Below are positions 1-64,000 of a stretch of 64,000 nucleotides of DNA, piece by piece. The notes beneath the pieces are model-generated. The model was not told the DNA's origin and did no database searches. It saw nothing but the letters and a program-made list of their open reading frames with translations. Source of the DNA: Clostridia bacterium (GTDB lineage Bacteria > Bacillota > Clostridia > Oscillospirales > Acutalibacteraceae). Numbering within the stretch: the first letter of the stretch is position 1; every line of letters begins with the position of its first letter. A program made the translations under genes and the position numbers. The stretch is taken from NCBI GenBank assembly GCA_017430535.1, contig JAFRMR010000013.1, positions 1 to 64,000 on the forward strand, read 5' to 3'.

Positions 1-13
1 AAACGCTGTTTGC

Positions 14-155
14 GTCAATTCATCGAAACGCAGTGCAGATGTTGTTAAAGGGTATTAGGGATGTGCCCTAACAAGGTTGCTTCGGCTGTATGTCGGAGCA
101 ACGCATAAAGCCTACTCGGGAGGCGAAATGCACTGCTTGCTAAAATGATGTTGAC
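14..155 (+). ncRNA. Candidate compact structured RNA
   Basis: No protein is visible here, but several complementary arms nest inside each other. The closing helix is GCAGTGCA at 30-37 with TGCACTGC at 129-136. Inside it are TTAGGG/CCCTAA (about 55-71), GTTGCT/AGCAAC (about 76-102) and GCCT/AGGC (about 110-124). Outside it, GTCAA at 14-18 can pair with TTGAC at 151-155. Such a multi-branched fold in about 140 bases is unusual for an intergenic spacer. The strand is assumed from the G-rich single-stranded linkers and is not certain. The class is not identified: a raiA-type or mobile-element RNA is possible, and the RNA may begin left of the window. Confidence 0.45.
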
Positions 156-330
156 TTGGTAATGATGCAAGTAAATAAACTATTATATGAATTTAGAATA
201 AAATCTTAAGTCACCTGCTATTCTTAAAGAACAGCTTCATAATACAGCATGCGTCAAAGCTGGTTATAATCATTATTGCATTTTAGATTGACTTTTCTGT
301 CGCATATATTGAATAAATAGATATAAAAAA

Positions 331-666
331 TTATTCTTCTTCTGTAGACAGTCTATCAATAAGTATATCCATAATGTATAAAACCATTTCTTTATCTTCA
401 ACGGAAAGCTTTTCCATTTTCTTTTCAATAGTTGAAACCTGTTCGTGAAGAGCAACATTTGATTCTATGCCAAGAAAGAAATCAGTTGGAATATCAAGGG
501 CGTTTGAAAGAGCTATCAGAAACTTGCTCCCAGGTTTCTTTTTTCCAGTTTCAAGTCTACTTATATAATACGGATCTGAATCAACCATTTCTGCAAGTTT
601 TGCTTGTGTTAAATTAAGTTCCTTTCGTTTCTTTCTAATAAGATTTCCTACAACATTGTTTGACAT
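331..666 (-). CDS. XRE-family HTH regulator
   Basis: This 111-residue protein has a classic Cro/CI helix-turn-helix in residues about 7-65, with the hallmarks LNLTQAKLAEMVDSDPYYISRLETGKKKP and the ALDIPTDFFLG tail split here as LNLTQAKLAEMV then YYISRLETGKKKP. A short helical region rich in E and K follows and probably dimerises. It should be a DNA-binding repressor or activator acting in the cytoplasm. It is transcribed away from the next regulator at 844, and the 177 bp between them holds the promoters. Its targets are unknown. Control of itself or of the nearby agr genes is only a guess from position. Confidence 0.85.
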   Translation of the reverse strand: MSNNVVGNLIRKKRKELNLTQAKLAEMVDSDPYYISRLETGKKKPGSKFLIALSNALDIPTDFFLGIESNVALHEQVSTIEKKMEKLSVEDKEMVLYIMDILIDRLSTEEE

Positions 667-753
667 ATAAATACCGCCCTAATAAATATGGATTTTGGAC
701 GATAATATAGTAATATAAATTATGCCCGGAAATAAAAGCTCTAAAAATCAAAC

Positions 754-783
754 TTGACATATAAAGCAAATTTGGATTATTAT
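754..783 (+). promoter_or_regulatory. Sigma-A type promoter for the 844 gene
   Basis: TTGACA at 754-759, an 18-base spacer and TATTAT at 778-783 lie about 60 bases upstream of the ATG at 844. The -35 box is consensus and the -10 box has one mismatch. Confidence 0.6.
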
Positions 784-843
784 AATATTAATTTGAAATG
801 AAAGGTAAAAAATAACATCTATAACAATTATGGAGAATTAATT

Positions 844-1392
844 ATGCACAATAAAATTAAAGCGATACGAATTCATTTGGGTTTAACATACACACAAGTA
901 TCTTCATTGATTAATATCAGTAGTTATAAATATAAACGTTATGAAAATGGCACGATTGAACTTTCAAGTGATATTCTTATTCTATTGTCACTTATGTATG
1001 GTGTATCTTTAGACCATCTGATTTTTTCTAAATTTACAGTTAACGAGATTCTCTCTTCACCGTCAATCAATTGTTTGAAAAAACTGGATTTGTCAAAAAG
1101 ATTGAATTCAATTGAGAATAATATAATTGCTTATTGTTCTTTTGATTGTTCCAATATCAATTATAGGGTGATTAGAAATATATTGCTTGAATATACAAAT
1201 TCATTTTGTGAAAATTTATATGATTTAAGAACATGTAGAGCCGTCGAAATTAATGCAATTGCTTCTTATTTAAATATTAGTAAAGAAGACTATTTATTAT
1301 ATGAACAAAGTTCTACTTTACCAAAGCCTCTAATCATCGCAGACATTGCGTCTTTTTTTAGAATTAGTATTGATCAGTTTTTTAATAAGTAA
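844..1392 (+). CDS. Double HTH (XRE-like) protein
   Basis: This 182-residue protein has two weak XRE-like helix-turn-helix units. The first is at residues about 5-58 (KIKAIRIHLGLTYTQVSSL, then YKRYENGTIELSSD). The second is near the C terminus at about 125-180 (INAIASYLNISKEDYLLYE, then ADIASFFRISIDQFF). The middle is helical with no recognised domain. The start has a good ribosome site (GGAG) 8-9 bases upstream. It is a likely transcription factor with unknown targets. It is convergent with agrD, from which it is separated by a terminator. Tandem HTH repeats in so short a protein are uncommon. Confidence 0.7.
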   Translation: MHNKIKAIRIHLGLTYTQVSSLINISSYKYKRYENGTIELSSDILILLSLMYGVSLDHLIFSKFTVNEILSSPSINCLKKLDLSKRLNSIENNIIAYCSFDCSNINYRVIRNILLEYTNSFCENLYDLRTCRAVEINAIASYLNISKEDYLLYEQSSTLPKPLIIADIASFFRISIDQFFNK

Positions 1393-1395
1393 AGT

Positions 1396-1441
1396 GACAT
1401 GCAGACTTTTCTTTATCAGATAAAGCCTGCATGTCTTTTTT
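1396..1441 (+). terminator. Rho-independent terminator
   Basis: GACATGCAG at 1396-1404 pairs with CTGCATGTC at 1427-1435, with an inner CTTTATC/GATAAAG stem, followed by six T residues. It ends the 844 transcript just before the convergent agrD stop codon. Confidence 0.85.
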
Positions 1442-1443
1442 CA

Positions 1444-1599
1444 TTAGAACTGTTTTTTAAACTTGTTCATTTTTTCCGGGACTATCGGTTGGTGCAAAAA
1501 AAGCACACAAGGCGAATTCACGGAATTTGTTCCGACAAAAAGAACTAATGATGCAAGAGCCCCACCTAAAATAGTCACGATTTTTGTCATCATTTTCAT
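1444..1599 (-). CDS. agrD: AgrD-type autoinducing peptide precursor
   Basis: This is a 51-codon gene that short-ORF filters would miss. Its ATG at 1599-1597 overlaps the agrB stop codon as ATGA, so the two are translationally coupled. The peptide has the three-part AgrD layout: an amphipathic N-terminal helix (MKMMTKIVTILGGALASLVL), a core NSPCVLFL containing the only cysteine (Cys31), and an acidic/polar tail starting HQPIVPEK. AgrB would cut after Leu35 and join its carboxyl to the cysteine thiol. The predicted signal is therefore a five-residue thiolactone ring C-V-L-F-L with a short N-terminal tail. The ring length is inferred from the family and not proven by the sequence. Confidence 0.88.
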   Translation of the reverse strand: MKMMTKIVTILGGALASLVLFVGTNSVNSPCVLFLHQPIVPEKMNKFKKQF

Positions 1600-2204
1600 A
1601 TCTGCACCTCCTTTTCTTTAGGATTAGTTTTTATATTTTTTATCCTTCCAAGCAATAAATAAATTGAAACCGAAAATGTTCCAAAAATGAAACTGAAACT
1701 TTCAATTTGCAATACTCTAGTTCTAGCAAGTGGAAAATAAGACAATATTAGAATCATTACGTATATTTTGCTTCGTAGTCGGTATCTCTTTCTTTCTTTT
1801 AAGCTCAATGGCTTATTACGGTCTTCTACTGGAGCCAAAAAATATATTAAAAATGCAGATATAATAATAAGTATTATATTAATAAGATATACATGTTTAA
1901 TGGATATTGTTGATACAATAAAAAGAAAAACTAAATAATTTGAAATAGTAGTTATAAAACAGTTTGTGTGATTTTTAGCATGATATCCGCCGCTTGTCTT
2001 TCGAGCAAAAATAAATCCAAGCACAAACATCAATGATATTCGTATTCTATTTGTAATCAAAGCAATCATAAATATGACTACAATTATTAAAAATGTAGAT
2101 ATAAAAACTTCAAAACTGTATTCATAGACTTCTTTTTCTTCTTTTTTTATAATACCGTTTTGAATAAAAATCCTCGTAAACCAGTAAGACATTTTTTTAT
2201 ACAT
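1596..2204 (-). CDS. agrB: AgrB-type peptide-processing membrane protease
   Basis: This 202-residue membrane protein processes AgrD into the cyclic peptide signal. The family signature is clear: RKTSGGYHAKNHTNC carries the catalytic His and, six residues later, the catalytic Cys. The later APVEDRNKPL motif is also typical. Several hydrophobic helices follow and precede it (about residues 28-50, 55-68, 85-125 and 150-190). The length matches the family (about 190-210). It lies between the agrC-like kinase and agrD on the same strand, so the locus carries the whole signal loop. Confidence 0.93.
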   Translation of the reverse strand: MYKKMSYWFTRIFIQNGIIKKEEKEVYEYSFEVFISTFLIIVVIFMIALITNRIRISLMFVLGFIFARKTSGGYHAKNHTNCFITTISNYLVFLFIVSTISIKHVYLINIILIIISAFLIYFLAPVEDRNKPLSLKERKRYRLRSKIYVMILILSYFPLARTRVLQIESFSFIFGTFSVSIYLLLGRIKNIKTNPKEKEVQI

Positions 2205-2227
2205 ATTTAATAATCAACGCCTCAGAT

Positions 2228-2265
2228 AAAAAATATACACATAATGAAAATTCACTATGTGTATA
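2228..2265 (-). promoter_or_regulatory. Near-perfect palindrome between agrC and agrB
   Basis: TATACACATA at 2234-2243 is the exact inverse of TATGTGTATA at 2256-2265, and the spacer holds a smaller TGAA/TTCA pair. On the minus strand this hairpin is followed directly by six T residues (2233-2228), so it could act as a terminator or attenuator between agrC and agrB. It could equally be an operator, because a weak TTGAAT...TATACA promoter can be drawn that overlaps it. Confidence 0.6.
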
Positions 2266-2329
2266 ATAACATGGATATATTGAATTCAAAACAGATTAGG
2301 CAAAAGTGTTGAATAAAAATGCAATTATG

Positions 2330-3619
2330 TCAGTTTGAAACATTTTGCATAATAATATTCAAACGAAATTCGTTGCTGTCGCAAGAAGTTTCTAATATTC
2401 CATTATATTTTTCTGCAATTGTTTTCATGCTTTTTAATCCAAAACCATGATAAAATTTATCTTTTTTGCTTGATAACAAAGACGTAACTTCTTCTTTAAC
2501 CGGATTATTAATGTAAACTGTAATTGTCTCATCAACAGATACTATTTGTACAGAAATACACCTTTGATTAACAGGCATATTTTGTTCTGCTTCAATTGCA
2601 TTATCAATCGCGTTTCCTAACAGCACTCCAAATTCAAGTTCATTTATTCTAATAGGAACCGTTATTTTAATTGAAATATCAAATACAATATTAAAGCTTT
2701 CAGCATATGCTTTTTTATATGAAATGATAGAATCAATAACAGGATTTTTAGTGTTTATTATTTTCCCTTGCTCTATATCTAAAAGGTTTAGTTTATTATT
2801 AATGATATCTTTGGCACTATTTATGTCCCCAGCCGACAATAAAGATTGGAGAGAAATAAAAAAGTTTTTCGTATCATGACGAAATATTTGAATTTCTTCT
2901 TGACTTTTAAATAATTCACGATAATGTTCCATTTGCTGTTTTATACTTTGTTCAGCAAATAATAGTTGTTCTTTTGTGCTTATGTAATCTCCCTGTCTAT
3001 TAATTATCACAAATACCAGTATATTTGCTGCAATTAACGTGATCGCAGATAATAACGTTAGTATTTGGAAAGAGTTGGAATTGAAGCGATAACAACAGTG
3101 ATATAAAAGTGATATTACCAGAATTGAGGATATAGGAAGAATCAGAGTTGACACCACAAACCCAAATGTGAACCCGGAATTCATATGATGCTTTTTTTGT
3201 GTCAAAAAATAAATAAGAATATATGTTGTAAACTTTGCCAACAAGACACAAATCGCAAACAAATACATATTTTCTTGAATCGTTGGCACATCAACACGTC
3301 CGCCTAGAGTTGTTATTAATACTACTATCATTTCAGCTAATGCCATTATAATACATAAAATTACGCTGCCTATGATTCTTAAAGCCCATTTTATACGATA
3401 CAATAATGATGTTAAGAACAAGACAATAATTGTTACAAGCATCATGTAACTAGTATCTCCGAGCAACAGAGCGTTCACGGTTTGCAATACACAAATGACA
3501 ATAATACAAATATTATGAATAGTTTTTGTGATATGTTTTGAGCCAAGCCAAGAGAAAAAACAAGTTGCTATATATATTTCGGCAATAGCACTAAATGCAT
3601 ATATTATAGCTTTTGACAT
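2330..3619 (-). CDS. agrC: AgrC-type sensor histidine kinase
   Basis: This 429-residue receptor kinase has about six hydrophobic segments in residues 1-215. A coiled linker, a dimerisation box with the phospho-accepting histidine (QIFRHDTKNFF, about residue 248) and a GHKL ATPase domain follow. The ATPase N box is LLGNAIDNAIEAE and the G box is FYHGFGLKSMKTIAEKYNG. This is the HPK10 architecture used for peptide sensing. It should bind the exported cyclic peptide outside the cell and phosphorylate the neighbouring LytTR regulator. The response-regulator gene precedes it by 4 bp, so the two are co-transcribed. Confidence 0.9.
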   Translation of the reverse strand: MSKAIIYAFSAIAEIYIATCFFSWLGSKHITKTIHNICIIVICVLQTVNALLLGDTSYMMLVTIIVLFLTSLLYRIKWALRIIGSVILCIIMALAEMIVVLITTLGGRVDVPTIQENMYLFAICVLLAKFTTYILIYFLTQKKHHMNSGFTFGFVVSTLILPISSILVISLLYHCCYRFNSNSFQILTLLSAITLIAANILVFVIINRQGDYISTKEQLLFAEQSIKQQMEHYRELFKSQEEIQIFRHDTKNFFISLQSLLSAGDINSAKDIINNKLNLLDIEQGKIINTKNPVIDSIISYKKAYAESFNIVFDISIKITVPIRINELEFGVLLGNAIDNAIEAEQNMPVNQRCISVQIVSVDETITVYINNPVKEEVTSLLSSKKDKFYHGFGLKSMKTIAEKYNGILETSCDSNEFRLNIIMQNVSN

Positions 3620-3623
3620 TTAT

Positions 3624-4334
3624 TTACCACTTCCATTTTCGAAGATATATATCATAGGCCTTAAGTGCTTCAGTGCGTTTGCGTACACTTATCATTACTT
3701 TTTCATTGTTTTTTAGTATTACATCAGTTGAATCAAATCGTTTTATATAGTCCATGTTAACAATGAAACCTTGATGTACGCGAATAAATCCATGTGGCTT
3801 AAGTACATCAAGTATATCGGCTAATTTGCCTATAGATTCATATTTGTCTTCATTTGTATATACGGTTATGTGTCGTTTGTATCCTTCCACATAAAGAATA
3901 TCACTAATTTTAATTATATTTCTTTCACTTTGCCATTTCAAGGTGACAAAAGAATTAAGAGAACGATACCTGCTTATTGCTCTTTGAAAAACCTCCGTAA
4001 ATTCTTTTTTACTTACCGGTTTTCTTATAAAGTGAAGAGCATCAAAACGAAACACTTCAAAAACATAGTTTTCATGACTGGACACAAAAATAATAATTGT
4101 ATCCGGATCAATTTTACGAATTATTTCGGCAACTTTTATTCCGTTTACTTGGTCCATTTCCACATCCAAAAATATAATGTCAAAGTATTTTTCAACTGCA
4201 TAATGCTTTACCAATTCTTCACCTGACAAAAAAGAAGTAATATCAAACTGAGTATCAGTTACCTCAATAGAATGTAATAATGTTTTTATTTCATTATGAA
4301 TAAAAATATCATCATCACAAATGCATATTCGCAT
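3624..4334 (-). CDS. agrA: AgrA-type LytTR response regulator
   Basis: This 236-residue regulator has an N-terminal receiver domain with the acidic pocket (CDDD near residue 6), the phospho-acceptor Asp in FLDVEMDQVNG (about residue 58) and the conserved Lys in RKPVSKKEF (about 106). Residues about 135-236 form a LytTR DNA-binding domain, including FIRVHQGFIVNMDYIKRF. It is the first gene of the agr operon, followed by agrC, agrB and agrD. LytTR regulators bind paired ACNGTT-like boxes, and two ACAGTTTT motifs lie just upstream of its promoter. Autoactivation is therefore plausible. Confidence 0.92.
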   Translation of the reverse strand: MRICICDDDIFIHNEIKTLLHSIEVTDTQFDITSFLSGEELVKHYAVEKYFDIIFLDVEMDQVNGIKVAEIIRKIDPDTIIIFVSSHENYVFEVFRFDALHFIRKPVSKKEFTEVFQRAISRYRSLNSFVTLKWQSERNIIKISDILYVEGYKRHITVYTNEDKYESIGKLADILDVLKPHGFIRVHQGFIVNMDYIKRFDSTDVILKNNEKVMISVRKRTEALKAYDIYLRKWKW

Positions 4335-4385
4335 AACATTATCCCTTTTTCAAAAACAAAATTTTCTCAATCTAAGAATATTATT

Positions 4386-4474
4386 ATTCTATCAAAATGT
4401 TATTAAAAAGTAAATGATGAAATACAAAACTGTTTATTTTAACGACAGAATTGTTGTGTTAGTAAAAAAACTGT
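4386..4474 (-). promoter_or_regulatory. agr promoter with two LytTR-like boxes
   Basis: On the minus strand TTTACT (4414-4409), a 17-base spacer and TAGAAT (4391-4386) form a promoter about 50 bases before the agrA start. Upstream of the -35 box are two same-direction ACAGTTTT motifs, at 4433-4425 and 4474-4466. They start 41 bp apart, close to four helical turns. The core ACAGTT matches the known AgrA half-site. Confidence 0.5.
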
Positions 4475-5262
4475 TTGTTTTCTTGTTCCTAATTCGCATT
4501 TATGCTGTTGATATATAACTTTATTAAAATGATTTATCAACATTATTGCATAATAAATTAACGAAGTTGAACCATATATTGCGTACTATAATTAAGATTT
4601 CTTATAATATCAATTGAAAACCGGAATAGATTTCTTGTGAAAGTATTGGCTTTTGACTTTTTTTACATTTGTTCCACAGAAATAAAATGTTTTTGAGTTG
4701 GAAATAAAATATCAAACTATGCTTGAACTCGATTCATTTTTCATAAGTAATTATGTAATCATTTAATGTTCAGTTTAATACGTGGTTTATTAAAATGTAT
4801 TTTATTAATCTTTCAATCTATAAAACACTTATTTTTACTCTTAAAAAACTCCTCAATATCTAAGTTTATTATTGGAATCAATCGTAGCCGTAATCCCTTA
4901 ATTTGCGATGATTAATGTTAAAAATCTAGTCAGTCTGAAAATAGTCATGTGGAGCCGACAACATAATATTTAACCATATTTATTATATGTAACTAAAGTT
5001 GATTAATTGGAGATTACCATTCATTAAACATTAAATAGTTTACTATTGTTATTCAAAAAGAAGAAAAACCGTAGCATATCTTTTTTTATTTGGAACTTTT
5101 TTCTTTTAGTGATTTTTATAAAGATTATACTATTGGCAAGTGTTAAAAACAACTATAATACGCTATTTCGAAAAGCAACTTATATTTAAAACGAAACTAT
5201 TAATAATTATAAAAGTGTTCTAATATATTCAATTCATGGATTATAAAAATAGAGGAACTATA
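4475..5262. other. AT-rich intergenic region, no gene seen
   Basis: About 790 bases of very AT-rich DNA separate the agr operon from the biosynthetic locus. I see no ORF with a credible ribosome site and no strong stem-loop. It should hold the promoter for the biosynthetic genes, but I cannot place it with confidence because many A/T hexamers fit. Confidence 0.5.
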
Positions 5263-5919
5263 ATGAAAAGGAACATATATTTATTGCCTATAAATAATGA
5301 TTTTAACATAGTAAAATATAACAATCTTTTAACATTTGTGTCTGAGAAAAAAATCACTCAATTAAATGAATTAAAAAACAATATGGATAAAAAGCTTAGT
5401 TTATATGCACACATTGCAGTTAAACTGATTATTCAAAAAGAACTTAGCTTAGATATTAGTAAAATATCTATTGTATATGATGATTTGGGAAAACCATTTG
5501 TTGAAGATCTCGAGAATACTTTTTTTAGTATTTCCCACACATATGATATGATTGCCATCGCTTTTTCCAATAGTAAAGTAGGCATTGATATTGAAAAAGA
5601 AACTGAAAACAGTGTTGACATAGCAAAATACTTTTTTACTGAAAAAGAAAAAGAGTATATTTCAGTTTCATGTGTTAATCCACAAAAAGCTTTTTTAGAA
5701 ATATGGACAAAAAAAGAAGCTTTTATTAAGTATTTAGGGTTGGGATTACGAAAAAGGTTGGATGACTTTTGCGTTATAAACGACTTCTTGAAAGATAATT
5801 TTTATACCATACAAAGTGACGATTATATTTTAAGTTATTATGATGGCTGTAACAAAGCAGGAATTGAAATAAAAAATATTACTGAAAAAGAAATTGAAGA
5901 ATTAAGAATTAACAGTTGA
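5263..5919 (+). CDS. Sfp-type 4'-phosphopantetheinyl transferase
   Basis: This enzyme moves the phosphopantetheine arm from coenzyme A to a serine of a carrier protein, here most likely the carrier at 7599-7877. The family motifs are present: VGIDIEKE (about residues 105-112) holds the magnesium-binding Asp and Glu, and WTKKEAFIKYLG (about 147-158) is the second signature. I chose the ATG at 5263 because AGAGG lies 8-10 bases upstream; an in-frame ATG at 5236 lacks a ribosome site. The 218-residue length is normal. It is the first gene of the locus, so the cluster carries its own activator. Confidence 0.93.
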   Translation: MKRNIYLLPINNDFNIVKYNNLLTFVSEKKITQLNELKNNMDKKLSLYAHIAVKLIIQKELSLDISKISIVYDDLGKPFVEDLENTFFSISHTYDMIAIAFSNSKVGIDIEKETENSVDIAKYFFTEKEKEYISVSCVNPQKAFLEIWTKKEAFIKYLGLGLRKRLDDFCVINDFLKDNFYTIQSDDYILSYYDGCNKAGIEIKNITEKEIEELRINS

Positions 5920-6153
5920 CATCACTAACTATGATTCGCTTTTGGGTTGCTATAAAAGAAGGATTTTATTAAAATAAAAATTAAAACTGTAATAAAAAAT
6001 TACACAATTGTGGTTTCAAAACTCATATTTAAAGTTCAAATGACTACTTTAAAAAGTCTGCTTTCAAATGAATTCATTTATTGCATGTTTTTTTGCTTTA
6101 TTGTAAAAATTATATGAATTATAAGAGATAATTAATAAAAGGAAAAACTGAAA

Positions 6154-7647
6154 ATGCAAAAAAATGCCAATGACAAAGATGCCTATAAAGAACTGATATC
6201 TCTTTTTTTAAAACCCAATAAGCATTATGTTGCAATTAAAGACTACTCCAAAACTGTTTTTTACTTTGAATTGCAGTCTTTAATCGAAAAATATACAAGA
6301 TTGTTAAAAAAACATGATAATCTTTTAGCTGCCGTTTTTAGATTTAAACGTTCAGCAGATACTATTGCTTTTATACTTGCAGCACTCTTTTTAAGAATTC
6401 CATTTGTTCCATGCAATATTAATACTAAATATGATAAGATAAAGAGAATTTGTAATGATTTGTTTGTTACCGGTTTTTTTTCATTAGAAAAAGATTCTGT
6501 TGTTTTTGTGAATATATATGATAAAGCGATTGTTCCTAGCAAAATAAAAACTCCAATAATTAGGCAAGAAAATGACATTGCATATATAATATTCACTTCT
6601 GGTAGTACTGGTGTTCCAAAAGGCGTAAAAATATCGTACAGAGCTTTATTATCTTTCATAAAAAACATAAGAAGTGAATTTGATTTTTCTGTTTTCGAAA
6701 GATTCCTATGGGTTTCAAGCATTAATTTTGACATTTCTTTGTTGGAAATATTAATTCCAATTATAAACAATAAAACAATAATAGTCGCAGAAGATATTGA
6801 CTTACAGATTCCAACACGTTTAATTAACATTATTAATCGTGAAAAAATTGATTTTTTGCAAATAACTCCTTCCCAATATGAATTGTTGAGGATGTATGGA
6901 TTTGAAGAAAAAATAAATGAATCATTAAAAACTGTGTTCTTCGGTGGTGAGCACATACGAAAAAAACATATTATTGGTTTATTAAAGAAGAATATTCAAA
7001 TATATAACATGTATGGCCCCACAGAAACAACTATTTGGTGTTCATTTAAACATATCAAAGAAACAAATGATCTTTCGATTGGGTTTGGTTTGGGTGAAAG
7101 CCAATTGGCAATAATGCGAAATGGAGTAATACTGTCACCATATGACCAATCAAAGGGCGAGTTAATTGTTTATAGTAATCAGCTTTTTTCGGGATATACC
7201 AATTCTTCTACAGAAGACAGCGAACTTTATTTCTATGAAAATGAAAAAAAATACTATAAAACAGGAGATATTGCTAAATATAATAAAGATAAACAAATAA
7301 TCATTTTGGGGCGTATTGACAATCAAGTAAAGATTAACGGTATTAGAATAGAATTAGAAGATATAGAAAACATAATTGAAATTAAACTTGGAATAAAAAC
7401 AATAGCATTTAAGCCACAACAGTTAACCGGTTTAATTGTTATTTGTCAAGCAAATGACTATAAAGAGAATTTGTTTTCACAGTTAAATAATATACTCTAT
7501 GAATATTATCCTAATGGGGTATTTATTGAACAAATAAAAGCGATTAAATCTTTCCCTTTAAATGAGAATTTAAAAATAGATCGTAATGAGGTGGTTAGAT
7601 GGTTCAAAAAGGAAATCAAACATATGAAAACTGCAGAAAAAGAATAA
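6154..7647 (+). CDS. Stand-alone NRPS adenylation domain, predicted glycine
   Basis: This 497-residue protein should activate an amino acid with ATP and load it on a carrier protein. Core motifs are A3 FTSGSTGVPKG (about residue 147), A4 NFDISLLE, A5 NMYGPTETT (about 284), A7 YKTGD (about 368), A8 LGRIDNQVKINGIRIE and the A10 lysine in NLKIDR. Placing the specificity pocket against GrsA by eye gives D-I-L-Q-F-G-M-I-W-K. This differs at two places from the published glycine code D-I-L-Q-L-G-L-I-W-K. No condensation or carrier domain is fused. The stop lies inside the next gene, so the two are tightly coupled. Confidence 0.92.
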   Translation: MQKNANDKDAYKELISLFLKPNKHYVAIKDYSKTVFYFELQSLIEKYTRLLKKHDNLLAAVFRFKRSADTIAFILAALFLRIPFVPCNINTKYDKIKRICNDLFVTGFFSLEKDSVVFVNIYDKAIVPSKIKTPIIRQENDIAYIIFTSGSTGVPKGVKISYRALLSFIKNIRSEFDFSVFERFLWVSSINFDISLLEILIPIINNKTIIVAEDIDLQIPTRLINIINREKIDFLQITPSQYELLRMYGFEEKINESLKTVFFGGEHIRKKHIIGLLKKNIQIYNMYGPTETTIWCSFKHIKETNDLSIGFGLGESQLAIMRNGVILSPYDQSKGELIVYSNQLFSGYTNSSTEDSELYFYENEKKYYKTGDIAKYNKDKQIIILGRIDNQVKINGIRIELEDIENIIEIKLGIKTIAFKPQQLTGLIVICQANDYKENLFSQLNNILYEYYPNGVFIEQIKAIKSFPLNENLKIDRNEVVRWFKKEIKHMKTAEKE

Positions 7648-7877
7648 TTGATATAGCTCAAAGGCAGTTAAAAACATCTACTATTTTAAACCCTAATGAT
7701 ACTTTTTTATCACAAGGAATACATTCTATATTATTTGTAAAAATCCTTATTGATGTTGAAAATGAATTTGGATTCAAAATTGATGGCGATGAGTTATTGC
7801 TTAATGCGTTCTATTGCCTTGATGATATAGTTTCTTATGTGTTTGGAAGAATTAATTATGATGTTACTCATGAGTGA
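7599..7877 (+). CDS. Stand-alone peptidyl/aminoacyl carrier protein
   Basis: This 92-residue carrier protein has the phosphopantetheine-site serine in SQGIHSILFVKIL (Ser43). The usual pattern LG-x-x-S is relaxed to QGIHS. Helix I and the helix after the serine (VKILIDVENEFGFKI) fit the four-helix carrier fold. Its ATG is preceded by GAGGTGG 4 bases upstream and sits 49 bases inside the adenylation gene, so both proteins are probably made in fixed proportion. It overlaps the next gene by about 20 bases. It is the expected partner of the phosphopantetheinyl transferase and the adenylation enzyme. Confidence 0.9.
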   Translation: MVQKGNQTYENCRKRIIDIAQRQLKTSTILNPNDTFLSQGIHSILFVKILIDVENEFGFKIDGDELLLNAFYCLDDIVSYVFGRINYDVTHE

Positions 7878-9603
7878 ATTATTAAATGATTTTGTTTCTG
7901 TTGAGAAGAATCAATTATTACAAACAAAATATAAGAAAAAAGTATTAAGTAATCATATGTTATTATTCTTTAATAAGGATACAAAAATTATAGAAAACAG
8001 CAAATGGTTGATTATCGTCGAGTCAACATATCTATCGAAAAAAGAGATATTAGAATTATTTGACAAAGTATCCAAAAGAGAATGTATTGATGAATCATAT
8101 TTAAAAGTACTTTTCAAGAAATTTGCCAAGTTTTTTTGCGCAATTATTATTAATTACGAAACAAATGACACTTTTTTAATACGAGATAAAATTGGATATT
8201 ATTCGTTATACTATTACAAACACAAGCGAGGACTAGTAATTTGTGATGATTTGTCTTTTTTTAATTATTTCCCATTTACAAATAGTATAAATGAAGAATA
8301 TATCTATCATAGTTTAACATTATTTTTGTCACACCCAACAACAACTTTATACAAGTCTGTGTACGAAGTTCAACCAAGAAATATACTACATATATCTGGA
8401 GGAAAAGAAAAACTAATTTCTTATGCTTCTTTTAATGAGATTATTGGCCCAAATAATGAAACAAATGAGGAGCTCATTATAAATAGAATGCATAATCTCA
8501 TAAGAAATGGATGCAAAAAATATAATCAACAAGTTTTTACATTGCTGAGTGGAGGAATCGATTCGGGAATAATAGCAGCTTCCTTAGTTGAGAATAACAA
8601 TGACGTTTTAGCTATAACAATTGATTATGAACATAATTCAAAAGAAATTGATATTAAAAACGCAAAAGCAATGGCCAAAAAACTGAATTTACAAAACCAT
8701 CAAATAATTAATGTTACAAACAACGATATTCTCAATACATTTTATTCCATGGTTAATGATAATTATCCACCTATTTTTACTATAGACATGATTATGATTG
8801 AAATAGCAAGCAAAAAAATAAAAGAGATAATGCCTAATAATCCTGTCTGTTTTGCCGGAGACGGAGCTGATGAATTAGGAGGATATCCTTCATATATTGA
8901 CATACAGAATGAATGGGGAAATCTTTTATATTTTTACTCTTTGCCTATTGAAGCAAAAAAGATATTAGTTCAGCAAACTGATTGTAAAGCATATGAAATT
9001 GCAATGAATAATCACCCGATTCCCAGGAAATTTATACAGGCTTTTTATGAATCTGAAAAAAAGATGATTTGGTTAAATGAGTTTCCAACAGTGTCTTCAT
9101 ATGATATTATTGCTAATCAGTTTTATGATGCTGATTTGAATTTTTTTCAAAAAATTCAAAATGTGGAATTTTCATTACGCCTTCCGTCTTTTTATTTTCG
9201 CAGACAATGGCGTCAATACAACGAAAAGAATATTAAGGTGATTTATCCTTTCCTTGATGAAAAACTATTAAAATATTGTTTAAGTCTTCCCCGCGAATTA
9301 CACATGAAAAATAATATCCCCAAATATCTATTTAAAAAGATTTATAAAAGATATTACCCTGATATTAGTATTGATAATAAAAATGGATTTGGAAGTGTTT
9401 TATATAATTTTTATTTAGATGTTTTACCAGGTTTAATTCAAACAGAATTAGCAAATATAAAAAGATATAGTTCGTGTCTATTTAATGAAGACTATATTTA
9501 CTATTTACTTGAACATATTTCAGAAAAAAACAATGGGTTTAAACTATGGACTATATATGCAATAAACCAATGGATTTCTCAACAAAAAAGAAAAACTATG
9601 TAA
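7858..9603 (+). CDS. Asparagine-synthetase-like amide ligase
   Basis: This protein of about 581 residues has an N-terminal domain like the class II glutaminase fold (IRDKIGYYSLYYY near residue 110) and a C-terminal AMP-forming synthetase domain. The PP-loop is LLSGGIDSG (about residue 230) and the later motif is FAGDGADELGGYPSY (about 338). The catalytic cysteine that must follow the initiator Met in true asparagine synthetases is absent, so it probably cannot use glutamine. Members lacking it include the beta-lactam synthetase and lasso-peptide cyclase branches, which adenylate a carboxylate and join it to an amine. ATG 7858 has GGAAG upstream; ATG 7870 is also possible. Confidence 0.88.
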   Translation: MMLLMSELLNDFVSVEKNQLLQTKYKKKVLSNHMLLFFNKDTKIIENSKWLIIVESTYLSKKEILELFDKVSKRECIDESYLKVLFKKFAKFFCAIIINYETNDTFLIRDKIGYYSLYYYKHKRGLVICDDLSFFNYFPFTNSINEEYIYHSLTLFLSHPTTTLYKSVYEVQPRNILHISGGKEKLISYASFNEIIGPNNETNEELIINRMHNLIRNGCKKYNQQVFTLLSGGIDSGIIAASLVENNNDVLAITIDYEHNSKEIDIKNAKAMAKKLNLQNHQIINVTNNDILNTFYSMVNDNYPPIFTIDMIMIEIASKKIKEIMPNNPVCFAGDGADELGGYPSYIDIQNEWGNLLYFYSLPIEAKKILVQQTDCKAYEIAMNNHPIPRKFIQAFYESEKKMIWLNEFPTVSSYDIIANQFYDADLNFFQKIQNVEFSLRLPSFYFRRQWRQYNEKNIKVIYPFLDEKLLKYCLSLPRELHMKNNIPKYLFKKIYKRYYPDISIDNKNGFGSVLYNFYLDVLPGLIQTELANIKRYSSCLFNEDYIYYLLEHISEKNNGFKLWTIYAINQWISQQKRKTM

Positions 9604-9715
9604 ACAGATATGCACATAGCACTTAAGTATTTTATTTTAAACACAAAAATACAAGTTCTTGTTCGGATGATTCTATTCTTTTATAAAATGGAATATTGCT
9701 TAGGATGGATAAAAC

Positions 9716-11365
9716 ATGGAAATTGATGATATTTTTTGGAAAATTCACTGTCAAAATAGTGATGAAAGAATGGATACTCTTAAAAAAGCAATAGATCAAT
9801 TAAAAGTTCAAAACAACATGAAACTCTTTTGCACCTATTTTGAAACTATTTCTTTTTATTACGATCAACTATCTAAGACTTATAAGAATATAGTCTTAGA
9901 TATTTTAGAAGATCTTAAAACTTGTAAAGAATGCCCTGTATGTTGTAAAAAAAATGAATATCTGTTAAATTCAGGAATGAAAATTTCAAGTTTGAGTAGT
10001 TTACCTGAATCAATAAAACATTCTCGCAATTATTCAGATAATTCAAAGACAAACAAGGCTGTTCTCATAGTTCCAGATTTTCTGTCAGCTGCATCTTTTT
10101 TGCAACCACCAATTGACTTCTTGGTTCCTATATCAATTGCAAAAGAAGAAAATGTTGATATGACTATTATCGATAATAGAGTCATGCACTTTTCTTTTGA
10201 AGAATTAAATAATAAAGTTCAAAATATAGAATACATCATAATTACGACTTCTCCTTATGATCATATACAAAATTATTTCATAGACCTAAGATTGAAATTA
10301 ACCTTTAAATTGATTAAATTTTTAAAAAGGAATAATGAGAATAAAACTATTATAGTCTGCGGTGCACATGGCTCTTTACGACCAGATATTGTTCTTAAAG
10401 AAACAGAAGCGGATATAGTTGTTAGAGGAGAATATGATTATTTAATTGTGGACCTATTAAAAAAATTAATGAATAAACAACCTATCGATTCTAATTATGT
10501 TTATACACAAAACGATTATTGCAATAATAAATCCTTCTCTCAATATACACATAGTCTTTATCATTATAATAAGTATTCAAATATACTTCCAACTTATGAA
10601 AACATAAACCTTCAACGATATTTTGAAAATAGGTATGTCAAAAATCGCGTCGTTAAGAAACCAAACCATGCAACAATTTTAGCTTCTAGAGGATGTTATA
10701 GTTGCTGCTCTTTTTGTTTTAATTTTTGGGGCAACAAAGTGAGATATCGAAGTCCTCAAAACATAGTTGATGAAATGGAAATATTGCAAAAAAAACATGG
10801 TGTTGAAGAAATCTTTTTTATTGATGCAACATTTACACAAAATTCAAAATGGGTTCTGAGTATCTGTAATGAGATACGCAAAAGAGATTTAAAAATTGTT
10901 TGGTCTGCAGAAACGAGATGTGACAGATTAAATCCTGAATTATTAACTGAAATGAAAAAGGCAAACTGTAAGTCATTATGGCTAGGTGTTGAATCTTATT
11001 GTAGCTCTGTTCTAAGCAAAAACCAAAAAGCTCCTTCCAATAAATATATTTTAGATGCTGTTCGGCAATGTAAACAATCGAATATAATTCCGCAACAGTT
11101 TATATTAATTGGACTACCGGGAGAAACAGATGAATCTTTGAATGAAACGGTTTGTTATTTAAAAAAATATGGCAGACATTATACCAATTCAGTGATGGTA
11201 GCAACGCCAAGATTTGGAACACTGTTTTATGATTTAGCCCAAAAACAGTTTCCTTTTTTAGGGAATGATTTTTACTCTTTGGGTAGTGTGAAAGGATTAG
11301 TTGGAAACAAATTAACTCCAGAAAAGATAAGAAATGCCGTTTTTGATATTCAAAATATTAAATGA
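9716..11365 (+). CDS. B12-binding radical SAM enzyme
   Basis: This 549-residue enzyme has an N-terminal cobalamin-binding Rossmann domain (about residues 115-250, with VCGAHGSLRPDIVLKE and VVRGEYD). A radical SAM barrel follows (about 315-500). The cluster-binding motif is SRGCYSCCSFCF, reading C-x3-C-x2-C at about residues 326-334. Such enzymes use SAM and a 4Fe-4S cluster to make radicals; many transfer methyl groups to unactivated carbon, others rearrange rings. The first 100 residues carry a CPVC pair and match nothing I know. The substrate may be the carrier-bound aminoacyl group. The nearby SAM synthetase gene fits its demand for SAM. Confidence 0.9.
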   Translation: MEIDDIFWKIHCQNSDERMDTLKKAIDQLKVQNNMKLFCTYFETISFYYDQLSKTYKNIVLDILEDLKTCKECPVCCKKNEYLLNSGMKISSLSSLPESIKHSRNYSDNSKTNKAVLIVPDFLSAASFLQPPIDFLVPISIAKEENVDMTIIDNRVMHFSFEELNNKVQNIEYIIITTSPYDHIQNYFIDLRLKLTFKLIKFLKRNNENKTIIVCGAHGSLRPDIVLKETEADIVVRGEYDYLIVDLLKKLMNKQPIDSNYVYTQNDYCNNKSFSQYTHSLYHYNKYSNILPTYENINLQRYFENRYVKNRVVKKPNHATILASRGCYSCCSFCFNFWGNKVRYRSPQNIVDEMEILQKKHGVEEIFFIDATFTQNSKWVLSICNEIRKRDLKIVWSAETRCDRLNPELLTEMKKANCKSLWLGVESYCSSVLSKNQKAPSNKYILDAVRQCKQSNIIPQQFILIGLPGETDESLNETVCYLKKYGRHYTNSVMVATPRFGTLFYDLAQKQFPFLGNDFYSLGSVKGLVGNKLTPEKIRNAVFDIQNIK

Positions 11366-11870
11366 TTGGAATGAATTATTGATGTGAAATGATAAAGACT
11401 TCATTTCTAAAAAGATTAAAAGAGTTTGTTGCATGGAAGACTATTTGTCAACCGGTTTTTTAAAAACGGATAGTCGTTTATTAATTATACCATCAAGTTT
11501 GCAAACAATAATTACAGTTTTGGACACTGTTTTCGATTTAAAATCTGCGTAGTAGAATACTGATATCAAGGGATTGATATTACTATTATCGCAAATTCCT
11601 TAAATGGTGTTTAATTCGCACTTCTAATCTGTTCAGCCCATATTCAATTAAAAACAATTTATAGAATTAAACATTTAATTGTTCTTTTTCAACATTTATA
11701 TGCCTACAAAGGAACAAAACTTGTAAAGATTATGATATTTTCACCGTTATTGAAAGCAGAGATTATCTTACAACTTTTCTGAATTATTTCAGTGTATTTA
11801 AAATAAGAGCTGCTATTAACACTTTTCTTAATTATTTGTGTTAATGTTTTGCAGCAGAATGGAGCTTATT
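11366..11870. other. Intergenic, probably decayed sequence
   Basis: About 500 bases separate two radical SAM genes. A 39-codon ATG ORF (11433-11552) has no ribosome site. A stop-free stretch ends at the TAA near 11843 but has no start. These look like remnants of coding DNA. No terminator or promoter is clear. Confidence 0.4.
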
Positions 11871-12875
11871 ATGAATAAATTTGAGTTGATTACTCCTGAA
11901 GAAAAAATCAATCGCAAAATACTTCCTTATATGACTTTCCCCATAATAAATACTTGCAACTTACATTGCAAGTATTGCGGAAGTGGAGGTGAAATGACTA
12001 TAAGCAATTCCAATATTTTTAATGTTGAACCACTTGAAAAATGGGTTAATGCTGCTTGTGAACTTGGCATTCAGAAATTTCGTTTAACTGGTGGTGAAAC
12101 ATTTTTGCATCCTGATTTTAAAAAAATCATTTTTGAAGTGTTTAAACATGCAAAAGAATTATTAGTAAATACAAATGGAACTTTAATCACAGAAAAAAAA
12201 GACCTTTGGATTGATTCTCCAAATAATATAAGATACGTTGTCAATTATCATGGTGCAAAAGAATCAACATATGATAAAATCACTGGAACGAAGGGTAAAT
12301 ATAAAATATTAAAAAAGGGAATAGAGTTGTTAGCTAATGAACAATTGCTACATAGATTAAATATAGTTATTTGTAAGGATAACTATGATGAATTGTTTGA
12401 TGTAATCGATTACTGTAGGACAATTGGAACAGATTTAAAAATCCAGGATGTTGTTGCAGTTCCTTGGCAATTTAATGAGTGGAAATCCATTTACTATGAT
12501 ACTAGCGAAATCGAGAAGGAATTGGAGAAACGTTCAAGTAGAATAACTGATCATCGTTATGCTCGAAGTTTTGGTACTCCAACAAAAATATATACAATAA
12601 ATGGTGTCAATGTGACATTCAAAAGCATTAGAAACGGCTCACATTATGAAATGAATACAATTTGTAATAATTGTAAATATTATCCATGCCATGAGGGCGT
12701 TTATGATTTGTTTGTATTTCCAGAAGGCGTTGCATGTGCTTGTAATTGGACGGATTTGGGGAAAGCCAAGGGCCAAACAGAAAAAGAAAAAATAACTTAT
12801 TTAATTGAAAAGTTTCAAGACTCCACATATGTTGAGGCGGACTTAGAAACAATAAAAAATGGAATGTGTTTGTAA
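11871..12875 (+). CDS. Radical SAM enzyme, MoaA/SPASM-like
   Basis: This 334-residue protein has the radical SAM motif C-x3-C-x2-C at Cys29, Cys33 and Cys36 (NTCNLHCKYCGSGGE). The GGE SAM-binding motif (LTGGETFLHPDF) comes next. A second cysteine group near residues 263-300 (TICNNCKYYPC and ACACNW) could hold an extra iron-sulfur cluster, as in the MoaA and SPASM groups. I chose ATG 11871 because GGAG lies 6 bases upstream; the GTG at 11838 has none. Together with the B12 enzyme it points to two radical steps in the pathway. The target is unknown; no obvious precursor peptide lies beside it. Confidence 0.88.
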   Translation: MNKFELITPEEKINRKILPYMTFPIINTCNLHCKYCGSGGEMTISNSNIFNVEPLEKWVNAACELGIQKFRLTGGETFLHPDFKKIIFEVFKHAKELLVNTNGTLITEKKDLWIDSPNNIRYVVNYHGAKESTYDKITGTKGKYKILKKGIELLANEQLLHRLNIVICKDNYDELFDVIDYCRTIGTDLKIQDVVAVPWQFNEWKSIYYDTSEIEKELEKRSSRITDHRYARSFGTPTKIYTINGVNVTFKSIRNGSHYEMNTICNNCKYYPCHEGVYDLFVFPEGVACACNWTDLGKAKGQTEKEKITYLIEKFQDSTYVEADLETIKNGMCL

Positions 12876-13225
12876 AAAAATTGAATGAATAGAATATGTC
12901 TCATTTATGGCTTTTAAAAATAGTCGAGAAAAAGATTTAAAATAGCATTAATGATATATAACAAATGAGCTGTTCAGTTAATTCAAAAATGTTGAACATC
13001 TTCTATATTATTTAATCCAATATAATCAGTTCGAACTGTTAAAAAGATATTTCAATTCTTTCGTTCTTATTTATATAACGAGACTTAAATATTGTGTGTC
13101 TTAAACAGTATTGTTATGTTTGGATTTTTTATATATCTCGCAATTCATATTAGTAGTTAGAATAATTCAATTGCATTTGGACTAGATTATCTATATATCG
13201 TGTTTAATAGAAAGAGAGAATATAT
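12876..13225. other. AT-rich intergenic region, nothing clear
   Basis: About 350 bases with many stops in all frames and no convincing stem-loop or promoter. It may carry a promoter for the genes that follow. Confidence 0.4.
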
Positions 13226-14290
13226 ATGATAACAAACTATAGTATTCGATTAAAAATGTTTGAGAAGATTCAATCTGTTTTTTACACACCTAAACATCAA
13301 GTGATTAGAATTAAAAAAGAACTGTTTGATTATCCTGAATTGTACCATCAATGGCTTGAAGAATTCTCCGCAAAAAATTTGGAAGGATTTTTCGAGTCTA
13401 ACCTTTTATTTGTTCATCCATGTCCGCATGACGAATCATCATACAAAGAATTGTCGTTTGCCGGTTGCTTTAAATCATATAAACCATATTCGTGGAAAAA
13501 CAAAAAAGAAAATATTATTGACGGAATGAAATATGTATATACTAATAGAAACAATAGAATCTCCAATTATTATTATAACGCCCATAATATTAAGAGTAAC
13601 AAATCATTTGATGTAATTATTTCTGAAGCAGAAGATGCTGACATTTATGGAACTGCATATGTTTTTGATGATATAATTATGTGTAGTTATTATTCTTCTT
13701 ATGTATCTGTTTATAATCATGATCCACATAGTTTTATTTATAAGGGGGGAAGTAATAATACCCTTAATAAGACTGAACTATTAATATGTGAAACTCTTAT
13801 TGAAATAAAAAGAATACTAAAATTAAAGATAGATGTTGAGTTTATGGTTAATGGCGAAAAAATAATAATTAGTGAAGTTCGTCCTATTTCCTCTATTCAC
13901 ATTAAAAATTATGAAAAAGTAATTGGGTTTCCCAATACTATTGAAAGAAATTTATTAAACTCAACATATGAAATAGAAGGAAAAATAGTAGATATGGAAC
14001 AGAACAAATCACGCTTATATGATATGAAAAATAATATTTTTTTAATTGATCATAACAGCAGGATTTTTAGTACTTTAGATTTTCTTGAATGGTGTTCTTC
14101 TAATGAAATGCATGAGGTTTCTGTAATAATAAATCACGGAAACAATCGAGATTTTGACCATACACAATATATCGCTTTTGAAGATCCAAGAATTATCAAT
14201 ATAAGTAATGTTTATAGTCGAAAAAAATTTATAGCTGGAGAAACACTAACAATAAAAAGTGATGGCTTTTTTACAAATGGCATTATATAA
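13226..14290 (+). CDS. Compact PEP-synthase/dikinase-like protein
   Basis: This 354-residue protein appears to keep two parts of the PEP synthase family in a very small frame. Residues about 60-225 resemble the end of the ATP-grasp domain. SFAG (in KELSFAGCF) matches the VRSS...SFAG block, but the usual VRSS reads VHPC. DVEFMVNGEKIIISEVRPIS matches the closing DIEW...LQARPI block. Residues about 280-354 resemble the swivelling phosphohistidine domain: NHG, DHTQYIA (His312 where TSHAAIVA is usual) and a final GETLTIKSDG. The role may be phosphoryl transfer to the pathway product, as in rifampin phosphotransferase. The altered ATP-site residues leave activity open. Confidence 0.6.
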   Translation: MITNYSIRLKMFEKIQSVFYTPKHQVIRIKKELFDYPELYHQWLEEFSAKNLEGFFESNLLFVHPCPHDESSYKELSFAGCFKSYKPYSWKNKKENIIDGMKYVYTNRNNRISNYYYNAHNIKSNKSFDVIISEAEDADIYGTAYVFDDIIMCSYYSSYVSVYNHDPHSFIYKGGSNNTLNKTELLICETLIEIKRILKLKIDVEFMVNGEKIIISEVRPISSIHIKNYEKVIGFPNTIERNLLNSTYEIEGKIVDMEQNKSRLYDMKNNIFLIDHNSRIFSTLDFLEWCSSNEMHEVSVIINHGNNRDFDHTQYIAFEDPRIINISNVYSRKKFIAGETLTIKSDGFFTNGII

Positions 14291-14386
14291 GATTTTTTAA
14301 TAGTCTTTTATTCTATTGAAAAATGATATATACAGCTATAATAAATCAGCATTTCTACTCTAAATATGTTTATAAAGGAAAAAATC

Positions 14387-15499
14387 ATGAATGCCCCTTT
14401 TTTATGTAATGAAAAAAAACTAACAATCCTTTTGTCGAGAGTTACTCTTTCAAAGGATAATATATCTGAAATAAAAAAAATCGCAGATTTAAATATTAAT
14501 TGGTTAGATGTTTTATCTTATTTAGTTATTAATAAAACAGTCGGTTTGGCTTTCTATAATTTAACCAAAATAGGAATTCTAAGTAAAATTCATAATTTAA
14601 CATATCAAATAATGAAAAGCACATATTTGGTAAATAAGTTTAAAAATACTGAATTAATGCAAGAAAAGCATAGGATATTACAAGCATGTAAAAAAGAAAA
14701 CATTAATATTTATCCAGTAAAAGGTGCTAATATTATAGGTGACATTTATAATGATTATGGTATGAGAATGATGAACGATATTGATTATTTCGTAAATATG
14801 GATGATTTTGCTAGAATTAATAGTGTTCTTTTATCACTTTCATACACTCAGGGAGAATATGATAGGGATTCACAAAGAATCAATTACTATTCAAAAGAGA
14901 AAATGTTAATTTGGAAAGCAAAAATGAACAATACTATTCCTTATGTTCGAACCAGTAATAATTGCTTTTTAGATGAAATAGCAATAGATCTAAGCGCATA
15001 TTACAACTTGGACAGAAATAATACACTATCAAAAGATGTTATTCAACGTTCAAAAAACAATGAATTGGAAAAATATGATCATTATTTGTACTTGGTTGCA
15101 CATCTTTATAAAGAAGCTACTGGTATCATATGGATTGCTCATAGTAGTGATGTAAATCTTATAAAATTTTGTGATGTTAGAGAGTTCTTCTTATCAAAAG
15201 AATTATCAATAGAAACTGTGGTTAACCGAGCAATTCAATATAACTTGAGTGATGCTTTATTTTATACGAATTATTTTTTAAAAGAGTTGTTTGAAGATGG
15301 TTATGAAGATTTTATTTTAGAATCTTTAAAACAAAAAGCAATACTAAACTCCGACTTAATAAATACTTTTGGAACTGATTGGCAAGAAGGAAAGCTAAAG
15401 TGGAAAAAATCATTTTTTGATAGAATTTTTGACTATTCAAATGCAAATGAATTGGATAGTAATATAATGGAAAGGTTTAAAAAATATGAAAAAATGTGA
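14387..15499 (+). CDS. Nucleotidyltransferase-family protein
   Basis: This 370-residue protein resembles the uncharacterised nucleotidyltransferase family (Pfam NTP_transf_5). The diagnostic block is at about residues 107-135: NIYPVKGANIIGDIYNDYG then RMMNDIDYFV, where the Asp pair in NDIDYFV would bind metal. ATG 14387 is preferred over 14366 because AAAGGA stands just before it. Members of this family occur in lasso-peptide, NRPS and polysaccharide loci, where they are suspected to transfer nucleotidyl groups or to modify or protect a product. The gene lies 23 bp before the MetRS-like gene, so the two are co-transcribed. Confidence 0.65.
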   Translation: MNAPFLCNEKKLTILLSRVTLSKDNISEIKKIADLNINWLDVLSYLVINKTVGLAFYNLTKIGILSKIHNLTYQIMKSTYLVNKFKNTELMQEKHRILQACKKENINIYPVKGANIIGDIYNDYGMRMMNDIDYFVNMDDFARINSVLLSLSYTQGEYDRDSQRINYYSKEKMLIWKAKMNNTIPYVRTSNNCFLDEIAIDLSAYYNLDRNNTLSKDVIQRSKNNELEKYDHYLYLVAHLYKEATGIIWIAHSSDVNLIKFCDVREFFLSKELSIETVVNRAIQYNLSDALFYTNYFLKELFEDGYEDFILESLKQKAILNSDLINTFGTDWQEGKLKWKKSFFDRIFDYSNANELDSNIMERFKKYEKM

Positions 15500-15522
15500 T
15501 GCATGGAAAGGAGCATTGAAAA

Positions 15523-17454
15523 ATGAATTTAAAATCGGAAAGACGTCCTGCATTTCCTAAAAGAGCGATTATAACAGCAGGCATGCCTTATGGAAACAAA
15601 GAACTGCATTTTGGACATATTGGTGGAGTTTTTATACATGCAGATATTTTTGCAAGATTTTTGCGTGATAGAATCGGTGACGAAAATGTTATCTTTTTAT
15701 CTGGAACTGACTGTTATGGTAATACAATAGAAGTTGGATATCAAAATGCCGTTTCAAAAGGCTTTTCTGGAAGTATTAAAGATTATGTTGAAGAAAAGCA
15801 CAAGTCGCAAAAAGAAACACTAATTAAATATCAAATATCTCTTAATCTCTTTGCTGCTTCTGCGCTGGGAGACGCAGGTACAATACATGCGGATTTGTCG
15901 TCAAAAATATTTAATAGACTATATGAAAAAGAAAAATTGAGATTAGATAAAACACTTCAATTTTATGATGAAGAGAAAGGGATGTTTCTAAATGGCAGAC
16001 AGGTTATTGGACGTTGCCCAATCCAAGGATGTAAATCTGAAATAGCTTATGCCGATGAGTGTGCCTTAGGACATCAGTATAATCCAACTGACTTAATCAA
16101 TCCCATAAGTACTATCAGTGGAAAGAGACCGATCCTTCGTGCTGTAAAAAATTGGTTTTTCGATTTACCGAGTTTTTCTGCTATTATTCAAGAACATGTA
16201 AACTCCTGGAAAAAAGATCCTCGATATCGCAAATGCCTAATTCAGGGAATGGAAGAGTTTTTTAGAAAACCAGCTTTGTTTGTAAAGAAAGAACTTATAC
16301 CCGAAATATATAAATTAGATTCATTTCCACACTATACAATAACTGAAGAAGAAAATAAAAACTCATGGCCATTATTTTTTGAAAATTTAAACGAAAGAGA
16401 TAAGGCAAAGCAGGTTCTTGACAGTAAAAATATTCGATATCGTTCTGGAAAAGCAGTTGTTCCATTTAGAATTTCCGGAAATGTTAATTGGGGAATCCCG
16501 GTTCCTGACACTAAACAAACATCAAAACTATCTTTTTGGGTTTGGCCTGAATCATTATGGGCTCCAATTTCTTTTACAAAGTGTTTTCTTGGAGACAAAA
16601 CAAATGGGACTCAATGGGAAAGATGGTGGAAATCAGATGAAGCTCAAGTTTTTCAGTTTATAGGCGAAGATAATATTTATTTTTATGGATTAGCTGAACT
16701 TGGCATACTTATGGCTTTAGAAACCGGGATATGTTTACCAATTATTATTCCAAACCATCATCTTCTATTTGGAAAAGCAAAAGCTTCTAGTAGTGGAGAA
16801 TTTGTTCCTCCTAAAGCAGATGATCTTTTAAATTATTATACATCAGACCAACTTAGGTTACATTTCATGAATGCAAGTTTAAGTGATCACAGTGTGAGGT
16901 TTGAACCTCGAATGGCTCTGGGATTAAATGATAAATTTGATCCTGTTACTATGGAAGGTAATTTGATTACCAATATACTGAATAGAATAGTTAGATCTTG
17001 CTTATACACTGTCCAAAAATACTGTGATGGTGTATATCCACAGGGTAATATAGGTTCAAACACAAAGGAAAAAGCGGATCAAATCATTATTGCTTATGAA
17101 AAACTAATGGCGGAATTCGCTTTTGATAAAATATTTGAGACTCTAAATGTTTATCTTAGAGAAGTAAACAAGGAATGGTCTTGTAGAAGTAAGAATGCTA
17201 CTAAAAATGAAATCGAGCAATTATTAAGAGATATGTTCCATATCGTGAGGGTTTCTGTTGTGTTGTTTCATCCAATAGTTCCTGCTGGTTGTGATATGAT
17301 TAGAGAATATTTAGGAGTTGATAAAAGAATTTGGAACTGGGATTATATTTTTGAACCTTTAGATTTTTTTATTAATTCTAATCATAAATTTAAATTTTTA
17401 AAACCTCATGTAGATTTTTTTTGTAAGCATCCTCTTCAGACATCATCAAAATAA
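15523..17454 (+). CDS. Methionyl-tRNA synthetase paralogue with altered KMSKS
   Basis: This 643-residue protein follows the class I MetRS layout of the E. coli type. It has ITAGMPYGNKELHFGHIGG with the HIGH-type motif HFGH (about residues 29-32), a zinc-knuckle region (RCPIQGCKSE, then ECALGHQYNP) and the FIGEDNIYFYG block. The KMSKS loop at about residues 416-424 reads GKAKASSSG, so the catalytic second lysine is lost. RBS AAAGGAG lies upstream. A housekeeping copy is expected elsewhere. It may have become an amino-acid-activating ligase, as the CysRS paralogue MshC did in mycothiol synthesis, or may act as a self-resistance copy. The motif loss favours the first idea. Confidence 0.85.
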   Translation: MNLKSERRPAFPKRAIITAGMPYGNKELHFGHIGGVFIHADIFARFLRDRIGDENVIFLSGTDCYGNTIEVGYQNAVSKGFSGSIKDYVEEKHKSQKETLIKYQISLNLFAASALGDAGTIHADLSSKIFNRLYEKEKLRLDKTLQFYDEEKGMFLNGRQVIGRCPIQGCKSEIAYADECALGHQYNPTDLINPISTISGKRPILRAVKNWFFDLPSFSAIIQEHVNSWKKDPRYRKCLIQGMEEFFRKPALFVKKELIPEIYKLDSFPHYTITEEENKNSWPLFFENLNERDKAKQVLDSKNIRYRSGKAVVPFRISGNVNWGIPVPDTKQTSKLSFWVWPESLWAPISFTKCFLGDKTNGTQWERWWKSDEAQVFQFIGEDNIYFYGLAELGILMALETGICLPIIIPNHHLLFGKAKASSSGEFVPPKADDLLNYYTSDQLRLHFMNASLSDHSVRFEPRMALGLNDKFDPVTMEGNLITNILNRIVRSCLYTVQKYCDGVYPQGNIGSNTKEKADQIIIAYEKLMAEFAFDKIFETLNVYLREVNKEWSCRSKNATKNEIEQLLRDMFHIVRVSVVLFHPIVPAGCDMIREYLGVDKRIWNWDYIFEPLDFFINSNHKFKFLKPHVDFFCKHPLQTSSK

Positions 17455-17624
17455 ATGAATTATGTAGCTATTTGCAAACCATTTTTTAATTTATTAAAGT
17501 GATTTATTATTAATTTTGTGATTTGATTATATATCTTATTAAAACAAATTTGATATTTAAGTATTCTAAATCATCAATTTTTTAGTCTTAACCAAAGGTA
17601 ATAATTAGAAAGGACCGAATCAAC

Positions 17625-18773
17625 TTGAAAAAATACTTGTTCACATCTGAATCAGTGACCTGCGGCCATCCCGATAAAATCTGCGACCAGATTTCAGACG
17701 CGGTGCTCGACGCAATTCTTGAACAGGATCCTATGGGCAGAGTCGCCTGCGAAACCTGCTGCACTACCGGCATGGTGCTTGTAACGGGCGAAATATCAAC
17801 AAAGGCAAACATTGACATTCCCGCCATTGCCCGCAAGGTTATTTGTGACATCGGCTATGACAGTTCCGAAAAAGGTTTTGACGGCAACACCTGCGCAATT
17901 ATCACCGCCCTTGACAAACAGTCGGGCGATATCGCTATGGGTGTTGACAGACTGGGTGCCGGAGATCAGGGCATGATGTTCGGCTACGCCTGCAATGAAA
18001 CTCCCGAACTTATGCCTTTGCCGATTTCACTTGCTCACAAGCTTTGCGCAAAACTTACACAGGTGCGTGTTGACGGCGTTCTCCCCTATCTGCGACCTGA
18101 CGGAAAGAGCCAGGTTACCGTTGAATATGACGAAAGCAACAAGCCCGTGCGCGTTGACACGGTTGTTATTTCGTCACAGCACAGCGCCGATGTTGAACTT
18201 GAACAGATACGCAGCGACATTATTGAAAAAGTTATCAAAACAACCATTCCCGCCAACCTTCTTGATGACAGAACCGTATTTCACATAAACCCCACCGGCA
18301 GGTTTGTTACGGGCGGTCCCAACGGCGACAGCGGCCTTACAGGCAGAAAAATCATTGTTGACACTTACGGCGGATACTCACGCCACGGCGGCGGTGCGTT
18401 CAGCGGAAAAGACCCGACAAAGGTTGACAGAAGCGCCGCTTACGCTGCAAGATATGTTGCCAAAAACATTGTTGCTGCGGGTCTTGCCGACAGATGCGAA
18501 ATTCAGATTGCATACGCTATTGGAGTTGATTATCCTGTTTCTATTTGTGTTGAAACCTTTGGCACGGGAAAAGCAAATGATGATGAATTAGTTGATGCTG
18601 TAAAAAAGACATTTGATTTAAAACCTTGTAGTATTATTGAAAGATTTGATCTACGCAAACCAATTTATCGGAAGACAGCCACACTGGGGCACATGGGAAG
18701 AGAGGATTTAAATGTCAAATGGGAAAACATTGATAAGACAAAATTATTAAAAGAACATCTTAAGAGAAGATGA
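17625..18773 (+). CDS. metK: S-adenosylmethionine synthetase
   Basis: This 382-residue enzyme makes SAM from methionine and ATP. Typical blocks are [22 protein letters not shown] (shown as [16 protein letters not shown] at the N terminus), [12 protein letters not shown] (about residues 112-123), [21 protein letters not shown] in the ATP/SAM loop ([13 protein letters not shown] at about 230) and [20 protein letters not shown]. It starts with TTG behind AGAAAGGA. The gene is mosaic: about 17,645-18,515 is near 50% GC, like the resident chromosome, while the last 260 bases are AT-rich, like the neighbours. In this locus it probably supplies SAM to the two radical SAM enzymes. Confidence 0.95.
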
Positions 18774-18812
18774 TTTTACAAAAGATTTTAGAACTGTAAG
18801 GATTTATTACAT

Positions 18813-20063
18813 ATGAAAAATGATTCATTAAGAATTTGTGCAGTTGATAGATTTAGAGGGTTTGCTGTATTAGTAATGATAATAATCCAAATATGGAGGG
18901 ATTTTTACAGTTTGGAATTATTGTCACGGTTAGGGAATCATAAAGCAGGTTTAGGATTAACAATTATTAATGGTTTGCAATTCGCGGATGTTTTTGCACC
19001 AATGTTCCTTTTTGCAGTTGCTTTAACTTACAAGCTATCATATGACAATCGAATTAAAGAATTTGGTAAAAAAGAAACTATAAAACACTTTTTAAAAAGA
19101 TATATTTCCTTGATTGGAATAGGTGGAATAATTAGAGCTATAGAATCTATTCTCTTTTATTTTTCAAAAGGTCGTTTTGAACATACAATAGATCCTTTTT
19201 TCTTTTTTGGTTTATTTATTCTATTGTTGATAGTTTTTATTTGGGTTGTTCTGAAATTATTTAAAAAACGAAATAATGAAAATCTGAATAAAATAATCAG
19301 TATAACATCAAAAATCATTTTTGGAATGGTTGCTTATATTGCCTTCCTTTGTCTTGTTGCAACAGCAAGAGATTTTTTTATTCAAATCGTATTTCATAAA
19401 AAATATAGTGAATTTCAAATATGGGGATACTGGGAGGCTCTTCAAGCTATTGGCGCTGCAGGTTTAGTTACTTTAATGTTTATAAAACTAAAAAATTCTC
19501 AAAGGTTTATTGTTGCAACAGTTCTTTTAATTGGATACTCATTATTTCATGAATCTGGAAATAACTCTGACATTATTTCGGTTTACGCTCAACAAGGCGG
19601 TTTTATAGGCATAATTGGTCAGAGTTGTATATTGTTGTTTGGAACTGTATTGGCTGAATTGTTTTTTGCAGACCCCAATAGATTGACAAAATATCTTTTA
19701 GCAATTCCAGGATTCGGGCTAGCTGCAGTTATAGCTTTGCATTATATTTTACCGACAATGCGAAGTGTGAGTCCAAGTTATATCTTACTAAATGTATTTA
19801 TTAGCGGATCTGTCTTTTTATTATTTAAACTATACGATTACATAAATCTTAAGTTCGATATATTGGAACTCCTTGGCAAAAATGCGTTACTTATGTACAT
19901 ATTACAATATATACTGGTATACGGCACTAAAGAAATAATTGGATATCAGTATATAAATAATGCTTCTGATTTGTTTGCTATTTCTTTTACATTTATTATG
20001 CTCTTTATTATGATATTTATAGCATTTTTGCTAGATAAAAAAAGAATAATTGTTAAATTATAG
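18813..20063 (+). CDS. Multi-pass membrane protein, acyltransferase-like
   Basis: This 416-residue protein has about ten hydrophobic helices. It opens with RICAVDRFRGFAVLVMIII, which resembles the start of the DUF1624/DUF5009 group related to the heparan-glucosaminide acetyltransferase HGSNAT and YeiB. Proteins of that group carry acyl groups across the membrane. AAGGA lies before the ATG. Its stop overlaps the next start by one base, so it is coupled to the ceramidase-like protein. The pair might process or acylate the product at the membrane. The assignment rests mainly on the N-terminal motif and topology. Confidence 0.55.
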   Translation: MKNDSLRICAVDRFRGFAVLVMIIIQIWRDFYSLELLSRLGNHKAGLGLTIINGLQFADVFAPMFLFAVALTYKLSYDNRIKEFGKKETIKHFLKRYISLIGIGGIIRAIESILFYFSKGRFEHTIDPFFFFGLFILLLIVFIWVVLKLFKKRNNENLNKIISITSKIIFGMVAYIAFLCLVATARDFFIQIVFHKKYSEFQIWGYWEALQAIGAAGLVTLMFIKLKNSQRFIVATVLLIGYSLFHESGNNSDIISVYAQQGGFIGIIGQSCILLFGTVLAELFFADPNRLTKYLLAIPGFGLAAVIALHYILPTMRSVSPSYILLNVFISGSVFLLFKLYDYINLKFDILELLGKNALLMYILQYILVYGTKEIIGYQYINNASDLFAISFTFIMLFIMIFIAFLLDKKRIIVKL

Positions 20064-21826
20064 TGGATGGTTTTATGTTAAATAAAGAAATAATAATAAA
20101 AACGGAAAATGCAATCAACAAACTGATAAATGTGTTTAATAATAGAATACCTATGCCACCTCATATTAAACATTTAGCTGATATTGAACAACTAACATCA
20201 GGAAAGGGCATTAATTATATATCCGAAACCGACAACTATTGGAAATTAGGGTATAATGAATGCTCAATTAAACCTTTAGACATAGATTCGAAGAGATATT
20301 TTGTAGGAGGAAATATATCAGTTCCTCCCAGAAAAATAACACATGTTATAGATGATATAAAAGTAAGAACGATTGCTTTATCTACTGAGCATAGCAAAGT
20401 AATTGTGTTATCTGTTATTGATTGTATTGGATTATCAAGTCCTTATGTGAGTGTTATAAGAGAACATTTAGCTGATTTTTGTAAACTGAACTCAATTATT
20501 ACAATTAATGTTTTTTCTACGCATTGTCATAGTTCAATAGATTCTTTAGGAATTTGGAGCACAGGTGTAAAAGATTTTTTCTTGAATTATATGAGTGCAC
20601 GTCATGATAAAATCCCCAAGCCTACAATTGACACTTGCTTTATTAATATGGTTCTTAAAAAGGTTGAGGATTCTATAATTGCAGCAGTTAAAAATATGAA
20701 ATTGGGAAGACTATTTTTACTAGAAATTGGCAATAAATCTTCAAATGAAATAAACGAAATAATAAAAAATAGCATTGACACCTATGATAATGAAAAAGAT
20801 TGTGTAAAAAAAGAGCGCTGGCAAAATGAGTTTTCTAAATTAGATATCTCAGAAACTGGTTTATATGAATATATTTTTTCTAAACGATATCCATATGACT
20901 TTTCTCCAAGGATAACAAGAATCCGGTTTAAACCTATAGACGAATCCGTTCGAGAAACTATAATAATTAGTATATCAGCTCATCCTTATTCTAATGGGTT
21001 AAAAATAAGAGGTGAAGGAAAAGGTAACGGCTTATCTGGCGATTTTATTTACTATATGGAGGAAACATTTAACAATAATAATTGCAATATGATTTTTTTT
21101 AACGGCGCTATTGGTGGAATATATCCTAAAAGGAAAGCTGTTAAGGATAGTAAAATTGGATTAAAAGAACAAACAAAGATTATAGGAAACGAATTTGCCG
21201 GGATAGCATTATCAGCAAATATGACATACAAGGAAATACTTTCCAATAAAACAACCTGTCCTTCTGATAAAAGTTTAGCGTACAAAAATGTTATAAACCA
21301 TAAAAAAGCTGATCATCCATTAGAGGAAAAAGAGATTAAGGCGGTATTTAAAACCTGCAACAAGAAAGTTAAATTGAAGTGTTCCAATCCTATTGAACAA
21401 ATAATTGGAAAACTCAATTTAGCCCAATTTAATTTATTCTCTACTCCCACTAAAGATCTATATGTTGGAAGTGAAATAGGTTACATACAACTTGGAAATG
21501 AATTTAATATTGTTTTTGTTCCAGGTGAAATGACTAATAGCTTATTCGATGGACATTACGACTATAAAATGTTCAATAATAGCAACAATAATGTAAATTC
21601 AATAATTGATATTTTCGGGGAAAAAACTGTTGTTTTCGGCTTAGCTAATGATGCAATTGGTTACATTATTCATCCTGATGATTATTGTATGGTCTATGCT
21701 GGGAATGGTTTTTTCTCAAAACTAGTTTTTGGCCAACATTTTACACATTATCAAGAAATATTTTCCTTGGGCAAAGAAACCGCAGGCAAGCTTTTGGTTG
21801 AATACACAGAGCTTTTCAATAATTAA
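20063..21826 (+). CDS. Ceramidase-like hydrolase/amidase domain protein
   Basis: This 587-residue protein resembles the N-terminal catalytic domain of neutral/alkaline ceramidases. Supporting blocks are VRTIALSTEHSKVIVLSVIDC (seen as TIALSTEHSKVIVLSVID), INVFSTHCHSSIDSLGIW, which fits the zinc-binding THTHSGPD-type motif, and a later FFNGAIGGIYPKR block. No signal peptide is present, so it is probably cytoplasmic. GTG 20063 overlaps the upstream stop by one base; ATG 20075 is an alternative. Ceramidase-fold proteins cleave or form N-acyl amide bonds. In this locus it could trim or transfer an amide-linked group. The real substrate is unknown. Confidence 0.6.
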   Translation: MDGFMLNKEIIIKTENAINKLINVFNNRIPMPPHIKHLADIEQLTSGKGINYISETDNYWKLGYNECSIKPLDIDSKRYFVGGNISVPPRKITHVIDDIKVRTIALSTEHSKVIVLSVIDCIGLSSPYVSVIREHLADFCKLNSIITINVFSTHCHSSIDSLGIWSTGVKDFFLNYMSARHDKIPKPTIDTCFINMVLKKVEDSIIAAVKNMKLGRLFLLEIGNKSSNEINEIIKNSIDTYDNEKDCVKKERWQNEFSKLDISETGLYEYIFSKRYPYDFSPRITRIRFKPIDESVRETIIISISAHPYSNGLKIRGEGKGNGLSGDFIYYMEETFNNNNCNMIFFNGAIGGIYPKRKAVKDSKIGLKEQTKIIGNEFAGIALSANMTYKEILSNKTTCPSDKSLAYKNVINHKKADHPLEEKEIKAVFKTCNKKVKLKCSNPIEQIIGKLNLAQFNLFSTPTKDLYVGSEIGYIQLGNEFNIVFVPGEMTNSLFDGHYDYKMFNNSNNNVNSIIDIFGEKTVVFGLANDAIGYIIHPDDYCMVYAGNGFFSKLVFGQHFTHYQEIFSLGKETAGKLLVEYTELFNN

Positions 21827-21927
21827 AACAATGATAATAATTTGTTTTTGTCATTAATAATTAAATTTATAATAATTTATATTCCGCAAACTCAAAAAAG
21901 CCATTGACATAATGAAAGGATTTTAAT

Positions 21928-23718
21928 GTGAAAAAAAGGGTAAAATCATTTTCATTCATCTCAAATTTTAAATTTGTAATAAAAACTACAGAACAATTAC
22001 AGCCCAAAACTTTCTTTTTGTATTTTTTTAGTGTAATAATTGGGACAATTGTTCCTGTTTTCTCAATTTTCATCCCGACATTTCTGCTTTATATAGTTGA
22101 AAAGAATTATTCACCACAAATTGTTGTTGTGTTTGTTTTGCTTATATTAGCAATATCACTTTTGTTAGCATTGCTTGATAAGGTGTTAAACAAAGAATCA
22201 AAAACAAGAATTAGTAATACGGCTAAAACTTTTGATTTGTTATTCGCAAAAAAGATGATGTCTTTGGATTATGAATTGATTGAGGGACCTGTTGGAAGGA
22301 CAAAATATATTAAAGCGAAAAATGCTCTTAACATAAACGGCGTATATGATTATGTGGGAAATTCTCTCAACGTGGTAATACAATTATTTGGATTTGTTTT
22401 CTCATGTGGAGTTATCTCTTTTTTAAATCCATTTGTTTTTTTACTAATCATATGTGCACAAATTTTGTTACTTATGGTATCTTACATTGAGCAAATCTAT
22501 ATCAACAGAGGAAAAGATAGAAGAGCCTTAATAGATCGGCATATAATTGAAATATCAAAAACTGCTGGTGATTATGTTGCAGCAAAGGATATTCGCTTTT
22601 TCTCTTTAAGTAAACTTTTAAAAAAAACAAGCGAATACTTTATAAATAGAAAAAAAGAAGAATACAACAAAATTTACTCTATTTATTTTATTACTGATAT
22701 AGCTAGTCAATTGATTTCTGTTTTTATCACCGCAGGTACATATGGATTTTTATTTTATATTTTGTTTAAAAAAGGACTAACTGCCTCAGAATTTAATTTT
22801 TATTTAACTTCAATTCTTAGTTTTGATATTTGGATAGGTAAACTTGTTCAATCGCTCGATCTTTTAAAGCATTCTCATTATTGTGTTTCTGATTTAAGAG
22901 AATTTTTTGATCTTGAAACTATTAATGAAACAAGAGAGTATAAGACCTTAGAATACTTTAATAAGCCTCAAGATATAGAAATATGCAATTTGAGTTATAA
23001 ATACACTGGTTCAGATAAAAAAGCATTATCTAATATCAATCTAACCATAAAAGCTGGAGAAAAAATAGCAATTGTTGGTTTAAATGGTGCTGGAAAAACA
23101 ACCCTAGTGAAGTTATTATGCAATTTATACACATGCTCATGTGGGGAAATAAAGCTAAATGGTATAAATATTAACCAATACAAAAAACAAGATTACTATA
23201 AATTATTCTCTGCTGTCTTTCAGGATAGTAGATTCTTGCCAACATCTATTGCTTCTAATATTTCTAACTTGACGTTCGAAGAAACAGACTGTGCTAAAGT
23301 GAATGAGGTTATTGATGAGTCGGGACTTTCTGAAAAAATAAAATCTTTAAAAAATGGTTATAAAACGACACTTATTAAAAATATTGATGAGAGTTCAACC
23401 GATTTGTCAGGGGGAGAACAGCAAAAGCTTCTTCTTTCCAGAGCGTTATATAAAAATTCTCCGTTTTTGATTTTAGATGAACCGACTGCCAGTTTGGATC
23501 CAATATCCGAAAACGAGTTGTATTTAAAGTATAACAATTTAGCAAAAAATAAAACGGTAATATTTATTACGCACAGACTTTCAAGTACAGGTTTTTGTGA
23601 TAGAATCGTTTTTTTAGATCAGGGAGAAATTATTGAAACTGGAACCCATGATGAATTGATTGCTAAAAATGGAAAATATGCACAACTTTTTAAACTTCAA
23701 GCCCAATATTATGAATAA
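21928..23718 (+). CDS. ABC exporter, fused permease-ATPase (1)
   Basis: This 596-residue half-transporter has a six-helix membrane domain (about residues 25-320) and an ATPase domain. Walker A is GLNGAGKTT (about 383), the signature is LSGGEQQK (about 493) and Walker B is FLILDEPTASLD (about 512). It starts with GTG behind GAAAGGA. The next gene begins directly after its stop, and the two proteins are similar in layout, so they probably form a heterodimer that exports the cluster product. Confidence 0.93.
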   Translation: MKKRVKSFSFISNFKFVIKTTEQLQPKTFFLYFFSVIIGTIVPVFSIFIPTFLLYIVEKNYSPQIVVVFVLLILAISLLLALLDKVLNKESKTRISNTAKTFDLLFAKKMMSLDYELIEGPVGRTKYIKAKNALNINGVYDYVGNSLNVVIQLFGFVFSCGVISFLNPFVFLLIICAQILLLMVSYIEQIYINRGKDRRALIDRHIIEISKTAGDYVAAKDIRFFSLSKLLKKTSEYFINRKKEEYNKIYSIYFITDIASQLISVFITAGTYGFLFYILFKKGLTASEFNFYLTSILSFDIWIGKLVQSLDLLKHSHYCVSDLREFFDLETINETREYKTLEYFNKPQDIEICNLSYKYTGSDKKALSNINLTIKAGEKIAIVGLNGAGKTTLVKLLCNLYTCSCGEIKLNGININQYKKQDYYKLFSAVFQDSRFLPTSIASNISNLTFEETDCAKVNEVIDESGLSEKIKSLKNGYKTTLIKNIDESSTDLSGGEQQKLLLSRALYKNSPFLILDEPTASLDPISENELYLKYNNLAKNKTVIFITHRLSSTGFCDRIVFLDQGEIIETGTHDELIAKNGKYAQLFKLQAQYYE

Positions 23719-25581
23719 ATGGTGAATTATCAAATGATTAAAAAAAGATTAAAAATTGATTCTATAATTAGAGGTATTAAGCTCGTTAATTTATTAATGC
23801 CCAAATATATACCAAACATGGTTTTATTTGTTGTTTTTTCTTCAATTCCTATATATACAAACATATTTTTTTCCGCAAAAATAATTGATGAGGTAATTGG
23901 CAAATGCAGACTCAAGTATTTATTACTTTACCTTGTTGTAATGGTTATTATTAGTATTTTTTTTACTTTAATCAGCAAATTTGGTTGGAAATATGTAAGA
24001 GTAAATCAATTAATATCAGGAGATTGGGAAGACAGTTTTCTTAATCAAAAAAGCTTTACCTTGGATTATGAACAAATTGAAGATAACAAAGTGAGAGAAT
24101 TACGTCAACAAATTACCGATAATCGTGAATTTGGCGGTCTTAATGTGTTAGTTATTAGAACAACATATTTAATTAAAAGTCTCCTGAATTTGATAATCTC
24201 TTTCGCCATGATAGTAAGTATTTTTAAGATTCGTTCAGTTCCATCTTGTCGCGGCTTGCTCGCTTTTGCCAACTCAAGCGCTTGTTCTTTTATCCTTTTT
24301 GTTTTAACTATTCTGTTAGCTGTGTTCTTAGGATATAATGCACAAAAAGGAATTCACTTAAAATCAACGAAATCAAAAGAATTATCTACAACTCAAAAGA
24401 AAGCACATTTTTTAATTGATGAGTATCTTTCTGACAACAAAACAGGAAAAGATGTTCGTATTTATTCTCAAGAAAAAATCATTATAGAAATAATAAAAGG
24501 AATGTTGAATAATTATTCCTTAATTAACAGACAATTTATATCACTGCAATTTAGTGTTGACAATAAAATTACAGTTATCAATTTGATTCTTAATTCTTGT
24601 GTTTATATCATAGTTTCTTTAAAAACAATTGCTGGTACTTTTAGCTTAGGTGTAATGTTAAAATATATATCTTTAATCAGCCAGTTTTTACGCAATGTTG
24701 TTAATTTGTCAGATTCAATTGTAAGACTGCAAGAAAACAATTTATATCTTAAGAATTTATATGAATACTTAGATTTAGAAACAAAAACGGATAAAAATGG
24801 AACATTTCATGCTCTTCCGAGCGACCATTTTTCAACTCTTAAGTTTATAAATGTCAGCTTTAAATATCCACATCATAAGGAATTTGCACTACAAAATATT
24901 TCATTTGAGATAAAAAAAGGAGAACGCGTTGCTATTGTAGGAAAGAATGGCTCCGGGAAAACAACATTAATAAAGCTTTTGTGTCGGCTTTACGATCCAA
25001 CCGAAGGGATTATTACTTTGAATGATGATAATATTAAAAATTATAATTATTCTGATTACTTAAATGCATTTTCCGTTGTTTTTCAAGATTATAGATTGTT
25101 TCCTCTAACTATTGGCCAAAACATATCCGCCAGTGACCAGTATGATAAGAATAGAGTAATAAAGTGTTGCAACTTGGTCGGACTAAATAATTTTATATAT
25201 GGCCTTCCAAACGGTTTAGAAACAAATATTTCAAAAGATTTTGATGAAAATGGCATTATTCTCTCTGGAGGGGAAGCCCAAAAAATTGCAATAGCAAGAG
25301 CACTTTATAAAAACAGTTCGATTGTTATCTTAGATGAACCAACCTCTTCCCTTGATCCGTTATCAGAGTCAGAAATATATGCAGACTTTAACAGAATAAT
25401 TAAAAATAAAACGGCAATATATATATCACATAGATTATCCTCTTGCAGATTTTGTGACAAAATTATAGTGTTAGATAAAGGAAATATAGTTCAAATAGGC
25501 AACCACGAATCACTACTGAAAGATAAGGATAATCTATATTATTCCCTATGGAATGCCCAAGCTCAATATTACAATATGTAA
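23719..25581 (+). CDS. ABC exporter, fused permease-ATPase (2)
   Basis: This 620-residue second half-transporter has membrane helices in about residues 20-345. Walker A is GKNGSGKTT (about 407), the signature is LSGGEAQK (about 515) and Walker B is IVILDEPTSSLD (about 536). Its ATG touches the stop of the first transporter gene and the following gene starts directly after its stop, which points to one operon. Both nucleotide sites keep the main motifs, so neither half looks degenerate. Confidence 0.93.
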   Translation: MVNYQMIKKRLKIDSIIRGIKLVNLLMPKYIPNMVLFVVFSSIPIYTNIFFSAKIIDEVIGKCRLKYLLLYLVVMVIISIFFTLISKFGWKYVRVNQLISGDWEDSFLNQKSFTLDYEQIEDNKVRELRQQITDNREFGGLNVLVIRTTYLIKSLLNLIISFAMIVSIFKIRSVPSCRGLLAFANSSACSFILFVLTILLAVFLGYNAQKGIHLKSTKSKELSTTQKKAHFLIDEYLSDNKTGKDVRIYSQEKIIIEIIKGMLNNYSLINRQFISLQFSVDNKITVINLILNSCVYIIVSLKTIAGTFSLGVMLKYISLISQFLRNVVNLSDSIVRLQENNLYLKNLYEYLDLETKTDKNGTFHALPSDHFSTLKFINVSFKYPHHKEFALQNISFEIKKGERVAIVGKNGSGKTTLIKLLCRLYDPTEGIITLNDDNIKNYNYSDYLNAFSVVFQDYRLFPLTIGQNISASDQYDKNRVIKCCNLVGLNNFIYGLPNGLETNISKDFDENGIILSGGEAQKIAIARALYKNSSIVILDEPTSSLDPLSESEIYADFNRIIKNKTAIYISHRLSSCRFCDKIIVLDKGNIVQIGNHESLLKDKDNLYYSLWNAQAQYYNM

Positions 25582-26682
25582 ATGTTCAAAACAAAAAGGT
25601 TAAATTTTTTTATGAATAATAAAACTTATATGCATTCTAAGGTTTTACCTCTTGGTAATGATTCTCCGATAAAAAATGACCTTATGTTATATATTGAAAC
25701 TGAGGCTTTATTAAGTAACCCAAAGACTATTGATTCTGCTCAAGCTTGGTATATGACGAATTATACTCAGTTTTATTCTTTAAGTTCACGAAAAACAAGC
25801 ATGCATAAATCCAATTTTTATAAAAGTGTTCAAATACATCAACCGAAAAACCCGTTTATTAAAGAGAAAATAACAACTGTATTGTTTTATAATTCGTCCA
25901 CAATTCTTAATTATATATTTGATTCTATTAACAAGGGAAGATATGTAAAAATCCTACTTGACCATTTTTATCTTCCAGGATATGGGTACTATAAGAGCAA
26001 ACATGTTTATCATACGGAATTTATATTTGGTTATGACTTAAACAAAAGAGTTATATATGTAATTGGTAGTAATATATTAAAAATGGGCGGATTTAATCGT
26101 TCAGTCATTAGTTTTGACAGTTTTATTGAATCATATTTTTCTTCAAAAAAAGCACACTCTTTTCATACTATAACTGCATTATCTATCAACGAAAGTAAGA
26201 CATATATTTTTAATATCAAAAAAATGTATAAAGGTATCATTTCGTTCTATAATTCCAAAATGCGACTTTATGATAGGATTCGTTTATCAAATGATATTCA
26301 TAGCATTTTTAAAGTCTTTGGATTAGCTACATATCAAGTGATTAGCAACGTTTTAAGGGATGAGTTTAAAATGGAAGAAGACACCTACCTTAAATCAATC
26401 AAATATTTACAAGCATTTGCGGATTACAGAAAGGTAATGCTTCAAAGAATAAAGTATTTATATGATAACGATTATTTAACAAGCAGCTGCTATGATGTTC
26501 TTATTAAGAACTATACAGATTTGATAGAAGGATTTACTATTGTAATTAATCTGTATCTGAAAAACTATTTTTCACCAAATCCTCACAATGAAGATGTTAT
26601 ATTAAATCATTTAGATTGTTTGTATAATTTAGAAAAACAGGCTCTTTTTAAATTGATTACATGTCTTAAAGCATATATTTAA
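25582..26682 (+). CDS. BtrH-like acyltransferase-type protein
   Basis: This 366-residue protein has a central block VKILLDHFYLPGYGYYKSKH, then VYHTEFIFGYDLNKRVIYVIG (about residues 128-157). It resembles the N-terminal domain of butirosin protein BtrH, a C39-peptidase-like fold that moves an acyl group from a free acyl carrier protein onto an amine. The His (YHTEF) is there, but I see no N-terminal cysteine in the usual place, so a classical Cys-His pair is doubtful. It starts right after the second transporter gene; ATG 25612 is an alternative start. A transfer step from the stand-alone carrier would fit this cluster, which has no condensation domain. Confidence 0.55.
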   Translation: MFKTKRLNFFMNNKTYMHSKVLPLGNDSPIKNDLMLYIETEALLSNPKTIDSAQAWYMTNYTQFYSLSSRKTSMHKSNFYKSVQIHQPKNPFIKEKITTVLFYNSSTILNYIFDSINKGRYVKILLDHFYLPGYGYYKSKHVYHTEFIFGYDLNKRVIYVIGSNILKMGGFNRSVISFDSFIESYFSSKKAHSFHTITALSINESKTYIFNIKKMYKGIISFYNSKMRLYDRIRLSNDIHSIFKVFGLATYQVISNVLRDEFKMEEDTYLKSIKYLQAFADYRKVMLQRIKYLYDNDYLTSSCYDVLIKNYTDLIEGFTIVINLYLKNYFSPNPHNEDVILNHLDCLYNLEKQALFKLITCLKAYI

Positions 26683-26693
26683 AGGTGACTGAA

Positions 26694-26855
26694 ATGATGA
26701 ACAATTTCCCTTTTATGAATAGAAAGGAAAGAGTAGCTTTTGCTTTCATATTTATAGTTACTTGCTTTCCTTTTTTTATGTTTTGCATTATAAGATATTT
26801 TTTAGCAAAAATAATTGGACTGCTTCCTTCAAACAATAACAATAATGATAGTTAG
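26694..26855 (+). CDS. 53-residue membrane peptide
   Basis: A short gene with an AAAGGTGA ribosome site 6 bases before its ATG, 11 bp after the BtrH-like gene. The product is a 53-residue peptide with one hydrophobic helix (VAFAFIFIVTCFPFFMFCII, about residues 14-33), a basic N-terminal end (NRKER) and an asparagine-rich tail. I do not recognise it. It could be an immunity or transporter-accessory peptide. A precursor-peptide role is less likely, as no leader/core boundary is visible. Confidence 0.6.
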   Translation: MMNNFPFMNRKERVAFAFIFIVTCFPFFMFCIIRYFLAKIIGLLPSNNNNNDS

Positions 26856-26961
26856 CAGATATTTCTCCTATAAAAACTATACAATATGCTTTATTAGTTG
26901 AGTCATATCAATATTCTTATATCATATAGTCAAATAATATTATTACAGGAGATTTTATTAA

Positions 26962-27579
26962 ATGAAACTTATAAAAGAATACAATCCGGTTATTCTTCCA
27001 ACTTATCGTTATGCGACTTTTCCTTGCGATATATTTTTTGAAAATATTAACTTTGATAATATATTGAAGGAAATAGGAAAGCACTACTTCCATAATCCAG
27101 AAGCTGGATTAAACACTATTTGTTCTCTAATACGGGATGAAATAAATATAAAGTGGAGATTAAATGGGTTTAAAACCCGCGCTCGAATGAAAAGAGTATC
27201 AACGAATCAAATAAAAACTATTAGACATTCATTCATCAAAGCAACAAACAATAAAGAAAAATTTATTCGTATTCCATTTGATGCGGTTTCAATACTGTTT
27301 TTCATAATAAAAATGTTAAACAGTATTGAAAAAAATAACCCTTCTGTTGAAGCACATATTAAAGCAATGGATAATGAAACCATAGGTGATTATTCATATT
27401 CAAAGCATATAGAAATCTTCAATGATAATATTGATAGAAGATTAAATCAGCTTACGGACGCTGAGTTAATTGATAAATATAAATCACTAAGAGCCAATCT
27501 CACAGGTCAATATTCAATTATGCTGAAAAATCATTCTGAAGTAAATTGGGAAAACGATGATGAATATAGAATCAAATAA
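26962..27579 (+). CDS. Unknown protein
   Basis: I do not recognise this 205-residue protein. It has no signal peptide, no membrane segment and no cysteine motif. The middle is rich in Lys/Arg (about residues 65-95) and the C-terminal third is helical and polar. AGGAG lies 9 bases before the ATG. The next gene follows after 15 bp and both precede a strong terminator, so they form the tail of the locus or a small separate operon. A role in self-protection is only a guess. Confidence 0.6.
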   Translation: MKLIKEYNPVILPTYRYATFPCDIFFENINFDNILKEIGKHYFHNPEAGLNTICSLIRDEINIKWRLNGFKTRARMKRVSTNQIKTIRHSFIKATNNKEKFIRIPFDAVSILFFIIKMLNSIEKNNPSVEAHIKAMDNETIGDYSYSKHIEIFNDNIDRRLNQLTDAELIDKYKSLRANLTGQYSIMLKNHSEVNWENDDEYRIK

Positions 27580-27594
27580 TGGAGTGATGTTAAA

Positions 27595-28311
27595 ATGAAT
27601 ATTATAAAAAATATAGAATTACTTAGATTTTATGTAACTGATAAAATTGATCAGATGCATTATTCTGTTCAAGATTCTCTCTCTAATGAAATAGAAGATA
27701 TACTTTCTTCAATTCTTTCTGCTATTTTTTCTATGTTTTTATCCTCGGAATTGATTAAAACAAACGGTATTGGAGCCACCGCAATTCGAATTGCATTAGT
27801 TATTGCTTTATATTTTCTTTTGAAGTATATTTTCAAAAAATGGAGAAGGTATTGTAAATCAAACAAAGAACAAAAAGCAGCAGATGAGAGACGTATTTCT
27901 CGAAACGAAGCAAAAGCATTGATTGACAAATTTGATCACATTGCTTGTGACGGGATTCTCTTATCCAGGGATTATTATCAAAAATACTCATCTACTGATG
28001 ATACCAATTTAAGTGAAAAACTGTTTAATTTGTTTGAAGCATTTTATTATTACAAAAAAGCTTTACAAATCACATATTTAGTAACTGAATATCCGGCAGA
28101 TTGTTTTAACTGTGTAAATAACATAAGTGGTATTTCAAAGTATCGATTCTGTAACATTGTTAATTCATTGGAGGAAATACAAAAAGAAATATCTTACAGT
28201 ATTGATAATCAAAAGGGAATTGATTATCGTAAAGAGTTAAAAAACGAAATGTCTTCCACAATTAATATGCTTAATAATATACGCAAATTTGCGGATTCAT
28301 TTATTGACTGA
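27595..28311 (+). CDS. Unknown membrane-anchored protein
   Basis: This 238-residue protein has one or two hydrophobic segments in residues about 38-83 (including AIRIALVIALYFLLKYIF), a basic stretch (KKWRRYCKSNKEQKAADERR) and a long helical cytoplasmic region. No family is recognised. GGAG precedes the ATG. It is transcribed with the unknown 205-residue protein and ends 10 bp before a terminator. The topology suits a membrane sensor or immunity protein, but nothing in the sequence decides this. Confidence 0.6.
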   Translation: MNIIKNIELLRFYVTDKIDQMHYSVQDSLSNEIEDILSSILSAIFSMFLSSELIKTNGIGATAIRIALVIALYFLLKYIFKKWRRYCKSNKEQKAADERRISRNEAKALIDKFDHIACDGILLSRDYYQKYSSTDDTNLSEKLFNLFEAFYYYKKALQITYLVTEYPADCFNCVNNISGISKYRFCNIVNSLEEIQKEISYSIDNQKGIDYRKELKNEMSSTINMLNNIRKFADSFID

Positions 28312-28321
28312 TTATATAGAG

Positions 28322-28359
28322 AATAGCGAAACTGCCTTATAAGTAGTTTCGCTATTTTT
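28322..28359 (+). terminator. Strong terminator ending the biosynthetic block
   Basis: AATAGCGAAACT at 28322-28333 pairs perfectly with AGTTTCGCTATT at 28345-28356 and runs into a T tract. It closes the last transcript of the biosynthetic region. Confidence 0.9.
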
Positions 28360-28979
28360 ATGGTCTTTAGCAAAGACTCAACCTATCGTTTTTACCAGAG
28401 AAAAAAACTTCAGTAACAAAAAAACTCGGCGAGCTTAATGCGAGCCGACTTGAAGTAAAAATATACCTCTTTTAGTATCCTTACTAATGCATTTCTTGTA
28501 CCTAAGCGTTTTCTATATGTGGTATCTATTCAATAATATATATTATTAATTAACCATATCTACTTTTTTCGTTTTTGCATCCTATTTTAATTTATACTAT
28601 TAAACATAAAGGGCTATAAAAACTATACTAATTTAATAATATTTGTTACCAATTTATTGTTTTGTTAACAAAATAATATATTCATCATTTCTAAGGCCTT
28701 TTGCTTTAACATAAAATATATTGTGTAAATGGATGAATCTACGAGCAGTGTAATTATACCAGCTATTTTTTCCGGTATAACATCTGTCTTTATTAAATGT
28801 GCAGTAGATGCTTTGGTTGTTTTTTTATAAAAAGTGCTCTGCAAATAATGTAGAAATAAATCATACGGAGAATCGTCACTATATTGATGATTATTTAAAT
28901 AAGTAATGTCCATATTTAGTTGACTATAGATTTATTAAGTTGTTGAATTAGTAATACAGAAAAGGGATTTAAAAAAATG
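28360..28979. other. AT-rich spacer, one weak minus-strand ORF
   Basis: About 620 bases lie between the terminator and the next promoter. A small hairpin (TCGGC...GCCGA) is near 28,425-28,452. A minus-strand ORF of 82 codons (28913-28665) lacks a clear ribosome site and recognisable motifs, so I do not call it a gene. Confidence 0.4.
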
Positions 28980-29018
28980 CTTGACAAAATAATTAAAATA
29001 GCCTATAATTATGTCAAG
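28980..29018 (+). promoter_or_regulatory. Consensus promoter with overlapping operator
   Basis: TTGACA at 28981-28986, a 17-base spacer and TATAAT at 29004-29009 form a perfect sigma-A promoter. The inverted arms CTTGACA (28980-28986) and TGTCAAG (29012-29018) enclose it, one covering the -35 box and the other lying next to the start point. A repressor bound there would block transcription. The HTH-ImmA protein of the same operon is the obvious candidate. Confidence 0.8.
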
Positions 29019-29039
29019 CGAATTTGTGGAGGTTATATT

Positions 29040-29795
29040 ATGAATCTTAATGATATATCAGAAAATATTGCAAAAGGTGTTGTTGCCTGTATTGAAGATG
29101 CTGTTGGTGATAGCATTAGGGCTGATATTATTTCAAATCGATTATCAACTACAAATAGTGTTCCTTCAAGGATATGGGATTTTATTAATCGTAATATGAA
29201 GGAATTCGGCTTTGATGATTGTGTTGTTTCAGATACAAATAGAGGACCGTGGCAAATGACGGTTGTCTATGATAACAAAACTCAATGTGTCTTTACTATT
29301 ATGCGAGAAAAAAGGTTTAACCAATTGAAGAAAGCGCAGAAAAAACGAAATAAAATGCATTATGTTGACATGTTGGCAAAACAGTTTAATAGCAACTTAA
29401 CCTGTGCTTATCAACAAACTTCTTTTTTTACAGAACACCATTTTGACGATGAAGAACGCTTGTCGAAGTTAGTTCAACAGCTTCTTAGTGATCTTGTCGA
29501 TGATATAGATTTGGTTAATAACCATATTTTGGTTCTCTTTGAAACGATAGAGCATGAACTGATTAGCGTTAGAGCTGTCATGATAACGCCAAGTTTAGAT
29601 GTTGCTGATAATGCTGAGTTATCATGGTCACAATATATAAGCAACAATAGTGCTATTGTTGAAAAGGTATCTTCGGTTGATTCCATTAACAATTCTCCCA
29701 ATAAGGGATTAAAACTTTCAGCTAAAGCTACACAAAGGAAGAAAACTAACTCAAGGATTAAAGATAGCGACATCGAAACATTAAAAAATCAATGA
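29040..29795 (+). CDS. Unknown protein of the ImmA/DUF488 operon
   Basis: This 251-residue protein starts at ATG 29040 with GTGGAGG upstream. A longer frame from 28977 is excluded because it would begin ahead of the promoter. The N-terminal half (about residues 10-85) looks like a small alpha/beta domain and includes GPWQMTVVYDNKTQCVF. A basic helix (KRFNQLKKAQKKRNKMHY) and a poorly conserved polar tail follow. The combination with an adjacent XRE-ImmA gene suggests the DUF5986 group, but I cannot confirm that. It is probably a cytoplasmic partner or target of the ImmA protease. Confidence 0.6.
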   Translation: MNLNDISENIAKGVVACIEDAVGDSIRADIISNRLSTTNSVPSRIWDFINRNMKEFGFDDCVVSDTNRGPWQMTVVYDNKTQCVFTIMREKRFNQLKKAQKKRNKMHYVDMLAKQFNSNLTCAYQQTSFFTEHHFDDEERLSKLVQQLLSDLVDDIDLVNNHILVLFETIEHELISVRAVMITPSLDVADNAELSWSQYISNNSAIVEKVSSVDSINNSPNKGLKLSAKATQRKKTNSRIKDSDIETLKNQ

Positions 29796-29829
29796 TAATA
29801 CAAACTCAAAAGAATAGAGGTATGTAGAT

Positions 29830-30972
29830 ATGAGAAAAGCTTTTAACGGAGATCGGTTAAAAAAAGCTCGTATATATCGAGGTCTTACCGTTTCTGAGTT
29901 AGCTGAAAAGGTTTCACAACAAAGACAAACACTATCGATGTATGAAATAAACAAAAGCAATCCACCAGAAACAGTAGCAGCAGAAATTGCATGCGAACTG
30001 CATTTTCCGCTGAAGTTTTTTTATCAAGATTCAAACCAGAAGCAAGAAAGTACAGTGTATTTTAGATCATTACTTACTACTAATAAAAAATACAGATCCG
30101 AACAGACAATTAAAATGCAATTTTTGTCAGATGTTTATGATATGTTGCAGGATTATATTGAATTTCCGGAATTTGATTTTAATAGTATCCAAAAAGGTCT
30201 TTCACCTGAAGAAGCAGCTCGTGACTTAAGAGAAGCCTGGGGCCTTGGTGATGGACCTGTTGATAATTTAGTTTCCGTTGTAGAACAACATGGTATAATT
30301 GTAACTTCATATAATACCCGGACAGATGATATTGATGCGTTTAGCGAGCTTTTATTAAACAATTTTAGTTCAACATTTTTGATTGCATATTCAAATAACA
30401 AAACATCTGCTGCTCGTATTCATTTTGATATTGCTCATGAATTGGGACATATTTGTTTGCACGAGTGGAGTGATAATATTGAAGATATTTCAAGAGAAGA
30501 TTTTAAAACACGAGAGCAAGAAGCAAACGATTTTGCTGCATCTTTTTTATTACCCAAAGATTCTTTTATGGCTGATCTTCAAACAATTCCATTAAACTTG
30601 CTTGGCTTTAAACATTTAAAGAAAAAATGGAAAGTCTCAATGGCCGCAATGATTCGCCGCTCAAAAGAGTTAGGCTTTATTGATGCGGAAGTGTATCAAA
30701 ACTTAATTCGTACGATGCAAAGAAGAGGACTGCGAAAAGAAGAGCCACTAGATGATGTCTTACTTACTGCAGAACCATCTTTGCTTAAAACCGCAGTACT
30801 ATTATTATTACAAGAAGAAGTATTCACTCCAAAAGAATTTATGGATGAATTAGATGTTAATTATAATTTGGCAATAGAACCAGAGGAAGTTGAGTTTTTA
30901 CTTGATTTGCCTAATAACACATTAGCAAAAAGTAAAATTATTCAATTAAATCCCAAGTTGCAATTAAAATAA
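29830..30972 (+). CDS. XRE regulator fused to ImmA/IrrE metallopeptidase
   Basis: This 380-residue protein joins an XRE helix-turn-helix (residues about 8-60: RLKKARIYRGLTVSELAEKV, QQRQTLSMYEINKSNPP) to a zinc peptidase domain. Its HExxH motif is IAHELGHICLH (about residues 198-208), with a later REQEANDFAASFLLP block that supplies the third ligand. Such proteins act as regulators that cut themselves or a partner after a stress signal, for example in ICE and phage induction. It is 34 bp after the unknown protein and probably binds the inverted repeat at the operon promoter. Confidence 0.9.
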   Translation: MRKAFNGDRLKKARIYRGLTVSELAEKVSQQRQTLSMYEINKSNPPETVAAEIACELHFPLKFFYQDSNQKQESTVYFRSLLTTNKKYRSEQTIKMQFLSDVYDMLQDYIEFPEFDFNSIQKGLSPEEAARDLREAWGLGDGPVDNLVSVVEQHGIIVTSYNTRTDDIDAFSELLLNNFSSTFLIAYSNNKTSAARIHFDIAHELGHICLHEWSDNIEDISREDFKTREQEANDFAASFLLPKDSFMADLQTIPLNLLGFKHLKKKWKVSMAAMIRRSKELGFIDAEVYQNLIRTMQRRGLRKEEPLDDVLLTAEPSLLKTAVLLLLQEEVFTPKEFMDELDVNYNLAIEPEEVEFLLDLPNNTLAKSKIIQLNPKLQLK

Positions 30973-31018
30973 GTCAAATTCAGCGATCCACATTTTCTAA
31001 CAAGGAATGGAATAAACC

Positions 31019-31633
31019 ATGAAAACGATTTATACAATTGGATATTCGGGCTTTTCACTCGAATCATTTAAAAATGTATTGTTAAAAAATAGAATATCTT
31101 GTGTAATTGATGTCAGAAGTAATCCTGTTTCAAATTATTTTCAAGATTACAACTCGAATAATCTAGAGCCGTATTTGAAAAAGTATAACATTATTTATAG
31201 GAACTATGGACCATTCTTTGGTGCCCGACAAAAAGAAGTAAAGTATTATCCAAACGGTTATTTAGATTTTAACCTATTCTCAAATTCCGAATACTTTAAG
31301 GAAGGGTATAAAAGAATCAGTGCCGGCATTGAATTAAACTACACATTTGTCTTGATGTGCGCTGAAAAAGATCCTTTTGATTGTCATAGAGCAATAATGG
31401 TTAGTAGGTTTTTTTATGATAATGGTTTTGATGTGAAGCACATCTTAGCCAATGAATCATTCGAAACACAAGATACAATTGAACAAAAACTTGTTGATAG
31501 GTTTTTTCCAAATAGGAATCAGTTGTCTTTGTTTTCTAATGAAGAATCAATTCAGGAATTAATAAAAAAAGGTTATGAATTACGAAATCAAGAAATTGGA
31601 TATAGAATTAAAGAAGAGGATGATTATGAATAA
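31019..31633 (+). CDS. DUF488 family protein (1)
   Basis: This 204-residue protein has the DUF488 features: an N-terminal TIGYSGFSLESFKNVL, a VIDVRSNPVS strand with the conserved Asp-Val-Arg (about residue 37), and the C-terminal-side motif LMCAEKDPFDCHRAIM with C-x-E and CHR (about 119-130). The function of DUF488 is not established; the paired cysteines and arginines suggest an enzyme. Its last codons overlap the next DUF488 gene (ATGAATAA), so the two are translated together. It is one of two copies side by side, which is unusual. Confidence 0.9.
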   Translation: MKTIYTIGYSGFSLESFKNVLLKNRISCVIDVRSNPVSNYFQDYNSNNLEPYLKKYNIIYRNYGPFFGARQKEVKYYPNGYLDFNLFSNSEYFKEGYKRISAGIELNYTFVLMCAEKDPFDCHRAIMVSRFFYDNGFDVKHILANESFETQDTIEQKLVDRFFPNRNQLSLFSNEESIQELIKKGYELRNQEIGYRIKEEDDYE

Positions 31634-32069
31634 ATTATTTACAATTGGTTTTACAAAAAAGACTGCCGAGGAATTCATTAAACTGTTAGATGAAAGTGGA
31701 GTTTGTACAGTTATTGATATTCGTCTGAACAATACATCTCAGCTTGCAGGTTTCTCAAAATTTCCAGACATAGAATTTTTTCTTAATTCAATTTGTGGAA
31801 TTAAATATATATATGAGCCGATGTTTTCCCCTAGTGAAAAAACGTTAAAAAGGTATAAGAAAAAAGAAATAGATTGGAACACTTACAAAAAAGAATTCAA
31901 TCAAACAATGAACGAAAGAAATATAAGCGCTTTGATTAAAGAAGAGTATCTAAACTTAGACAATGTTTGTTTGTTGTGTAGCGAACCAACACCTGAATAC
32001 TGTCATCGTTCTTTAATTGCAGAAAGATTTTTCAATTTAGATAACAAAATTGTTGTTAAACATCTTTAA
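31626..32069 (+). CDS. DUF488 family protein (2)
   Basis: This 147-residue second DUF488 protein has LFTIGFTKKTAEEFIKLL at the N terminus, TVIDIRLNNTSQ with the Asp-x-Arg, and LLCSEPTPEYCHRSLIA with the same C-x-E...CHR motif. ATG 31626 overlaps the first DUF488 stop, with AGAGGA upstream. The two paralogues differ strongly, so this is not a recent duplication. They may form a heterodimer. Confidence 0.88.
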   Translation: MNKLFTIGFTKKTAEEFIKLLDESGVCTVIDIRLNNTSQLAGFSKFPDIEFFLNSICGIKYIYEPMFSPSEKTLKRYKKKEIDWNTYKKEFNQTMNERNISALIKEEYLNLDNVCLLCSEPTPEYCHRSLIAERFFNLDNKIVVKHL

Positions 32070-32081
32070 AGGAGGAATTGA

Positions 32082-32726
32082 ATGTATAGTAGAGATATTG
32101 TAATAATGGCAAAGAGCAATAAGCACGGCGAATACTGTATCGCAGGAATAGACATTAATACCTTTGAATGGATTCGTCCTGTATCTAATTTAACAGATAT
32201 TGAAAGAGCTGTCCCGCGAGAACATGTTGTTTACAAAGACGGAGAAGAAATACAATTACTTGATGTTGTTAGAATCAGTTTTATTGAAGCACTTCCAACT
32301 GAGGCACAGTCTGAAAACATATTATATGATGATACTATATATTGGGAAAAAATAGATTCTTGGTCTTTAGTGTATTTATTACAATTAATAATGCCTCAAA
32401 ATTTGGATTACATATTTGTTAATGCACAAAAAGCATTATATGAAAACGAGTTAACTGGAAAATCACTTGCCTTTGTAAAAATTGACAATCCAAGAATACT
32501 TGTGAAGAATTTTGATAATAGAAACAAGGCCACGCTATTATTTGAATACAAAGGTAACGAATATAAATTCATTGCAATAAGTGATCCTTGTGTTTTGAAA
32601 GAATATATAGACAAACCAGAAGGTGTTTATTATATAGGCGCTTCATCTTATGCGGTTTTTAGCTTAACAAATAAATATCAACAAGACGGAAAGTATTATA
32701 AAATGTTAGCAACTCTTTTTATGTAA
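32082..32726 (+). CDS. Possible dual-OB (DuOB-like) protein
   Basis: This 214-residue protein begins IVIMAKSNKHGEYCIAGID with EWIRPVS shortly after. It continues with strand-rich segments such as LLDVVRISF and FEYKGNEYKFIAISDP. The pattern fits a double beta-barrel that has been described next to DUF488 genes as a dual OB-fold domain. It should bind nucleic acid or nucleotides if the fold is right. AGGAGG precedes the ATG, and the gene follows the second DUF488 gene by 12 bp, closing the operon. I am sure of the operon position and less sure of the fold. Confidence 0.6.
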   Translation: MYSRDIVIMAKSNKHGEYCIAGIDINTFEWIRPVSNLTDIERAVPREHVVYKDGEEIQLLDVVRISFIEALPTEAQSENILYDDTIYWEKIDSWSLVYLLQLIMPQNLDYIFVNAQKALYENELTGKSLAFVKIDNPRILVKNFDNRNKATLLFEYKGNEYKFIAISDPCVLKEYIDKPEGVYYIGASSYAVFSLTNKYQQDGKYYKMLATLFM

Positions 32727-32986
32727 TAGAATAATTATAGTATTATCTTAAACAAGTATATAAGTATTGCAATGTCATAAATTCATGCATAAGAAACTAT
32801 GCACGTAATCTTATGAATAATTGATAGATGAATAAGGTGATTAGATGTTTGTTATCCCTGTTTCCCTTTTCGATGTTAATAAGTAAATGTGATGTATTAA
32901 GCTATGTTTTGCTTCTTAACTTTGCGTAATAAACTTTTTATATAAAAATGTATTTTATTATACCTCGGAAGGGAGTTTTGAGTTCG

Positions 32987-33991
32987 GTGGTTGCTAACAG
33001 GAAACTGAGAATACTCCGGTTACTTGATTTGCTCCGCAGCGAGACCGATGACGAGCATTGCCTGACCACAGTGGAAATCTGCGAGAGACTGACAGCAGAA
33101 GGCTATGAGTGCGACAGAAAGACCCTCTATGACGATGTCGAACTGCTCAACGCTTACGGTGTCGCAATTGAAAAGCAAAGATGGGGCAAAGGCAACGGAT
33201 ACTATATCGCCGACCAGCAGTTTGATGTGAGCGAGCTGAAGATAATTGTTGATGCTCTCCATGCTGCTAATTTCATAAACGAAAAGAAAACCGATGCCCT
33301 GATTGAAAAGGTTGCAAAGCTCGGTGGAAAACATAAAGAGGGTGCAATCAAGGCGATTGATGTTCATTTCAATAACCGCAAACACAGTAGCACTCACACC
33401 TACTATAATGTTGAAACCATCGCCAAAGCCATAAGCGAGAAGAAGAAAATCTCGTTTTATGCCTACAATCTCAATTATAGAGCAACTCCGGTTTACAGAC
33501 ATCATAAGAAGAGATACACAGAGGAGCCTATATCGCTGGTATTTCACAGTGACAACTACTATGTGATTATTTACCGCGAAGACAGAGGCGTATTCACAAG
33601 GCGAATCGACCGTCTGTCGGATATAAGCGTATGCGATGAAACCATCAGTGCAGAAGCCGAGGCAAAAATCGCGGAGACTGAGAAATTCAGCACCGATGTT
33701 TTCGGAATGTATACAGGCCCGAGAGAGAAGGTCATCCTTGAATTCACTGATGAAACCTTTGAATACATCTTTGATAAATTCGGTGAGAAGCAGAAAATAA
33801 TCAAAACCGAAGTTGTTGACGGCGTGCAGATTTACAGCACAGAGGTTGATGTTGAGATAAGTCCGCCATTCTGGGGCTGGGTTTGCACATTCGCAGGCAA
33901 GCTCAGAATCGCCGGACCGAATTGGGTGAACACCGAATTCAATAAATGGAAGCGAAACGAGAATAAACTGGATTTGCAAAGAAAAGAATAA
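32987..33991 (+). CDS. HTH-WYL domain transcription regulator
   Basis: This protein of about 334 residues has an N-terminal HTH (KLRILRLLDLLRSETDDEH, then DRKTLYDDVELLNAYG) and a C-terminal WYL domain (AISEKKKISFYAYNL, YYVIIYREDRGVFTRRIDRLS). WYL domains bind nucleic-acid ligands or nucleotides and often control defence or DNA-repair genes. I prefer GTG 32987 because AAGGGAG lies about 11 bases before it; ATG 32948 has no ribosome site. GC rises sharply here against the preceding AT-rich block, so a transfer boundary lies close to this gene. Confidence 0.88.
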   Translation: MVANRKLRILRLLDLLRSETDDEHCLTTVEICERLTAEGYECDRKTLYDDVELLNAYGVAIEKQRWGKGNGYYIADQQFDVSELKIIVDALHAANFINEKKTDALIEKVAKLGGKHKEGAIKAIDVHFNNRKHSSTHTYYNVETIAKAISEKKKISFYAYNLNYRATPVYRHHKKRYTEEPISLVFHSDNYYVIIYREDRGVFTRRIDRLSDISVCDETISAEAEAKIAETEKFSTDVFGMYTGPREKVILEFTDETFEYIFDKFGEKQKIIKTEVVDGVQIYSTEVDVEISPPFWGWVCTFAGKLRIAGPNWVNTEFNKWKRNENKLDLQRKE

Positions 33992-34047
33992 TTCAGATTA
34001 GTCTTTCAGGTATTAAAGCTTAATTACCTTGTGTTCGTAAGAAAAAT

Positions 34048-34099
34048 AACCCATCTCAGATTTTCGCCGAAACAGGCGATAATTTGAGATGGGTTTTAA
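34048..34099. terminator. Bidirectional terminator
   Basis: AACCCATCTCA near 34048-34058 pairs with TGAGATGGGTT near 34085-34095, with an inner CGCC/GGCG stem. T-rich runs lie on both sides. It separates the convergent WYL regulator and the DUF4143 ATPase. Confidence 0.8.
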
Positions 34100-34107
34100 A
34101 TAGTTTT

Positions 34108-35430
34108 TTATTGTTTCTTTTTAATGGCTATGTTAATTATCCGCTCTAATTCATCAGCGAGATACAGAGGAACATTAAGCATATTGCCGTCATAAGAAAG
34201 GTTTCTGGTTGACAGGCGAACGCAGAGTTTTGTTTGTTTTTTGTATTCTTCAGCGTAATTTTTTATACTGGCCGATTTAATATTTTTACCCGCTTTTGCC
34301 TCTAAAGGCACAACATCGTTATCAAGCTGTATGATAAAATCAACTTCATAAGGAATTTCAGACCAGTAATAAATACTGACATCCGGTATATTCTGGATAC
34401 ATTCAAGAACATAGTTCTCGTTCAGAGCGCCTTTGAACTCCTCAAATAAACGGTTTTCTTCGCTGAAAGCGGAACTGGCAAGGTGTGCATGTCTTCTGAG
34501 AAGCCCTACATCGACCATATATATTTTAAAAGCCTGAAGATCTTCGTATGCCGAAAGAGGTATTCCGGGCTTGGTTATGCGCGGAACTTTCTTAACAAGA
34601 TCCGCGTTTTTCAGCCAGTTTAATGCGTTTTCATATTCTCTGGCCCTGGCACCCTTCTTTACGACACTGTAAAGAAACTTTTTGTTTTCACGGGCAAGCT
34701 GAGACGGAAGAGAATTCCATATAAGGCGGATTTTGGGAACATCTGTGGATTCTGCGTGTTTGGCAAAATCGTGTTCGTATGCTTCGAGAATCTCGCTTTG
34801 GACTCTGTCAACTTCCTTAATATCACGTTCTTCACACCAAACTTTAACCGCTTCCGGCATTCCGCCTATAATATAGTACATCTTGAGTTTCTCAAGAAGC
34901 GGACCGTTAAAAATATCCGGAATAGTTTCTATGGAATCGATGCTCTTCATATACTCAACAAGATTATTATCTCCGTTTGCCTTAAGAAACTCTTCAAAAG
35001 TCATAGGGGTAAGGCGCATAAAGTCAACCTTGCCTACGGGAAAACCTTTTGCCAGCATCAAGCCGAGAAGAGAACCTGCACTTACAACATAGTATTCAGG
35101 CGCATCTTCACAGAAGTATTTCAATGTATTCAAAGCATCTTCGCATTCCTGTATTTCATCAAAGAAAATCAAAGTTTGCTTCGTAATAGGTTGACCGAGA
35201 GCAAAAGAAAGATTTTGAATAATACGATTCACATCTTTTGTGGTTTGAAAGAATTGGTGAAGTTCCGGCTGCTTATCAAAATTGACCTTTACATAACCGT
35301 CAGGAAAAGATTTACCGAATTCTTCAAGAATCCATGTTTTTCCCACCTGTCTTGCGCCGAGCATAACAAGCGGTTTTCTTCTCTTTGATTCTTTCCATTT
35401 GATAAGGTCATTCATTATGTTGCGTTCCAT
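34108..35430 (-). CDS. AAA-type ATPase with DUF4143 domain
   Basis: This 440-residue protein has a Walker A at MLGARQVGKTW (about residues 23-33) and a Walker B at LIFFDEIQE (about 88-96). The C-terminal DUF4143 domain (about 205-400) includes YWSEIPYEVDFIIQ and VVPLEAKAGKNIKSASIKNY, a nuclease-like E-x-K arrangement. The family is common in mobile and accessory DNA; its function is not settled. It is monocistronic on the minus strand. Confidence 0.9.
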   Translation of the reverse strand: MERNIMNDLIKWKESKRRKPLVMLGARQVGKTWILEEFGKSFPDGYVKVNFDKQPELHQFFQTTKDVNRIIQNLSFALGQPITKQTLIFFDEIQECEDALNTLKYFCEDAPEYYVVSAGSLLGLMLAKGFPVGKVDFMRLTPMTFEEFLKANGDNNLVEYMKSIDSIETIPDIFNGPLLEKLKMYYIIGGMPEAVKVWCEERDIKEVDRVQSEILEAYEHDFAKHAESTDVPKIRLIWNSLPSQLARENKKFLYSVVKKGARAREYENALNWLKNADLVKKVPRITKPGIPLSAYEDLQAFKIYMVDVGLLRRHAHLASSAFSEENRLFEEFKGALNENYVLECIQNIPDVSIYYWSEIPYEVDFIIQLDNDVVPLEAKAGKNIKSASIKNYAEEYKKQTKLCVRLSTRNLSYDGNMLNVPLYLADELERIINIAIKKKQ

Positions 35431-35653
35431 GAGCTTTCACCTTCCTTTGCGGTTATATTATATATTCAAAATGCAGCTCAGTCAAGACGAAATCACATAA
35501 TTCTGAGTTATCTGGTGAAAATAATCACACAATTTGTAATTACTTCGATTGTGAGTGCTCCGAATCGTCAAAGAGAAATCTTTGATGGTTCGGGATTCCT
35601 AATTCCTGCTGTCTACAGTTCTGGACAGCAAACGGCAATTTGAGAAAAGTGTA

Positions 35654-35682
35654 TTGACACGAACATTTGTTTGATGTAGAAT
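35654..35682 (+). promoter_or_regulatory. SOS-box promoter of the mutagenesis cassette
   Basis: TTGACA at 35654-35659, a 17-base spacer and TAGAAT at 35677-35682 form the promoter. The spacer begins with CGAACATTTGTTTG (35660-35673), which matches the Gram-positive LexA box CGAAC-N4-GTTCG at all but one base. Repressor bound there would cover the promoter. Confidence 0.85.
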
Positions 35683-35732
35683 ACAATCACAACAGGCAAC
35701 GAACCGTTGCAGGTATAAAGCGAGGTGCTGTT

Positions 35733-36344
35733 ATGCTGAAGAAAAATTCTATTTTGAAAGAACAGATTAGAGACTATATCGGTAAGTTTTACCGCGAGGA
35801 ACGACGATCACCCTCGTTTCAGGAAATAGGAAACTATTTCAATATCAATAAAACTACCGCCTATAGATATATAGTTGAGATGAATGAAGAGGGCATGGTT
35901 AAATATGATGGTAAAAGTATAAAAACGTCAATTACTTCGCTGTGCTCATCTCCTGCGAAAACAAACGCTCCTGTTTGCGGCAGTATTGGATGCGGTGATC
36001 CTACAAGTGAAGAAGAAAACATTCTGGAATATGTAAACCTTCCGGAATCCATTTTTGGAACCGGTGAACTGTATATACTCCGTGCCTATGGCGATTCAAT
36101 GGTTGACTCAGGTATTGAACCAGGTGTGCTTGTAGTTGTCGATAAAAACGCACAGCCACAGAAGAATGATATAGTTGTTGTTCTTGACGGTGATAATCAA
36201 AACACATTGAAGCAGTATAAAGGTAAGAAAAACGGCAAGTATATATTCGCATATATGAACGAAGAAAAGTATCCGGGCGAAACGATAGAACTTGATTCGT
36301 TTGTCTGTCAGGGAGTTGCAAAACATATGATTAAGTCATTTTGA
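35733..36344 (+). CDS. LexA-like S24 repressor-peptidase
   Basis: This 203-residue protein has a LexA-type winged HTH (residues about 8-65: ILKEQIRDYIGKFY, SPSFQEIGNYFNINKTTAYRYI). The S24 peptidase domain carries the serine in AYGDSMVDSGI (about 130) and the lysine in NTLKQYKG (about 170). The cleavage site is probably Cys-Gly in PVCGSIGCG (about 91), instead of Ala-Gly. ATG 35733 has GAGGTG upstream; a longer frame from 35667 starts ahead of the promoter -10 box and is rejected. It likely represses its own cassette through the SOS box and is inactivated by RecA after DNA damage. Confidence 0.88.
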   Translation: MLKKNSILKEQIRDYIGKFYREERRSPSFQEIGNYFNINKTTAYRYIVEMNEEGMVKYDGKSIKTSITSLCSSPAKTNAPVCGSIGCGDPTSEEENILEYVNLPESIFGTGELYILRAYGDSMVDSGIEPGVLVVVDKNAQPQKNDIVVVLDGDNQNTLKQYKGKKNGKYIFAYMNEEKYPGETIELDSFVCQGVAKHMIKSF

Positions 36345-36384
36345 TTATTGTTCAGTTATACCTATCGCAAAAGGATGAATCAAT

Positions 36385-36666
36385 ATGCGACAAAAATATG
36401 AAAAGATTTATGTAAAAGTCAATTCGGATATTGACTCTACAGGATATATGATGCCGAGAACAATAACATGGTCCGACGGCAGAACATTTAAAATTGATGA
36501 GGTTAAGGACTTCAGGCCTTCATCCTTCCTTGGTGCGGGTTATTCTGGTGATTGTTATACCGTCATAATCCACGGAGAAGAAAAACATCTGTTTTTTGAA
36601 AAAGCTGGTGAACTGTTTGCTGCCAGATTCGGCAGATGGTTTGTTGAGCGACCTATGGAGAATTAA
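36385..36666 (+). CDS. Small protein, paralogue of 38782 product
   Basis: This 93-residue protein has strands with TITWSDGRTFKIDEV and a C-terminal LFAARFGRWFVERP. The 81-residue product at 38782 has the matching blocks VKIFWNDGRIFPIKKI and QWYVEARRRF, so the two are paralogues that bracket the polymerase gene. No function is known. They are commonly found beside Y-family polymerases in Clostridia mobile DNA and may be accessory or binding proteins. Confidence 0.7.
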   Translation: MRQKYEKIYVKVNSDIDSTGYMMPRTITWSDGRTFKIDEVKDFRPSSFLGAGYSGDCYTVIIHGEEKHLFFEKAGELFAARFGRWFVERPMEN

Positions 36667-36685
36667 TCAGGAAAGGAGAAACAAT

Positions 36686-38269
36686 ATGGAACGCACATAT
36701 ATTGCAATAGATCTTAAAAGCTTCTATGCAAGCGTTGAATGCGTTGAGAGGCATCTTGATCCGCTTACAACAAATCTTGTTGTAGCTGATCCGTCCAGGA
36801 CAGAAAAAACAATTTGCCTTGCCGTTTCTCCTTCATTAAAAGCTCACGGAATCGGCGGCAGAGCAAGACTGTTTGAGGCTATACAGAGAGTAAGAGAGGT
36901 TAATCAAAAAAGACTGGATTATGCAATCAGGCATAAGCTGATTCGTAAAGATGAAAACGGTAAGTATTCGTTTACATCTGCATCCTTTGATGCCGTTGCT
37001 CTTGAGTCCGATCCTTCTCTTGAACTGTCATTTATTACAGCTCCTCCGAGAATGAAAATGTACGAGGAATACAGTACAAGGATATATTCGATATATCTCA
37101 AGTATATAGCTCCCGAGGATATTCATGTTTATTCTATTGATGAGGTGTTTATTGACGCGACAGCTTATCTCGAGACATATCATATGACTGCTCATGAATT
37201 GACTATGGCAATGGTTCGGGAGGTTCTATATACCACAGGTATTACGGCAACAGCCGGTATAGGAACAAATCTGTATCTTGCCAAGGTAGCTATGGATATA
37301 GTCGCAAAACACGTTCCGGCAGATAAAGACGGTGTTCGAATCGCCGAACTTAATGAGCAGACATACAGAGAAAAACTCTGGTGTCACACTCCGCTGACTG
37401 ATTTCTGGCGGGTCGGTCACGGCTACAGCAATAAGCTGGAAAAGATGGGCCTGTATACAATGGGCGATATTGCAAGAGCATCGGTTAATAAGACTGGAGA
37501 GGATATGCTATATAAAACATTCGGAATCAATGCCGAGCTGCTCATTGATCACGCCTGGGGCTGGGAGCCTACAACTATAGAATTCATTAAGGCTTTTCGG
37601 CCAAGCACAAACTCTCTTTCTTCAGGTCAGGTGTTAAAAGAGCCTTATGATTACAATAATGGCAAATTGATTGTAAGGGAAATGACCGAGCTGCTTGTTT
37701 TGGATTTGGTCAAAAAGAATCTCTTTACAAAGCAAATGGTCCTTACAATCGGATATGACAGAGAAAGCCTGAAGGTTATCTACAAAGGCAATGGTATTTC
37801 CGATTCAGTTTTTGCAGTTGCAAAAACAGGAGAAGAATATACCGGAAAGGTTTCTCTTGATCCATACGGCAGACCGCATCCCTCTCATGCTCATGGAACC
37901 GGCAATCTTGAGAATTATACGGTATCAACCAGGAAGATAATGGATGCCGTTATGGTTATATATTCAAGGGTGGTTGATCCCGATTTGCTGATAAGGAGAA
38001 TCAACATTGCTGCCTGCGGACTTGTCCGTGAACAGGATATTCCCGAAGAGCCGCCCGAACAGCTCAGTCTGTTTGTGGATTATGATGCCCTTCAAAAGAA
38101 ACGGGAAAAGGACAAAGCCGAGGAAGAGCGCGAACGGCGAATACAGGAAGCTACTGTTATACTTCAGAAAAAATACGGAAAGAATGCTGTTCTTAAAGGT
38201 ATGAATTTTGAAGAAGGAGCAACCACTATTGAACGCAACGGTCAGGTCGGCGGTCACAAAGCGGAATGA
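36686..38269 (+). CDS. Y-family DNA polymerase (DinB/UmuC type)
   Basis: This 527-residue translesion polymerase has the active-site motifs YIAIDLKSFYASVECVERH (residues 4-22) and HVYSIDEVFIDATAYL (about 148-163), which hold the metal-binding acids. Helix-hairpin and little-finger regions follow, and the C terminus is a charged extension (KREKDKAEEERERRIQEA). ATG 36686 is chosen because GGAAAGGAG lies before it; the longer frame overlaps the preceding gene. Under SOS control it should copy damaged DNA at the cost of mutations. A C-terminal QLSLF segment near residue 462 looks like a beta-clamp-binding motif. Confidence 0.93.
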   Translation: MERTYIAIDLKSFYASVECVERHLDPLTTNLVVADPSRTEKTICLAVSPSLKAHGIGGRARLFEAIQRVREVNQKRLDYAIRHKLIRKDENGKYSFTSASFDAVALESDPSLELSFITAPPRMKMYEEYSTRIYSIYLKYIAPEDIHVYSIDEVFIDATAYLETYHMTAHELTMAMVREVLYTTGITATAGIGTNLYLAKVAMDIVAKHVPADKDGVRIAELNEQTYREKLWCHTPLTDFWRVGHGYSNKLEKMGLYTMGDIARASVNKTGEDMLYKTFGINAELLIDHAWGWEPTTIEFIKAFRPSTNSLSSGQVLKEPYDYNNGKLIVREMTELLVLDLVKKNLFTKQMVLTIGYDRESLKVIYKGNGISDSVFAVAKTGEEYTGKVSLDPYGRPHPSHAHGTGNLENYTVSTRKIMDAVMVIYSRVVDPDLLIRRINIAACGLVREQDIPEEPPEQLSLFVDYDALQKKREKDKAEEERERRIQEATVILQKKYGKNAVLKGMNFEEGATTIERNGQVGGHKAE

Positions 38270-38279
38270 GGTGGTTGAG

Positions 38280-38771
38280 ATGAATAATAAAGAAGAAAAT
38301 CCGAGAATCGTTTATGCGGATATAATCGATATGCCTCATCATCAGGCAGGCGACAGAAATCATATGTCACTATATGACAGAGCCGCTCAGTTCGCTCCTT
38401 TCGCCGCTCTTGTCGGTTATGATGATATGGTTAAAGAGGAGGCAAGACTGACAGACAGGCAAACGGAAATATCCGAGGATGATTGGATGATTCTTGAAAG
38501 AAAGATAGGATATATCTCAGATAAGATATCCGAAAAAAGACATCCGGAAATAACCGTTGAATATTTCGAGCCGGATTCATTGAAATCCGGAGGAAGATAT
38601 CTTGAGTATTCAGGAACCGTTAAAAAGATAGATTCTGTTGAAGATAAATTTATATTCTTTGCGGATAATGGGATTTTAAGCGGCAAAGAAATACTCATAT
38701 CAAGAATAAGAGATATTCACGGAGAGCAAATTGATTTTATGGATAATAACTATTTTGATGTAATGAAATGA
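38280..38771 (+). CDS. YolD-like accessory protein
   Basis: This 163-residue protein contains DIIDMPHHQ and MSLYDRAAQFAPFAALVGYDDM. This block is seen in YolD-like proteins that sit next to UmuC/DinB polymerases in Firmicutes. ATG 38280 follows GAGGTGG. The start overlaps the region just after the polymerase stop, so it belongs to the same operon. Its likely role is to assist or restrain the polymerase; this is inferred from context. Confidence 0.75.
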   Translation: MNNKEENPRIVYADIIDMPHHQAGDRNHMSLYDRAAQFAPFAALVGYDDMVKEEARLTDRQTEISEDDWMILERKIGYISDKISEKRHPEITVEYFEPDSLKSGGRYLEYSGTVKKIDSVEDKFIFFADNGILSGKEILISRIRDIHGEQIDFMDNNYFDVMK

Positions 38772-38781
38772 GGAGCTTTAA

Positions 38782-39027
38782 TTGAAAAAGAAGTATATTA
38801 CTGTTGAAACATCCCGTGACAGATCGGGTAATGAATTACCTGTCAAAATTTTTTGGAATGACGGCAGAATCTTTCCAATTAAGAAGATAATATATAAATG
38901 CAATTCCGTAGATAATGAATATGACGGAATAAGATATACTGTACAGATTGAGAACAACCAGCGAGATATTTATCTTGATGATGATGGGCAGTGGTATGTT
39001 GAGGCAAGAAGGAGGTTCTGTGGATGA
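38782..39027 (+). CDS. Small protein, paralogue of 36385 product
   Basis: An 81-residue protein with a TTG start behind GAGGAG. Its FWNDGRIFPIKKI and WYVEARRRF blocks match the product at 36385-36666. Its stop overlaps the ImmA gene start by four bases, which links the two by translational coupling. The function is unknown. Confidence 0.65.
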   Translation: MKKKYITVETSRDRSGNELPVKIFWNDGRIFPIKKIIYKCNSVDNEYDGIRYTVQIENNQRDIYLDDDGQWYVEARRRFCG

Positions 39028-39740
39028 ATTACTACAGTTTTGAGGAGATCGACGAGCTTGGTGAAACTCTCGTCAAAAAGTATATAAAGGACAATAACCT
39101 TAAAAATGTGTGGTGTATTGATGCCGAGGGAATTGTCAGCGAATTGCTGGGATGCAATATTGTTTATGCTCAGTTCGCTGAAGAAGATCCGAATAAATCG
39201 GGATTTCTTTCGGATGGTGTAACACCGATAAATATATACACTGACGGGAAGACAAAAGCGGTGATATATCCTGCAAATACAATTGTTGTGGATTTACCGT
39301 TACGGTTGAAAAGAAATTATGCCCAGGAACGTTTTACAATTATGCACGAGGGCGGGCATAAGATAATGGAAAGTCACTCCCCGGGTTTGGCAAAAGCGTT
39401 TTTTGAATCGAAATTCGATGCGGAATACGATTACAAAAAAGATGATTTAAAAAGAGTGTTCAATTCTTGTGAAATCTATGCAAACAGATTTGCGGCAGCC
39501 GTTCTTATGCCGAGGTTTCTTCTTGAAAAGGCACTTAAAGCATATAACGGCGGAGAATATATAAGCATATACGGTTCATATCTCATAAAAGAATCAGACA
39601 AGGTTATAATTCAGAAGATAGCAAACAGACTTGGAGTATCATATTCCGCGCTTCTGAACAGGTTCAAAAGCCTGAAAATGTTCAATGCAAAAGATGCGGA
39701 TGAGTTCTTAGGTCAGCTTACAATAGCGGAGGGCAAATAG
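39024..39740 (+). CDS. ImmA/IrrE-type metallopeptidase
   Basis: This 238-residue zinc peptidase has the HExxH motif in FTIMHEGGHKIMES (about residues 108-121) and a third-ligand region at CEIYANRFAAAVLMPRF (about 150-166). Unlike the copy at 29830 it has no HTH of its own, so it should act on a separate repressor. The LexA-like protein of this cassette is a candidate. It overlaps the small gene before it and adjoins the zinc-ribbon gene after it. Confidence 0.88.
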   Translation: MNYYSFEEIDELGETLVKKYIKDNNLKNVWCIDAEGIVSELLGCNIVYAQFAEEDPNKSGFLSDGVTPINIYTDGKTKAVIYPANTIVVDLPLRLKRNYAQERFTIMHEGGHKIMESHSPGLAKAFFESKFDAEYDYKKDDLKRVFNSCEIYANRFAAAVLMPRFLLEKALKAYNGGEYISIYGSYLIKESDKVIIQKIANRLGVSYSALLNRFKSLKMFNAKDADEFLGQLTIAEGK

Positions 39741-39989
39741 ATGGCTGAGATAATGTATGATTACAGAGGCAACCCTTTACCGACTGTGGTAAGTAATAAC
39801 ATTATTAAGTCAAAAGAGGGCGCCGGAAAATATCCCAAGCGGGAAATCAGATGCCCGTTTTGCGGAATGCACCTTGCAACAGTTTACGGTAAAAGCCCGG
39901 AAGTTTTTGTTTCGGTGAAATGCCAGAAATGCAAGACGAATGATGTTCCGCTCAGTATGGCATATTTCAGAACAATGAAAAACAAATAA
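39741..39989 (+). CDS. Small zinc-ribbon protein
   Basis: This 82-residue protein has two cysteine pairs, IRCPFCGMH (about residues 36-44) and VKCQKCKTN (about 59-67), that fit a zinc ribbon. It starts directly after the ImmA stop codon and ends the SOS cassette. Small zinc ribbons like this are common in phage-derived DNA, where some regulate translation; nothing here is specific. Confidence 0.7.
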   Translation: MAEIMYDYRGNPLPTVVSNNIIKSKEGAGKYPKREIRCPFCGMHLATVYGKSPEVFVSVKCQKCKTNDVPLSMAYFRTMKNK

Positions 39990-40311
39990 AAATATCACTA
40001 CAAACTAAATAATCAATACGACTTTAAATCGCGCGAGCGGAGCAGCTATGCGGATAGTTATTATCCGTAACTGAAAAACTACCAAGCACCGTAAGAAGCC
40101 GGATTGAGTTCATAGGTCATACCTATACTCAATTCGATTCTGCGGTGCTTTTTTGTTTGCTCGCTTCGCTTCTTGCGGTGATTGAAGGTCCTTTTTCAGG
40201 CTCACGCTTGAGAAAGGGCTTTTATGTTTTTGTGGGTTTGCTACACAGGTAAATATCCGTAGTCTCCGGATTTCAAATCAAACAAAATTTGAAATTCAAG
40301 GAGATTACAAA
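39990..40311 (+). terminator. Spacer with terminator at 40084-40154
   Basis: AAGCACCG at 40084-40091 pairs with CGGTGCTT at 40143-40150 and leads into a T run. The loop holds a second palindrome (ATTGAGT...ACTCAAT enclosing ATAGGT...ACCTAT). Before it, GCGGATA/TATCCG forms a small stem near 40050. Just before the next gene, TTTCAAAT (40271-40278) pairs with ATTTGAAA (40287-40294), close to its ribosome site AAGGAG. Confidence 0.75.
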
Positions 40312-40794
40312 ATGAGCTGGAATGACGGCTACGAAAGAAAAAGATTTATTCAAAGAATGAAAGAGCAAGCAGAGGAATATCGCCGATACGGAATGGATGA
40401 GGAAGCCATTAAAGAAATGGAAGAATATGATTGGGAACTTTACAGGGATGAGAGAACACATCAAATGCATAACCAACCATTTAGTGACAGTTCACTGGGA
40501 GCAGATACAGCAGAAGAAGGAGAAAATGCCCTTTTTTTGAAATACGAAAATCAACTGTCTGTTACTCAGGATATTCTTGCGGAGCATAGTAGGTATTGGT
40601 GGATTGAAGAGTTAGATAATCCTGAACTCTGCGCAAAGATAAAACAATTATCGATGTCAGATATTGAATTGATAACCCAATATGTATTTGACGGATTTAC
40701 TCAGGAAAGAATTGCTGAAAATAATAATATCAATCAGAAGAATATCAGCAAGAAAATATCACGTATTAAAAATTTTTTGAATTTAGGGGTATAA
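40312..40794 (+). CDS. Sigma-70 region-4-like protein
   Basis: This 160-residue protein has a long charged helical start and a C-terminal HTH like sigma region 4: LSMSDIELITQYVFDGFTQE, then RIAENNNINQKNISKKISRIKNFL. Such proteins are common in Clostridia conjugative elements, where they are annotated as sigma-70 family factors and are thought to help control excision or transfer genes. It is monocistronic, with a strong AAGGAG site. Confidence 0.75.
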   Translation: MSWNDGYERKRFIQRMKEQAEEYRRYGMDEEAIKEMEEYDWELYRDERTHQMHNQPFSDSSLGADTAEEGENALFLKYENQLSVTQDILAEHSRYWWIEELDNPELCAKIKQLSMSDIELITQYVFDGFTQERIAENNNINQKNISKKISRIKNFLNLGV

Positions 40795-41074
40795 AAAATG
40801 GCTTTTCGCTGCCTACCTATTGAGAGGATTTCTCTCACGCACCTTGAAAATTGAATGACCGTGCGATGTAGATATGCCGTCAGGGGAAGCAACGCCACGA
40901 TATGAGCGTGCCAATGCCGGAAAAAACGACGCGGAGATCCCGGGTTAGGAACGAGCATTGAGGAGAACGGCAAACGGCTGAAAAACAAAAAGAAAAACAA
41001 ATTATGAAATACAGCCGGTGAAACGGTTGTCCGTAACACCGGCTGTATAAGAAATACGAATGAGGTTTACGATT
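40795..41074 (+). promoter_or_regulatory. Non-coding leader with perfect hairpin
   Basis: The 280 bases after the sigma-like gene are GC-richer than the genes around them and carry no ORF. ACAGCCGGTG at 41011-41020 is the exact inverse of CACCGGCTGT at 41037-41046, with a smaller ACGG/CCGT stem inside. No T run follows, so it is probably not a simple terminator. It may act as an attenuator for the next gene. Confidence 0.55.
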
Positions 41075-41707
41075 ATGAAAACAAACACAACGGTAGATTT
41101 CAAATACAATTTTGTTTATTACAAGTATAAGCAGCATTATTCAAACGGCAGAGTAATCGGTATTGCAAGCAGAGCTGGATTTCTCTTTGATGAGGATTTC
41201 AATTTAACCGATGTCAGATATAAAGATTTGCCCGGTAGCTATATCTACGGCATTTACGAAAAAGGCATAGGTTATCTCGACAGTTTCGGAGTCACGGGAT
41301 TGAAACTTATATCTGGACCGTTCAAAGATTTCCCAGTTGGAGATGTTCTTCTCGTCTCTTACAGCACCGATGAACCGAGTATTCAGGACTATGACTGCTA
41401 TGTCAAGGGATGGGAAATAATCAGTTTTCTGAAAGGCGTTTATGAAAACTCCGATTATGACATTTATCCGATTTATCTCCAGTTCAACGCTCGCTTTGAG
41501 GAATACAGGATGAAACATATAAAGGAATTTAATCCTTCATATAACCTTCATGTCAGCATTTTCGGATTTCCCGCAGGTTACAGAAAAGACAGACGATTCA
41601 AGGGAATTGAAAAGATGATGGCATATGAATATGAAACCGAGAAGATGAGAAGAAAAGAACAGTGGGAGAAGGACAAGGAATATCTTGAAAACCACAGGAA
41701 ATATTGA
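41075..41707 (+). CDS. Unknown mobile-element protein
   Basis: This 210-residue protein has no recognised domain. It is rich in aromatic residues (YNFVYYKYKQHYS near the start) and has a charged coiled end (EKMRRKEQWEKDKEYLENH). ATG 41075 has GAGG 9 bases upstream. It lies among the regulatory genes of the element, after the hairpin leader. Nothing more can be said from sequence. Confidence 0.6.
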   Translation: MKTNTTVDFKYNFVYYKYKQHYSNGRVIGIASRAGFLFDEDFNLTDVRYKDLPGSYIYGIYEKGIGYLDSFGVTGLKLISGPFKDFPVGDVLLVSYSTDEPSIQDYDCYVKGWEIISFLKGVYENSDYDIYPIYLQFNARFEEYRMKHIKEFNPSYNLHVSIFGFPAGYRKDRRFKGIEKMMAYEYETEKMRRKEQWEKDKEYLENHRKY

Positions 41708-41729
41708 TCAAAGAGAAAGAGGTATATAT

Positions 41730-41990
41730 ATGAATCTATATATTGTTTCAGTTACATACAAATCAGTAAAAACGAAAATGATTATCACGGAGGATACCGA
41801 TATGTCGAAGCTTGAAAAGAGAGGAATTACTGTCAACGAGGATGACAAAAAGGAAGACTACGGCGCATATGTCGCACGAAAAAAACATGAACGAGGTATC
41901 AAACGGATTCAGGATAAACGCCATAAGAAAGACAAGGAAAGAAAAACCTCATTTAGCTTTGAGGAATTTGTTATGGATTATTTTGAATGA
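41730..41990 (+). CDS. Small basic protein
   Basis: This 86-residue protein has a short strand start (MNLYIVSVTYKSVKTKM) and a very basic middle (RKKHERGIKRIQDKRHKKDKERK), which suggests RNA or DNA binding. AGAGG lies before ATG 41730. Unknown family. It precedes the Xis-like gene by 16 bp. Confidence 0.55.
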   Translation: MNLYIVSVTYKSVKTKMIITEDTDMSKLEKRGITVNEDDKKEDYGAYVARKKHERGIKRIQDKRHKKDKERKTSFSFEEFVMDYFE

Positions 41991-42006
41991 GCAAGGAGTT
42001 ACAGTT

Positions 42007-42201
42007 ATGAAGAGAATAAGAACAATTGAGACAGCTTATCAAGAAATAAAGGCTATTGATCCATCGACTGCCATAACTAAAAATGCTATCAGAACCATCG
42101 TTAAATCGGAAAGGATACATGTCGTGTATTCCGGGAGAAAAGCGATGTTTGTTTTTGAAGAATTGGTAGAATATTTAGGCGTTGATCCGTTACAAGATTG
42201 A
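42007..42201 (+). CDS. Excisionase (Xis)-like DNA-binding protein
   Basis: This 64-residue protein has the shape and wording of small winged-HTH excisionases: AYQEIKAIDPSTAITKNAIR, then VKSERIHVVYSGRKAMFVFEEL. AAGGAG lies 8 bases before the ATG. It directly precedes the integrase gene, the usual place for xis. It should bend DNA at the attachment site and favour excision. Confidence 0.75.
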   Translation: MKRIRTIETAYQEIKAIDPSTAITKNAIRTIVKSERIHVVYSGRKAMFVFEELVEYLGVDPLQD

Positions 42202-42228
42202 CTTTGAAATAATATGAATTTAAAATAT

Positions 42229-42258
42229 AGGCGTGCTAAGTAAGTAAAAGATACGCCT
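42229..42258 (+). promoter_or_regulatory. Hairpin before the integrase gene
   Basis: AGGCGT at 42229-42234 and ACGCCT at 42253-42258 are inverse repeats just ahead of the integrase ribosome site AAAGGAG. They could tune integrase translation or bind Xis. Confidence 0.4.
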
Positions 42259-42273
42259 GGAAAGGAGAAGAAA

Positions 42274-43449
42274 ATGGCGTATGCACGAGAAAAAAACGGT
42301 GGATACGAATTAAGAATGACTTATGGATATACGGAAAGCGGTAAAAGAAAAAGTTATTCAAGGACATGGAATCCACCCAAAGGTATGAACCCAAGGCAGA
42401 TCCAAAAGGAATTGCAGATTCAGCTTAAAATCTTTGAATCCGACATAAAAAATGAACGCAAGATAAACGCTCTCTCGGAATTTAAAGATATGGCAGTATA
42501 CTGGATGGAGAATGACGGGAAGGAAAAACTTGCTCCCAAAACTTACATCAGATACAAAGAACTGCTTCAAAGAGTTTACGATTCCAAGATTGGTCACACG
42601 AAACTTATTGATATTAATCAAATGGATCTGAATGACTTTTATCGTAGTTTAGCTAAGCCGGGTGTCAATAAATTGACAGGCGGAGCATTATCAAACAAAA
42701 CGATTAGAGAGCATCACAATGTCATTTCAAAAGTTCTTGAGGTTGCCTGGAAATGGGGACTCATTGACGAGAATGTCGCAAAGCGTGCAGATCCTCCTTC
42801 TCCGAGATCAAAAGAAACATCTTGCATGAATGAAGAAGAAGCGATTAATGTTTTATCTCTTTTGAGAGATGAACCTATACAATACAAAACAATGATTTCG
42901 CTTCTGATTCTGTTCGGAATAAGACGAGGCGAGCTTTGCGGACTTGAGTGGAAAGATATTGACTTTGATAATCAAACAATATCAATAAGAAGAAACTCGC
43001 AGTATGTAAGCGGTGAAATAATCACCAAAGATCCCAAAACTCAAAAGAGTACAAGAGTGTTGTCTATGGATGATTACAGCTTGGCCTTGCTGAATGAGTA
43101 CAAAACATTTCAGGATGAGAAAAAGAAAAAAGCCGGTCCGCTGTGGACCGACACAGACCGACTTTTTACAAAATATGACGGTACGCCGATTCATCCTGAT
43201 ACCGTCGGCGACTGGTGGGATAAGTTTCAGAAGAGAAACGGTCTTGAACATCACACGCTTCATTCACTCAGACACACAAATGCCTCTTTGCTGATTTCTC
43301 ATGATACAGATGTTGCGACCGTGTCCGGCAGATTGGGTCATTCTAACCCAAATACGACCTTAAAAGTGTATTCTCACATGTTCAGGGCGAGAGACCGCGA
43401 AGCGGCGCAAACCCTTGGAAACATTGCGTTTGCGGTCTCCGGAGGCTGA
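42274..43449 (+). CDS. int: Tyrosine recombinase / integrase
   Basis: This 391-residue site-specific recombinase has an N-terminal arm-binding domain, a SAM-like core-binding domain (about residues 65-165) and a catalytic domain. The catalytic residues are the Arg in GIRRGELCGLEW (about 215), HSLRHTNASL with His and Arg (about 330), the LGH histidine (about 355) and the nucleophile in YSHMF (about 365). It should move the element in and out at the neighbouring tRNA gene, whose 3' end lies about 100 bp away. All catalytic residues are present, so it may be active. Confidence 0.95.
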   Translation: MAYAREKNGGYELRMTYGYTESGKRKSYSRTWNPPKGMNPRQIQKELQIQLKIFESDIKNERKINALSEFKDMAVYWMENDGKEKLAPKTYIRYKELLQRVYDSKIGHTKLIDINQMDLNDFYRSLAKPGVNKLTGGALSNKTIREHHNVISKVLEVAWKWGLIDENVAKRADPPSPRSKETSCMNEEEAINVLSLLRDEPIQYKTMISLLILFGIRRGELCGLEWKDIDFDNQTISIRRNSQYVSGEIITKDPKTQKSTRVLSMDDYSLALLNEYKTFQDEKKKKAGPLWTDTDRLFTKYDGTPIHPDTVGDWWDKFQKRNGLEHHTLHSLRHTNASLLISHDTDVATVSGRLGHSNPNTTLKVYSHMFRARDREAAQTLGNIAFAVSGG

Positions 43450-43513
43450 AAAACTGGTGTAGGGATGACTGTAGGGATTTAATTCTTATCTAGAAAATGC
43501 CCAAAAAAGGAAA

Positions 43514-43546
43514 AATCCCGAAAGCCTTGTGGCCTAAGGGATTCTT
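43514..43546 (+). terminator. Hairpin after the integrase gene
   Basis: AATCCC at 43514-43519 pairs with GGGATT at 43538-43543, with an inner GCC/GGC stem. It lies between the integrase stop and the tRNA 3' end and probably ends both transcripts. Confidence 0.65.
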
Positions 43547-43622
<76 letters not shown>

Positions 43623-43927
43623 GTATTCAGTATATGTAATTATACACAATTACCGCTGTTTGTCAAGGATTTTAAAATAAAAAGATAAAACCGCTGCCGG
43701 CAGGGAAAATCCGTCCCGGTTTTGTTTATACCGGATTATTGAATTATTTTCACGGTTAATCAAAGCAGCATATAACAGGATTGATTAAAAACCGGGCATC
43801 CATGTTGCTTTTTGTTGATTATCTGTTTTTATGCTGTAATTTCCCTCAATTTTTCTCTTGAAAAACTCCGCAGATATGTTAATATATTATTGTATGTTTT
43901 TATTTTATAATACAGGGAGGCGGATTT
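43623..43927. other. Intergenic region upstream of uxaC
   Basis: About 300 bases. A possible uxaC promoter is TTGAAA at 43858-43863 with TATATT at 43883-43888 (19-base spacer). A GC-rich inverted stretch lies near 43,691-43,724. No gene is seen. Confidence 0.4.
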
Positions 43928-45331
43928 ATGGCAAAAGAATTCATGGGCAGCGATTTTCTGCTTGAAAACGAGCCGGCAAAGGTAATGTTTGCTGCGGCGG
44001 AAAAGATGCCGATTTTTGACTGGCACTGCCACCTTTCTCCCAAAGAGATTTACGAGAATAAGGAGCCGGCGGATATAGCCGAGCTCTGGCTTGCGGGGGA
44101 TCACTATAAGTGGAGGGCTATGCGTTCCTGCGGCATAGAGGAAAAATACATCACCGGCTGCGAAACTTCCGGCTATGAGAAGTTCAGAGCCTTCGCTTCC
44201 TGCATGCCTGCCCTTATCGGCAACCCGATGTACCACTGGTGCCACCTGGAATTGAGGCGTTATTTCGGCATAAATGAGATACTCAGCGAAGAAACTGCGG
44301 ATATAATCTGGGAAAAAGCCAACGCAAAAGTAAAGGCAGGCGGCTTTACACCCAGGGAACTTATAAGCCGTTCAGATGTTACCCATTTATGCACTACCGA
44401 TGACCCTGCGGATTCCCTGGAATACCATAAACTGTTGGCAGCGGAAAATCTTGATTTTAAGGTACTTCCCGCTTTCAGGCCGGATAATGCCCTCTCCGTG
44501 GAACTGCCCGGGTTTGCACAGTGGCTCCGCCGCATGGAAGAAACCGCCTGTAAAGGCATAAACACTTACAAAGAGCTGAAAAATACGCTGAAAGACAGGA
44601 TAGAATATTTCGCTTCGCTTGGCTGCAGGGCCAGCGACCACGCCTTTTCCTATGTTCCCTGTGAAGAAGCAGGGGAGCAGGAGCTTGAGGAGATATTCGC
44701 CCGGGGCAAAGCCGGGGAAAAAATCGACCGCCTTTCGGCAGATAAATATAAAACGGATCTGCTCCGCTTCCTTGCACGGGAGTATGCCGCAAGGGGCTGG
44801 GGCATGGAACTCCATATAGGGCCCATAAGAAACAACAACTCAAAAATGTTTGCCGCCATCGGCCCGGATGCCGGCTTTGATTCCATTGATGATTATGCCA
44901 TAGCGGCAAAGCTTTCCGCATTCCTTGATTCCCTTGCAAGGGAGGATAAGCTGCCCCGAACGGTGCTTTTCTGCCTTAACCCCAAGGATAATTATGTGCT
45001 GGGCTCAATGCTGGGCAACTTCCAGAGCAGCGAGGCGGAAAGCAAAATCCAGTTCGGCTCCGCCTGGTGGTTCAATGATAATATTGACGGCATGCGTGAG
45101 CAGATGAAAGCCCTGGGCAATCTGGGAGCTCTGGGCAAATTTGTGGGTATGGTAACGGATTCCCGTTCCTTCCTCTCATACCCGAGGCACGAGTATTTCC
45201 GCAGAATCATGTGCAATCTGCTTGGTGAGTTTGCGGAAAAAGGCCTTTATCCTTATGATGAAAAAACCCTTTGCAAAATTGTGGAGGATATTTCATACAA
45301 CAACGCAATAAAATATTTCGGAGTAAAGTGA
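43928..45331 (+). CDS. uxaC: Glucuronate/uronate isomerase
   Basis: This 467-residue enzyme converts D-glucuronate to D-fructuronate, and galacturonate to tagaturonate, at the start of uronate use. The amidohydrolase-type metal motif is [12 protein letters not shown] (about residues 32-43). Other family blocks are [15 protein letters not shown] and [15 protein letters not shown]. The length matches the family. GGGAGG precedes the ATG. It heads a run with glpK (10 bp gap) and the malic enzyme gene, which may form one operon. It points to growth on pectin or glucuronides. Confidence 0.95.
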
Positions 45332-45341
45332 GGTCGGATTT

Positions 45342-46844
45342 ATGGCAAAGTACATCATGGCCCTGGACCAGGGAACCACCAGCTCAAGGGCGATAATTTT
45401 TGACAAAGCCGGAAACATAATCTGCAAGGCCCAGAATGAGTTTGAGCAGATTTATCCCGAGGCCGGCTGGGTTGAGCACGATCCCCTTTCAATTCTTTAC
45501 AGCCAGTTTCAGGCTGTTTCCGCCTGCCTTGCAAGCGGCGGCATTTCTCCCTCAGAGATTGCCGGTATAGGTATCACCAACCAGCGCGAAACCACCATAC
45601 TCTGGGACAGGCAGACGGGCAAGCCCGTTTACAACGCCATAGTATGGCAGTGCCGCAGAACTGCGGATTATTGCGAAAAGCTTAAGGAAGAGGGCCTTGG
45701 CGATTATATCAAGGAGCACACCGGTCTTCTTATTGACGCATATTTTTCCGGCACAAAAATCAAATGGATTCTTGATAATGTTCCCGGCGCAAAGAAACTT
45801 GCGGACCAGGGCAGGCTGCTTTTCGGCACGGTTGAAACCTGGATTATCTGGAACCTTACCGGCGGCAGCGTGCATGTAACGGATTATTCAAACGCTTCCA
45901 GAACAATGCTGTTTGATGTGGATAAGCTCTGCTGGGATGAGTACCTGTGCGAAAAGCTGGATATTCCCGTTTCAATCCTTCCCGAGCCCGTTCCCTCCAG
46001 CAAAATTTACGGCAGGGTGGCAAAGGGCATCCTGGGCCTTGAGGCCCTTGAGGGTATCCCCATCAGCGGCGCCATAGGCGACCAGCCCGCGGCTCTGTTC
46101 GGTCAGGCCTGCTTTGAGCCGGGTCAGGCAAAGAATACCTACGGCACCGGCTGTTTCCTGCTGATGAATACCGGCGAAAAGAGAGTTCAGTCCAATAATA
46201 ATCTGCTCACCGGCGTTGCCTGGGGTATAGGTGATAAGGTTGAGTATTCCATAGAGGGTTCCGCTTTCAACGCGGGCTCCGTAATCAAGTGGCTCAGGGA
46301 TGAGCTCCACCTCATTGACAGCGCCCGCCGCTGCGATGAACTGGCAGAGAGCGTGCCCGATGCAAACGGCATTTATTTTGTGCCTGCATTCACCGGCCTC
46401 GGCGCCCCTTACTGGGATATGTATGCCAGGGGAGCCATTGTGGGCCTTACAAGAGGCGTAAACAGAGCCCATGTTGCAAGAAGCGTGCTTGAAGCAATCT
46501 GCTACCAGATGACCGACCTGCTTGAAGCCATGAAGGCGGACAGCGGCATTGATTTTACGGAGCTGAGAGTTGACGGCGGAGCGTCGGTCAGCGATATTAT
46601 GCTCCAGATACAGGCGGATATGATTCAGTGCAGTGTAAACAGGCCCAAAACCGTTGAAACAACGGCCCTCGGCGCCGCTTACCTTGCAGGCCTTGCAGTA
46701 GGATTCTGGGAAAGCAAGGAAGAGATTCAGAAAAACCGCCAGGTTGATAAGGTATTTAAGCCCCAGATGCCCGCAGAGAAGAGAAATGAAATCTATGCCG
46801 GCTGGAAGAGGGCTGTAGAACGTTCGAAAGGATGGATAAAATAA
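45342..46844 (+). CDS. glpK: Glycerol kinase
   Basis: This 500-residue FGGY kinase phosphorylates glycerol to glycerol-3-phosphate. It starts [18 protein letters not shown], the ATP-binding motif of the family, and has [25 protein letters not shown] and [14 protein letters not shown], which are glycerol-kinase blocks not shared by rhamnulokinase. The last gene of the set follows after one base. Grouping with uxaC is unusual, since glycerol is not part of uronate breakdown. Confidence 0.95.
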
Positions 46845-46845
46845 T

Positions 46846-48018
46846 ATGGATTACGCAAAAGAATCATTAAGGCTCCACGAGCAGTGGAAAGGTAAAATCG
46901 AAGTAATATCAACGGTTCCCGTTGCCAGCAAAGAGGATCTTTCCCTTGCATACACCCCCGGTGTTGCTCAGCCCTGCCTTGAAATCCAGAAGGATATCGA
47001 AAAGAGCTATGAGCTTACCAGAAGGCACAACCTGTGCGCCGTTATCACAGACGGCACCGCAGTTCTGGGCCTGGGCGATATAGGCCCCGAGGCCGGTATG
47101 CCCGTTATGGAGGGCAAATGTGTGCTCTTCAAGTCCTTCGGCGATGTTGACGCCTTCCCCCTCTGCATAAAGAGCAAGGATGTTGATGAAATAGTAAACA
47201 CAATTTACCTTATTTCCGGCTCCTTCGGCGGCATTAACCTTGAGGATATAGCCGCGCCCCGCTGCTTTGAGATTGAGCGTAAGCTCAAGGAAAAGTGCGA
47301 TATCCCCATTTTCCACGATGACCAGCACGGCACCGCTATTATCACCCTTGCGGGCCTTATGAACGCCCTTAAGGTTGTAGGCAAAAAGAAAGAGAATGTA
47401 AAGATTGTTACCTCCGGCGCAGGCGCCGCCGCAATCTCAATTACCAAGCTTCTCCTTTCCGCCGGCTTCAGAAATATTGTTATGACCGACAGAAAAGGTG
47501 CTATCTATAAAGGCAGAGACGGCCTTAACTGGATTAAGGAAGAGATGGCTGAGGTTACCAACCTTGCCGGCGAAAAGGGAACCCTTGCCGATGTAATCAA
47601 GGGCGCCGATGTATTTATCGGTGTTTCCGCCCCCGGCACCGTTACCGTTGATATGGTTAAGTCCATGAATAAAGACGCCATTGTTTTTGCCTGCGCCAAC
47701 CCCACCCCCGAAATCTTCCCCGAGGATGCCAAAGCCGGCGGAGCAAGAGTTATTTCAACCGGCAGAAGCGACTACCCCAACCAGATCAACAATGTGCTTG
47801 CATTCCCCGGCGTATTCCGCGGCACATTTGATGTAAGAGCCAGCGACATCAATGAAGAGATGAAGATGGCGGCTGCTCAGGCCCTTTCCGGCCTTATTTC
47901 CGATGAAGAGCTCTGCGAGGATTATATTATCCCCAAGGCCTTTGACCCCAGAGTAGGCCCCGCAGTTGCAAAGGCAGTTGCAGAAGCTGCCCGCAAGAGC
48001 GGCGTTGCAAGAATCTGA
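46846..48018 (+). CDS. Malic enzyme (decarboxylating)
   Basis: This 390-residue enzyme converts malate to pyruvate and CO2 with reduction of NAD or NADP. Typical blocks are AYTPGVAQPC (about residues 34-43), TDGTAVLGLGDIGP (about 66-79), IFHDDQHGTAI (about 157-167), the dinucleotide-binding SGAGAAAI and FACANPTPEI. The short length is that of the bacterial single-domain form without the phosphotransacetylase-like extension. A terminator follows 27 bp after the stop. Confidence 0.93.
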   Translation: MDYAKESLRLHEQWKGKIEVISTVPVASKEDLSLAYTPGVAQPCLEIQKDIEKSYELTRRHNLCAVITDGTAVLGLGDIGPEAGMPVMEGKCVLFKSFGDVDAFPLCIKSKDVDEIVNTIYLISGSFGGINLEDIAAPRCFEIERKLKEKCDIPIFHDDQHGTAIITLAGLMNALKVVGKKKENVKIVTSGAGAAAISITKLLLSAGFRNIVMTDRKGAIYKGRDGLNWIKEEMAEVTNLAGEKGTLADVIKGADVFIGVSAPGTVTVDMVKSMNKDAIVFACANPTPEIFPEDAKAGGARVISTGRSDYPNQINNVLAFPGVFRGTFDVRASDINEEMKMAAAQALSGLISDEELCEDYIIPKAFDPRVGPAVAKAVAEAARKSGVARI

Positions 48019-48044
48019 GTGTAAATCAGCACAGAGAATCACTT

Positions 48045-48079
48045 TCCCGGAGAAATTTTTCTCCGGGATTTTCTTTTTT
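48045..48079 (+). terminator. Terminator of the uxaC-glpK-malic enzyme run
   Basis: TCCCGGAGAAA from 48045 pairs with TTTCTCCGGGA ending at 48068, followed by a T-rich tail. It marks the end of the metabolic transcript. Confidence 0.9.
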
Positions 48080-48318
48080 GAAAGTTGCAGTGCTGAAATT
48101 TTTTTAAACTCAGCTTGAAAATCAACAGTAAATGTTCACAAATCAAATAATGAAAATTTATATATATTAAATAAAAATTATCGCGTGCGGGCGTTTATTT
48201 TATAAAATACTTGCATTATACATTTATTTTATAATATAATTCATCCGTATAAATACCCGTAATTCATTGGCTCTGAATTCGGGCACAAATGCAATTCTCT
48301 ACTCAAGGAGGAAACAAA

Positions 48319-51300
48319 ATGAAAAGATCCAAAAAACTTCTCAGCCTCTTGCTCTGCTTTGCACTGCTCCTCGGCACAATAGCCACAGGGGTAAGTGTAT
48401 ATGCAGAAGGTGATGAGGTAACATCCACGGTATTGTCATATGCAGAACTTGACGGACAATACGACAATTTCGTGTATCTTGCCACGGAATTCTATAATTC
48501 CAAAGGAGAACTGCTGGGCAAAAATGCCACGGTTTCCGAGGGTGAAACTCTGACTTGTAAACTTTATTACAAGACAGATTATACTATGTTCAAAAATAAT
48601 ACTCCTGTAATCGTTTTTGATAACAGGCTGCTTGACTGTCCCTCTCAGGCCCAGTTTACTCTTGTTGAATCGGAATGCCGAGAGATATCGGGCACAAAGA
48701 AAACAGTTGATCTTATTACATATGATTTTGATGATGACGGCAACGAAGTTGAACTGTTTAAATATCCCGATCTTATTGATGGCGTAACCGCTGACGAGGC
48801 TAAATTCTGGACTGCCCTTCAGCTTACCCTGAATTCTTGGAATGCTGCCGGCACAGATGGCGCAGGTAATGCTTATGCAAAAAATCAGGTTAAGGCCGAC
48901 CTTACATCAGATGATCCTGTTGCTGTTTTCACGGTTAATGTCAAGGATAATCCTTCTTATAAAGATAGCGACAATAACACTGTTATTGTTAATGAGGGTT
49001 TCGCCAAAATAATGCCGGAATTATATACCTGCTATTACACAACAAATAAAGGTCCTGCCCAGATATCAATAGGAGTAAGCGGTACTAACGGATATAAAGC
49101 AAAAGCTGACAAATTTATTATTGATGCCGATTATAACTTTACCGTTTCAAGGGATAAAACAGTTACCTTCAAAGACGGCGAAGATGTTATCAGCACAGCT
49201 ACAGTTGCCAAAGGCGGCAAGCTTACTGCGGATCAGATTCCCGACACTTCCGAAATAGAAGGTTTCTATAAGTGGGCCGATTCAAGCGCAAACTTTGTGG
49301 AAAATCTTACTGCAATTACCGTAAACGATAACCTTACCTTCTATGCTGTTAAATCAACCGAAACCGTCGCTTTAACCCTTGACCCGGGTGACGGTTATTT
49401 CGGTGAGCTTTCAGAAGAACTTCTCGAGAATGCAGAAGTAGTGACTGATGAGGAAACAGGCAAAATCACATCAATCACACTTCAGGTTCCCGTTACCGGG
49501 TTTGATATAAGCCCTTATACCCCCTCCATTGACGGCGGCGCAGAATTTGACGAATGGGTTGATTCCCAGGGCAAAGGCTTTGACGGCACCTTCTCTGCAG
49601 CTATAGCCGAGCTCAGCCTTACCGCTCACTACGGCGGCGGGGTTGTTATCAAGTACCTGCCTCTGGATTATGAACTGGAAGAGGTCGAGGTTCTTATCCC
49701 CGTTGATGAGGAACCGGTTGAGGAGCCCGGCGAAGGCGGCGAACCTGCGGAACCCGCAGAGCCTGCCGAGCCCGGTGATGACGAATCCGGCGAAGAGGAA
49801 AAGAACACCATAACCCGCCCGGTGTGGAAAGAACTTTTCACCTATTACGGCCCTTATGGCGAAGCTCTTTCCAACGCGGATCTTATCAGCATCCAGAAAA
49901 AGGTAAATGAAAAGTATGCCGAGATAAATGAAGGCAGCGGTGCGGCAGATTACGGCCTGACTGTTACTTTCACAGACGGCAACAATACCGCAAGCAGGCT
50001 TGATGCGAGTGCGGCCAAACCTACATTTTTCAAAGTTAATGAGCCCACTACAGCATTGGCGGCAAAAGATATAAACAGAGGGGTATATGTATTCGGCGAA
50101 AGTATTACCGCTTTGTATATCAATATAGCTGTTACCATCAATATTGAGGTTTTCAGACCCACATTTGATGATGAAGGCAATGCCATAAAGGATGAAAACA
50201 GCACCTACGGTTTTGCCTGGGAGCAGGTTGAGCTTCAGCCCGCTTACACCACCATAGTTTTCCCCTCCGCCACCACAAATTATAATGAAGATACCGGAGA
50301 AGTCACTCTTATTACATATAAGAATATGACTCTCAATATAGCATTGCCTACCAGATCATCCATAGCAAGAAAAGAAGGCAATGAGAACAAGAGCGAGGAA
50401 GAAATTGAAAATATAGTAAATGACAGCGCTTTAAGCTTTATTGATATTGCCGATATAGGCCTTGTGTATGATAAGGTTACTTATAAAGCAACTTACAAAG
50501 ATGAAAACGGCCTTAAGATGACCGCCGGCAAAGATGACAAGGCTACCCGTGTTCTCTGCAAAGTCAAGAACCGTATTGATAAGAACTCTCTGCTTCCCGA
50601 GGAGGAGAGACCCGTTGATGACCAGGGTAACCCCGTTGTTGATATGTCCCTTATCAGGGTTTATGCCGTTCTTGAAGACAGAACCTTCCATATCGGCTAC
50701 AATATTGATGACTATGTCTATGCTTCCGATAAAGAGTTTGTTTTAGGCGACACCGTAGAGATGGAAGATATCAAGCAGGTTGCCCGTGCAGACTTTGTTA
50801 TTGCAAGCTATGCAAATGAAAACGGAGAAAGAAACGAAGCCGCTTATAAGGATCACATTGTAAATACAACAGACCTTTACCTCTCCGGTACTCCCGTTGA
50901 CAAGACCGGTTATGAGCTTGTTAATATTTATTACAATAATGCTGACGGCGAGCAGGTCAATATAAATGACGGCGGCACAGCTCTTATTGACAGAGACTTT
51001 GTCACAGCCTATTCCAAGTCTCCCAATGCGGATGACTATGATGACCTTTACCTTTCCTTCAACACTCAGTGGATAGGCAAGGACTACACATTCAACCTTT
51101 ACTACAAGAATTCAAAAGAGGAATGGAAACTTCTTGAAACCAAGGTGTTCTCCGGCTCCGAGCAGGTTACCTACAACGCAATGGTAGGTATGGGCTCCAA
51201 GCTTGAAAAGAAGATTCAGGAAGACTGCCCCTCATTCCTTATTCCTTCAAACTCCGGCTTCTCAACAGAGAAGGACGGCTCCGCCAGAACAATCTTTGCT

Positions 51301-52242
51301 TATGAGGCGGATAACGAAACCAACAGTCTTGATATTTATGTGTGCTATTCCGGCGCCGCCCGCTATGCGTTCCTTGATTACAACAACGCTTATGATGATC
51401 AGGGCAACCTGAATGTTGATAAAGTAGGCGAAACCAGAAGGTACAGAAAATATTCTCTTATGTACGGCAGCACGCTTTACGATCCCGCTTATGATCCGGA
51501 AAAAGCGGCTGATACCGCCGAGGAACCTGTATTCTACGGAATTATGAACGGCGGCATGAACATTGCGAACTATCCTGTTGCTTACCAGAAGAAGGACGGC
51601 GACGGCAACCTGATGTATGAGGCCGTACAGGAAGAGAAAAAAGATGAAGAGGGCAACATTGTTTATAATGAAGACGGCACTCCCGTAATGGTGGATAAGC
51701 TTGACGAAGAAGGCAATGTTGTTCCCGATAAAGAAAAACCCATTATGGTTGACCCCAAGGGCAGCACCGTTGAAAGACCTTACCGTAACTGCGAATTCAT
51801 GGGATTCAAGGTTTACTATGTAGACGGCGTTTACAGCGCATTTGAAGATCTTCCCGATGTTTCCGAATGGAAGGAAGGCTACAATGACCGCAATGAAAAA
51901 GGCGCCCAGCACCTTTACACCACCACTATCGTTCAGCTCCAGTGGAAACCGGATTCTGATTTCCTGATCAGAGTTTATGATGATAAGGGCCAGCTTTCAT
52001 TCGCCCTTGGTAAGGACTGGAAGAGATACTATTGGGATATCAACGGCAACCCCTGCAAGAAGGGTGAAAATGTACTTGTTGAGGATCGCGAAAATAACTT
52101 CTGCATCCTTATCACAATCAATAAAGAAGAAGGAAACGGCTATTATCTTCAGGCGGTTTCATTCAGCAAGACCTTCCTGAATATGTCGGTAACCAGCGGT
52201 TACCTGCCGGTTATCCTTGAACTCGTAAAGGGACTTATTTAA
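48319..52242 (+). CDS. Large secreted surface protein, unknown type
   Basis: This 1307-residue protein has a signal peptide (MKRSKKLLSLLLCFALLLGT, cut after VYA near residue 29). ATG 48319 is set by AAGGAGG upstream. Residues about 285-345 look like an InlB/beta-grasp-type repeat (FYKWADSSANF). Near residues 460-485 is a Pro-Glu-rich linker (EEPGEGGEPAEPAEPAEP). The rest is strand-rich with many acidic turns (such as DDEGN, DEEGN) that could bind calcium. There is no LPXTG anchor; it ends in a short hydrophobic helix (LPVILELVKGLI). It may bind host or plant surfaces. Four secreted proteins of related style lie downstream. Confidence 0.8.
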   Translation: MKRSKKLLSLLLCFALLLGTIATGVSVYAEGDEVTSTVLSYAELDGQYDNFVYLATEFYNSKGELLGKNATVSEGETLTCKLYYKTDYTMFKNNTPVIVFDNRLLDCPSQAQFTLVESECREISGTKKTVDLITYDFDDDGNEVELFKYPDLIDGVTADEAKFWTALQLTLNSWNAAGTDGAGNAYAKNQVKADLTSDDPVAVFTVNVKDNPSYKDSDNNTVIVNEGFAKIMPELYTCYYTTNKGPAQISIGVSGTNGYKAKADKFIIDADYNFTVSRDKTVTFKDGEDVISTATVAKGGKLTADQIPDTSEIEGFYKWADSSANFVENLTAITVNDNLTFYAVKSTETVALTLDPGDGYFGELSEELLENAEVVTDEETGKITSITLQVPVTGFDISPYTPSIDGGAEFDEWVDSQGKGFDGTFSAAIAELSLTAHYGGGVVIKYLPLDYELEEVEVLIPVDEEPVEEPGEGGEPAEPAEPAEPGDDESGEEEKNTITRPVWKELFTYYGPYGEALSNADLISIQKKVNEKYAEINEGSGAADYGLTVTFTDGNNTASRLDASAAKPTFFKVNEPTTALAAKDINRGVYVFGESITALYINIAVTINIEVFRPTFDDEGNAIKDENSTYGFAWEQVELQPAYTTIVFPSATTNYNEDTGEVTLITYKNMTLNIALPTRSSIARKEGNENKSEEEIENIVNDSALSFIDIADIGLVYDKVTYKATYKDENGLKMTAGKDDKATRVLCKVKNRIDKNSLLPEEERPVDDQGNPVVDMSLIRVYAVLEDRTFHIGYNIDDYVYASDKEFVLGDTVEMEDIKQVARADFVIASYANENGERNEAAYKDHIVNTTDLYLSGTPVDKTGYELVNIYYNNADGEQVNINDGGTALIDRDFVTAYSKSPNADDYDDLYLSFNTQWIGKDYTFNLYYKNSKEEWKLLETKVFSGSEQVTYNAMVGMGSKLEKKIQEDCPSFLIPSNSGFSTEKDGSARTIFAYEADNETNSLDIYVCYSGAARYAFLDYNNAYDDQGNLNVDKVGETRRYRKYSLMYGSTLYDPAYDPEKAADTAEEPVFYGIMNGGMNIANYPVAYQKKDGDGNLMYEAVQEEKKDEEGNIVYNEDGTPVMVDKLDEEGNVVPDKEKPIMVDPKGSTVERPYRNCEFMGFKVYYVDGVYSAFEDLPDVSEWKEGYNDRNEKGAQHLYTTTIVQLQWKPDSDFLIRVYDDKGQLSFALGKDWKRYYWDINGNPCKKGENVLVEDRENNFCILITINKEEGNGYYLQAVSFSKTFLNMSVTSGYLPVILELVKGLI

Positions 52243-52288
52243 GCCAACAGCCATCGTACAGATGCTGAAATATAAGGAGGAAATCACA

Positions 52289-52459
52289 ATGGCATACATT
52301 ATCAATGATGAATGCATTTCCTGCGGCGCTTGTGCGGCAGATTGCCCCGTTGAGGCTATCTCCGAAGGCGACGGAAAGTATGTTATCGATGCTGACGCCT
52401 GCATCGAATGCGGCGCTTGTGCAGATAACTGCCCCGTAGGTGCTCCCACAGCCGAATAA
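52289..52459 (+). CDS. 2[4Fe-4S] ferredoxin
   Basis: This 56-residue ferredoxin has two complete C-x2-C-x2-C-x3-C-P motifs, CISCGACAADCP and CIECGACADNCP, holding two 4Fe-4S clusters. AAGGAGG precedes ATG 52289. It is the clostridial electron carrier type. Its place between two genes for secreted proteins is odd; it has its own strong ribosome site and a GC-rich hairpin behind it, so it is probably an independent gene. Confidence 0.96.
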   Translation: MAYIINDECISCGACAADCPVEAISEGDGKYVIDADACIECGACADNCPVGAPTAE

Positions 52460-52474
52460 TTCGACTGGAACGGC

Positions 52475-52499
52475 GCAGCCGCCGTATACCGGCGGCTGC
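52475..52499 (+). terminator. GC-rich hairpin after ferredoxin
   Basis: GCAGCCGCC at 52475-52483 pairs with GGCGGCTGC at 52491-52499. No T run follows, so it may stabilise the abundant ferredoxin mRNA as well as slow transcription. Confidence 0.55.
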
Positions 52500-52589
52500 C
52501 CGAAAAAGGCACCTTGATTTTCAGGCAGAATTCAATCCGGTTTTACCGGTAAACTATACAGAAAACTAAAACGGAAAGAGGTCCCGATT

Positions 52590-53681
52590 ATGATAAAAAA
52601 GATAATCGCAGTCATAATGGCTCTTGTGCTTGCTCTTTCGCTTGGTATGGCAGCTTTTGCCGCCGATGCCGGCGAGAAGAAGGAAGAGCCCGCTGCTGAG
52701 CAGTACGATTACAACCAGGATCCCCTCGTTACCGCTACTGCATCAACAGTAACCGACTACGCCAACGGAGATTTAATTCACGCTCTCAAGGATGTGGTTG
52801 ATAAAGACGGTATCCCCGTAACCGACAAAGACGGCAATGTAAAGCAGGAAATAGAAAAGGACGAGAAGGGCGAGCCAAAAGTTTACCTCGGTACAAAAAC
52901 ATACGCCATGTACCAGGTTACGGCAAAGAAAATGTTCGCTCTCAACGATGTTCCTTCCTATACATTTACTCAGGAGCTTAAAAACTCCGACGGCACTCCC
53001 ATTATTGATGAAACAACCGGAGAGCCCAGAACAGAGGAAATCACCTACAAAGTCAAAGAAGGCGGCGACGGTGATTCCGTTAAATATGAAGGCATTCCCG
53101 TTTACGCATACTATGCAGTAAAGTGCCCCAAGTGCAAGATGGCAACCGGCGGATATACATATTATGAAATATATTCTGCAAACGCAGGCTGCTGCCCCCA
53201 CTGCGGCTTTACCTTCCCCTCACCTTCAGATGAGAGCATGGTATTCTACAGGTTCATCGTAGTAAGCCGTATGAGCACAGATAACCCCACCAGCGAAAGC
53301 AAGTATTACGATAAGTTCAAGGAATATGATTTCACCAAATATTCGGGTGATGTATTCGGTGACAGCGCCCAGTATTACGGCGAAGGCAAAGACCTTCCCC
53401 AGCAGTTCCTTACTTATGAAAATGTATATGATGAAACCATCTATGATGAAGGCAAGCAGGATTTCGGCGCTACCGTTGAAACCCTTACCGGGTTCCAGAC
53501 CAGCGGCAAAGCCAAAAACAGCACCACATCCACCCTCTACGGTATGCTTTCAAGCATAGAACTCTGGCTTGAGCCCATCACTCAGTTCCTCAGCAATTCC
53601 ATGTTTGTTCAGATGAGAACAAATATTAAGGAAGGCTGGTATAAGATTATTGATGCCATCCTTACAGCTCCGTTCACATAA
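52590..53681 (+). CDS. Secreted protein with zinc-ribbon-like motif
   Basis: This 363-residue protein has a signal peptide (MIKKIIAVIMALVLALSLGM, cut near AFA-AD, residue 25). It has an acidic spacer and two cysteine pairs, KCPKCKMATGG (about residues 176-186) and CCPHCGFTF (about 204-212), that look like a zinc ribbon, rare in an exported protein. The C terminus is helical and aromatic (LTAPFT end). GAAAGAGG lies before the ATG. The function is unknown. It shares the small-secreted-protein style of the genes on both sides. Confidence 0.75.
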   Translation: MIKKIIAVIMALVLALSLGMAAFAADAGEKKEEPAAEQYDYNQDPLVTATASTVTDYANGDLIHALKDVVDKDGIPVTDKDGNVKQEIEKDEKGEPKVYLGTKTYAMYQVTAKKMFALNDVPSYTFTQELKNSDGTPIIDETTGEPRTEEITYKVKEGGDGDSVKYEGIPVYAYYAVKCPKCKMATGGYTYYEIYSANAGCCPHCGFTFPSPSDESMVFYRFIVVSRMSTDNPTSESKYYDKFKEYDFTKYSGDVFGDSAQYYGEGKDLPQQFLTYENVYDETIYDEGKQDFGATVETLTGFQTSGKAKNSTTSTLYGMLSSIELWLEPITQFLSNSMFVQMRTNIKEGWYKIIDAILTAPFT

Positions 53682-53731
53682 TACGGACCGGCAGCAACTT
53701 TTCACTTAAAAAGCATTAAGGAGAAAGATTT

Positions 53732-56700
53732 ATGAAAAAATCATTCAGAAAGGTTCTTCCGCTGTTGGTTGCCGTTGCAATGATATTCGGTGTTATGACC
53801 TTCTCATTGCTTACTGCATCTGCTGCGGATGATACAGGTTCCTGCGGATCTTCGGTTACCTACACCTATGATTCCGCAAAGAAGGCCCTCACCCTGAGCG
53901 GTTCCGGTCCGATGTCTGCTTATAAAGAATATACAGAACTTCCCTGGGCTGCTTATGCCGCCGATGTTCAGAGCGTAACCGTCGGTAAGGATGTTACAAC
54001 AATCGCAAACTTTGCGTTCCAGAAGATGACCTCCCTCAAGAAGGTTTCAATAGCTTCAAGCGTAACAAAAATCGGCACAAGAGCTTTTGCAGGTTGTTCT
54101 TCACTTGAAAGCATCGTACTTCCGGATTCCGTGAAGTCTCTCGGACCTATCGTTTTCTCAGATTGTACCGCTCTTAAAACCGTTACCATAGGCAGCGGCA
54201 TTACCAGCCTTACAACATCTCTGTTCCAGAACTGCGAAAACATCAAATCCATTACAATTCCGTCCTCTGTTGTTAAGGTTGATGATACGGCTTTTGCCGG
54301 CTGTACCTCCCTTGAAAGCATCACTGTTCCCGATTCCGTAACAGAACTGGGCCAGGGCGTTTTCTCCGGCTGTACTGCCCTTAAAACCGCTACTTTAAGC
54401 CCCAACATTGAGGGTATAAATATGACTGCATTCAGAAACTGCACTTCTCTTGAAGAGATTGCCGTTCCTCTTGCAGCCAAGTCCATAGGCAAAAATGCTT
54501 TTGCGGGTTGCACTTCCCTTGAGAAAGTTACAATCCCCGCAACTGTTGAAAATATTGATTCGTCAGCTTTTACGGGCGCACCTGTTACCAAGCTTGCAAT
54601 TTCAGGCAATTCCGAAATGCCGGATTTCCAGAGCGCCAACAATGTTCCCTGGAGCAACCTTGCCGAAGCTATTGATACCGTTGAAATACTCAGCGGAGTT
54701 AAATCCGTAGGCAATAACGCCTTCAAGGGCTTTACCGCTCTCACAGACCTTACTGTTGCCGACACCGTTACCTCAATCGGTGACGAGGCATTCAGCGGCT
54801 GTACCGCTCTTGCGGAAATAGAGCTTCCCGATTCAATAGCAAACATAGGCGTAAATGCTTTTGCAGATACCGCTTACTATACCAACGATGAAAAGTGGGA
54901 AGACGGCACCCTTTATATCAGCAAGCACCTTATAAAGGGCAATGCCGAAGTAATCAGCGATGACTTCACCGTTAAAGCCGATACCAAGTGTATTGCAGAT
55001 GAAGCCTGCAAAGAAGCAACCGGAATCACTTCCGTAACCGTTTCCGATGCAACCACTATAGGCGACAGAGCCTTTGCCGGCTGCACCGCTCTTGAAACTG
55101 CAACCGTTAAGGCTGTTACAATTGCCGAGTCGGCATTTGAGGGCTGTACCGCTCTCAAAACCGCTACTCTGGGCTCCGGCACAAAGACAATTGCTGCCAA
55201 CGCATTCAAAGACTGCGCCGCTCTTGAAACCGCTTCAATCCCGGGCTCTGTTTCTTCCATAGCAGGCAGCGCTTTTGCAGGCTGCTCCTCACTCAAGAGT
55301 GCGGTTCTCGGCGATGATATAACCGAAATCACAGATTCAATGTTTGAAGGCTGCGAAAACCTTGAAAGCATCAGAATCGGCAATAAGGTTGTAAGCATAG
55401 GCGCCGCAGCATTTAAAGATTGTAAGAATCTTAAATCAATAGCTATCCCCGATTCCGTAACTATGGTCGGCAACGAAGCATTTTCCGGCTGCGAATCCCT
55501 TGCAACCGCTACAATGGGTAAAGGTGTTACGGTAATCCCCGCCTCAATGTTTGAAGGCTGTTCAAGCCTGAAGAGCTTCACTATAGGTGAGCAGATTGTC
55601 AACATAGGCGCCAACGCTTTCAAAGACTGCACATCCCTTGAAAGCATTGTTATCCCCGATGTTAAAGTTCCCGAGGTTGCGGACGGCTCAGAAGCTGAAA
55701 TCGTAACCCTTGTAGGCAATAATGTGTTTGAAGGCTGTACCGCTCTTAAGAGCGCAACCGTCGGCACAGGCGTTAAAATCCTTCCCGAAGCCGCTTTTCA
55801 GGGCTGTACCGCTCTTACAAATGTTACCCTTAAAGAAGGTGTTACAAAGCTGAGTGTAGGTTCATTCAAGGATTGTACCGCTCTTGCAAAGATTGAAATC
55901 CCCGCTACCGTTACGGATATTGAGTCCAATGTTTTTGACGGCTGCACCGCCCTCAAGAATGTTTCAATGCCCATAACCGTGCTCTCCGTTGCAGGCGATG
56001 CTTTTGGAGAAACAACGGGAGTAACCCTTACAATGACCGGCAGCGGTTCAATGAACCCTGCATATAAACTTAAAACAGATGTTCCCTGGAACGGAATTTA
56101 TAAGGCAATTTCCGGCGTTGAATTCCAGGACGGCATCACCAGGATTACCAACAGTGTATTCCAGGGCTTTTCCGAAGTTAAAACACTCAAGATACCCTCA
56201 TCTGTTGAGTATATCGGCGGTAACGCATTCAGCGGTTGCACAAGCCTTGAGTCTGTTGTGGTTCCCGACAGTGTTACTATTCTGAGTAACTTCGCATTCT
56301 ATAACTGTACTGCTCTTAAATCCGCTACCATAGGTTCAGGCGTTGCAATGATTGAGGCCCATACCTTTGACCTTTGCGAAAGCCTCGAAAAGGTTACCCT
56401 TAAATCAGGCCTGGAAACCATTGATACCGACGCCTTCAATGCCTGCACAAGCCTTAAGCAGATCAAGTTCCCCGCAACTCTCAAGACCATAGGCAAAACT
56501 GCTTTTGAAAACTGTACCGCTCTTGAAGCAGTTGCCCTTCCCAACAGTATGGAACTGGTTGACGGTTCCGCTTTCGAAGGCTGTACCGCTCTTAAATCTT
56601 TCGATTCCGGTAAAGGGCTCAAGACCATAGGCGAAGGCGCATTCAGGAACTGTGCCGCCCTTGACAAGATTACCCTTACCGATAATCTTGAGGAAATCCA

Positions 56701-57409
56701 GAAGGAAGCCTTTATGGGCACCGCCTATTACCTCAATAACAAGAACTGGAAAGACGGTCTCCTTTATATCGGCAACCATCTTATCGCTTCCGACGGCAGC
56801 AAAGCCAAGGGTGAGCTTACCATCAGCGATAACACCAAGGTTATTGCAGACGAAGCATTCGCTCTTAACGATAAGATTACCGGCGTTAAGGTTTCCAACG
56901 CCACAACCATAGGCAGCAAGGCATTCTTCCAGTGCACAAAACTCAAGACTGCCGATGTCAAGGCAAACACCATTGCCGCCAACGCTTTTGAAGGCTGCAC
57001 CGCTCTCGGAACAGTCAAAGCCGACGCAAAGACTATTGCTGAGAGCGCATTCAATGGCTGTACCGCACTTAAGAGTGCCGAAATAGCAAGCGCCGAAAAG
57101 ATAGGCGCCAGCGCATTTGAAGGCTGCTCATCTCTTGAATCCGTTTCACTGCCCGCAAGCCTTCAGCTTATAGGCAACAAGGCATTCTACGGCTGCACCG
57201 CTCTTGAAAATGTTGAATTTGAGGGCTCAAAGACCGATAAGGATAATATGATTATCAGCACCGGTAACGGCTCAATCAAGAGCGCAGAGTGGGATTGCAA
57301 AGGCGGAGAAGGAGATAACGGCGATAACTTCTTCCAGAAGATAATCAATGCAATCAAAGGATTCTTCCAGAAGATAATTGATGCTATCAGCAATCTCTTC
57401 AAAGGCTGA
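53732..57409 (+). CDS. BspA-type leucine-rich-repeat surface protein
   Basis: This 1225-residue secreted protein has a signal peptide (residues 1-31, ending TASA). It carries about thirty 22-24-residue repeats of the LRR_5/BspA type, with the theme FxGCTSLESIxIPDSVTxI, over residues about 65-1190. A few breaks carry non-repeat inserts (for example KWEDGTLYISKHLI). It ends with two tandem amphipathic helices, FFQKIINAIKG and FFQKIIDAISN, then LFKG. BspA proteins stick to fibronectin, mucin or other bacteria. No sortase signal is present, so attachment may rest on the helical tail. Confidence 0.95.
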   Translation: MKKSFRKVLPLLVAVAMIFGVMTFSLLTASAADDTGSCGSSVTYTYDSAKKALTLSGSGPMSAYKEYTELPWAAYAADVQSVTVGKDVTTIANFAFQKMTSLKKVSIASSVTKIGTRAFAGCSSLESIVLPDSVKSLGPIVFSDCTALKTVTIGSGITSLTTSLFQNCENIKSITIPSSVVKVDDTAFAGCTSLESITVPDSVTELGQGVFSGCTALKTATLSPNIEGINMTAFRNCTSLEEIAVPLAAKSIGKNAFAGCTSLEKVTIPATVENIDSSAFTGAPVTKLAISGNSEMPDFQSANNVPWSNLAEAIDTVEILSGVKSVGNNAFKGFTALTDLTVADTVTSIGDEAFSGCTALAEIELPDSIANIGVNAFADTAYYTNDEKWEDGTLYISKHLIKGNAEVISDDFTVKADTKCIADEACKEATGITSVTVSDATTIGDRAFAGCTALETATVKAVTIAESAFEGCTALKTATLGSGTKTIAANAFKDCAALETASIPGSVSSIAGSAFAGCSSLKSAVLGDDITEITDSMFEGCENLESIRIGNKVVSIGAAAFKDCKNLKSIAIPDSVTMVGNEAFSGCESLATATMGKGVTVIPASMFEGCSSLKSFTIGEQIVNIGANAFKDCTSLESIVIPDVKVPEVADGSEAEIVTLVGNNVFEGCTALKSATVGTGVKILPEAAFQGCTALTNVTLKEGVTKLSVGSFKDCTALAKIEIPATVTDIESNVFDGCTALKNVSMPITVLSVAGDAFGETTGVTLTMTGSGSMNPAYKLKTDVPWNGIYKAISGVEFQDGITRITNSVFQGFSEVKTLKIPSSVEYIGGNAFSGCTSLESVVVPDSVTILSNFAFYNCTALKSATIGSGVAMIEAHTFDLCESLEKVTLKSGLETIDTDAFNACTSLKQIKFPATLKTIGKTAFENCTALEAVALPNSMELVDGSAFEGCTALKSFDSGKGLKTIGEGAFRNCAALDKITLTDNLEEIQKEAFMGTAYYLNNKNWKDGLLYIGNHLIASDGSKAKGELTISDNTKVIADEAFALNDKITGVKVSNATTIGSKAFFQCTKLKTADVKANTIAANAFEGCTALGTVKADAKTIAESAFNGCTALKSAEIASAEKIGASAFEGCSSLESVSLPASLQLIGNKAFYGCTALENVEFEGSKTDKDNMIISTGNGSIKSAEWDCKGGEGDNGDNFFQKIINAIKGFFQKIIDAISNLFKG

Positions 57410-57470
57410 GAAAACCGGCCTTGGCATTTGAGCGAAAACCAAACAGAAAATGTTTAAAGATATTAAAACT

Positions 57471-57498
57471 CGCGGGTTAATAAAACCCGCGGGTTTTT
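57471..57498 (+). terminator. Terminator after the LRR gene
   Basis: CGCGGGTT at 57471-57478 pairs with AACCCGCG at 57484-57491, followed by a T run. It ends the BspA-like gene. Confidence 0.88.
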
Positions 57499-57536
57499 AT
57501 TTAGTAAAAAGCATGAGAAAAGCTGATTTTTATATA

Positions 57537-57663
57537 TTTTCTGTTTTCGGCGTTTTTTCGGCTTTGCCGTGCTGCAGCACTGTCTCCCGCCGAAGAAAAC
57601 ACCGTTTTCATCTCAACTGCTACGGCCTCAGCCTGTGAAATTAAGCGAAAAGCAAACGGACAG
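57537..57663. repeat. Dispersed palindromic repeat, copy A
   Basis: About 127 bases similar in order to the element at 62154-62277. It has a T-rich left end (CTGTTTTCGGCGTTTTTTCG), a central GTGCTGCAGCAC region, a CCGAAGAAAACACCG strand and a right end AAGCAAACGGACA. The last 31 bases (57632-57662) are identical to 62045-62075. Both ends are roughly inverse to each other, as in a small palindromic insertion element. Confidence 0.65.
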
Positions 57664-57751
57664 CAGTATAATCAAATATACCTTAATAGCCATCTCCGAG
57701 AACGGAGAGGGTGGCACGGCGAAAAGGATGTGAGCCGTGACGGGTGTGGCG

Positions 57752-57794
57752 AATAAAATTCAAAGCCCGCAGGTTTTTGCAACTTGCGGGCTTT
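57752..57794 (-). terminator. Terminator of the rhaA-rhaD operon
   Basis: AAAGCCCGCA at 57762-57771 is the inverse of TGCGGGCTTT at 57785-57794. On the minus strand it is followed by a T-rich stretch and lies 26 bp after the rhaD stop. Confidence 0.8.
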
Positions 57795-57820
57795 ATAATA
57801 TATTACATTATAAGATAAGA

Positions 57821-58636
57821 TTAAATATCCAGGAAATCCTTGCGGTAGTTGAGATTAAATCTTGCGGCAAGGTCAACCAGGTTTTCATCGGTTATTTCAT
57901 TTGCCTTGGGCAGGTGGGCGGTGAGCATATACATCTTTGCCGCTTTCTCCACGGTTTCAATAAGGCCGAAGGCCTCGTCCATATCTCTGCCGCAGCCGTA
58001 AATGCCGTGCAGGGTCCACAGAACTATGCGGTATTCCTTCATCTTTTCGGCGGTGGCTTCGCCTATGGCGTTTGTTCCGCAGACCATCCAGGGCAGCACT
58101 CCCACACCTTCGGGGAAAACAACAATGCTCTCTGTCATCTGCTTCCACAGGGTGCGGGTAATTGCTCTTTCATCTGCCGGGTGAACCTGAGTCATGGCAA
58201 GGGTGTAATCCGGGTGGCAGTGCATTATTATCCTGTTTTCGGGGTCGATGCTCATGCGGCTTATGTGGCTCATAAGGTGGGCGGGCAGCTCGCTTGTGAA
58301 TTTGCCTCCGTCTTTGAATCCCCAGAGCAGTTCCGCCGTGGTGCCGTCAGCGGCAATGCGGATAATGCCCAGGTTTGTTTCCGGATCAACTTCAACATTT
58401 TTAAAGTATTTTCCCGTACCGGTAACTATAAAGATTTTGCCTTTAAGAGGAGAAGCATCAAAACCCGTGGGTATTGTTCTTATCACATTATCAAGGTCAA
58501 GGTATTCGCCTACGGTTTCGGCCGGGAGCATCCAACTGATGTTTCCGCCGTTTCTTTCATCATAACCCAGGCGGTACATATTTGCGGTGGTGCGCATCAT
58601 TTCAATAAGGAAGGGAGCTTCAAATATATTTTTCAT
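57821..58636 (-). CDS. rhaD: Rhamnulose-1-phosphate aldolase
   Basis: This 271-residue class II aldolase splits L-rhamnulose-1-phosphate into dihydroxyacetone phosphate and lactaldehyde. Zinc-site and family motifs are YDERNGGNISWML (about residues 25-37), IIMHCHPDYTLAMTQ (about 138-152) and VLWTLHGIYGCG (about 209-220). Its ATG overlaps the rhaA stop (ATGA), so the two are coupled. A terminator follows. No rhaB kinase is visible in this window. Confidence 0.95.
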   Translation of the reverse strand: MKNIFEAPFLIEMMRTTANMYRLGYDERNGGNISWMLPAETVGEYLDLDNVIRTIPTGFDASPLKGKIFIVTGTGKYFKNVEVDPETNLGIIRIAADGTTAELLWGFKDGGKFTSELPAHLMSHISRMSIDPENRIIMHCHPDYTLAMTQVHPADERAITRTLWKQMTESIVVFPEGVGVLPWMVCGTNAIGEATAEKMKEYRIVLWTLHGIYGCGRDMDEAFGLIETVEKAAKMYMLTAHLPKANEITDENLVDLAARFNLNYRKDFLDI

Positions 58637-59871
58637 TTTCTTAAACTGAGTATCCTTTCTTCATATTCTTTTATATCATCAATATAGCTGTTTTTAAGGT
58701 CTTCTCTTTCAAGGTATTCTTCCCACACATCCCCAAGGGGCAGGGTTTTTACCTCTTCGCTCAGAGCCATAAGGGCGGTGAAATCAGCTTTGTCCTGCAG
58801 TTCCGTCATTTTTTTGCTCGGTTCAAGCAGGGCAAAAAGCAGGGCCTTCTGAATATTTCTTACCCCGGTTACCCAGGCGGAAATACGGTTTATGGAAGCG
58901 TCAAAATAATCGGTTGCAATGAATATGCGCTCAAGGGCGTTGCCTCTTACAATCTCCTTCATAATTTCTTTTGTTTCATCGTCAAGGAGAACCACATGGT
59001 CGCTGTCCCACCTAACGCCTCTTGTAACATGAAGCCCCAGGTGCTCGTGAAATGCCAGCAGGGCGGGGATTTTATCCGAAACCAGCTCCGTGGGGTGATA
59101 GTGGCCGTTATCCATAAGGGGAACTATATTGTTTTTGCAGGCGTAGCTCAGGCAGAATTCCGCGCTGCCTACCGTATAGCTTTCAAGGCCTATGCCGAAT
59201 ACCTTTGATTCAAGGGTAACAAAAACCTTGCTCTTATCGTAGGGAATGCTCAGTATTTCATCAAGGGACTTTTTAAACCTCAGGCGAGGAGAGAGCCGGT
59301 CTGCCGGCACATCCTTGTAGCCGTCGGGTATCCATATATTCATTACGCAGGGTATGCCTGTTTCATTTGCAAAATATTCCGAAATTTCAAGGCATCTTTT
59401 GCCGTGCTCCACCCAGAAGCGGCGCACTTCTTCATCCGGTGAGGAAAGGGTCAGGTTATCCTTAACCATGGGGTGGGAGAAAAATGTGGGGTTAAAATCA
59501 AGGCCCATACCTCTCTCTTTTGCAAATTTAACCCAGGGCTCAAACTGTGCAGGGCCTATTTTATCCCGGTCAACCTTTTCGCCCTGCATAATTGCATAGC
59601 AGGCGTGCAGGTTAAGTTTCTTTTTGCCGGGCATAAGCGAGAATGCCTTGTCAATATCCGCCATCAGCTCCTGAGGGGTAGAGGCTTTGCCCGGGTAATT
59701 GCCCGTGGTCTGAATGCCGCCGGAGAGAGCGTCCGGGTTATCAAACCCGTTTACATCGTCGCCCTGCCAGCAGTGAACCGAGATTGTAACATTTTTAAGG
59801 GCGTCAATGGCTTTTTCCGTATCAACGCCGTAGGAAGCGTATATTTCTTTTGCACTGTCGTATCTTTTCAT
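58633..59871 (-). CDS. rhaA: L-rhamnose isomerase
   Basis: This 412-residue enzyme turns L-rhamnose into L-rhamnulose. Family blocks are SVHCWQGDDVNGFD (about residues 27-40), LNLHACYA, GLDFNPTFFSHPMV, MNIWIPDGYKD and DNGHYHPTELVSDK, which carry the metal and substrate ligands. I chose ATG 59871 because GGAAAGGAG lies before it; an upstream in-frame ATG gives an unlikely hydrophobic leader. It is the first gene of the rhaA-rhaD operon, divergent from the secreted-protein gene at 60079. Confidence 0.96.
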   Translation of the reverse strand: MKRYDSAKEIYASYGVDTEKAIDALKNVTISVHCWQGDDVNGFDNPDALSGGIQTTGNYPGKASTPQELMADIDKAFSLMPGKKKLNLHACYAIMQGEKVDRDKIGPAQFEPWVKFAKERGMGLDFNPTFFSHPMVKDNLTLSSPDEEVRRFWVEHGKRCLEISEYFANETGIPCVMNIWIPDGYKDVPADRLSPRLRFKKSLDEILSIPYDKSKVFVTLESKVFGIGLESYTVGSAEFCLSYACKNNIVPLMDNGHYHPTELVSDKIPALLAFHEHLGLHVTRGVRWDSDHVVLLDDETKEIMKEIVRGNALERIFIATDYFDASINRISAWVTGVRNIQKALLFALLEPSKKMTELQDKADFTALMALSEEVKTLPLGDVWEEYLEREDLKNSYIDDIKEYEERILSLRK

Positions 59872-59951
59872 CTGTATCTCCTTTCCGGATGATATATTAT
59901 CATAAGGTATTATAATGCATTGATATAAAAAACACAAATAAAATATAAAAT

Positions 59952-60003
59952 TTACAGATAAAAATGTAACACTGAACATTGAAATGTTACAGATAAAAAT
60001 GTA
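59952..60003. repeat. 17-bp direct repeat between rhaA and the 60079 gene
   Basis: TTACAGATAAAAATGTA occurs exactly twice, at 59952-59968 and 59987-60003, 35 bp apart. The second copy fills the promoter spacer of the plus-strand gene. It is a likely operator pair for a regulator acting on one or both divergent genes. Confidence 0.75.
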
Positions 60004-60053
60004 TAATACTGTGGTAAGGCAGATTGATGCGGCTTTAAGGCAGCTGCCGCATC
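59979..60053 (+). promoter_or_regulatory. Promoter and 5' hairpin of the DUF4474 gene
   Basis: TTGAAA at 59979-59984, a 17-base spacer and TATAAT at 60002-60007 form the promoter. In the leader, GATGCGGC at 60026-60033 pairs with GCCGCATC at 60046-60053, just before the ribosome site GGAGG. Confidence 0.8.
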
Positions 60054-60078
60054 AGATTAAACTATACGGAGGTATTAT

Positions 60079-61548
60079 ATGAGAAAGGCAGCACCTCTTA
60101 TTTCCCTTATCATAGTTTTATCTATGATTTTCGGAATTTTCACTGCGGTTTTTGCCGAGGAGCCGGAAGGCGGCGATGTTCAGTCACAGGCAGGTACCGT
60201 TACAGTTGAAGGCAGCGGCGAAGAGGCCGGTGCAGATGATGAAGGAAAAACTCCCGAAGGTGAAGAACCGAAAGAGGGAGAGGATGAAGAAGGCGGCGAA
60301 GAGGACGGCGAAGAAGCCGAAGGTGAAGACGGCACCGATACCGATGGTGAAAAGGGCGGCGAAGAGGCCAAAGAGCCCGCTGCTGTCGACGGCAAAGATG
60401 CAGCAGAGCCCGAGGCCGTTTCAAGCGACAAAGCTGTGACCGATGCCGAAAAGAAGGGTTATTCCACAAAGTCCATTTTCAGCAGAGGTGTTCCCACCCT
60501 CAAAACCGATACATTCTATAAGATTTTTGATTTATTCCGGCTTATCAAATATGTGCTTACCGGGCATATTCTTTACAGCGCCCCCAAGGATGTTCCCGTT
60601 ACCGTTGACGAAAATATCCAGATGATATGCCAAAGCATCTATGATCAGTCCGGCCTTGATATTTACAAAATCCTTACCAATATGCCGGATATCCAGGATC
60701 CCGGCCGTATTGCCGTTACCGTATTCCATATTGACACCAAGGAATACCGCGACGAAATGTACGCAATGCGTGATAAATATTACGCCGAGGGCGACAGAGG
60801 CAAGGGCAGGCTTTGCTGGATGATGGGCGTATATATGAGCAGTATTGAGAAGGCAGACCTGTGGCTTGACCCTGTAAAGGGTAAGGATTATTCACAGATC
60901 GTGCTTGATGTTACTTATGTTGACGGCGAAACAGAGCAGTTCCGCCCCATTATCTACATCAACCCCGAAACCGGCGAATGTTTCGGCTATAACGATAAGG
61001 GCATGATGAATGTGGGCTTCAATACCAACGCTTATGAAGGCCTTGTTTATGCTCCCATCAACTGCTGGATGCGGTCCTTCGGTTTCTGCCTTGAGTATGA
61101 CCTCCTTTGCTACGCTCTGCCCATGTACCGCTACAACACCAGAAGGTTCCATTTTGACTATGCGGGCAAAGAGTGGATGATTCAGGCCTGGAAGGGCAAC
61201 TACCTTATCACCAACGGCGGTGAGGTAGGCATCTACAACCGCGAAAAGGGCTCCCTGGGCACTTTCTATAATGTTGTAAGCGAAGATGAGCAGATGGATA
61301 TGAGCTTGCAGATTCTCCACGACGGCGAAGTGCTTGTAAACATTCCCGAGCAGAACCACTGGTGGGTAAACGGCTTCAATATGAGCGAGCGCCTCTATAA
61401 CCCCCATGGCCTTGTGCTTATAGCAACAATAGTGATGAAGGATGAAGAAATGCTGGAAGCATTTACCCAGTCCATTGAGAGAAATATGTGGCACGATGTA
61501 AGCTATTCCGTTGACGGGCTTAAAGTTACAATAGTCTGGGACAGCTGA
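60079..61548 (+). CDS. Secreted DUF4474 protein with acidic linker
   Basis: This 489-residue protein has a signal peptide (residues 1-26, ending VFA). A very acidic, low-complexity linker follows (about 27-115, repeats such as EGEEPKEGEDEEGGEE). The globular domain (about 175-489) resembles DUF4474, with FDYAGKEWMIQAWKGNYL, GGEVGIYNREKGS and a late NHWWVNGFN. DUF4474 is found in many secreted Clostridia proteins and has no known function. GGAGG lies before the ATG. The linker should hold the domain away from the wall. Confidence 0.85.
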   Translation: MRKAAPLISLIIVLSMIFGIFTAVFAEEPEGGDVQSQAGTVTVEGSGEEAGADDEGKTPEGEEPKEGEDEEGGEEDGEEAEGEDGTDTDGEKGGEEAKEPAAVDGKDAAEPEAVSSDKAVTDAEKKGYSTKSIFSRGVPTLKTDTFYKIFDLFRLIKYVLTGHILYSAPKDVPVTVDENIQMICQSIYDQSGLDIYKILTNMPDIQDPGRIAVTVFHIDTKEYRDEMYAMRDKYYAEGDRGKGRLCWMMGVYMSSIEKADLWLDPVKGKDYSQIVLDVTYVDGETEQFRPIIYINPETGECFGYNDKGMMNVGFNTNAYEGLVYAPINCWMRSFGFCLEYDLLCYALPMYRYNTRRFHFDYAGKEWMIQAWKGNYLITNGGEVGIYNREKGSLGTFYNVVSEDEQMDMSLQILHDGEVLVNIPEQNHWWVNGFNMSERLYNPHGLVLIATIVMKDEEMLEAFTQSIERNMWHDVSYSVDGLKVTIVWDS

Positions 61549-61589
61549 TTTACACAGCGTGAAAACATTACTCGAAAGGATTAAGATAA

Positions 61590-62042
61590 ATGAAAAAAGC
61601 AGCCGCTTTTATTCTTGCGCTTATCATTGCGCTGTCTGTATGCACCGTGGCTTTTGCGGATGAGGTAAAGTGGACCTGCCCCTACTGCGGCAATGTGTTT
61701 ATAAATCTTTCGGACAGAGAGAAGGAAGAGCACAAGTCATACTGCCACAGGAATCCGGGCAGCAATCCGGAGGGAAAAGCTCTTGTTTGCCCCTACTGCA
61801 GCAGAGAGTTTACGGATGAATCACAGTACAATGCGCATATAGAAACCTGCTATGAGCAGAAAAACGATACCCTTGTTTTAGGCGGACTTTCAATCTCCGG
61901 TATCCTTGATAAACTGGTTGAGCTTGTTGATATCGATGCCGCTCAGTGGAACGGGGTGGAGGATATAGTTATAAGGTTTATGGATATTGCGGAGAATATA
62001 ATGGTACGGATACTGGCTATATTTGCCGCCCGAGCATCTTAG
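61590..62042 (+). CDS. Small secreted zinc-finger protein
   Basis: This 150-residue protein has a signal peptide (MKKAAAFILALIIALSVCTV, cut after AFA). Two C2H2-like fingers follow: CPYCGNVF with HKSYCH (about residues 30-52) and CPYCSREF with HIETC (about 67-86). It ends with an amphipathic helix. C2H2-type fingers are rare in bacteria and rarer in exported proteins, where they may serve as stable folds or metal binders. GAAAGGA precedes the ATG. It follows the DUF4474 gene by 41 bp, so the two may be co-transcribed. Confidence 0.8.
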   Translation: MKKAAAFILALIIALSVCTVAFADEVKWTCPYCGNVFINLSDREKEEHKSYCHRNPGSNPEGKALVCPYCSREFTDESQYNAHIETCYEQKNDTLVLGGLSISGILDKLVELVDIDAAQWNGVEDIVIRFMDIAENIMVRILAIFAARAS

Positions 62043-62044
62043 GA

Positions 62045-62075
62045 CCTGTGAAATTAAGCGAAAAGCAAACGGACA
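62045..62075. repeat. Dispersed repeat, right-end fragment (copy C)
   Basis: These 31 bases are identical to 57632-57662. Only the right end of the element is present, directly behind the stop codon of the zinc-finger gene. Confidence 0.75.
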
Positions 62076-62089
62076 AGATATAGTAAAAA

Positions 62090-62119
62090 AGAGCCTTCGG
62101 GATATAACCCGGAGGCTCT
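62090..62119. terminator. Hairpin with A run before and T-rich tail after
   Basis: AGAGCC at 62090-62095 pairs with GGCTCT at 62114-62119, with an inner CGGG/CCCG stem. It can end transcription in either direction. Confidence 0.7.
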
Positions 62120-62153
62120 GAGTTTATTTTGGAGTAATAAGGTTGTGTTTTAT

Positions 62154-62277
62154 TTGTCCGTTTTTGCCGCTTTTTCCTCCTCGCCGTACCTTGGTACTGT
62201 CTTCGGCTGAAGAAAGCGGCATTTTCATCTTAATTTCTTCGGCCGCCTGGGCATTCAGGCGAAAAACAAACAGACAA
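62154..62277. repeat. Dispersed palindromic repeat, copy B
   Basis: A full-length copy of about 124 bases. The left end TTGTCCGTTTTTGCC and right end GGCGAAAAACAAACAGACAA are imperfect inverse repeats. The middle carries GCCGTACCTTGGTACTGTC and GCTGAAGAAAGCGGC, which fit copy A. It contains no ORF, like a miniature inverted-repeat element. Confidence 0.65.
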
Positions 62278-62290
62278 GTTAATGTAAAAA

Positions 62291-62322
62291 AGAGCTTGCA
62301 GTAATACAATACTGCAAGCTCT
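62291..62322 (-). terminator. Terminator of the 62326 gene
   Basis: AGAGCTTGCAGTA at 62291-62303 is the inverse of TACTGCAAGCTCT at 62310-62322. T runs occur on both strands. It lies directly after the minus-strand gene. Confidence 0.88.
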
Positions 62323-62325
62323 TTT

Positions 62326-62712
62326 TCATCCCTTCTCAGCCGTACCCAGCACTGCCATAAGTTCATCCCAGTTTTTCGGATAATAGCTGTTGCCTTCGGA
62401 GTGCTTCGGTTCCTGATTTCTGAAACGGATATCGATGCTCCAGTGTTCACCGTCAATCAGCATATTTCCGGAAAATTCTTCCGGGTAGTCCATAACTCCG
62501 CATTTGCCGAAAAGCGCATTGAAAAAGCCGTTCCACTCTTCTTCTCCGATTGTTTCGTTGCGGATAATATCCCCCGGGTACATCCCCGCTTTGGCGCAGG
62601 CCGTCATTTTTCCGTCCTTCTTTTCAAGCGACAGCGAGCGTACATTCCCCATAAAGGTCATGGATTCAAATTCAAATTCCGTCACATTCTCAATAAGTTC
62701 TTTTACTGTCAT
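62326..62712 (-). CDS. Unknown small protein
   Basis: This 128-residue cytoplasmic protein has no known family. Its strands and acids (TEFEFESMTFMGNVRSLSLE, then WSIDIRFRNQEPKHSEG) and length suggest a small enzyme-free alpha/beta fold. AGGAGG lies 6-7 bases before the ATG and a perfect terminator follows, so it is a real gene standing alone. Confidence 0.75.
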   Translation of the reverse strand: MTVKELIENVTEFEFESMTFMGNVRSLSLEKKDGKMTACAKAGMYPGDIIRNETIGEEEWNGFFNALFGKCGVMDYPEEFSGNMLIDGEHWSIDIRFRNQEPKHSEGNSYYPKNWDELMAVLGTAEKG

Positions 62713-62784
62713 AATATTTTCCTCCTGTGTTTTATGCCCTGATTATAACAATAACGAATCCGCTCCTGGTCGCTTTTAAGGCGA

Positions 62785-62816
62785 CAAAAATCCCCAACCG
62801 TATTTTACGGTTGGGG
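62785..62816 (-). terminator. Terminator of glyA
   Basis: CCCCAACCG at 62792-62800 pairs with CGGTTGGGG at 62808-62816; on the minus strand a T run (62791-62786) follows. It lies 14 bp after the glyA stop. Confidence 0.9.
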
Positions 62817-62829
62817 GAAATATTATTCA

Positions 62830-64000
62830 TCACTCATAAAGAGGATATTTTTTGCATATACCTGCAACGGTTTCGTTGAGCATGGCTTTGTTTGCTTCAA
62901 AATCGGTAATGCAAAGGTAAATGCAGTTTGCAATCACATCCATATCCTCTGCGTTAAGGCCTCTGGTGGTAACTGCCGCTGTGCCCAGGCGCACGCCGCT
63001 TGTAACAAAGGGCTTCTCCGGGTCATTGGGTACTGCGTTTTTATTTGCGGTGATGTGTATTTCATCCATTCTGTGCTCAAGCTCTTTGCCGGTAACTCCG
63101 GTGCCTCTAAGGTCAACAAGGCACAGGTGGTTGTCGGTGCCGCCGCTTACAAGGTTAACTCCTCTTGAGGTAAGGCCTTTGGCAAGGGCCGCACAGTTTT
63201 CAACAATCTTTGCCTGGTATTCTTTGAACTCGGGCTTAAGGGCTTCGCCGAAGCATACTGCCTTTGCGGCTATTATATGCATAAGGGGGCCGCCCTGGTT
63301 GCCGGGGAATATGGCCTTGTTTATTGCGGGCAGCAGCTCCTCTTTGCAGAGGATAAGTCCGCCTCTGGGGCCCCTGAGGGTTTTGTGGGTGGTGGTGGTT
63401 ACTATATCGGCATAGGGTACCGGTGAGGGGTGAAGGCCTGCGGCTACAAGGCCGGCAATGTGGGCCATATCCACCATAAACAGGGCGCCGCATTTTTTTG
63501 CTATGGAGCCCATTTTTTCAAAATCAATAATTCTGGGGTATGCGGAAGCGCCGGCTACAATAAGTTTCGGCTTCTTTTCAAGGGCAAGCTCTTCAAGAGC
63601 ATCATAATCTATATGGCCTTCATCATTAACGCCGTAGGGGATGAAATTATAGAGCTTGCCGCTGGCATTTACGGGTGAGCCGTGGGTAAGGTGGCCGCCG
63701 TGGGCAAGGCTCATGCCCAGCACCGTATCGCCGGGCTGAAGCACTGCCGCATAGGCCGCCATATTTGCCTGTGCACCGGAGTGGGCCTGAACATTGGCCG
63801 CTTCTGCGCCGAAAAGCTGCTTTGCTCTTTCAATGGCGATGTTTTCAACTATATCAACATATTCGCAGCCGCCGTAATATCTTTTGCCCGGGTAGCCCTC
63901 TGCGTATTTGTTGGTGAGCACGCTGCCCATAGCCGCCATAACTGCGGGGGAAACGATATTTTCGGAGGCGATAAGTTCAAGGTTATTCCTCTGCCTGCCA
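62830..64000 (-). CDS. glyA: Serine hydroxymethyltransferase, 5' end cut by window
   Basis: This enzyme interconverts serine and glycine with tetrahydrofolate and PLP. Family blocks are [62 protein letters not shown] and [13 protein letters not shown], where the Lys binds PLP. The reading frame is open past the ATG at 63939 to the edge, and the upstream codons continue the conserved N terminus ([10 protein letters not shown]). The gene is therefore only truncated by the window and not short in nature. It is a housekeeping gene of the resident chromosome. Confidence 0.97.

Follow-up and report, generated by a model that had tools for sequence, protein, structure and literature searches.

A Carrier-Protein Biosynthetic Cluster Facing an agr Locus on an Integrative Conjugative Element of a Ruminant-Gut Clostridia Genome

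Introduction

In the butirosin pathway, a small amino-acid unit is carried on the BtrI carrier protein and BtrH serves as the acyltransferase, using a catalytic Cys. AsnB-like and nucleotidyltransferase (NTase) genes occur in lasso peptide clusters. Paralogues of methionyl-tRNA synthetase (MetRS) offer another point of comparison. They have been described near carriers, together with an AsnB-related ATPase and proteins of the BtrH family (PMC2922099), and proteins of this kind act in N-N bond formation (PMC8664883).

The locus described here lies in a Clostridia genome of a ruminant-gut genus, within a 64,000-nucleotide stretch of DNA (the window). Our preferred reading, to which we assign a probability of roughly 60%, is that it is an agr-linked biosynthetic cluster of undescribed type, carried by an integrative conjugative element, that modifies a carrier-bound amino acid (perhaps glycine) for export.

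Architecture and Mobility of the Locus

Fifteen ORFs share the plus strand between 5236 and 26682 (Table 1). The original prediction had placed the same locus at 5263-26855 with nearly all genes in one direction; its position and orientation hold, and the operon boundaries are revised. Gaps are mostly short or overlapping: the adenylation (A) domain, carrier, and AsnB ORFs overlap one another, the HGSNAT-like and ceramidase-like (CerN-like) ORFs overlap by 1, and the ORFs for the two ABC exporters and the BtrH-like protein abut. The cluster has 29.3% GC (26-33% for its genes except metK), compared with 28.5% on the agr side (1-5200) and 47.5% at 43950-64000.

Domain matches agree with the families first named for most of these genes. 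The A domain, carrier, and phosphopantetheinyl transferase (PPT) all exceed Pfam cut-offs, as do the C-terminal domain of the AsnB-like ligase, the radical SAM domains of both radical SAM proteins, the NTase-like protein, the MetRS paralogue, MetK, the membrane acyltransferase-like protein, and the two ABC exporters. Pfam scans of the 15 ORFs contain neither the condensation nor the thioesterase domain of canonical NRPSs, also as predicted, and the open-access papers listed in literature searches showed no characterized match, in keeping with the statement that no described cluster with this gene set was known. The interpretation as a carrier-protein (NRPS-like) locus for which no described counterpart was found is supported, with the dikinase and BtrH assignments removed from it (see below).

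The cluster is cargo of an integrative conjugative element inserted in tRNA-Met, as seen from the integrase, att repeats, relaxase, and type IV secretion (T4SS) genes. A second assembly, G013, has a copy with 3 mismatches in 43,622 bases; there, att copies 79 kb apart on contig C31 give an element size of ∼79 kb. In the window's own genome, the contig stops before the left part of the element, which is seen only in pieces; the relaxase, topoisomerase, PrgI, VirB4-like, coupling-protein, and ParB genes are read from G013:C31. Contig C31 ends in the start of a UxaC gene that is 98% like the window over 548 aligned bases. The UxaC gene of G013 itself is on contig C23 (72%), and the far tail of C31 matches fetched stretches of the window's genome at only 69-74% (two matches). 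The UxaC start casts doubt on the presence of the element in two species, and the divergent tail partly restores it; the end of C31 may be a chimera, and presence in two species is a possibility only.

An agrBDCA quorum-sensing locus faces the cluster. All four components are present; the agrD-like ORF, assigned to its family by eye, has a Cys-containing core, NSPCVLFLHQPIVPE. Both the agr locus and the conjugative element are new in this analysis, the original prediction having included neither.

Table 1. Features of the locus and its element, with window positions and supporting matches
Feature	Position	Strand	Evidence
agrD-like pheromone precursor, 51 aa, ribosome site AAAAGGAGG	1444..1599	-	directly after agrB
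AgrB	1596..2204	-	PF04647 123.6 bits
AgrC-type sensor kinase	2330..3619	-	PF14501 71.9 bits; NCBIfam AgrC model 41.7 of 500 bits
AgrA-type LytTR response regulator	3624..4334	-	PF04397 69.8, PF00072 64.6 bits
4'-Phosphopantetheinyl transferase (PPT)	5236..5919	+	PF01648 59.2 bits
Free-standing adenylation domain	6154..7647	+	PF00501 143.9 bits
Free-standing carrier protein, Ser in GIHS	7599..7877	+	PF00550 36.4 bits
AsnB-type PP-loop ligase	7858..9603 (listed ORF from 7837)	+	PF00733 100.3 bits
B12-type radical SAM protein, CYSCCSFC	9716..11365	+	PF04055 76.1 bits
MoaA-like radical SAM protein	11838..12875	+	PF04055 64.2 bits
Orphan protein (originally dikinase-like)	13226..14290	+	no relevant match
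NTP_transf_5 nucleotidyltransferase-like protein	14366..15499	+	PF14907 108.2 bits
MetRS-like protein, KASSS clade	15523..17454	+	PF09334 221.6 bits; tree, motifs
MetK paralogue	17625..18773	+	three domains; NCBIfam TIGR01034 589 bits, cut-off 309
HGSNAT-like membrane acyltransferase	18813..20063	+	PF07786 (HGSNAT_cat) 27.5 bits, cut-off 22
Neutral-ceramidase-like amidohydrolase (CerN-like)	20063..21826	+	via relatives, PF04734
ABC exporter 1	21928..23718	+	PF00005 109.6 bits
ABC exporter 2	23719..25581	+	PF00005 117.2 bits
BtrH_N-related protein, divergent family	25582..26682	+	PF14399 17.5 bits, cut-off 29.7
Tyrosine integrase of mobile element	42274..43449	+	PF00589 86.8 bits
att repeat, 3' part of tRNA-Met	43542..43591	.	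identical 50 bp at G013:C31:79438-79487
tRNA-Met, integration target	43547..43622	-	integrase gene adjacent

The Carrier Core and Its Putative Modifying Enzymes

The best solved relative of the A domain is the linear gramicidin synthase LgrA, and the DltA equivalog model scores 175 bits on it (cut-off 560). Its 10-residue code, read by eye at what we take to be the code positions, is DILIFGMIWK, matching at 7/10 the sequence DILQLGLIWK, presumably the glycine code. Glycine is perhaps the substrate, and is our best guess from this reading. The AsnB-type ligase retains SGGIDS and GADE and probably has no glutaminase. Its start is uncertain but likely 7858, with GGAAGA upstream, rather than 7837 as in the listed ORF; from 7837, residue 2 is a Cys that aligns (MAFFT) with the MCG Cys of 10/10 family AsnB proteins compared.

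The protein first called a B12-radical SAM enzyme keeps the radical SAM half of that name, and its B12 binding is weakly matched: PF02310 scores 17.4 bits (cut-off 32.1), and the NCBIfam HpnJ, BchE, and rSAM_ladder_B12 models score 109-131 bits, all under their cut-offs. Its best PDB match is the apramycin biosynthetic oxidoreductase 6fd2 (E 9e-12). On the second radical SAM protein, MoaA models reach up to 103 bits, under cut-off. The dikinase-like call for the adjacent orphan finds no support: a Pfam search as loose as E ≤ 10 yields nothing relevant (neither a PPDK nor a PEP-utilizer domain), NCBIfam has no match at E ≤ 0.01, the PDB gives only chance-level matches and plasmids none, and the single-sequence fold is uninformative (pLDDT 34). 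A single-sequence PDB search with the NTase gave no match.

The last ORF had been predicted to encode a BtrH-like protein. Membership in that family is not upheld: PF14399 stays under cut-off here and in those relatives that match it (17-27.5 bits). No Cys is conserved in an alignment of 14 relatives that are 15-21% identical to the window protein. A PDB profile search with this alignment reached only E 0.03, a single-sequence search found no match, and the single-sequence fold has a pLDDT of 44.

Gene neighborhoods were compared for BtrH-like relatives at 11 loci, covering 11 of the 16 genomes besides the window's own that have a match. Carriers are found at 6/11 versus 1/89 control loci (p 2.6e-6), NTases at 3/11 versus 0/89 (p 0.001), and radical SAM genes at 4/11 versus 4/89 (p 0.005); mean locus length is near-equal in both groups, and these p values are uncorrected, ignore relatedness, and come from leave-one-out profiles built after the same loci had been inspected. 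Plain tblastn instead of profiles gives carriers at 1/11 versus 0/89 (p 0.11) and NTases at 2 versus 0. Since the family associates in other Clostridia with carriers, NTases, and radical SAM genes, a shared carrier-based pathway is likely for part of the gene set. The one plasmid match to this protein lies beside NRPS genes of Paenibacillus sp. 37.

Six clostridial loci (L246, L248, L251, L253, L254, and L256) have up to five gene types in common with the cluster: carrier, radical SAM, PF14907 NTase, ABC exporters, and BtrH-like. L251 comes with agr, as the cluster does, together with a carrier, a radical SAM gene, an ABC pair, and a BtrH-like gene. The fetched stretches of all six have no tblastn match (E ≤ 1e-3) to the B12-type, AsnB-like, MetRS-like, HGSNAT-like, or CerN-like proteins, and the one match to MetK at the same threshold is a fragment in L246. 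Unlike the cluster, L253 and L256 have S24-PqqD fusions and longer carrier fusions.

MetRS-Like, MetK, and Ceramidase-Like Proteins

The MetRS-like protein carries the HIGH motif as HFGH and has KASSS in place of KMSKS, so that it lacks the canonical MetRS loop; the canonical MetRS equivalog gives 238 bits (cut-off 587). Its methionine pocket is altered (WPES for WLDA and FYG for FHS), and the stem of the KASSS clade measures 3.64 changes per column. By these motifs and the tree, the clade is a separate paralogue, neither a housekeeping MetRS nor a cupin-type hydrazine synthetase. Matches at E ≤ 1e-60 are found in 30 of the 394 genomes sampled in the order, including the window's own; of the other 29, 19 show KASSS. 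A canonical MetRS is also kept in the own genome and in 11/11 of the other genomes tested that have the MetRS-like protein. The RefSeq "class I tRNA ligase family protein" of Ruminococcus albus, Monoglobus, and Collinsella belongs to the same clade (42-47% identity) but lies in housekeeping neighborhoods, unlike the cluster gene, with a GluRS-like gene near two of the three.

The cluster MetK is 75% identical to the other MetK of its genome. At 47% GC inside a 29% GC cluster, metK is compositionally foreign and probably a recent addition.

The ceramidase-like assignment stands weakly and through relatives only. The window protein has no Pfam match and no single-sequence PDB match; among four relatives scanned with PF04734 (cut-off 32.1), scores are 31.7 and 19.5 bits, and two are without a match. 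Residues H154, H156, H307, E489, and Y534 are invariant across the eight aligned sequences. By eye, the window protein lacks the N-terminal signal-like stretch of 5/7 aligned relatives, as expected if it was recruited into an intracellular pathway.

Distribution of the Gene Set

Conserved co-occurrence across genomes had been named as support for one pathway. The full set is found only in the window and in the near-identical G013 copy, that is, on the same element. The AsnB-like protein occurs in these two of 349 family genomes, the others among the matches listed being ≤28% identical. The B12-type protein, in 60 relatives, is 100% identical in these two and 32% in the next among the matches listed, and the orphan, in 398 phylum genomes, finds itself plus two matches at E 0.003-0.005. 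Neighborhoods of the MetRS-like gene from 11 of the 29 other genomes (L061 only 6.9 kb) do not contain the cluster. CerN-like matches are found in 10 of 394 order genomes, own included, and the cluster in none of the four neighborhoods fetched (G000, G417, G245, and G074); an alignment search of genome contigs returned at least 80 loci, and of the 80 listed one is the G013 element while 79 lack the cluster. At L219, an agr-ABC unit lies near an ordinary CerN gene.

A search of viral contigs found nothing, and plasmid searches with the B12-type, orphan, AsnB-like, and MetRS-like proteins gave no cluster among the matches listed or opened. The best two B12-type plasmid matches have other gene neighborhoods, the Streptomyces one near an AMP-binding and an AsnB gene.

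Co-occurrence limited to one element is no proof of a shared pathway for the MetRS-like, MetK, CerN-like, and HGSNAT-like genes. With the complete set seen on this element only, neither these genes nor the A-domain, AsnB-like, B12-type, and orphan genes are proved to descend as a single pathway.

Proposed Pathway and Alternatives

Gene content, mobile element, agr genes, MetRS-like clade, and BtrH-like/carrier association are observed; from here we infer every chemical step, the substrate, the order, and agr control. PPT would activate the free carrier, and the A domain would load a small amino acid, at best guess glycine. The B12-type and MoaA-like radical SAM proteins would modify the bound unit, which the AsnB-type ligase, probably lacking a glutaminase, might join to another amine via an amide bond. 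The product, whether still on the carrier or already transferred, may be acted on by the BtrH-related protein and the NTase, by analogy with related loci. The KASSS protein would probably make the aminoacyl adenylate of a second building block, MetK would supply SAM, and the HGSNAT-like and ceramidase-like proteins may add and remove an N-acyl group. The paired ABC exporters would send the product out, with agr setting the timing. Only tentatively do we extend this scheme to suggest that the KASSS protein founds a tRNA-independent aminoacyl-adenylate class, derived from a paralogue present across gut Clostridia. In that reading it would act together with the free carrier, the AsnB-type ligase, and the radical SAM proteins, in a pathway under agr control that a conjugative element has spread.

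It is possible, although we doubt it, that the locus is a patchwork in which an agr-linked A-carrier-radical SAM-ABC-BtrH core exports a small product and the MetRS-like, MetK, HGSNAT-like, and CerN-like genes are unrelated cargo. The related loci repeat only carrier, radical SAM, NTase, ABC exporters, and BtrH-like genes, with agr or an A domain once; the GC of metK departs from its neighbors, and the CerN-like and KASSS relatives looked at lie in housekeeping neighborhoods. The shared strand, close packing, and even GC of the genes other than metK argue against this reading, as does the absence, by eye, of the signal-like stretch in the CerN-like protein. It is unlikely that the cluster makes a methionine antagonist to which the MetRS-like protein and MetK, both methionine-binding targets, would be resistant copies that protect the producer. 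Two methionine-enzyme paralogues do adjoin, the genome has a further copy of each kind, and the MetK copies are 75% identical, but the KASSS clade has a stem of 3.64 changes per column and an altered pocket, its relatives in fetched loci stand without such a cluster, canonical MetRS is kept wherever tested, and MetK could equally serve the two SAM-consuming enzymes.

A ribosomal peptide cluster of lasso or sactipeptide type, with an AsnB-like cyclase and a radical SAM maturase, is improbable. The occurrence of AsnB-like and NTase genes in lasso clusters and the S24-PqqD fusions of L253 and L256 favor it, whereas Pfam finds neither PqqD nor a leader peptidase in the cluster ORFs, ten gaps read by eye hold no convincing precursor, and the lasso cyclase model gives 53 bits (cut-off 525). 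That the MetRS-like protein forms an N-N bond in a hydrazine pathway is strongly disfavored: the accounts of MetRS-paralogue neighborhoods (PMC2922099) and of their N-N role (PMC8664883) count for it, but the cluster ORFs have no cupin or lysine N6-hydroxylase domain in Pfam scans, and the tree separates the window protein from the three group members included.

If the carrier-based reading holds, the cluster gives a ruminant-gut lineage an uncharacterized way of making and exporting a small metabolite, linked to cell density and borne on a mobile element. Two protein families stand out as well: the KASSS clade of MetRS-like proteins, and the divergent BtrH relatives with their association with carriers.

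Comparison with Described Systems

The butirosin side-chain pathway (BtrI carrier, BtrH acyltransferase) and the cluster have in common a free carrier, a BtrH_N-related protein, and, as proposed here, a small amino-acid unit, although the BtrH_N match here is under cut-off and the relatives have no conserved Cys. To our knowledge, the AsnB-type ligase, MetRS-like, and agr parts have no place in butirosin biosynthesis. Free-standing NRPS A/carrier pairs (and DltA/DltC) resemble the cluster in its above-cut-off A domain, carrier, and PPT; the cluster differs in having an AsnB-type ligase and no condensation or thioesterase domain.

The MetRS-like proteins of Pantoea, Streptomyces, and R. etli form a separate group in the tree (99/98), with long branches there. 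The Pantoea protein is beside a cupin gene and the Streptomyces protein beside a SidA-type monooxygenase gene; no cupin gene is listed near the R. etli protein. Compared with the cupin/MetRS-like hydrazine synthetases (Spb40, PyrN, and Tri28), the cluster has no cupin or N6-lysine hydroxylase, and its loop reads KASSS rather than the KFSTS of the three group proteins in the tree. What the two systems share is a MetRS paralogue in a biosynthetic cluster, with canonical MetRS encoded elsewhere.

Gene content and active sites

The cluster comprises 15 ORFs, all on the plus strand, that fill its span. Pfam matches above cut-off uphold much of the predicted gene set: the PPT, A domain, carrier, AsnB-type ligase (by its ligase domain), two radical SAM proteins, NTase (PF14907), MetRS paralogue, MetK and two ABC exporters. 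An HGSNAT-like protein also scores above cut-off. The BtrH-like and B12-binding calls stand as matches but fall below threshold (17.5 of 29.7 bits and 17.4 of 32.1 bits), and the ceramidase-like call holds only through relatives. Among four scanned relatives of this CerN-like (neutral-ceramidase-like) protein, PF04734 gives 31.7 bits in one and 19.5 in another against a cut-off of 32.1, and nothing in the other two. Candidate metal residues H154, H156, H307, E489 and Y534 do not vary across eight CerN-like sequences; we take their metal role from neutral ceramidase. The supposed dikinase is an orphan protein. Two small ORFs immediately 3' of the BtrH-like gene match no family above cut-off and are either cluster members or element genes.

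Coordinates of the features discussed (window unless another contig is named)
Feature	Position
agr locus, opposite-facing	1444-4334
Cluster	5236-26682
Orphan gene	13226-14290
MetRS-like gene	15523-17454
CerN-like gene	20063-21826
Two small ORFs	26962-28311
Tyrosine integrase	42274-43449
tRNA-Met	43547-43622
tRNA-Met 3' part, 50-bp copy	G013:C31:79438-79487
tRNA-Met 3' part, second copy	G013:C31:99319-99368
Second att-bounded stretch	G013:C31:79438-99368
Related junction, own genome	G000:C6:3376-5220
metK fragment	L246:12593-12739

Active-site motifs read from the sequence include a Ser within GIHS in the free carrier and CX3CX2C in both radical SAM proteins. The AsnB-type ligase carries SGGIDS and GADE, and has probably lost its glutaminase activity, as judged from its start. 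The listed start at 7837 lies inside the carrier gene and has no ribosome site, and GGAAGA precedes the ATG at 7858; starting there, the protein lacks the N-terminal Cys of the MCG found in 10 of 10 family AsnB proteins compared. The loss is graded no higher than probable because the longer ORF opens with Met-Cys, and MAFFT aligns that Cys with the family MCG Cys. The A domain, whose best solved relative is LgrA, has the putative code DILIFGMIWK, read by eye; it is presumably nearest to the glycine code.

A recurring core around BtrH-like relatives

A search of 380 genomes turned up BtrH-like relatives in 16 besides the own one. Eleven of the 16 supplied loci, which were compared with 89 control loci (79 CerN, 10 KASSS) of near-equal mean length. 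With leave-one-out profiles built after the loci had been read, relatedness ignored and p uncorrected, carriers appear in 6/11 BtrH-like loci versus 1/89 controls, NTases in 3/11 versus 0/89, and radical SAM genes in 4/11 versus 4/89. A first tblastn pass was weaker (carrier 1/11 versus 0/89, NTase 2/11 versus 0/89, radical SAM 2/11 versus 1/89, ABC exporter 5/11 versus 12/89). One related clostridial locus, L251, combines agr genes (agrB, agrC and agrA, with an AgrD-like ORF) and a pair of ABC exporters with a carrier, a BtrH-like protein and a radical SAM protein. The recurrence of carriers, NTases and radical SAM genes, together with the L251 set, therefore supports the originally predicted single carrier-based pathway for part of the gene set, the recurring core. 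An A domain turns up again in a single related locus, L254, and the AsnB-type, B12-type, orphan, MetRS-like, MetK, HGSNAT-like and CerN-like genes were found together only on this element.

The L251 BtrH-like protein has an extra N-terminal domain akin to those of L248 and L256, which resembles polysaccharide deacetylase below cut-off; it has EGG, HGG or VGG where DDG is usual. A subtilase-DUF1611 protein is present in L248 and L251. L253 and L256 share a recurring cassette of an S24-PqqD fusion, a radical SAM protein, a carrier joined in one protein to a longer domain, an NTase and a BtrH-like protein, for which a search of the open-access literature gave no description.

Mobility, agr linkage and metK

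The tyrosine integrase adjoins tRNA-Met, and a second assembly, G013, carries a near-identical copy of the element on contig C31. Window 1-43622 differs from that copy by 3 mismatches, and 43623-43947 by 11. The tRNA-Met 3' part is repeated twice in C31, with relaxase, topoisomerase, PrgI, VirB4-like, coupling-protein and ParB genes lying between the window's att copy and the first repeat. The own genome has a 4,965-bp contig that matches G013:C31:72890-77854 at 100% identity, and a 62-bp stretch of C6 is identical to the att region. A goat omasum MAG (JAFRQM010000037.1) has the same CerN-like gene at 100%. The end of C31 resembles the window's chromosome and its far tail does not; on these sequences, G013 may be a truly different species hosting the element. 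The second att-bounded stretch in C31 lies in tandem behind the first at the same tRNA-Met repeat, and an integrase-like ORF, recognized by eye, adjoins the first att copy. A related junction in the own genome is 89.8% identical.

The agrB, agrC and agrA genes are divergent from the cluster across 901 bases, and after agrB comes a 51-aa AgrD-like ORF whose ribosome site is strong; we infer agr control of the cluster. GC content is 28.5% in window 1-5200, 29.3% in the cluster and 47.5% in 43950-64000. Among cluster genes metK is an outlier (46.9% GC, GC3 46%), and its product shares 75% identity with the other MetK of the genome, so the gene looks recently recruited. In L246 (genome G183), a metK fragment that has 73% identity with a part of the window's MetK adjoins a carrier and two BtrH-like genes; metK may thus have landed near such genes twice.

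The MetRS-like protein

Of 394 genomes in the order, 30, counting the own one, match the MetRS-like protein at E<=1e-60, with listed identities of 43-60%; KASSS replaces KMSKS in 19 of the 29 others. In a tree of 21 proteins, whose long branches leave the outer order unsure, 13 KASSS proteins are united in a single clade (100/100, stem 3.64), within which the window's protein groups with those of G084 and G332 (100/100). Canonical MetRS falls elsewhere, as does a group of three from Pantoea (cupin gene), Streptomyces (SidA-type monooxygenase) and R. etli. WPESLWAP stands in all 13 KASSS proteins at the site of the canonical WLDA or a similar motif. The window's protein keeps HFGH, part of which is lost in its two nearest kin (L030 and L031), whose HIGH motif is degraded to YFHY and YFHH.

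A housekeeping MetRS is rejected, since the KASSS clade is separate and the own genome also has a canonical MetRS, as do all 11 of the further carrier genomes tested. KASSS relatives themselves sit in housekeeping neighbourhoods; a GluRS-like gene (by eye) is close by in 4 of the 11 compared genomes and likewise in 2 of the 3 named records. The tree and the partner genes argue against a hydrazine synthetase as well (PMC2922099, PMC8664883). The pairing with a GluRS-like gene is frequent in gut Firmicutes (L226, L227, L052, L059, L063, L064). A search of the open-access literature under the RefSeq name of the KASSS protein gave no paper.

Comparison with known systems

We infer the substrate, step order and product. 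No matching cluster was found in the open-access literature, and the cluster type is one with no described equivalent found there; the locus is a real, mobile, agr-linked carrier-protein cluster.
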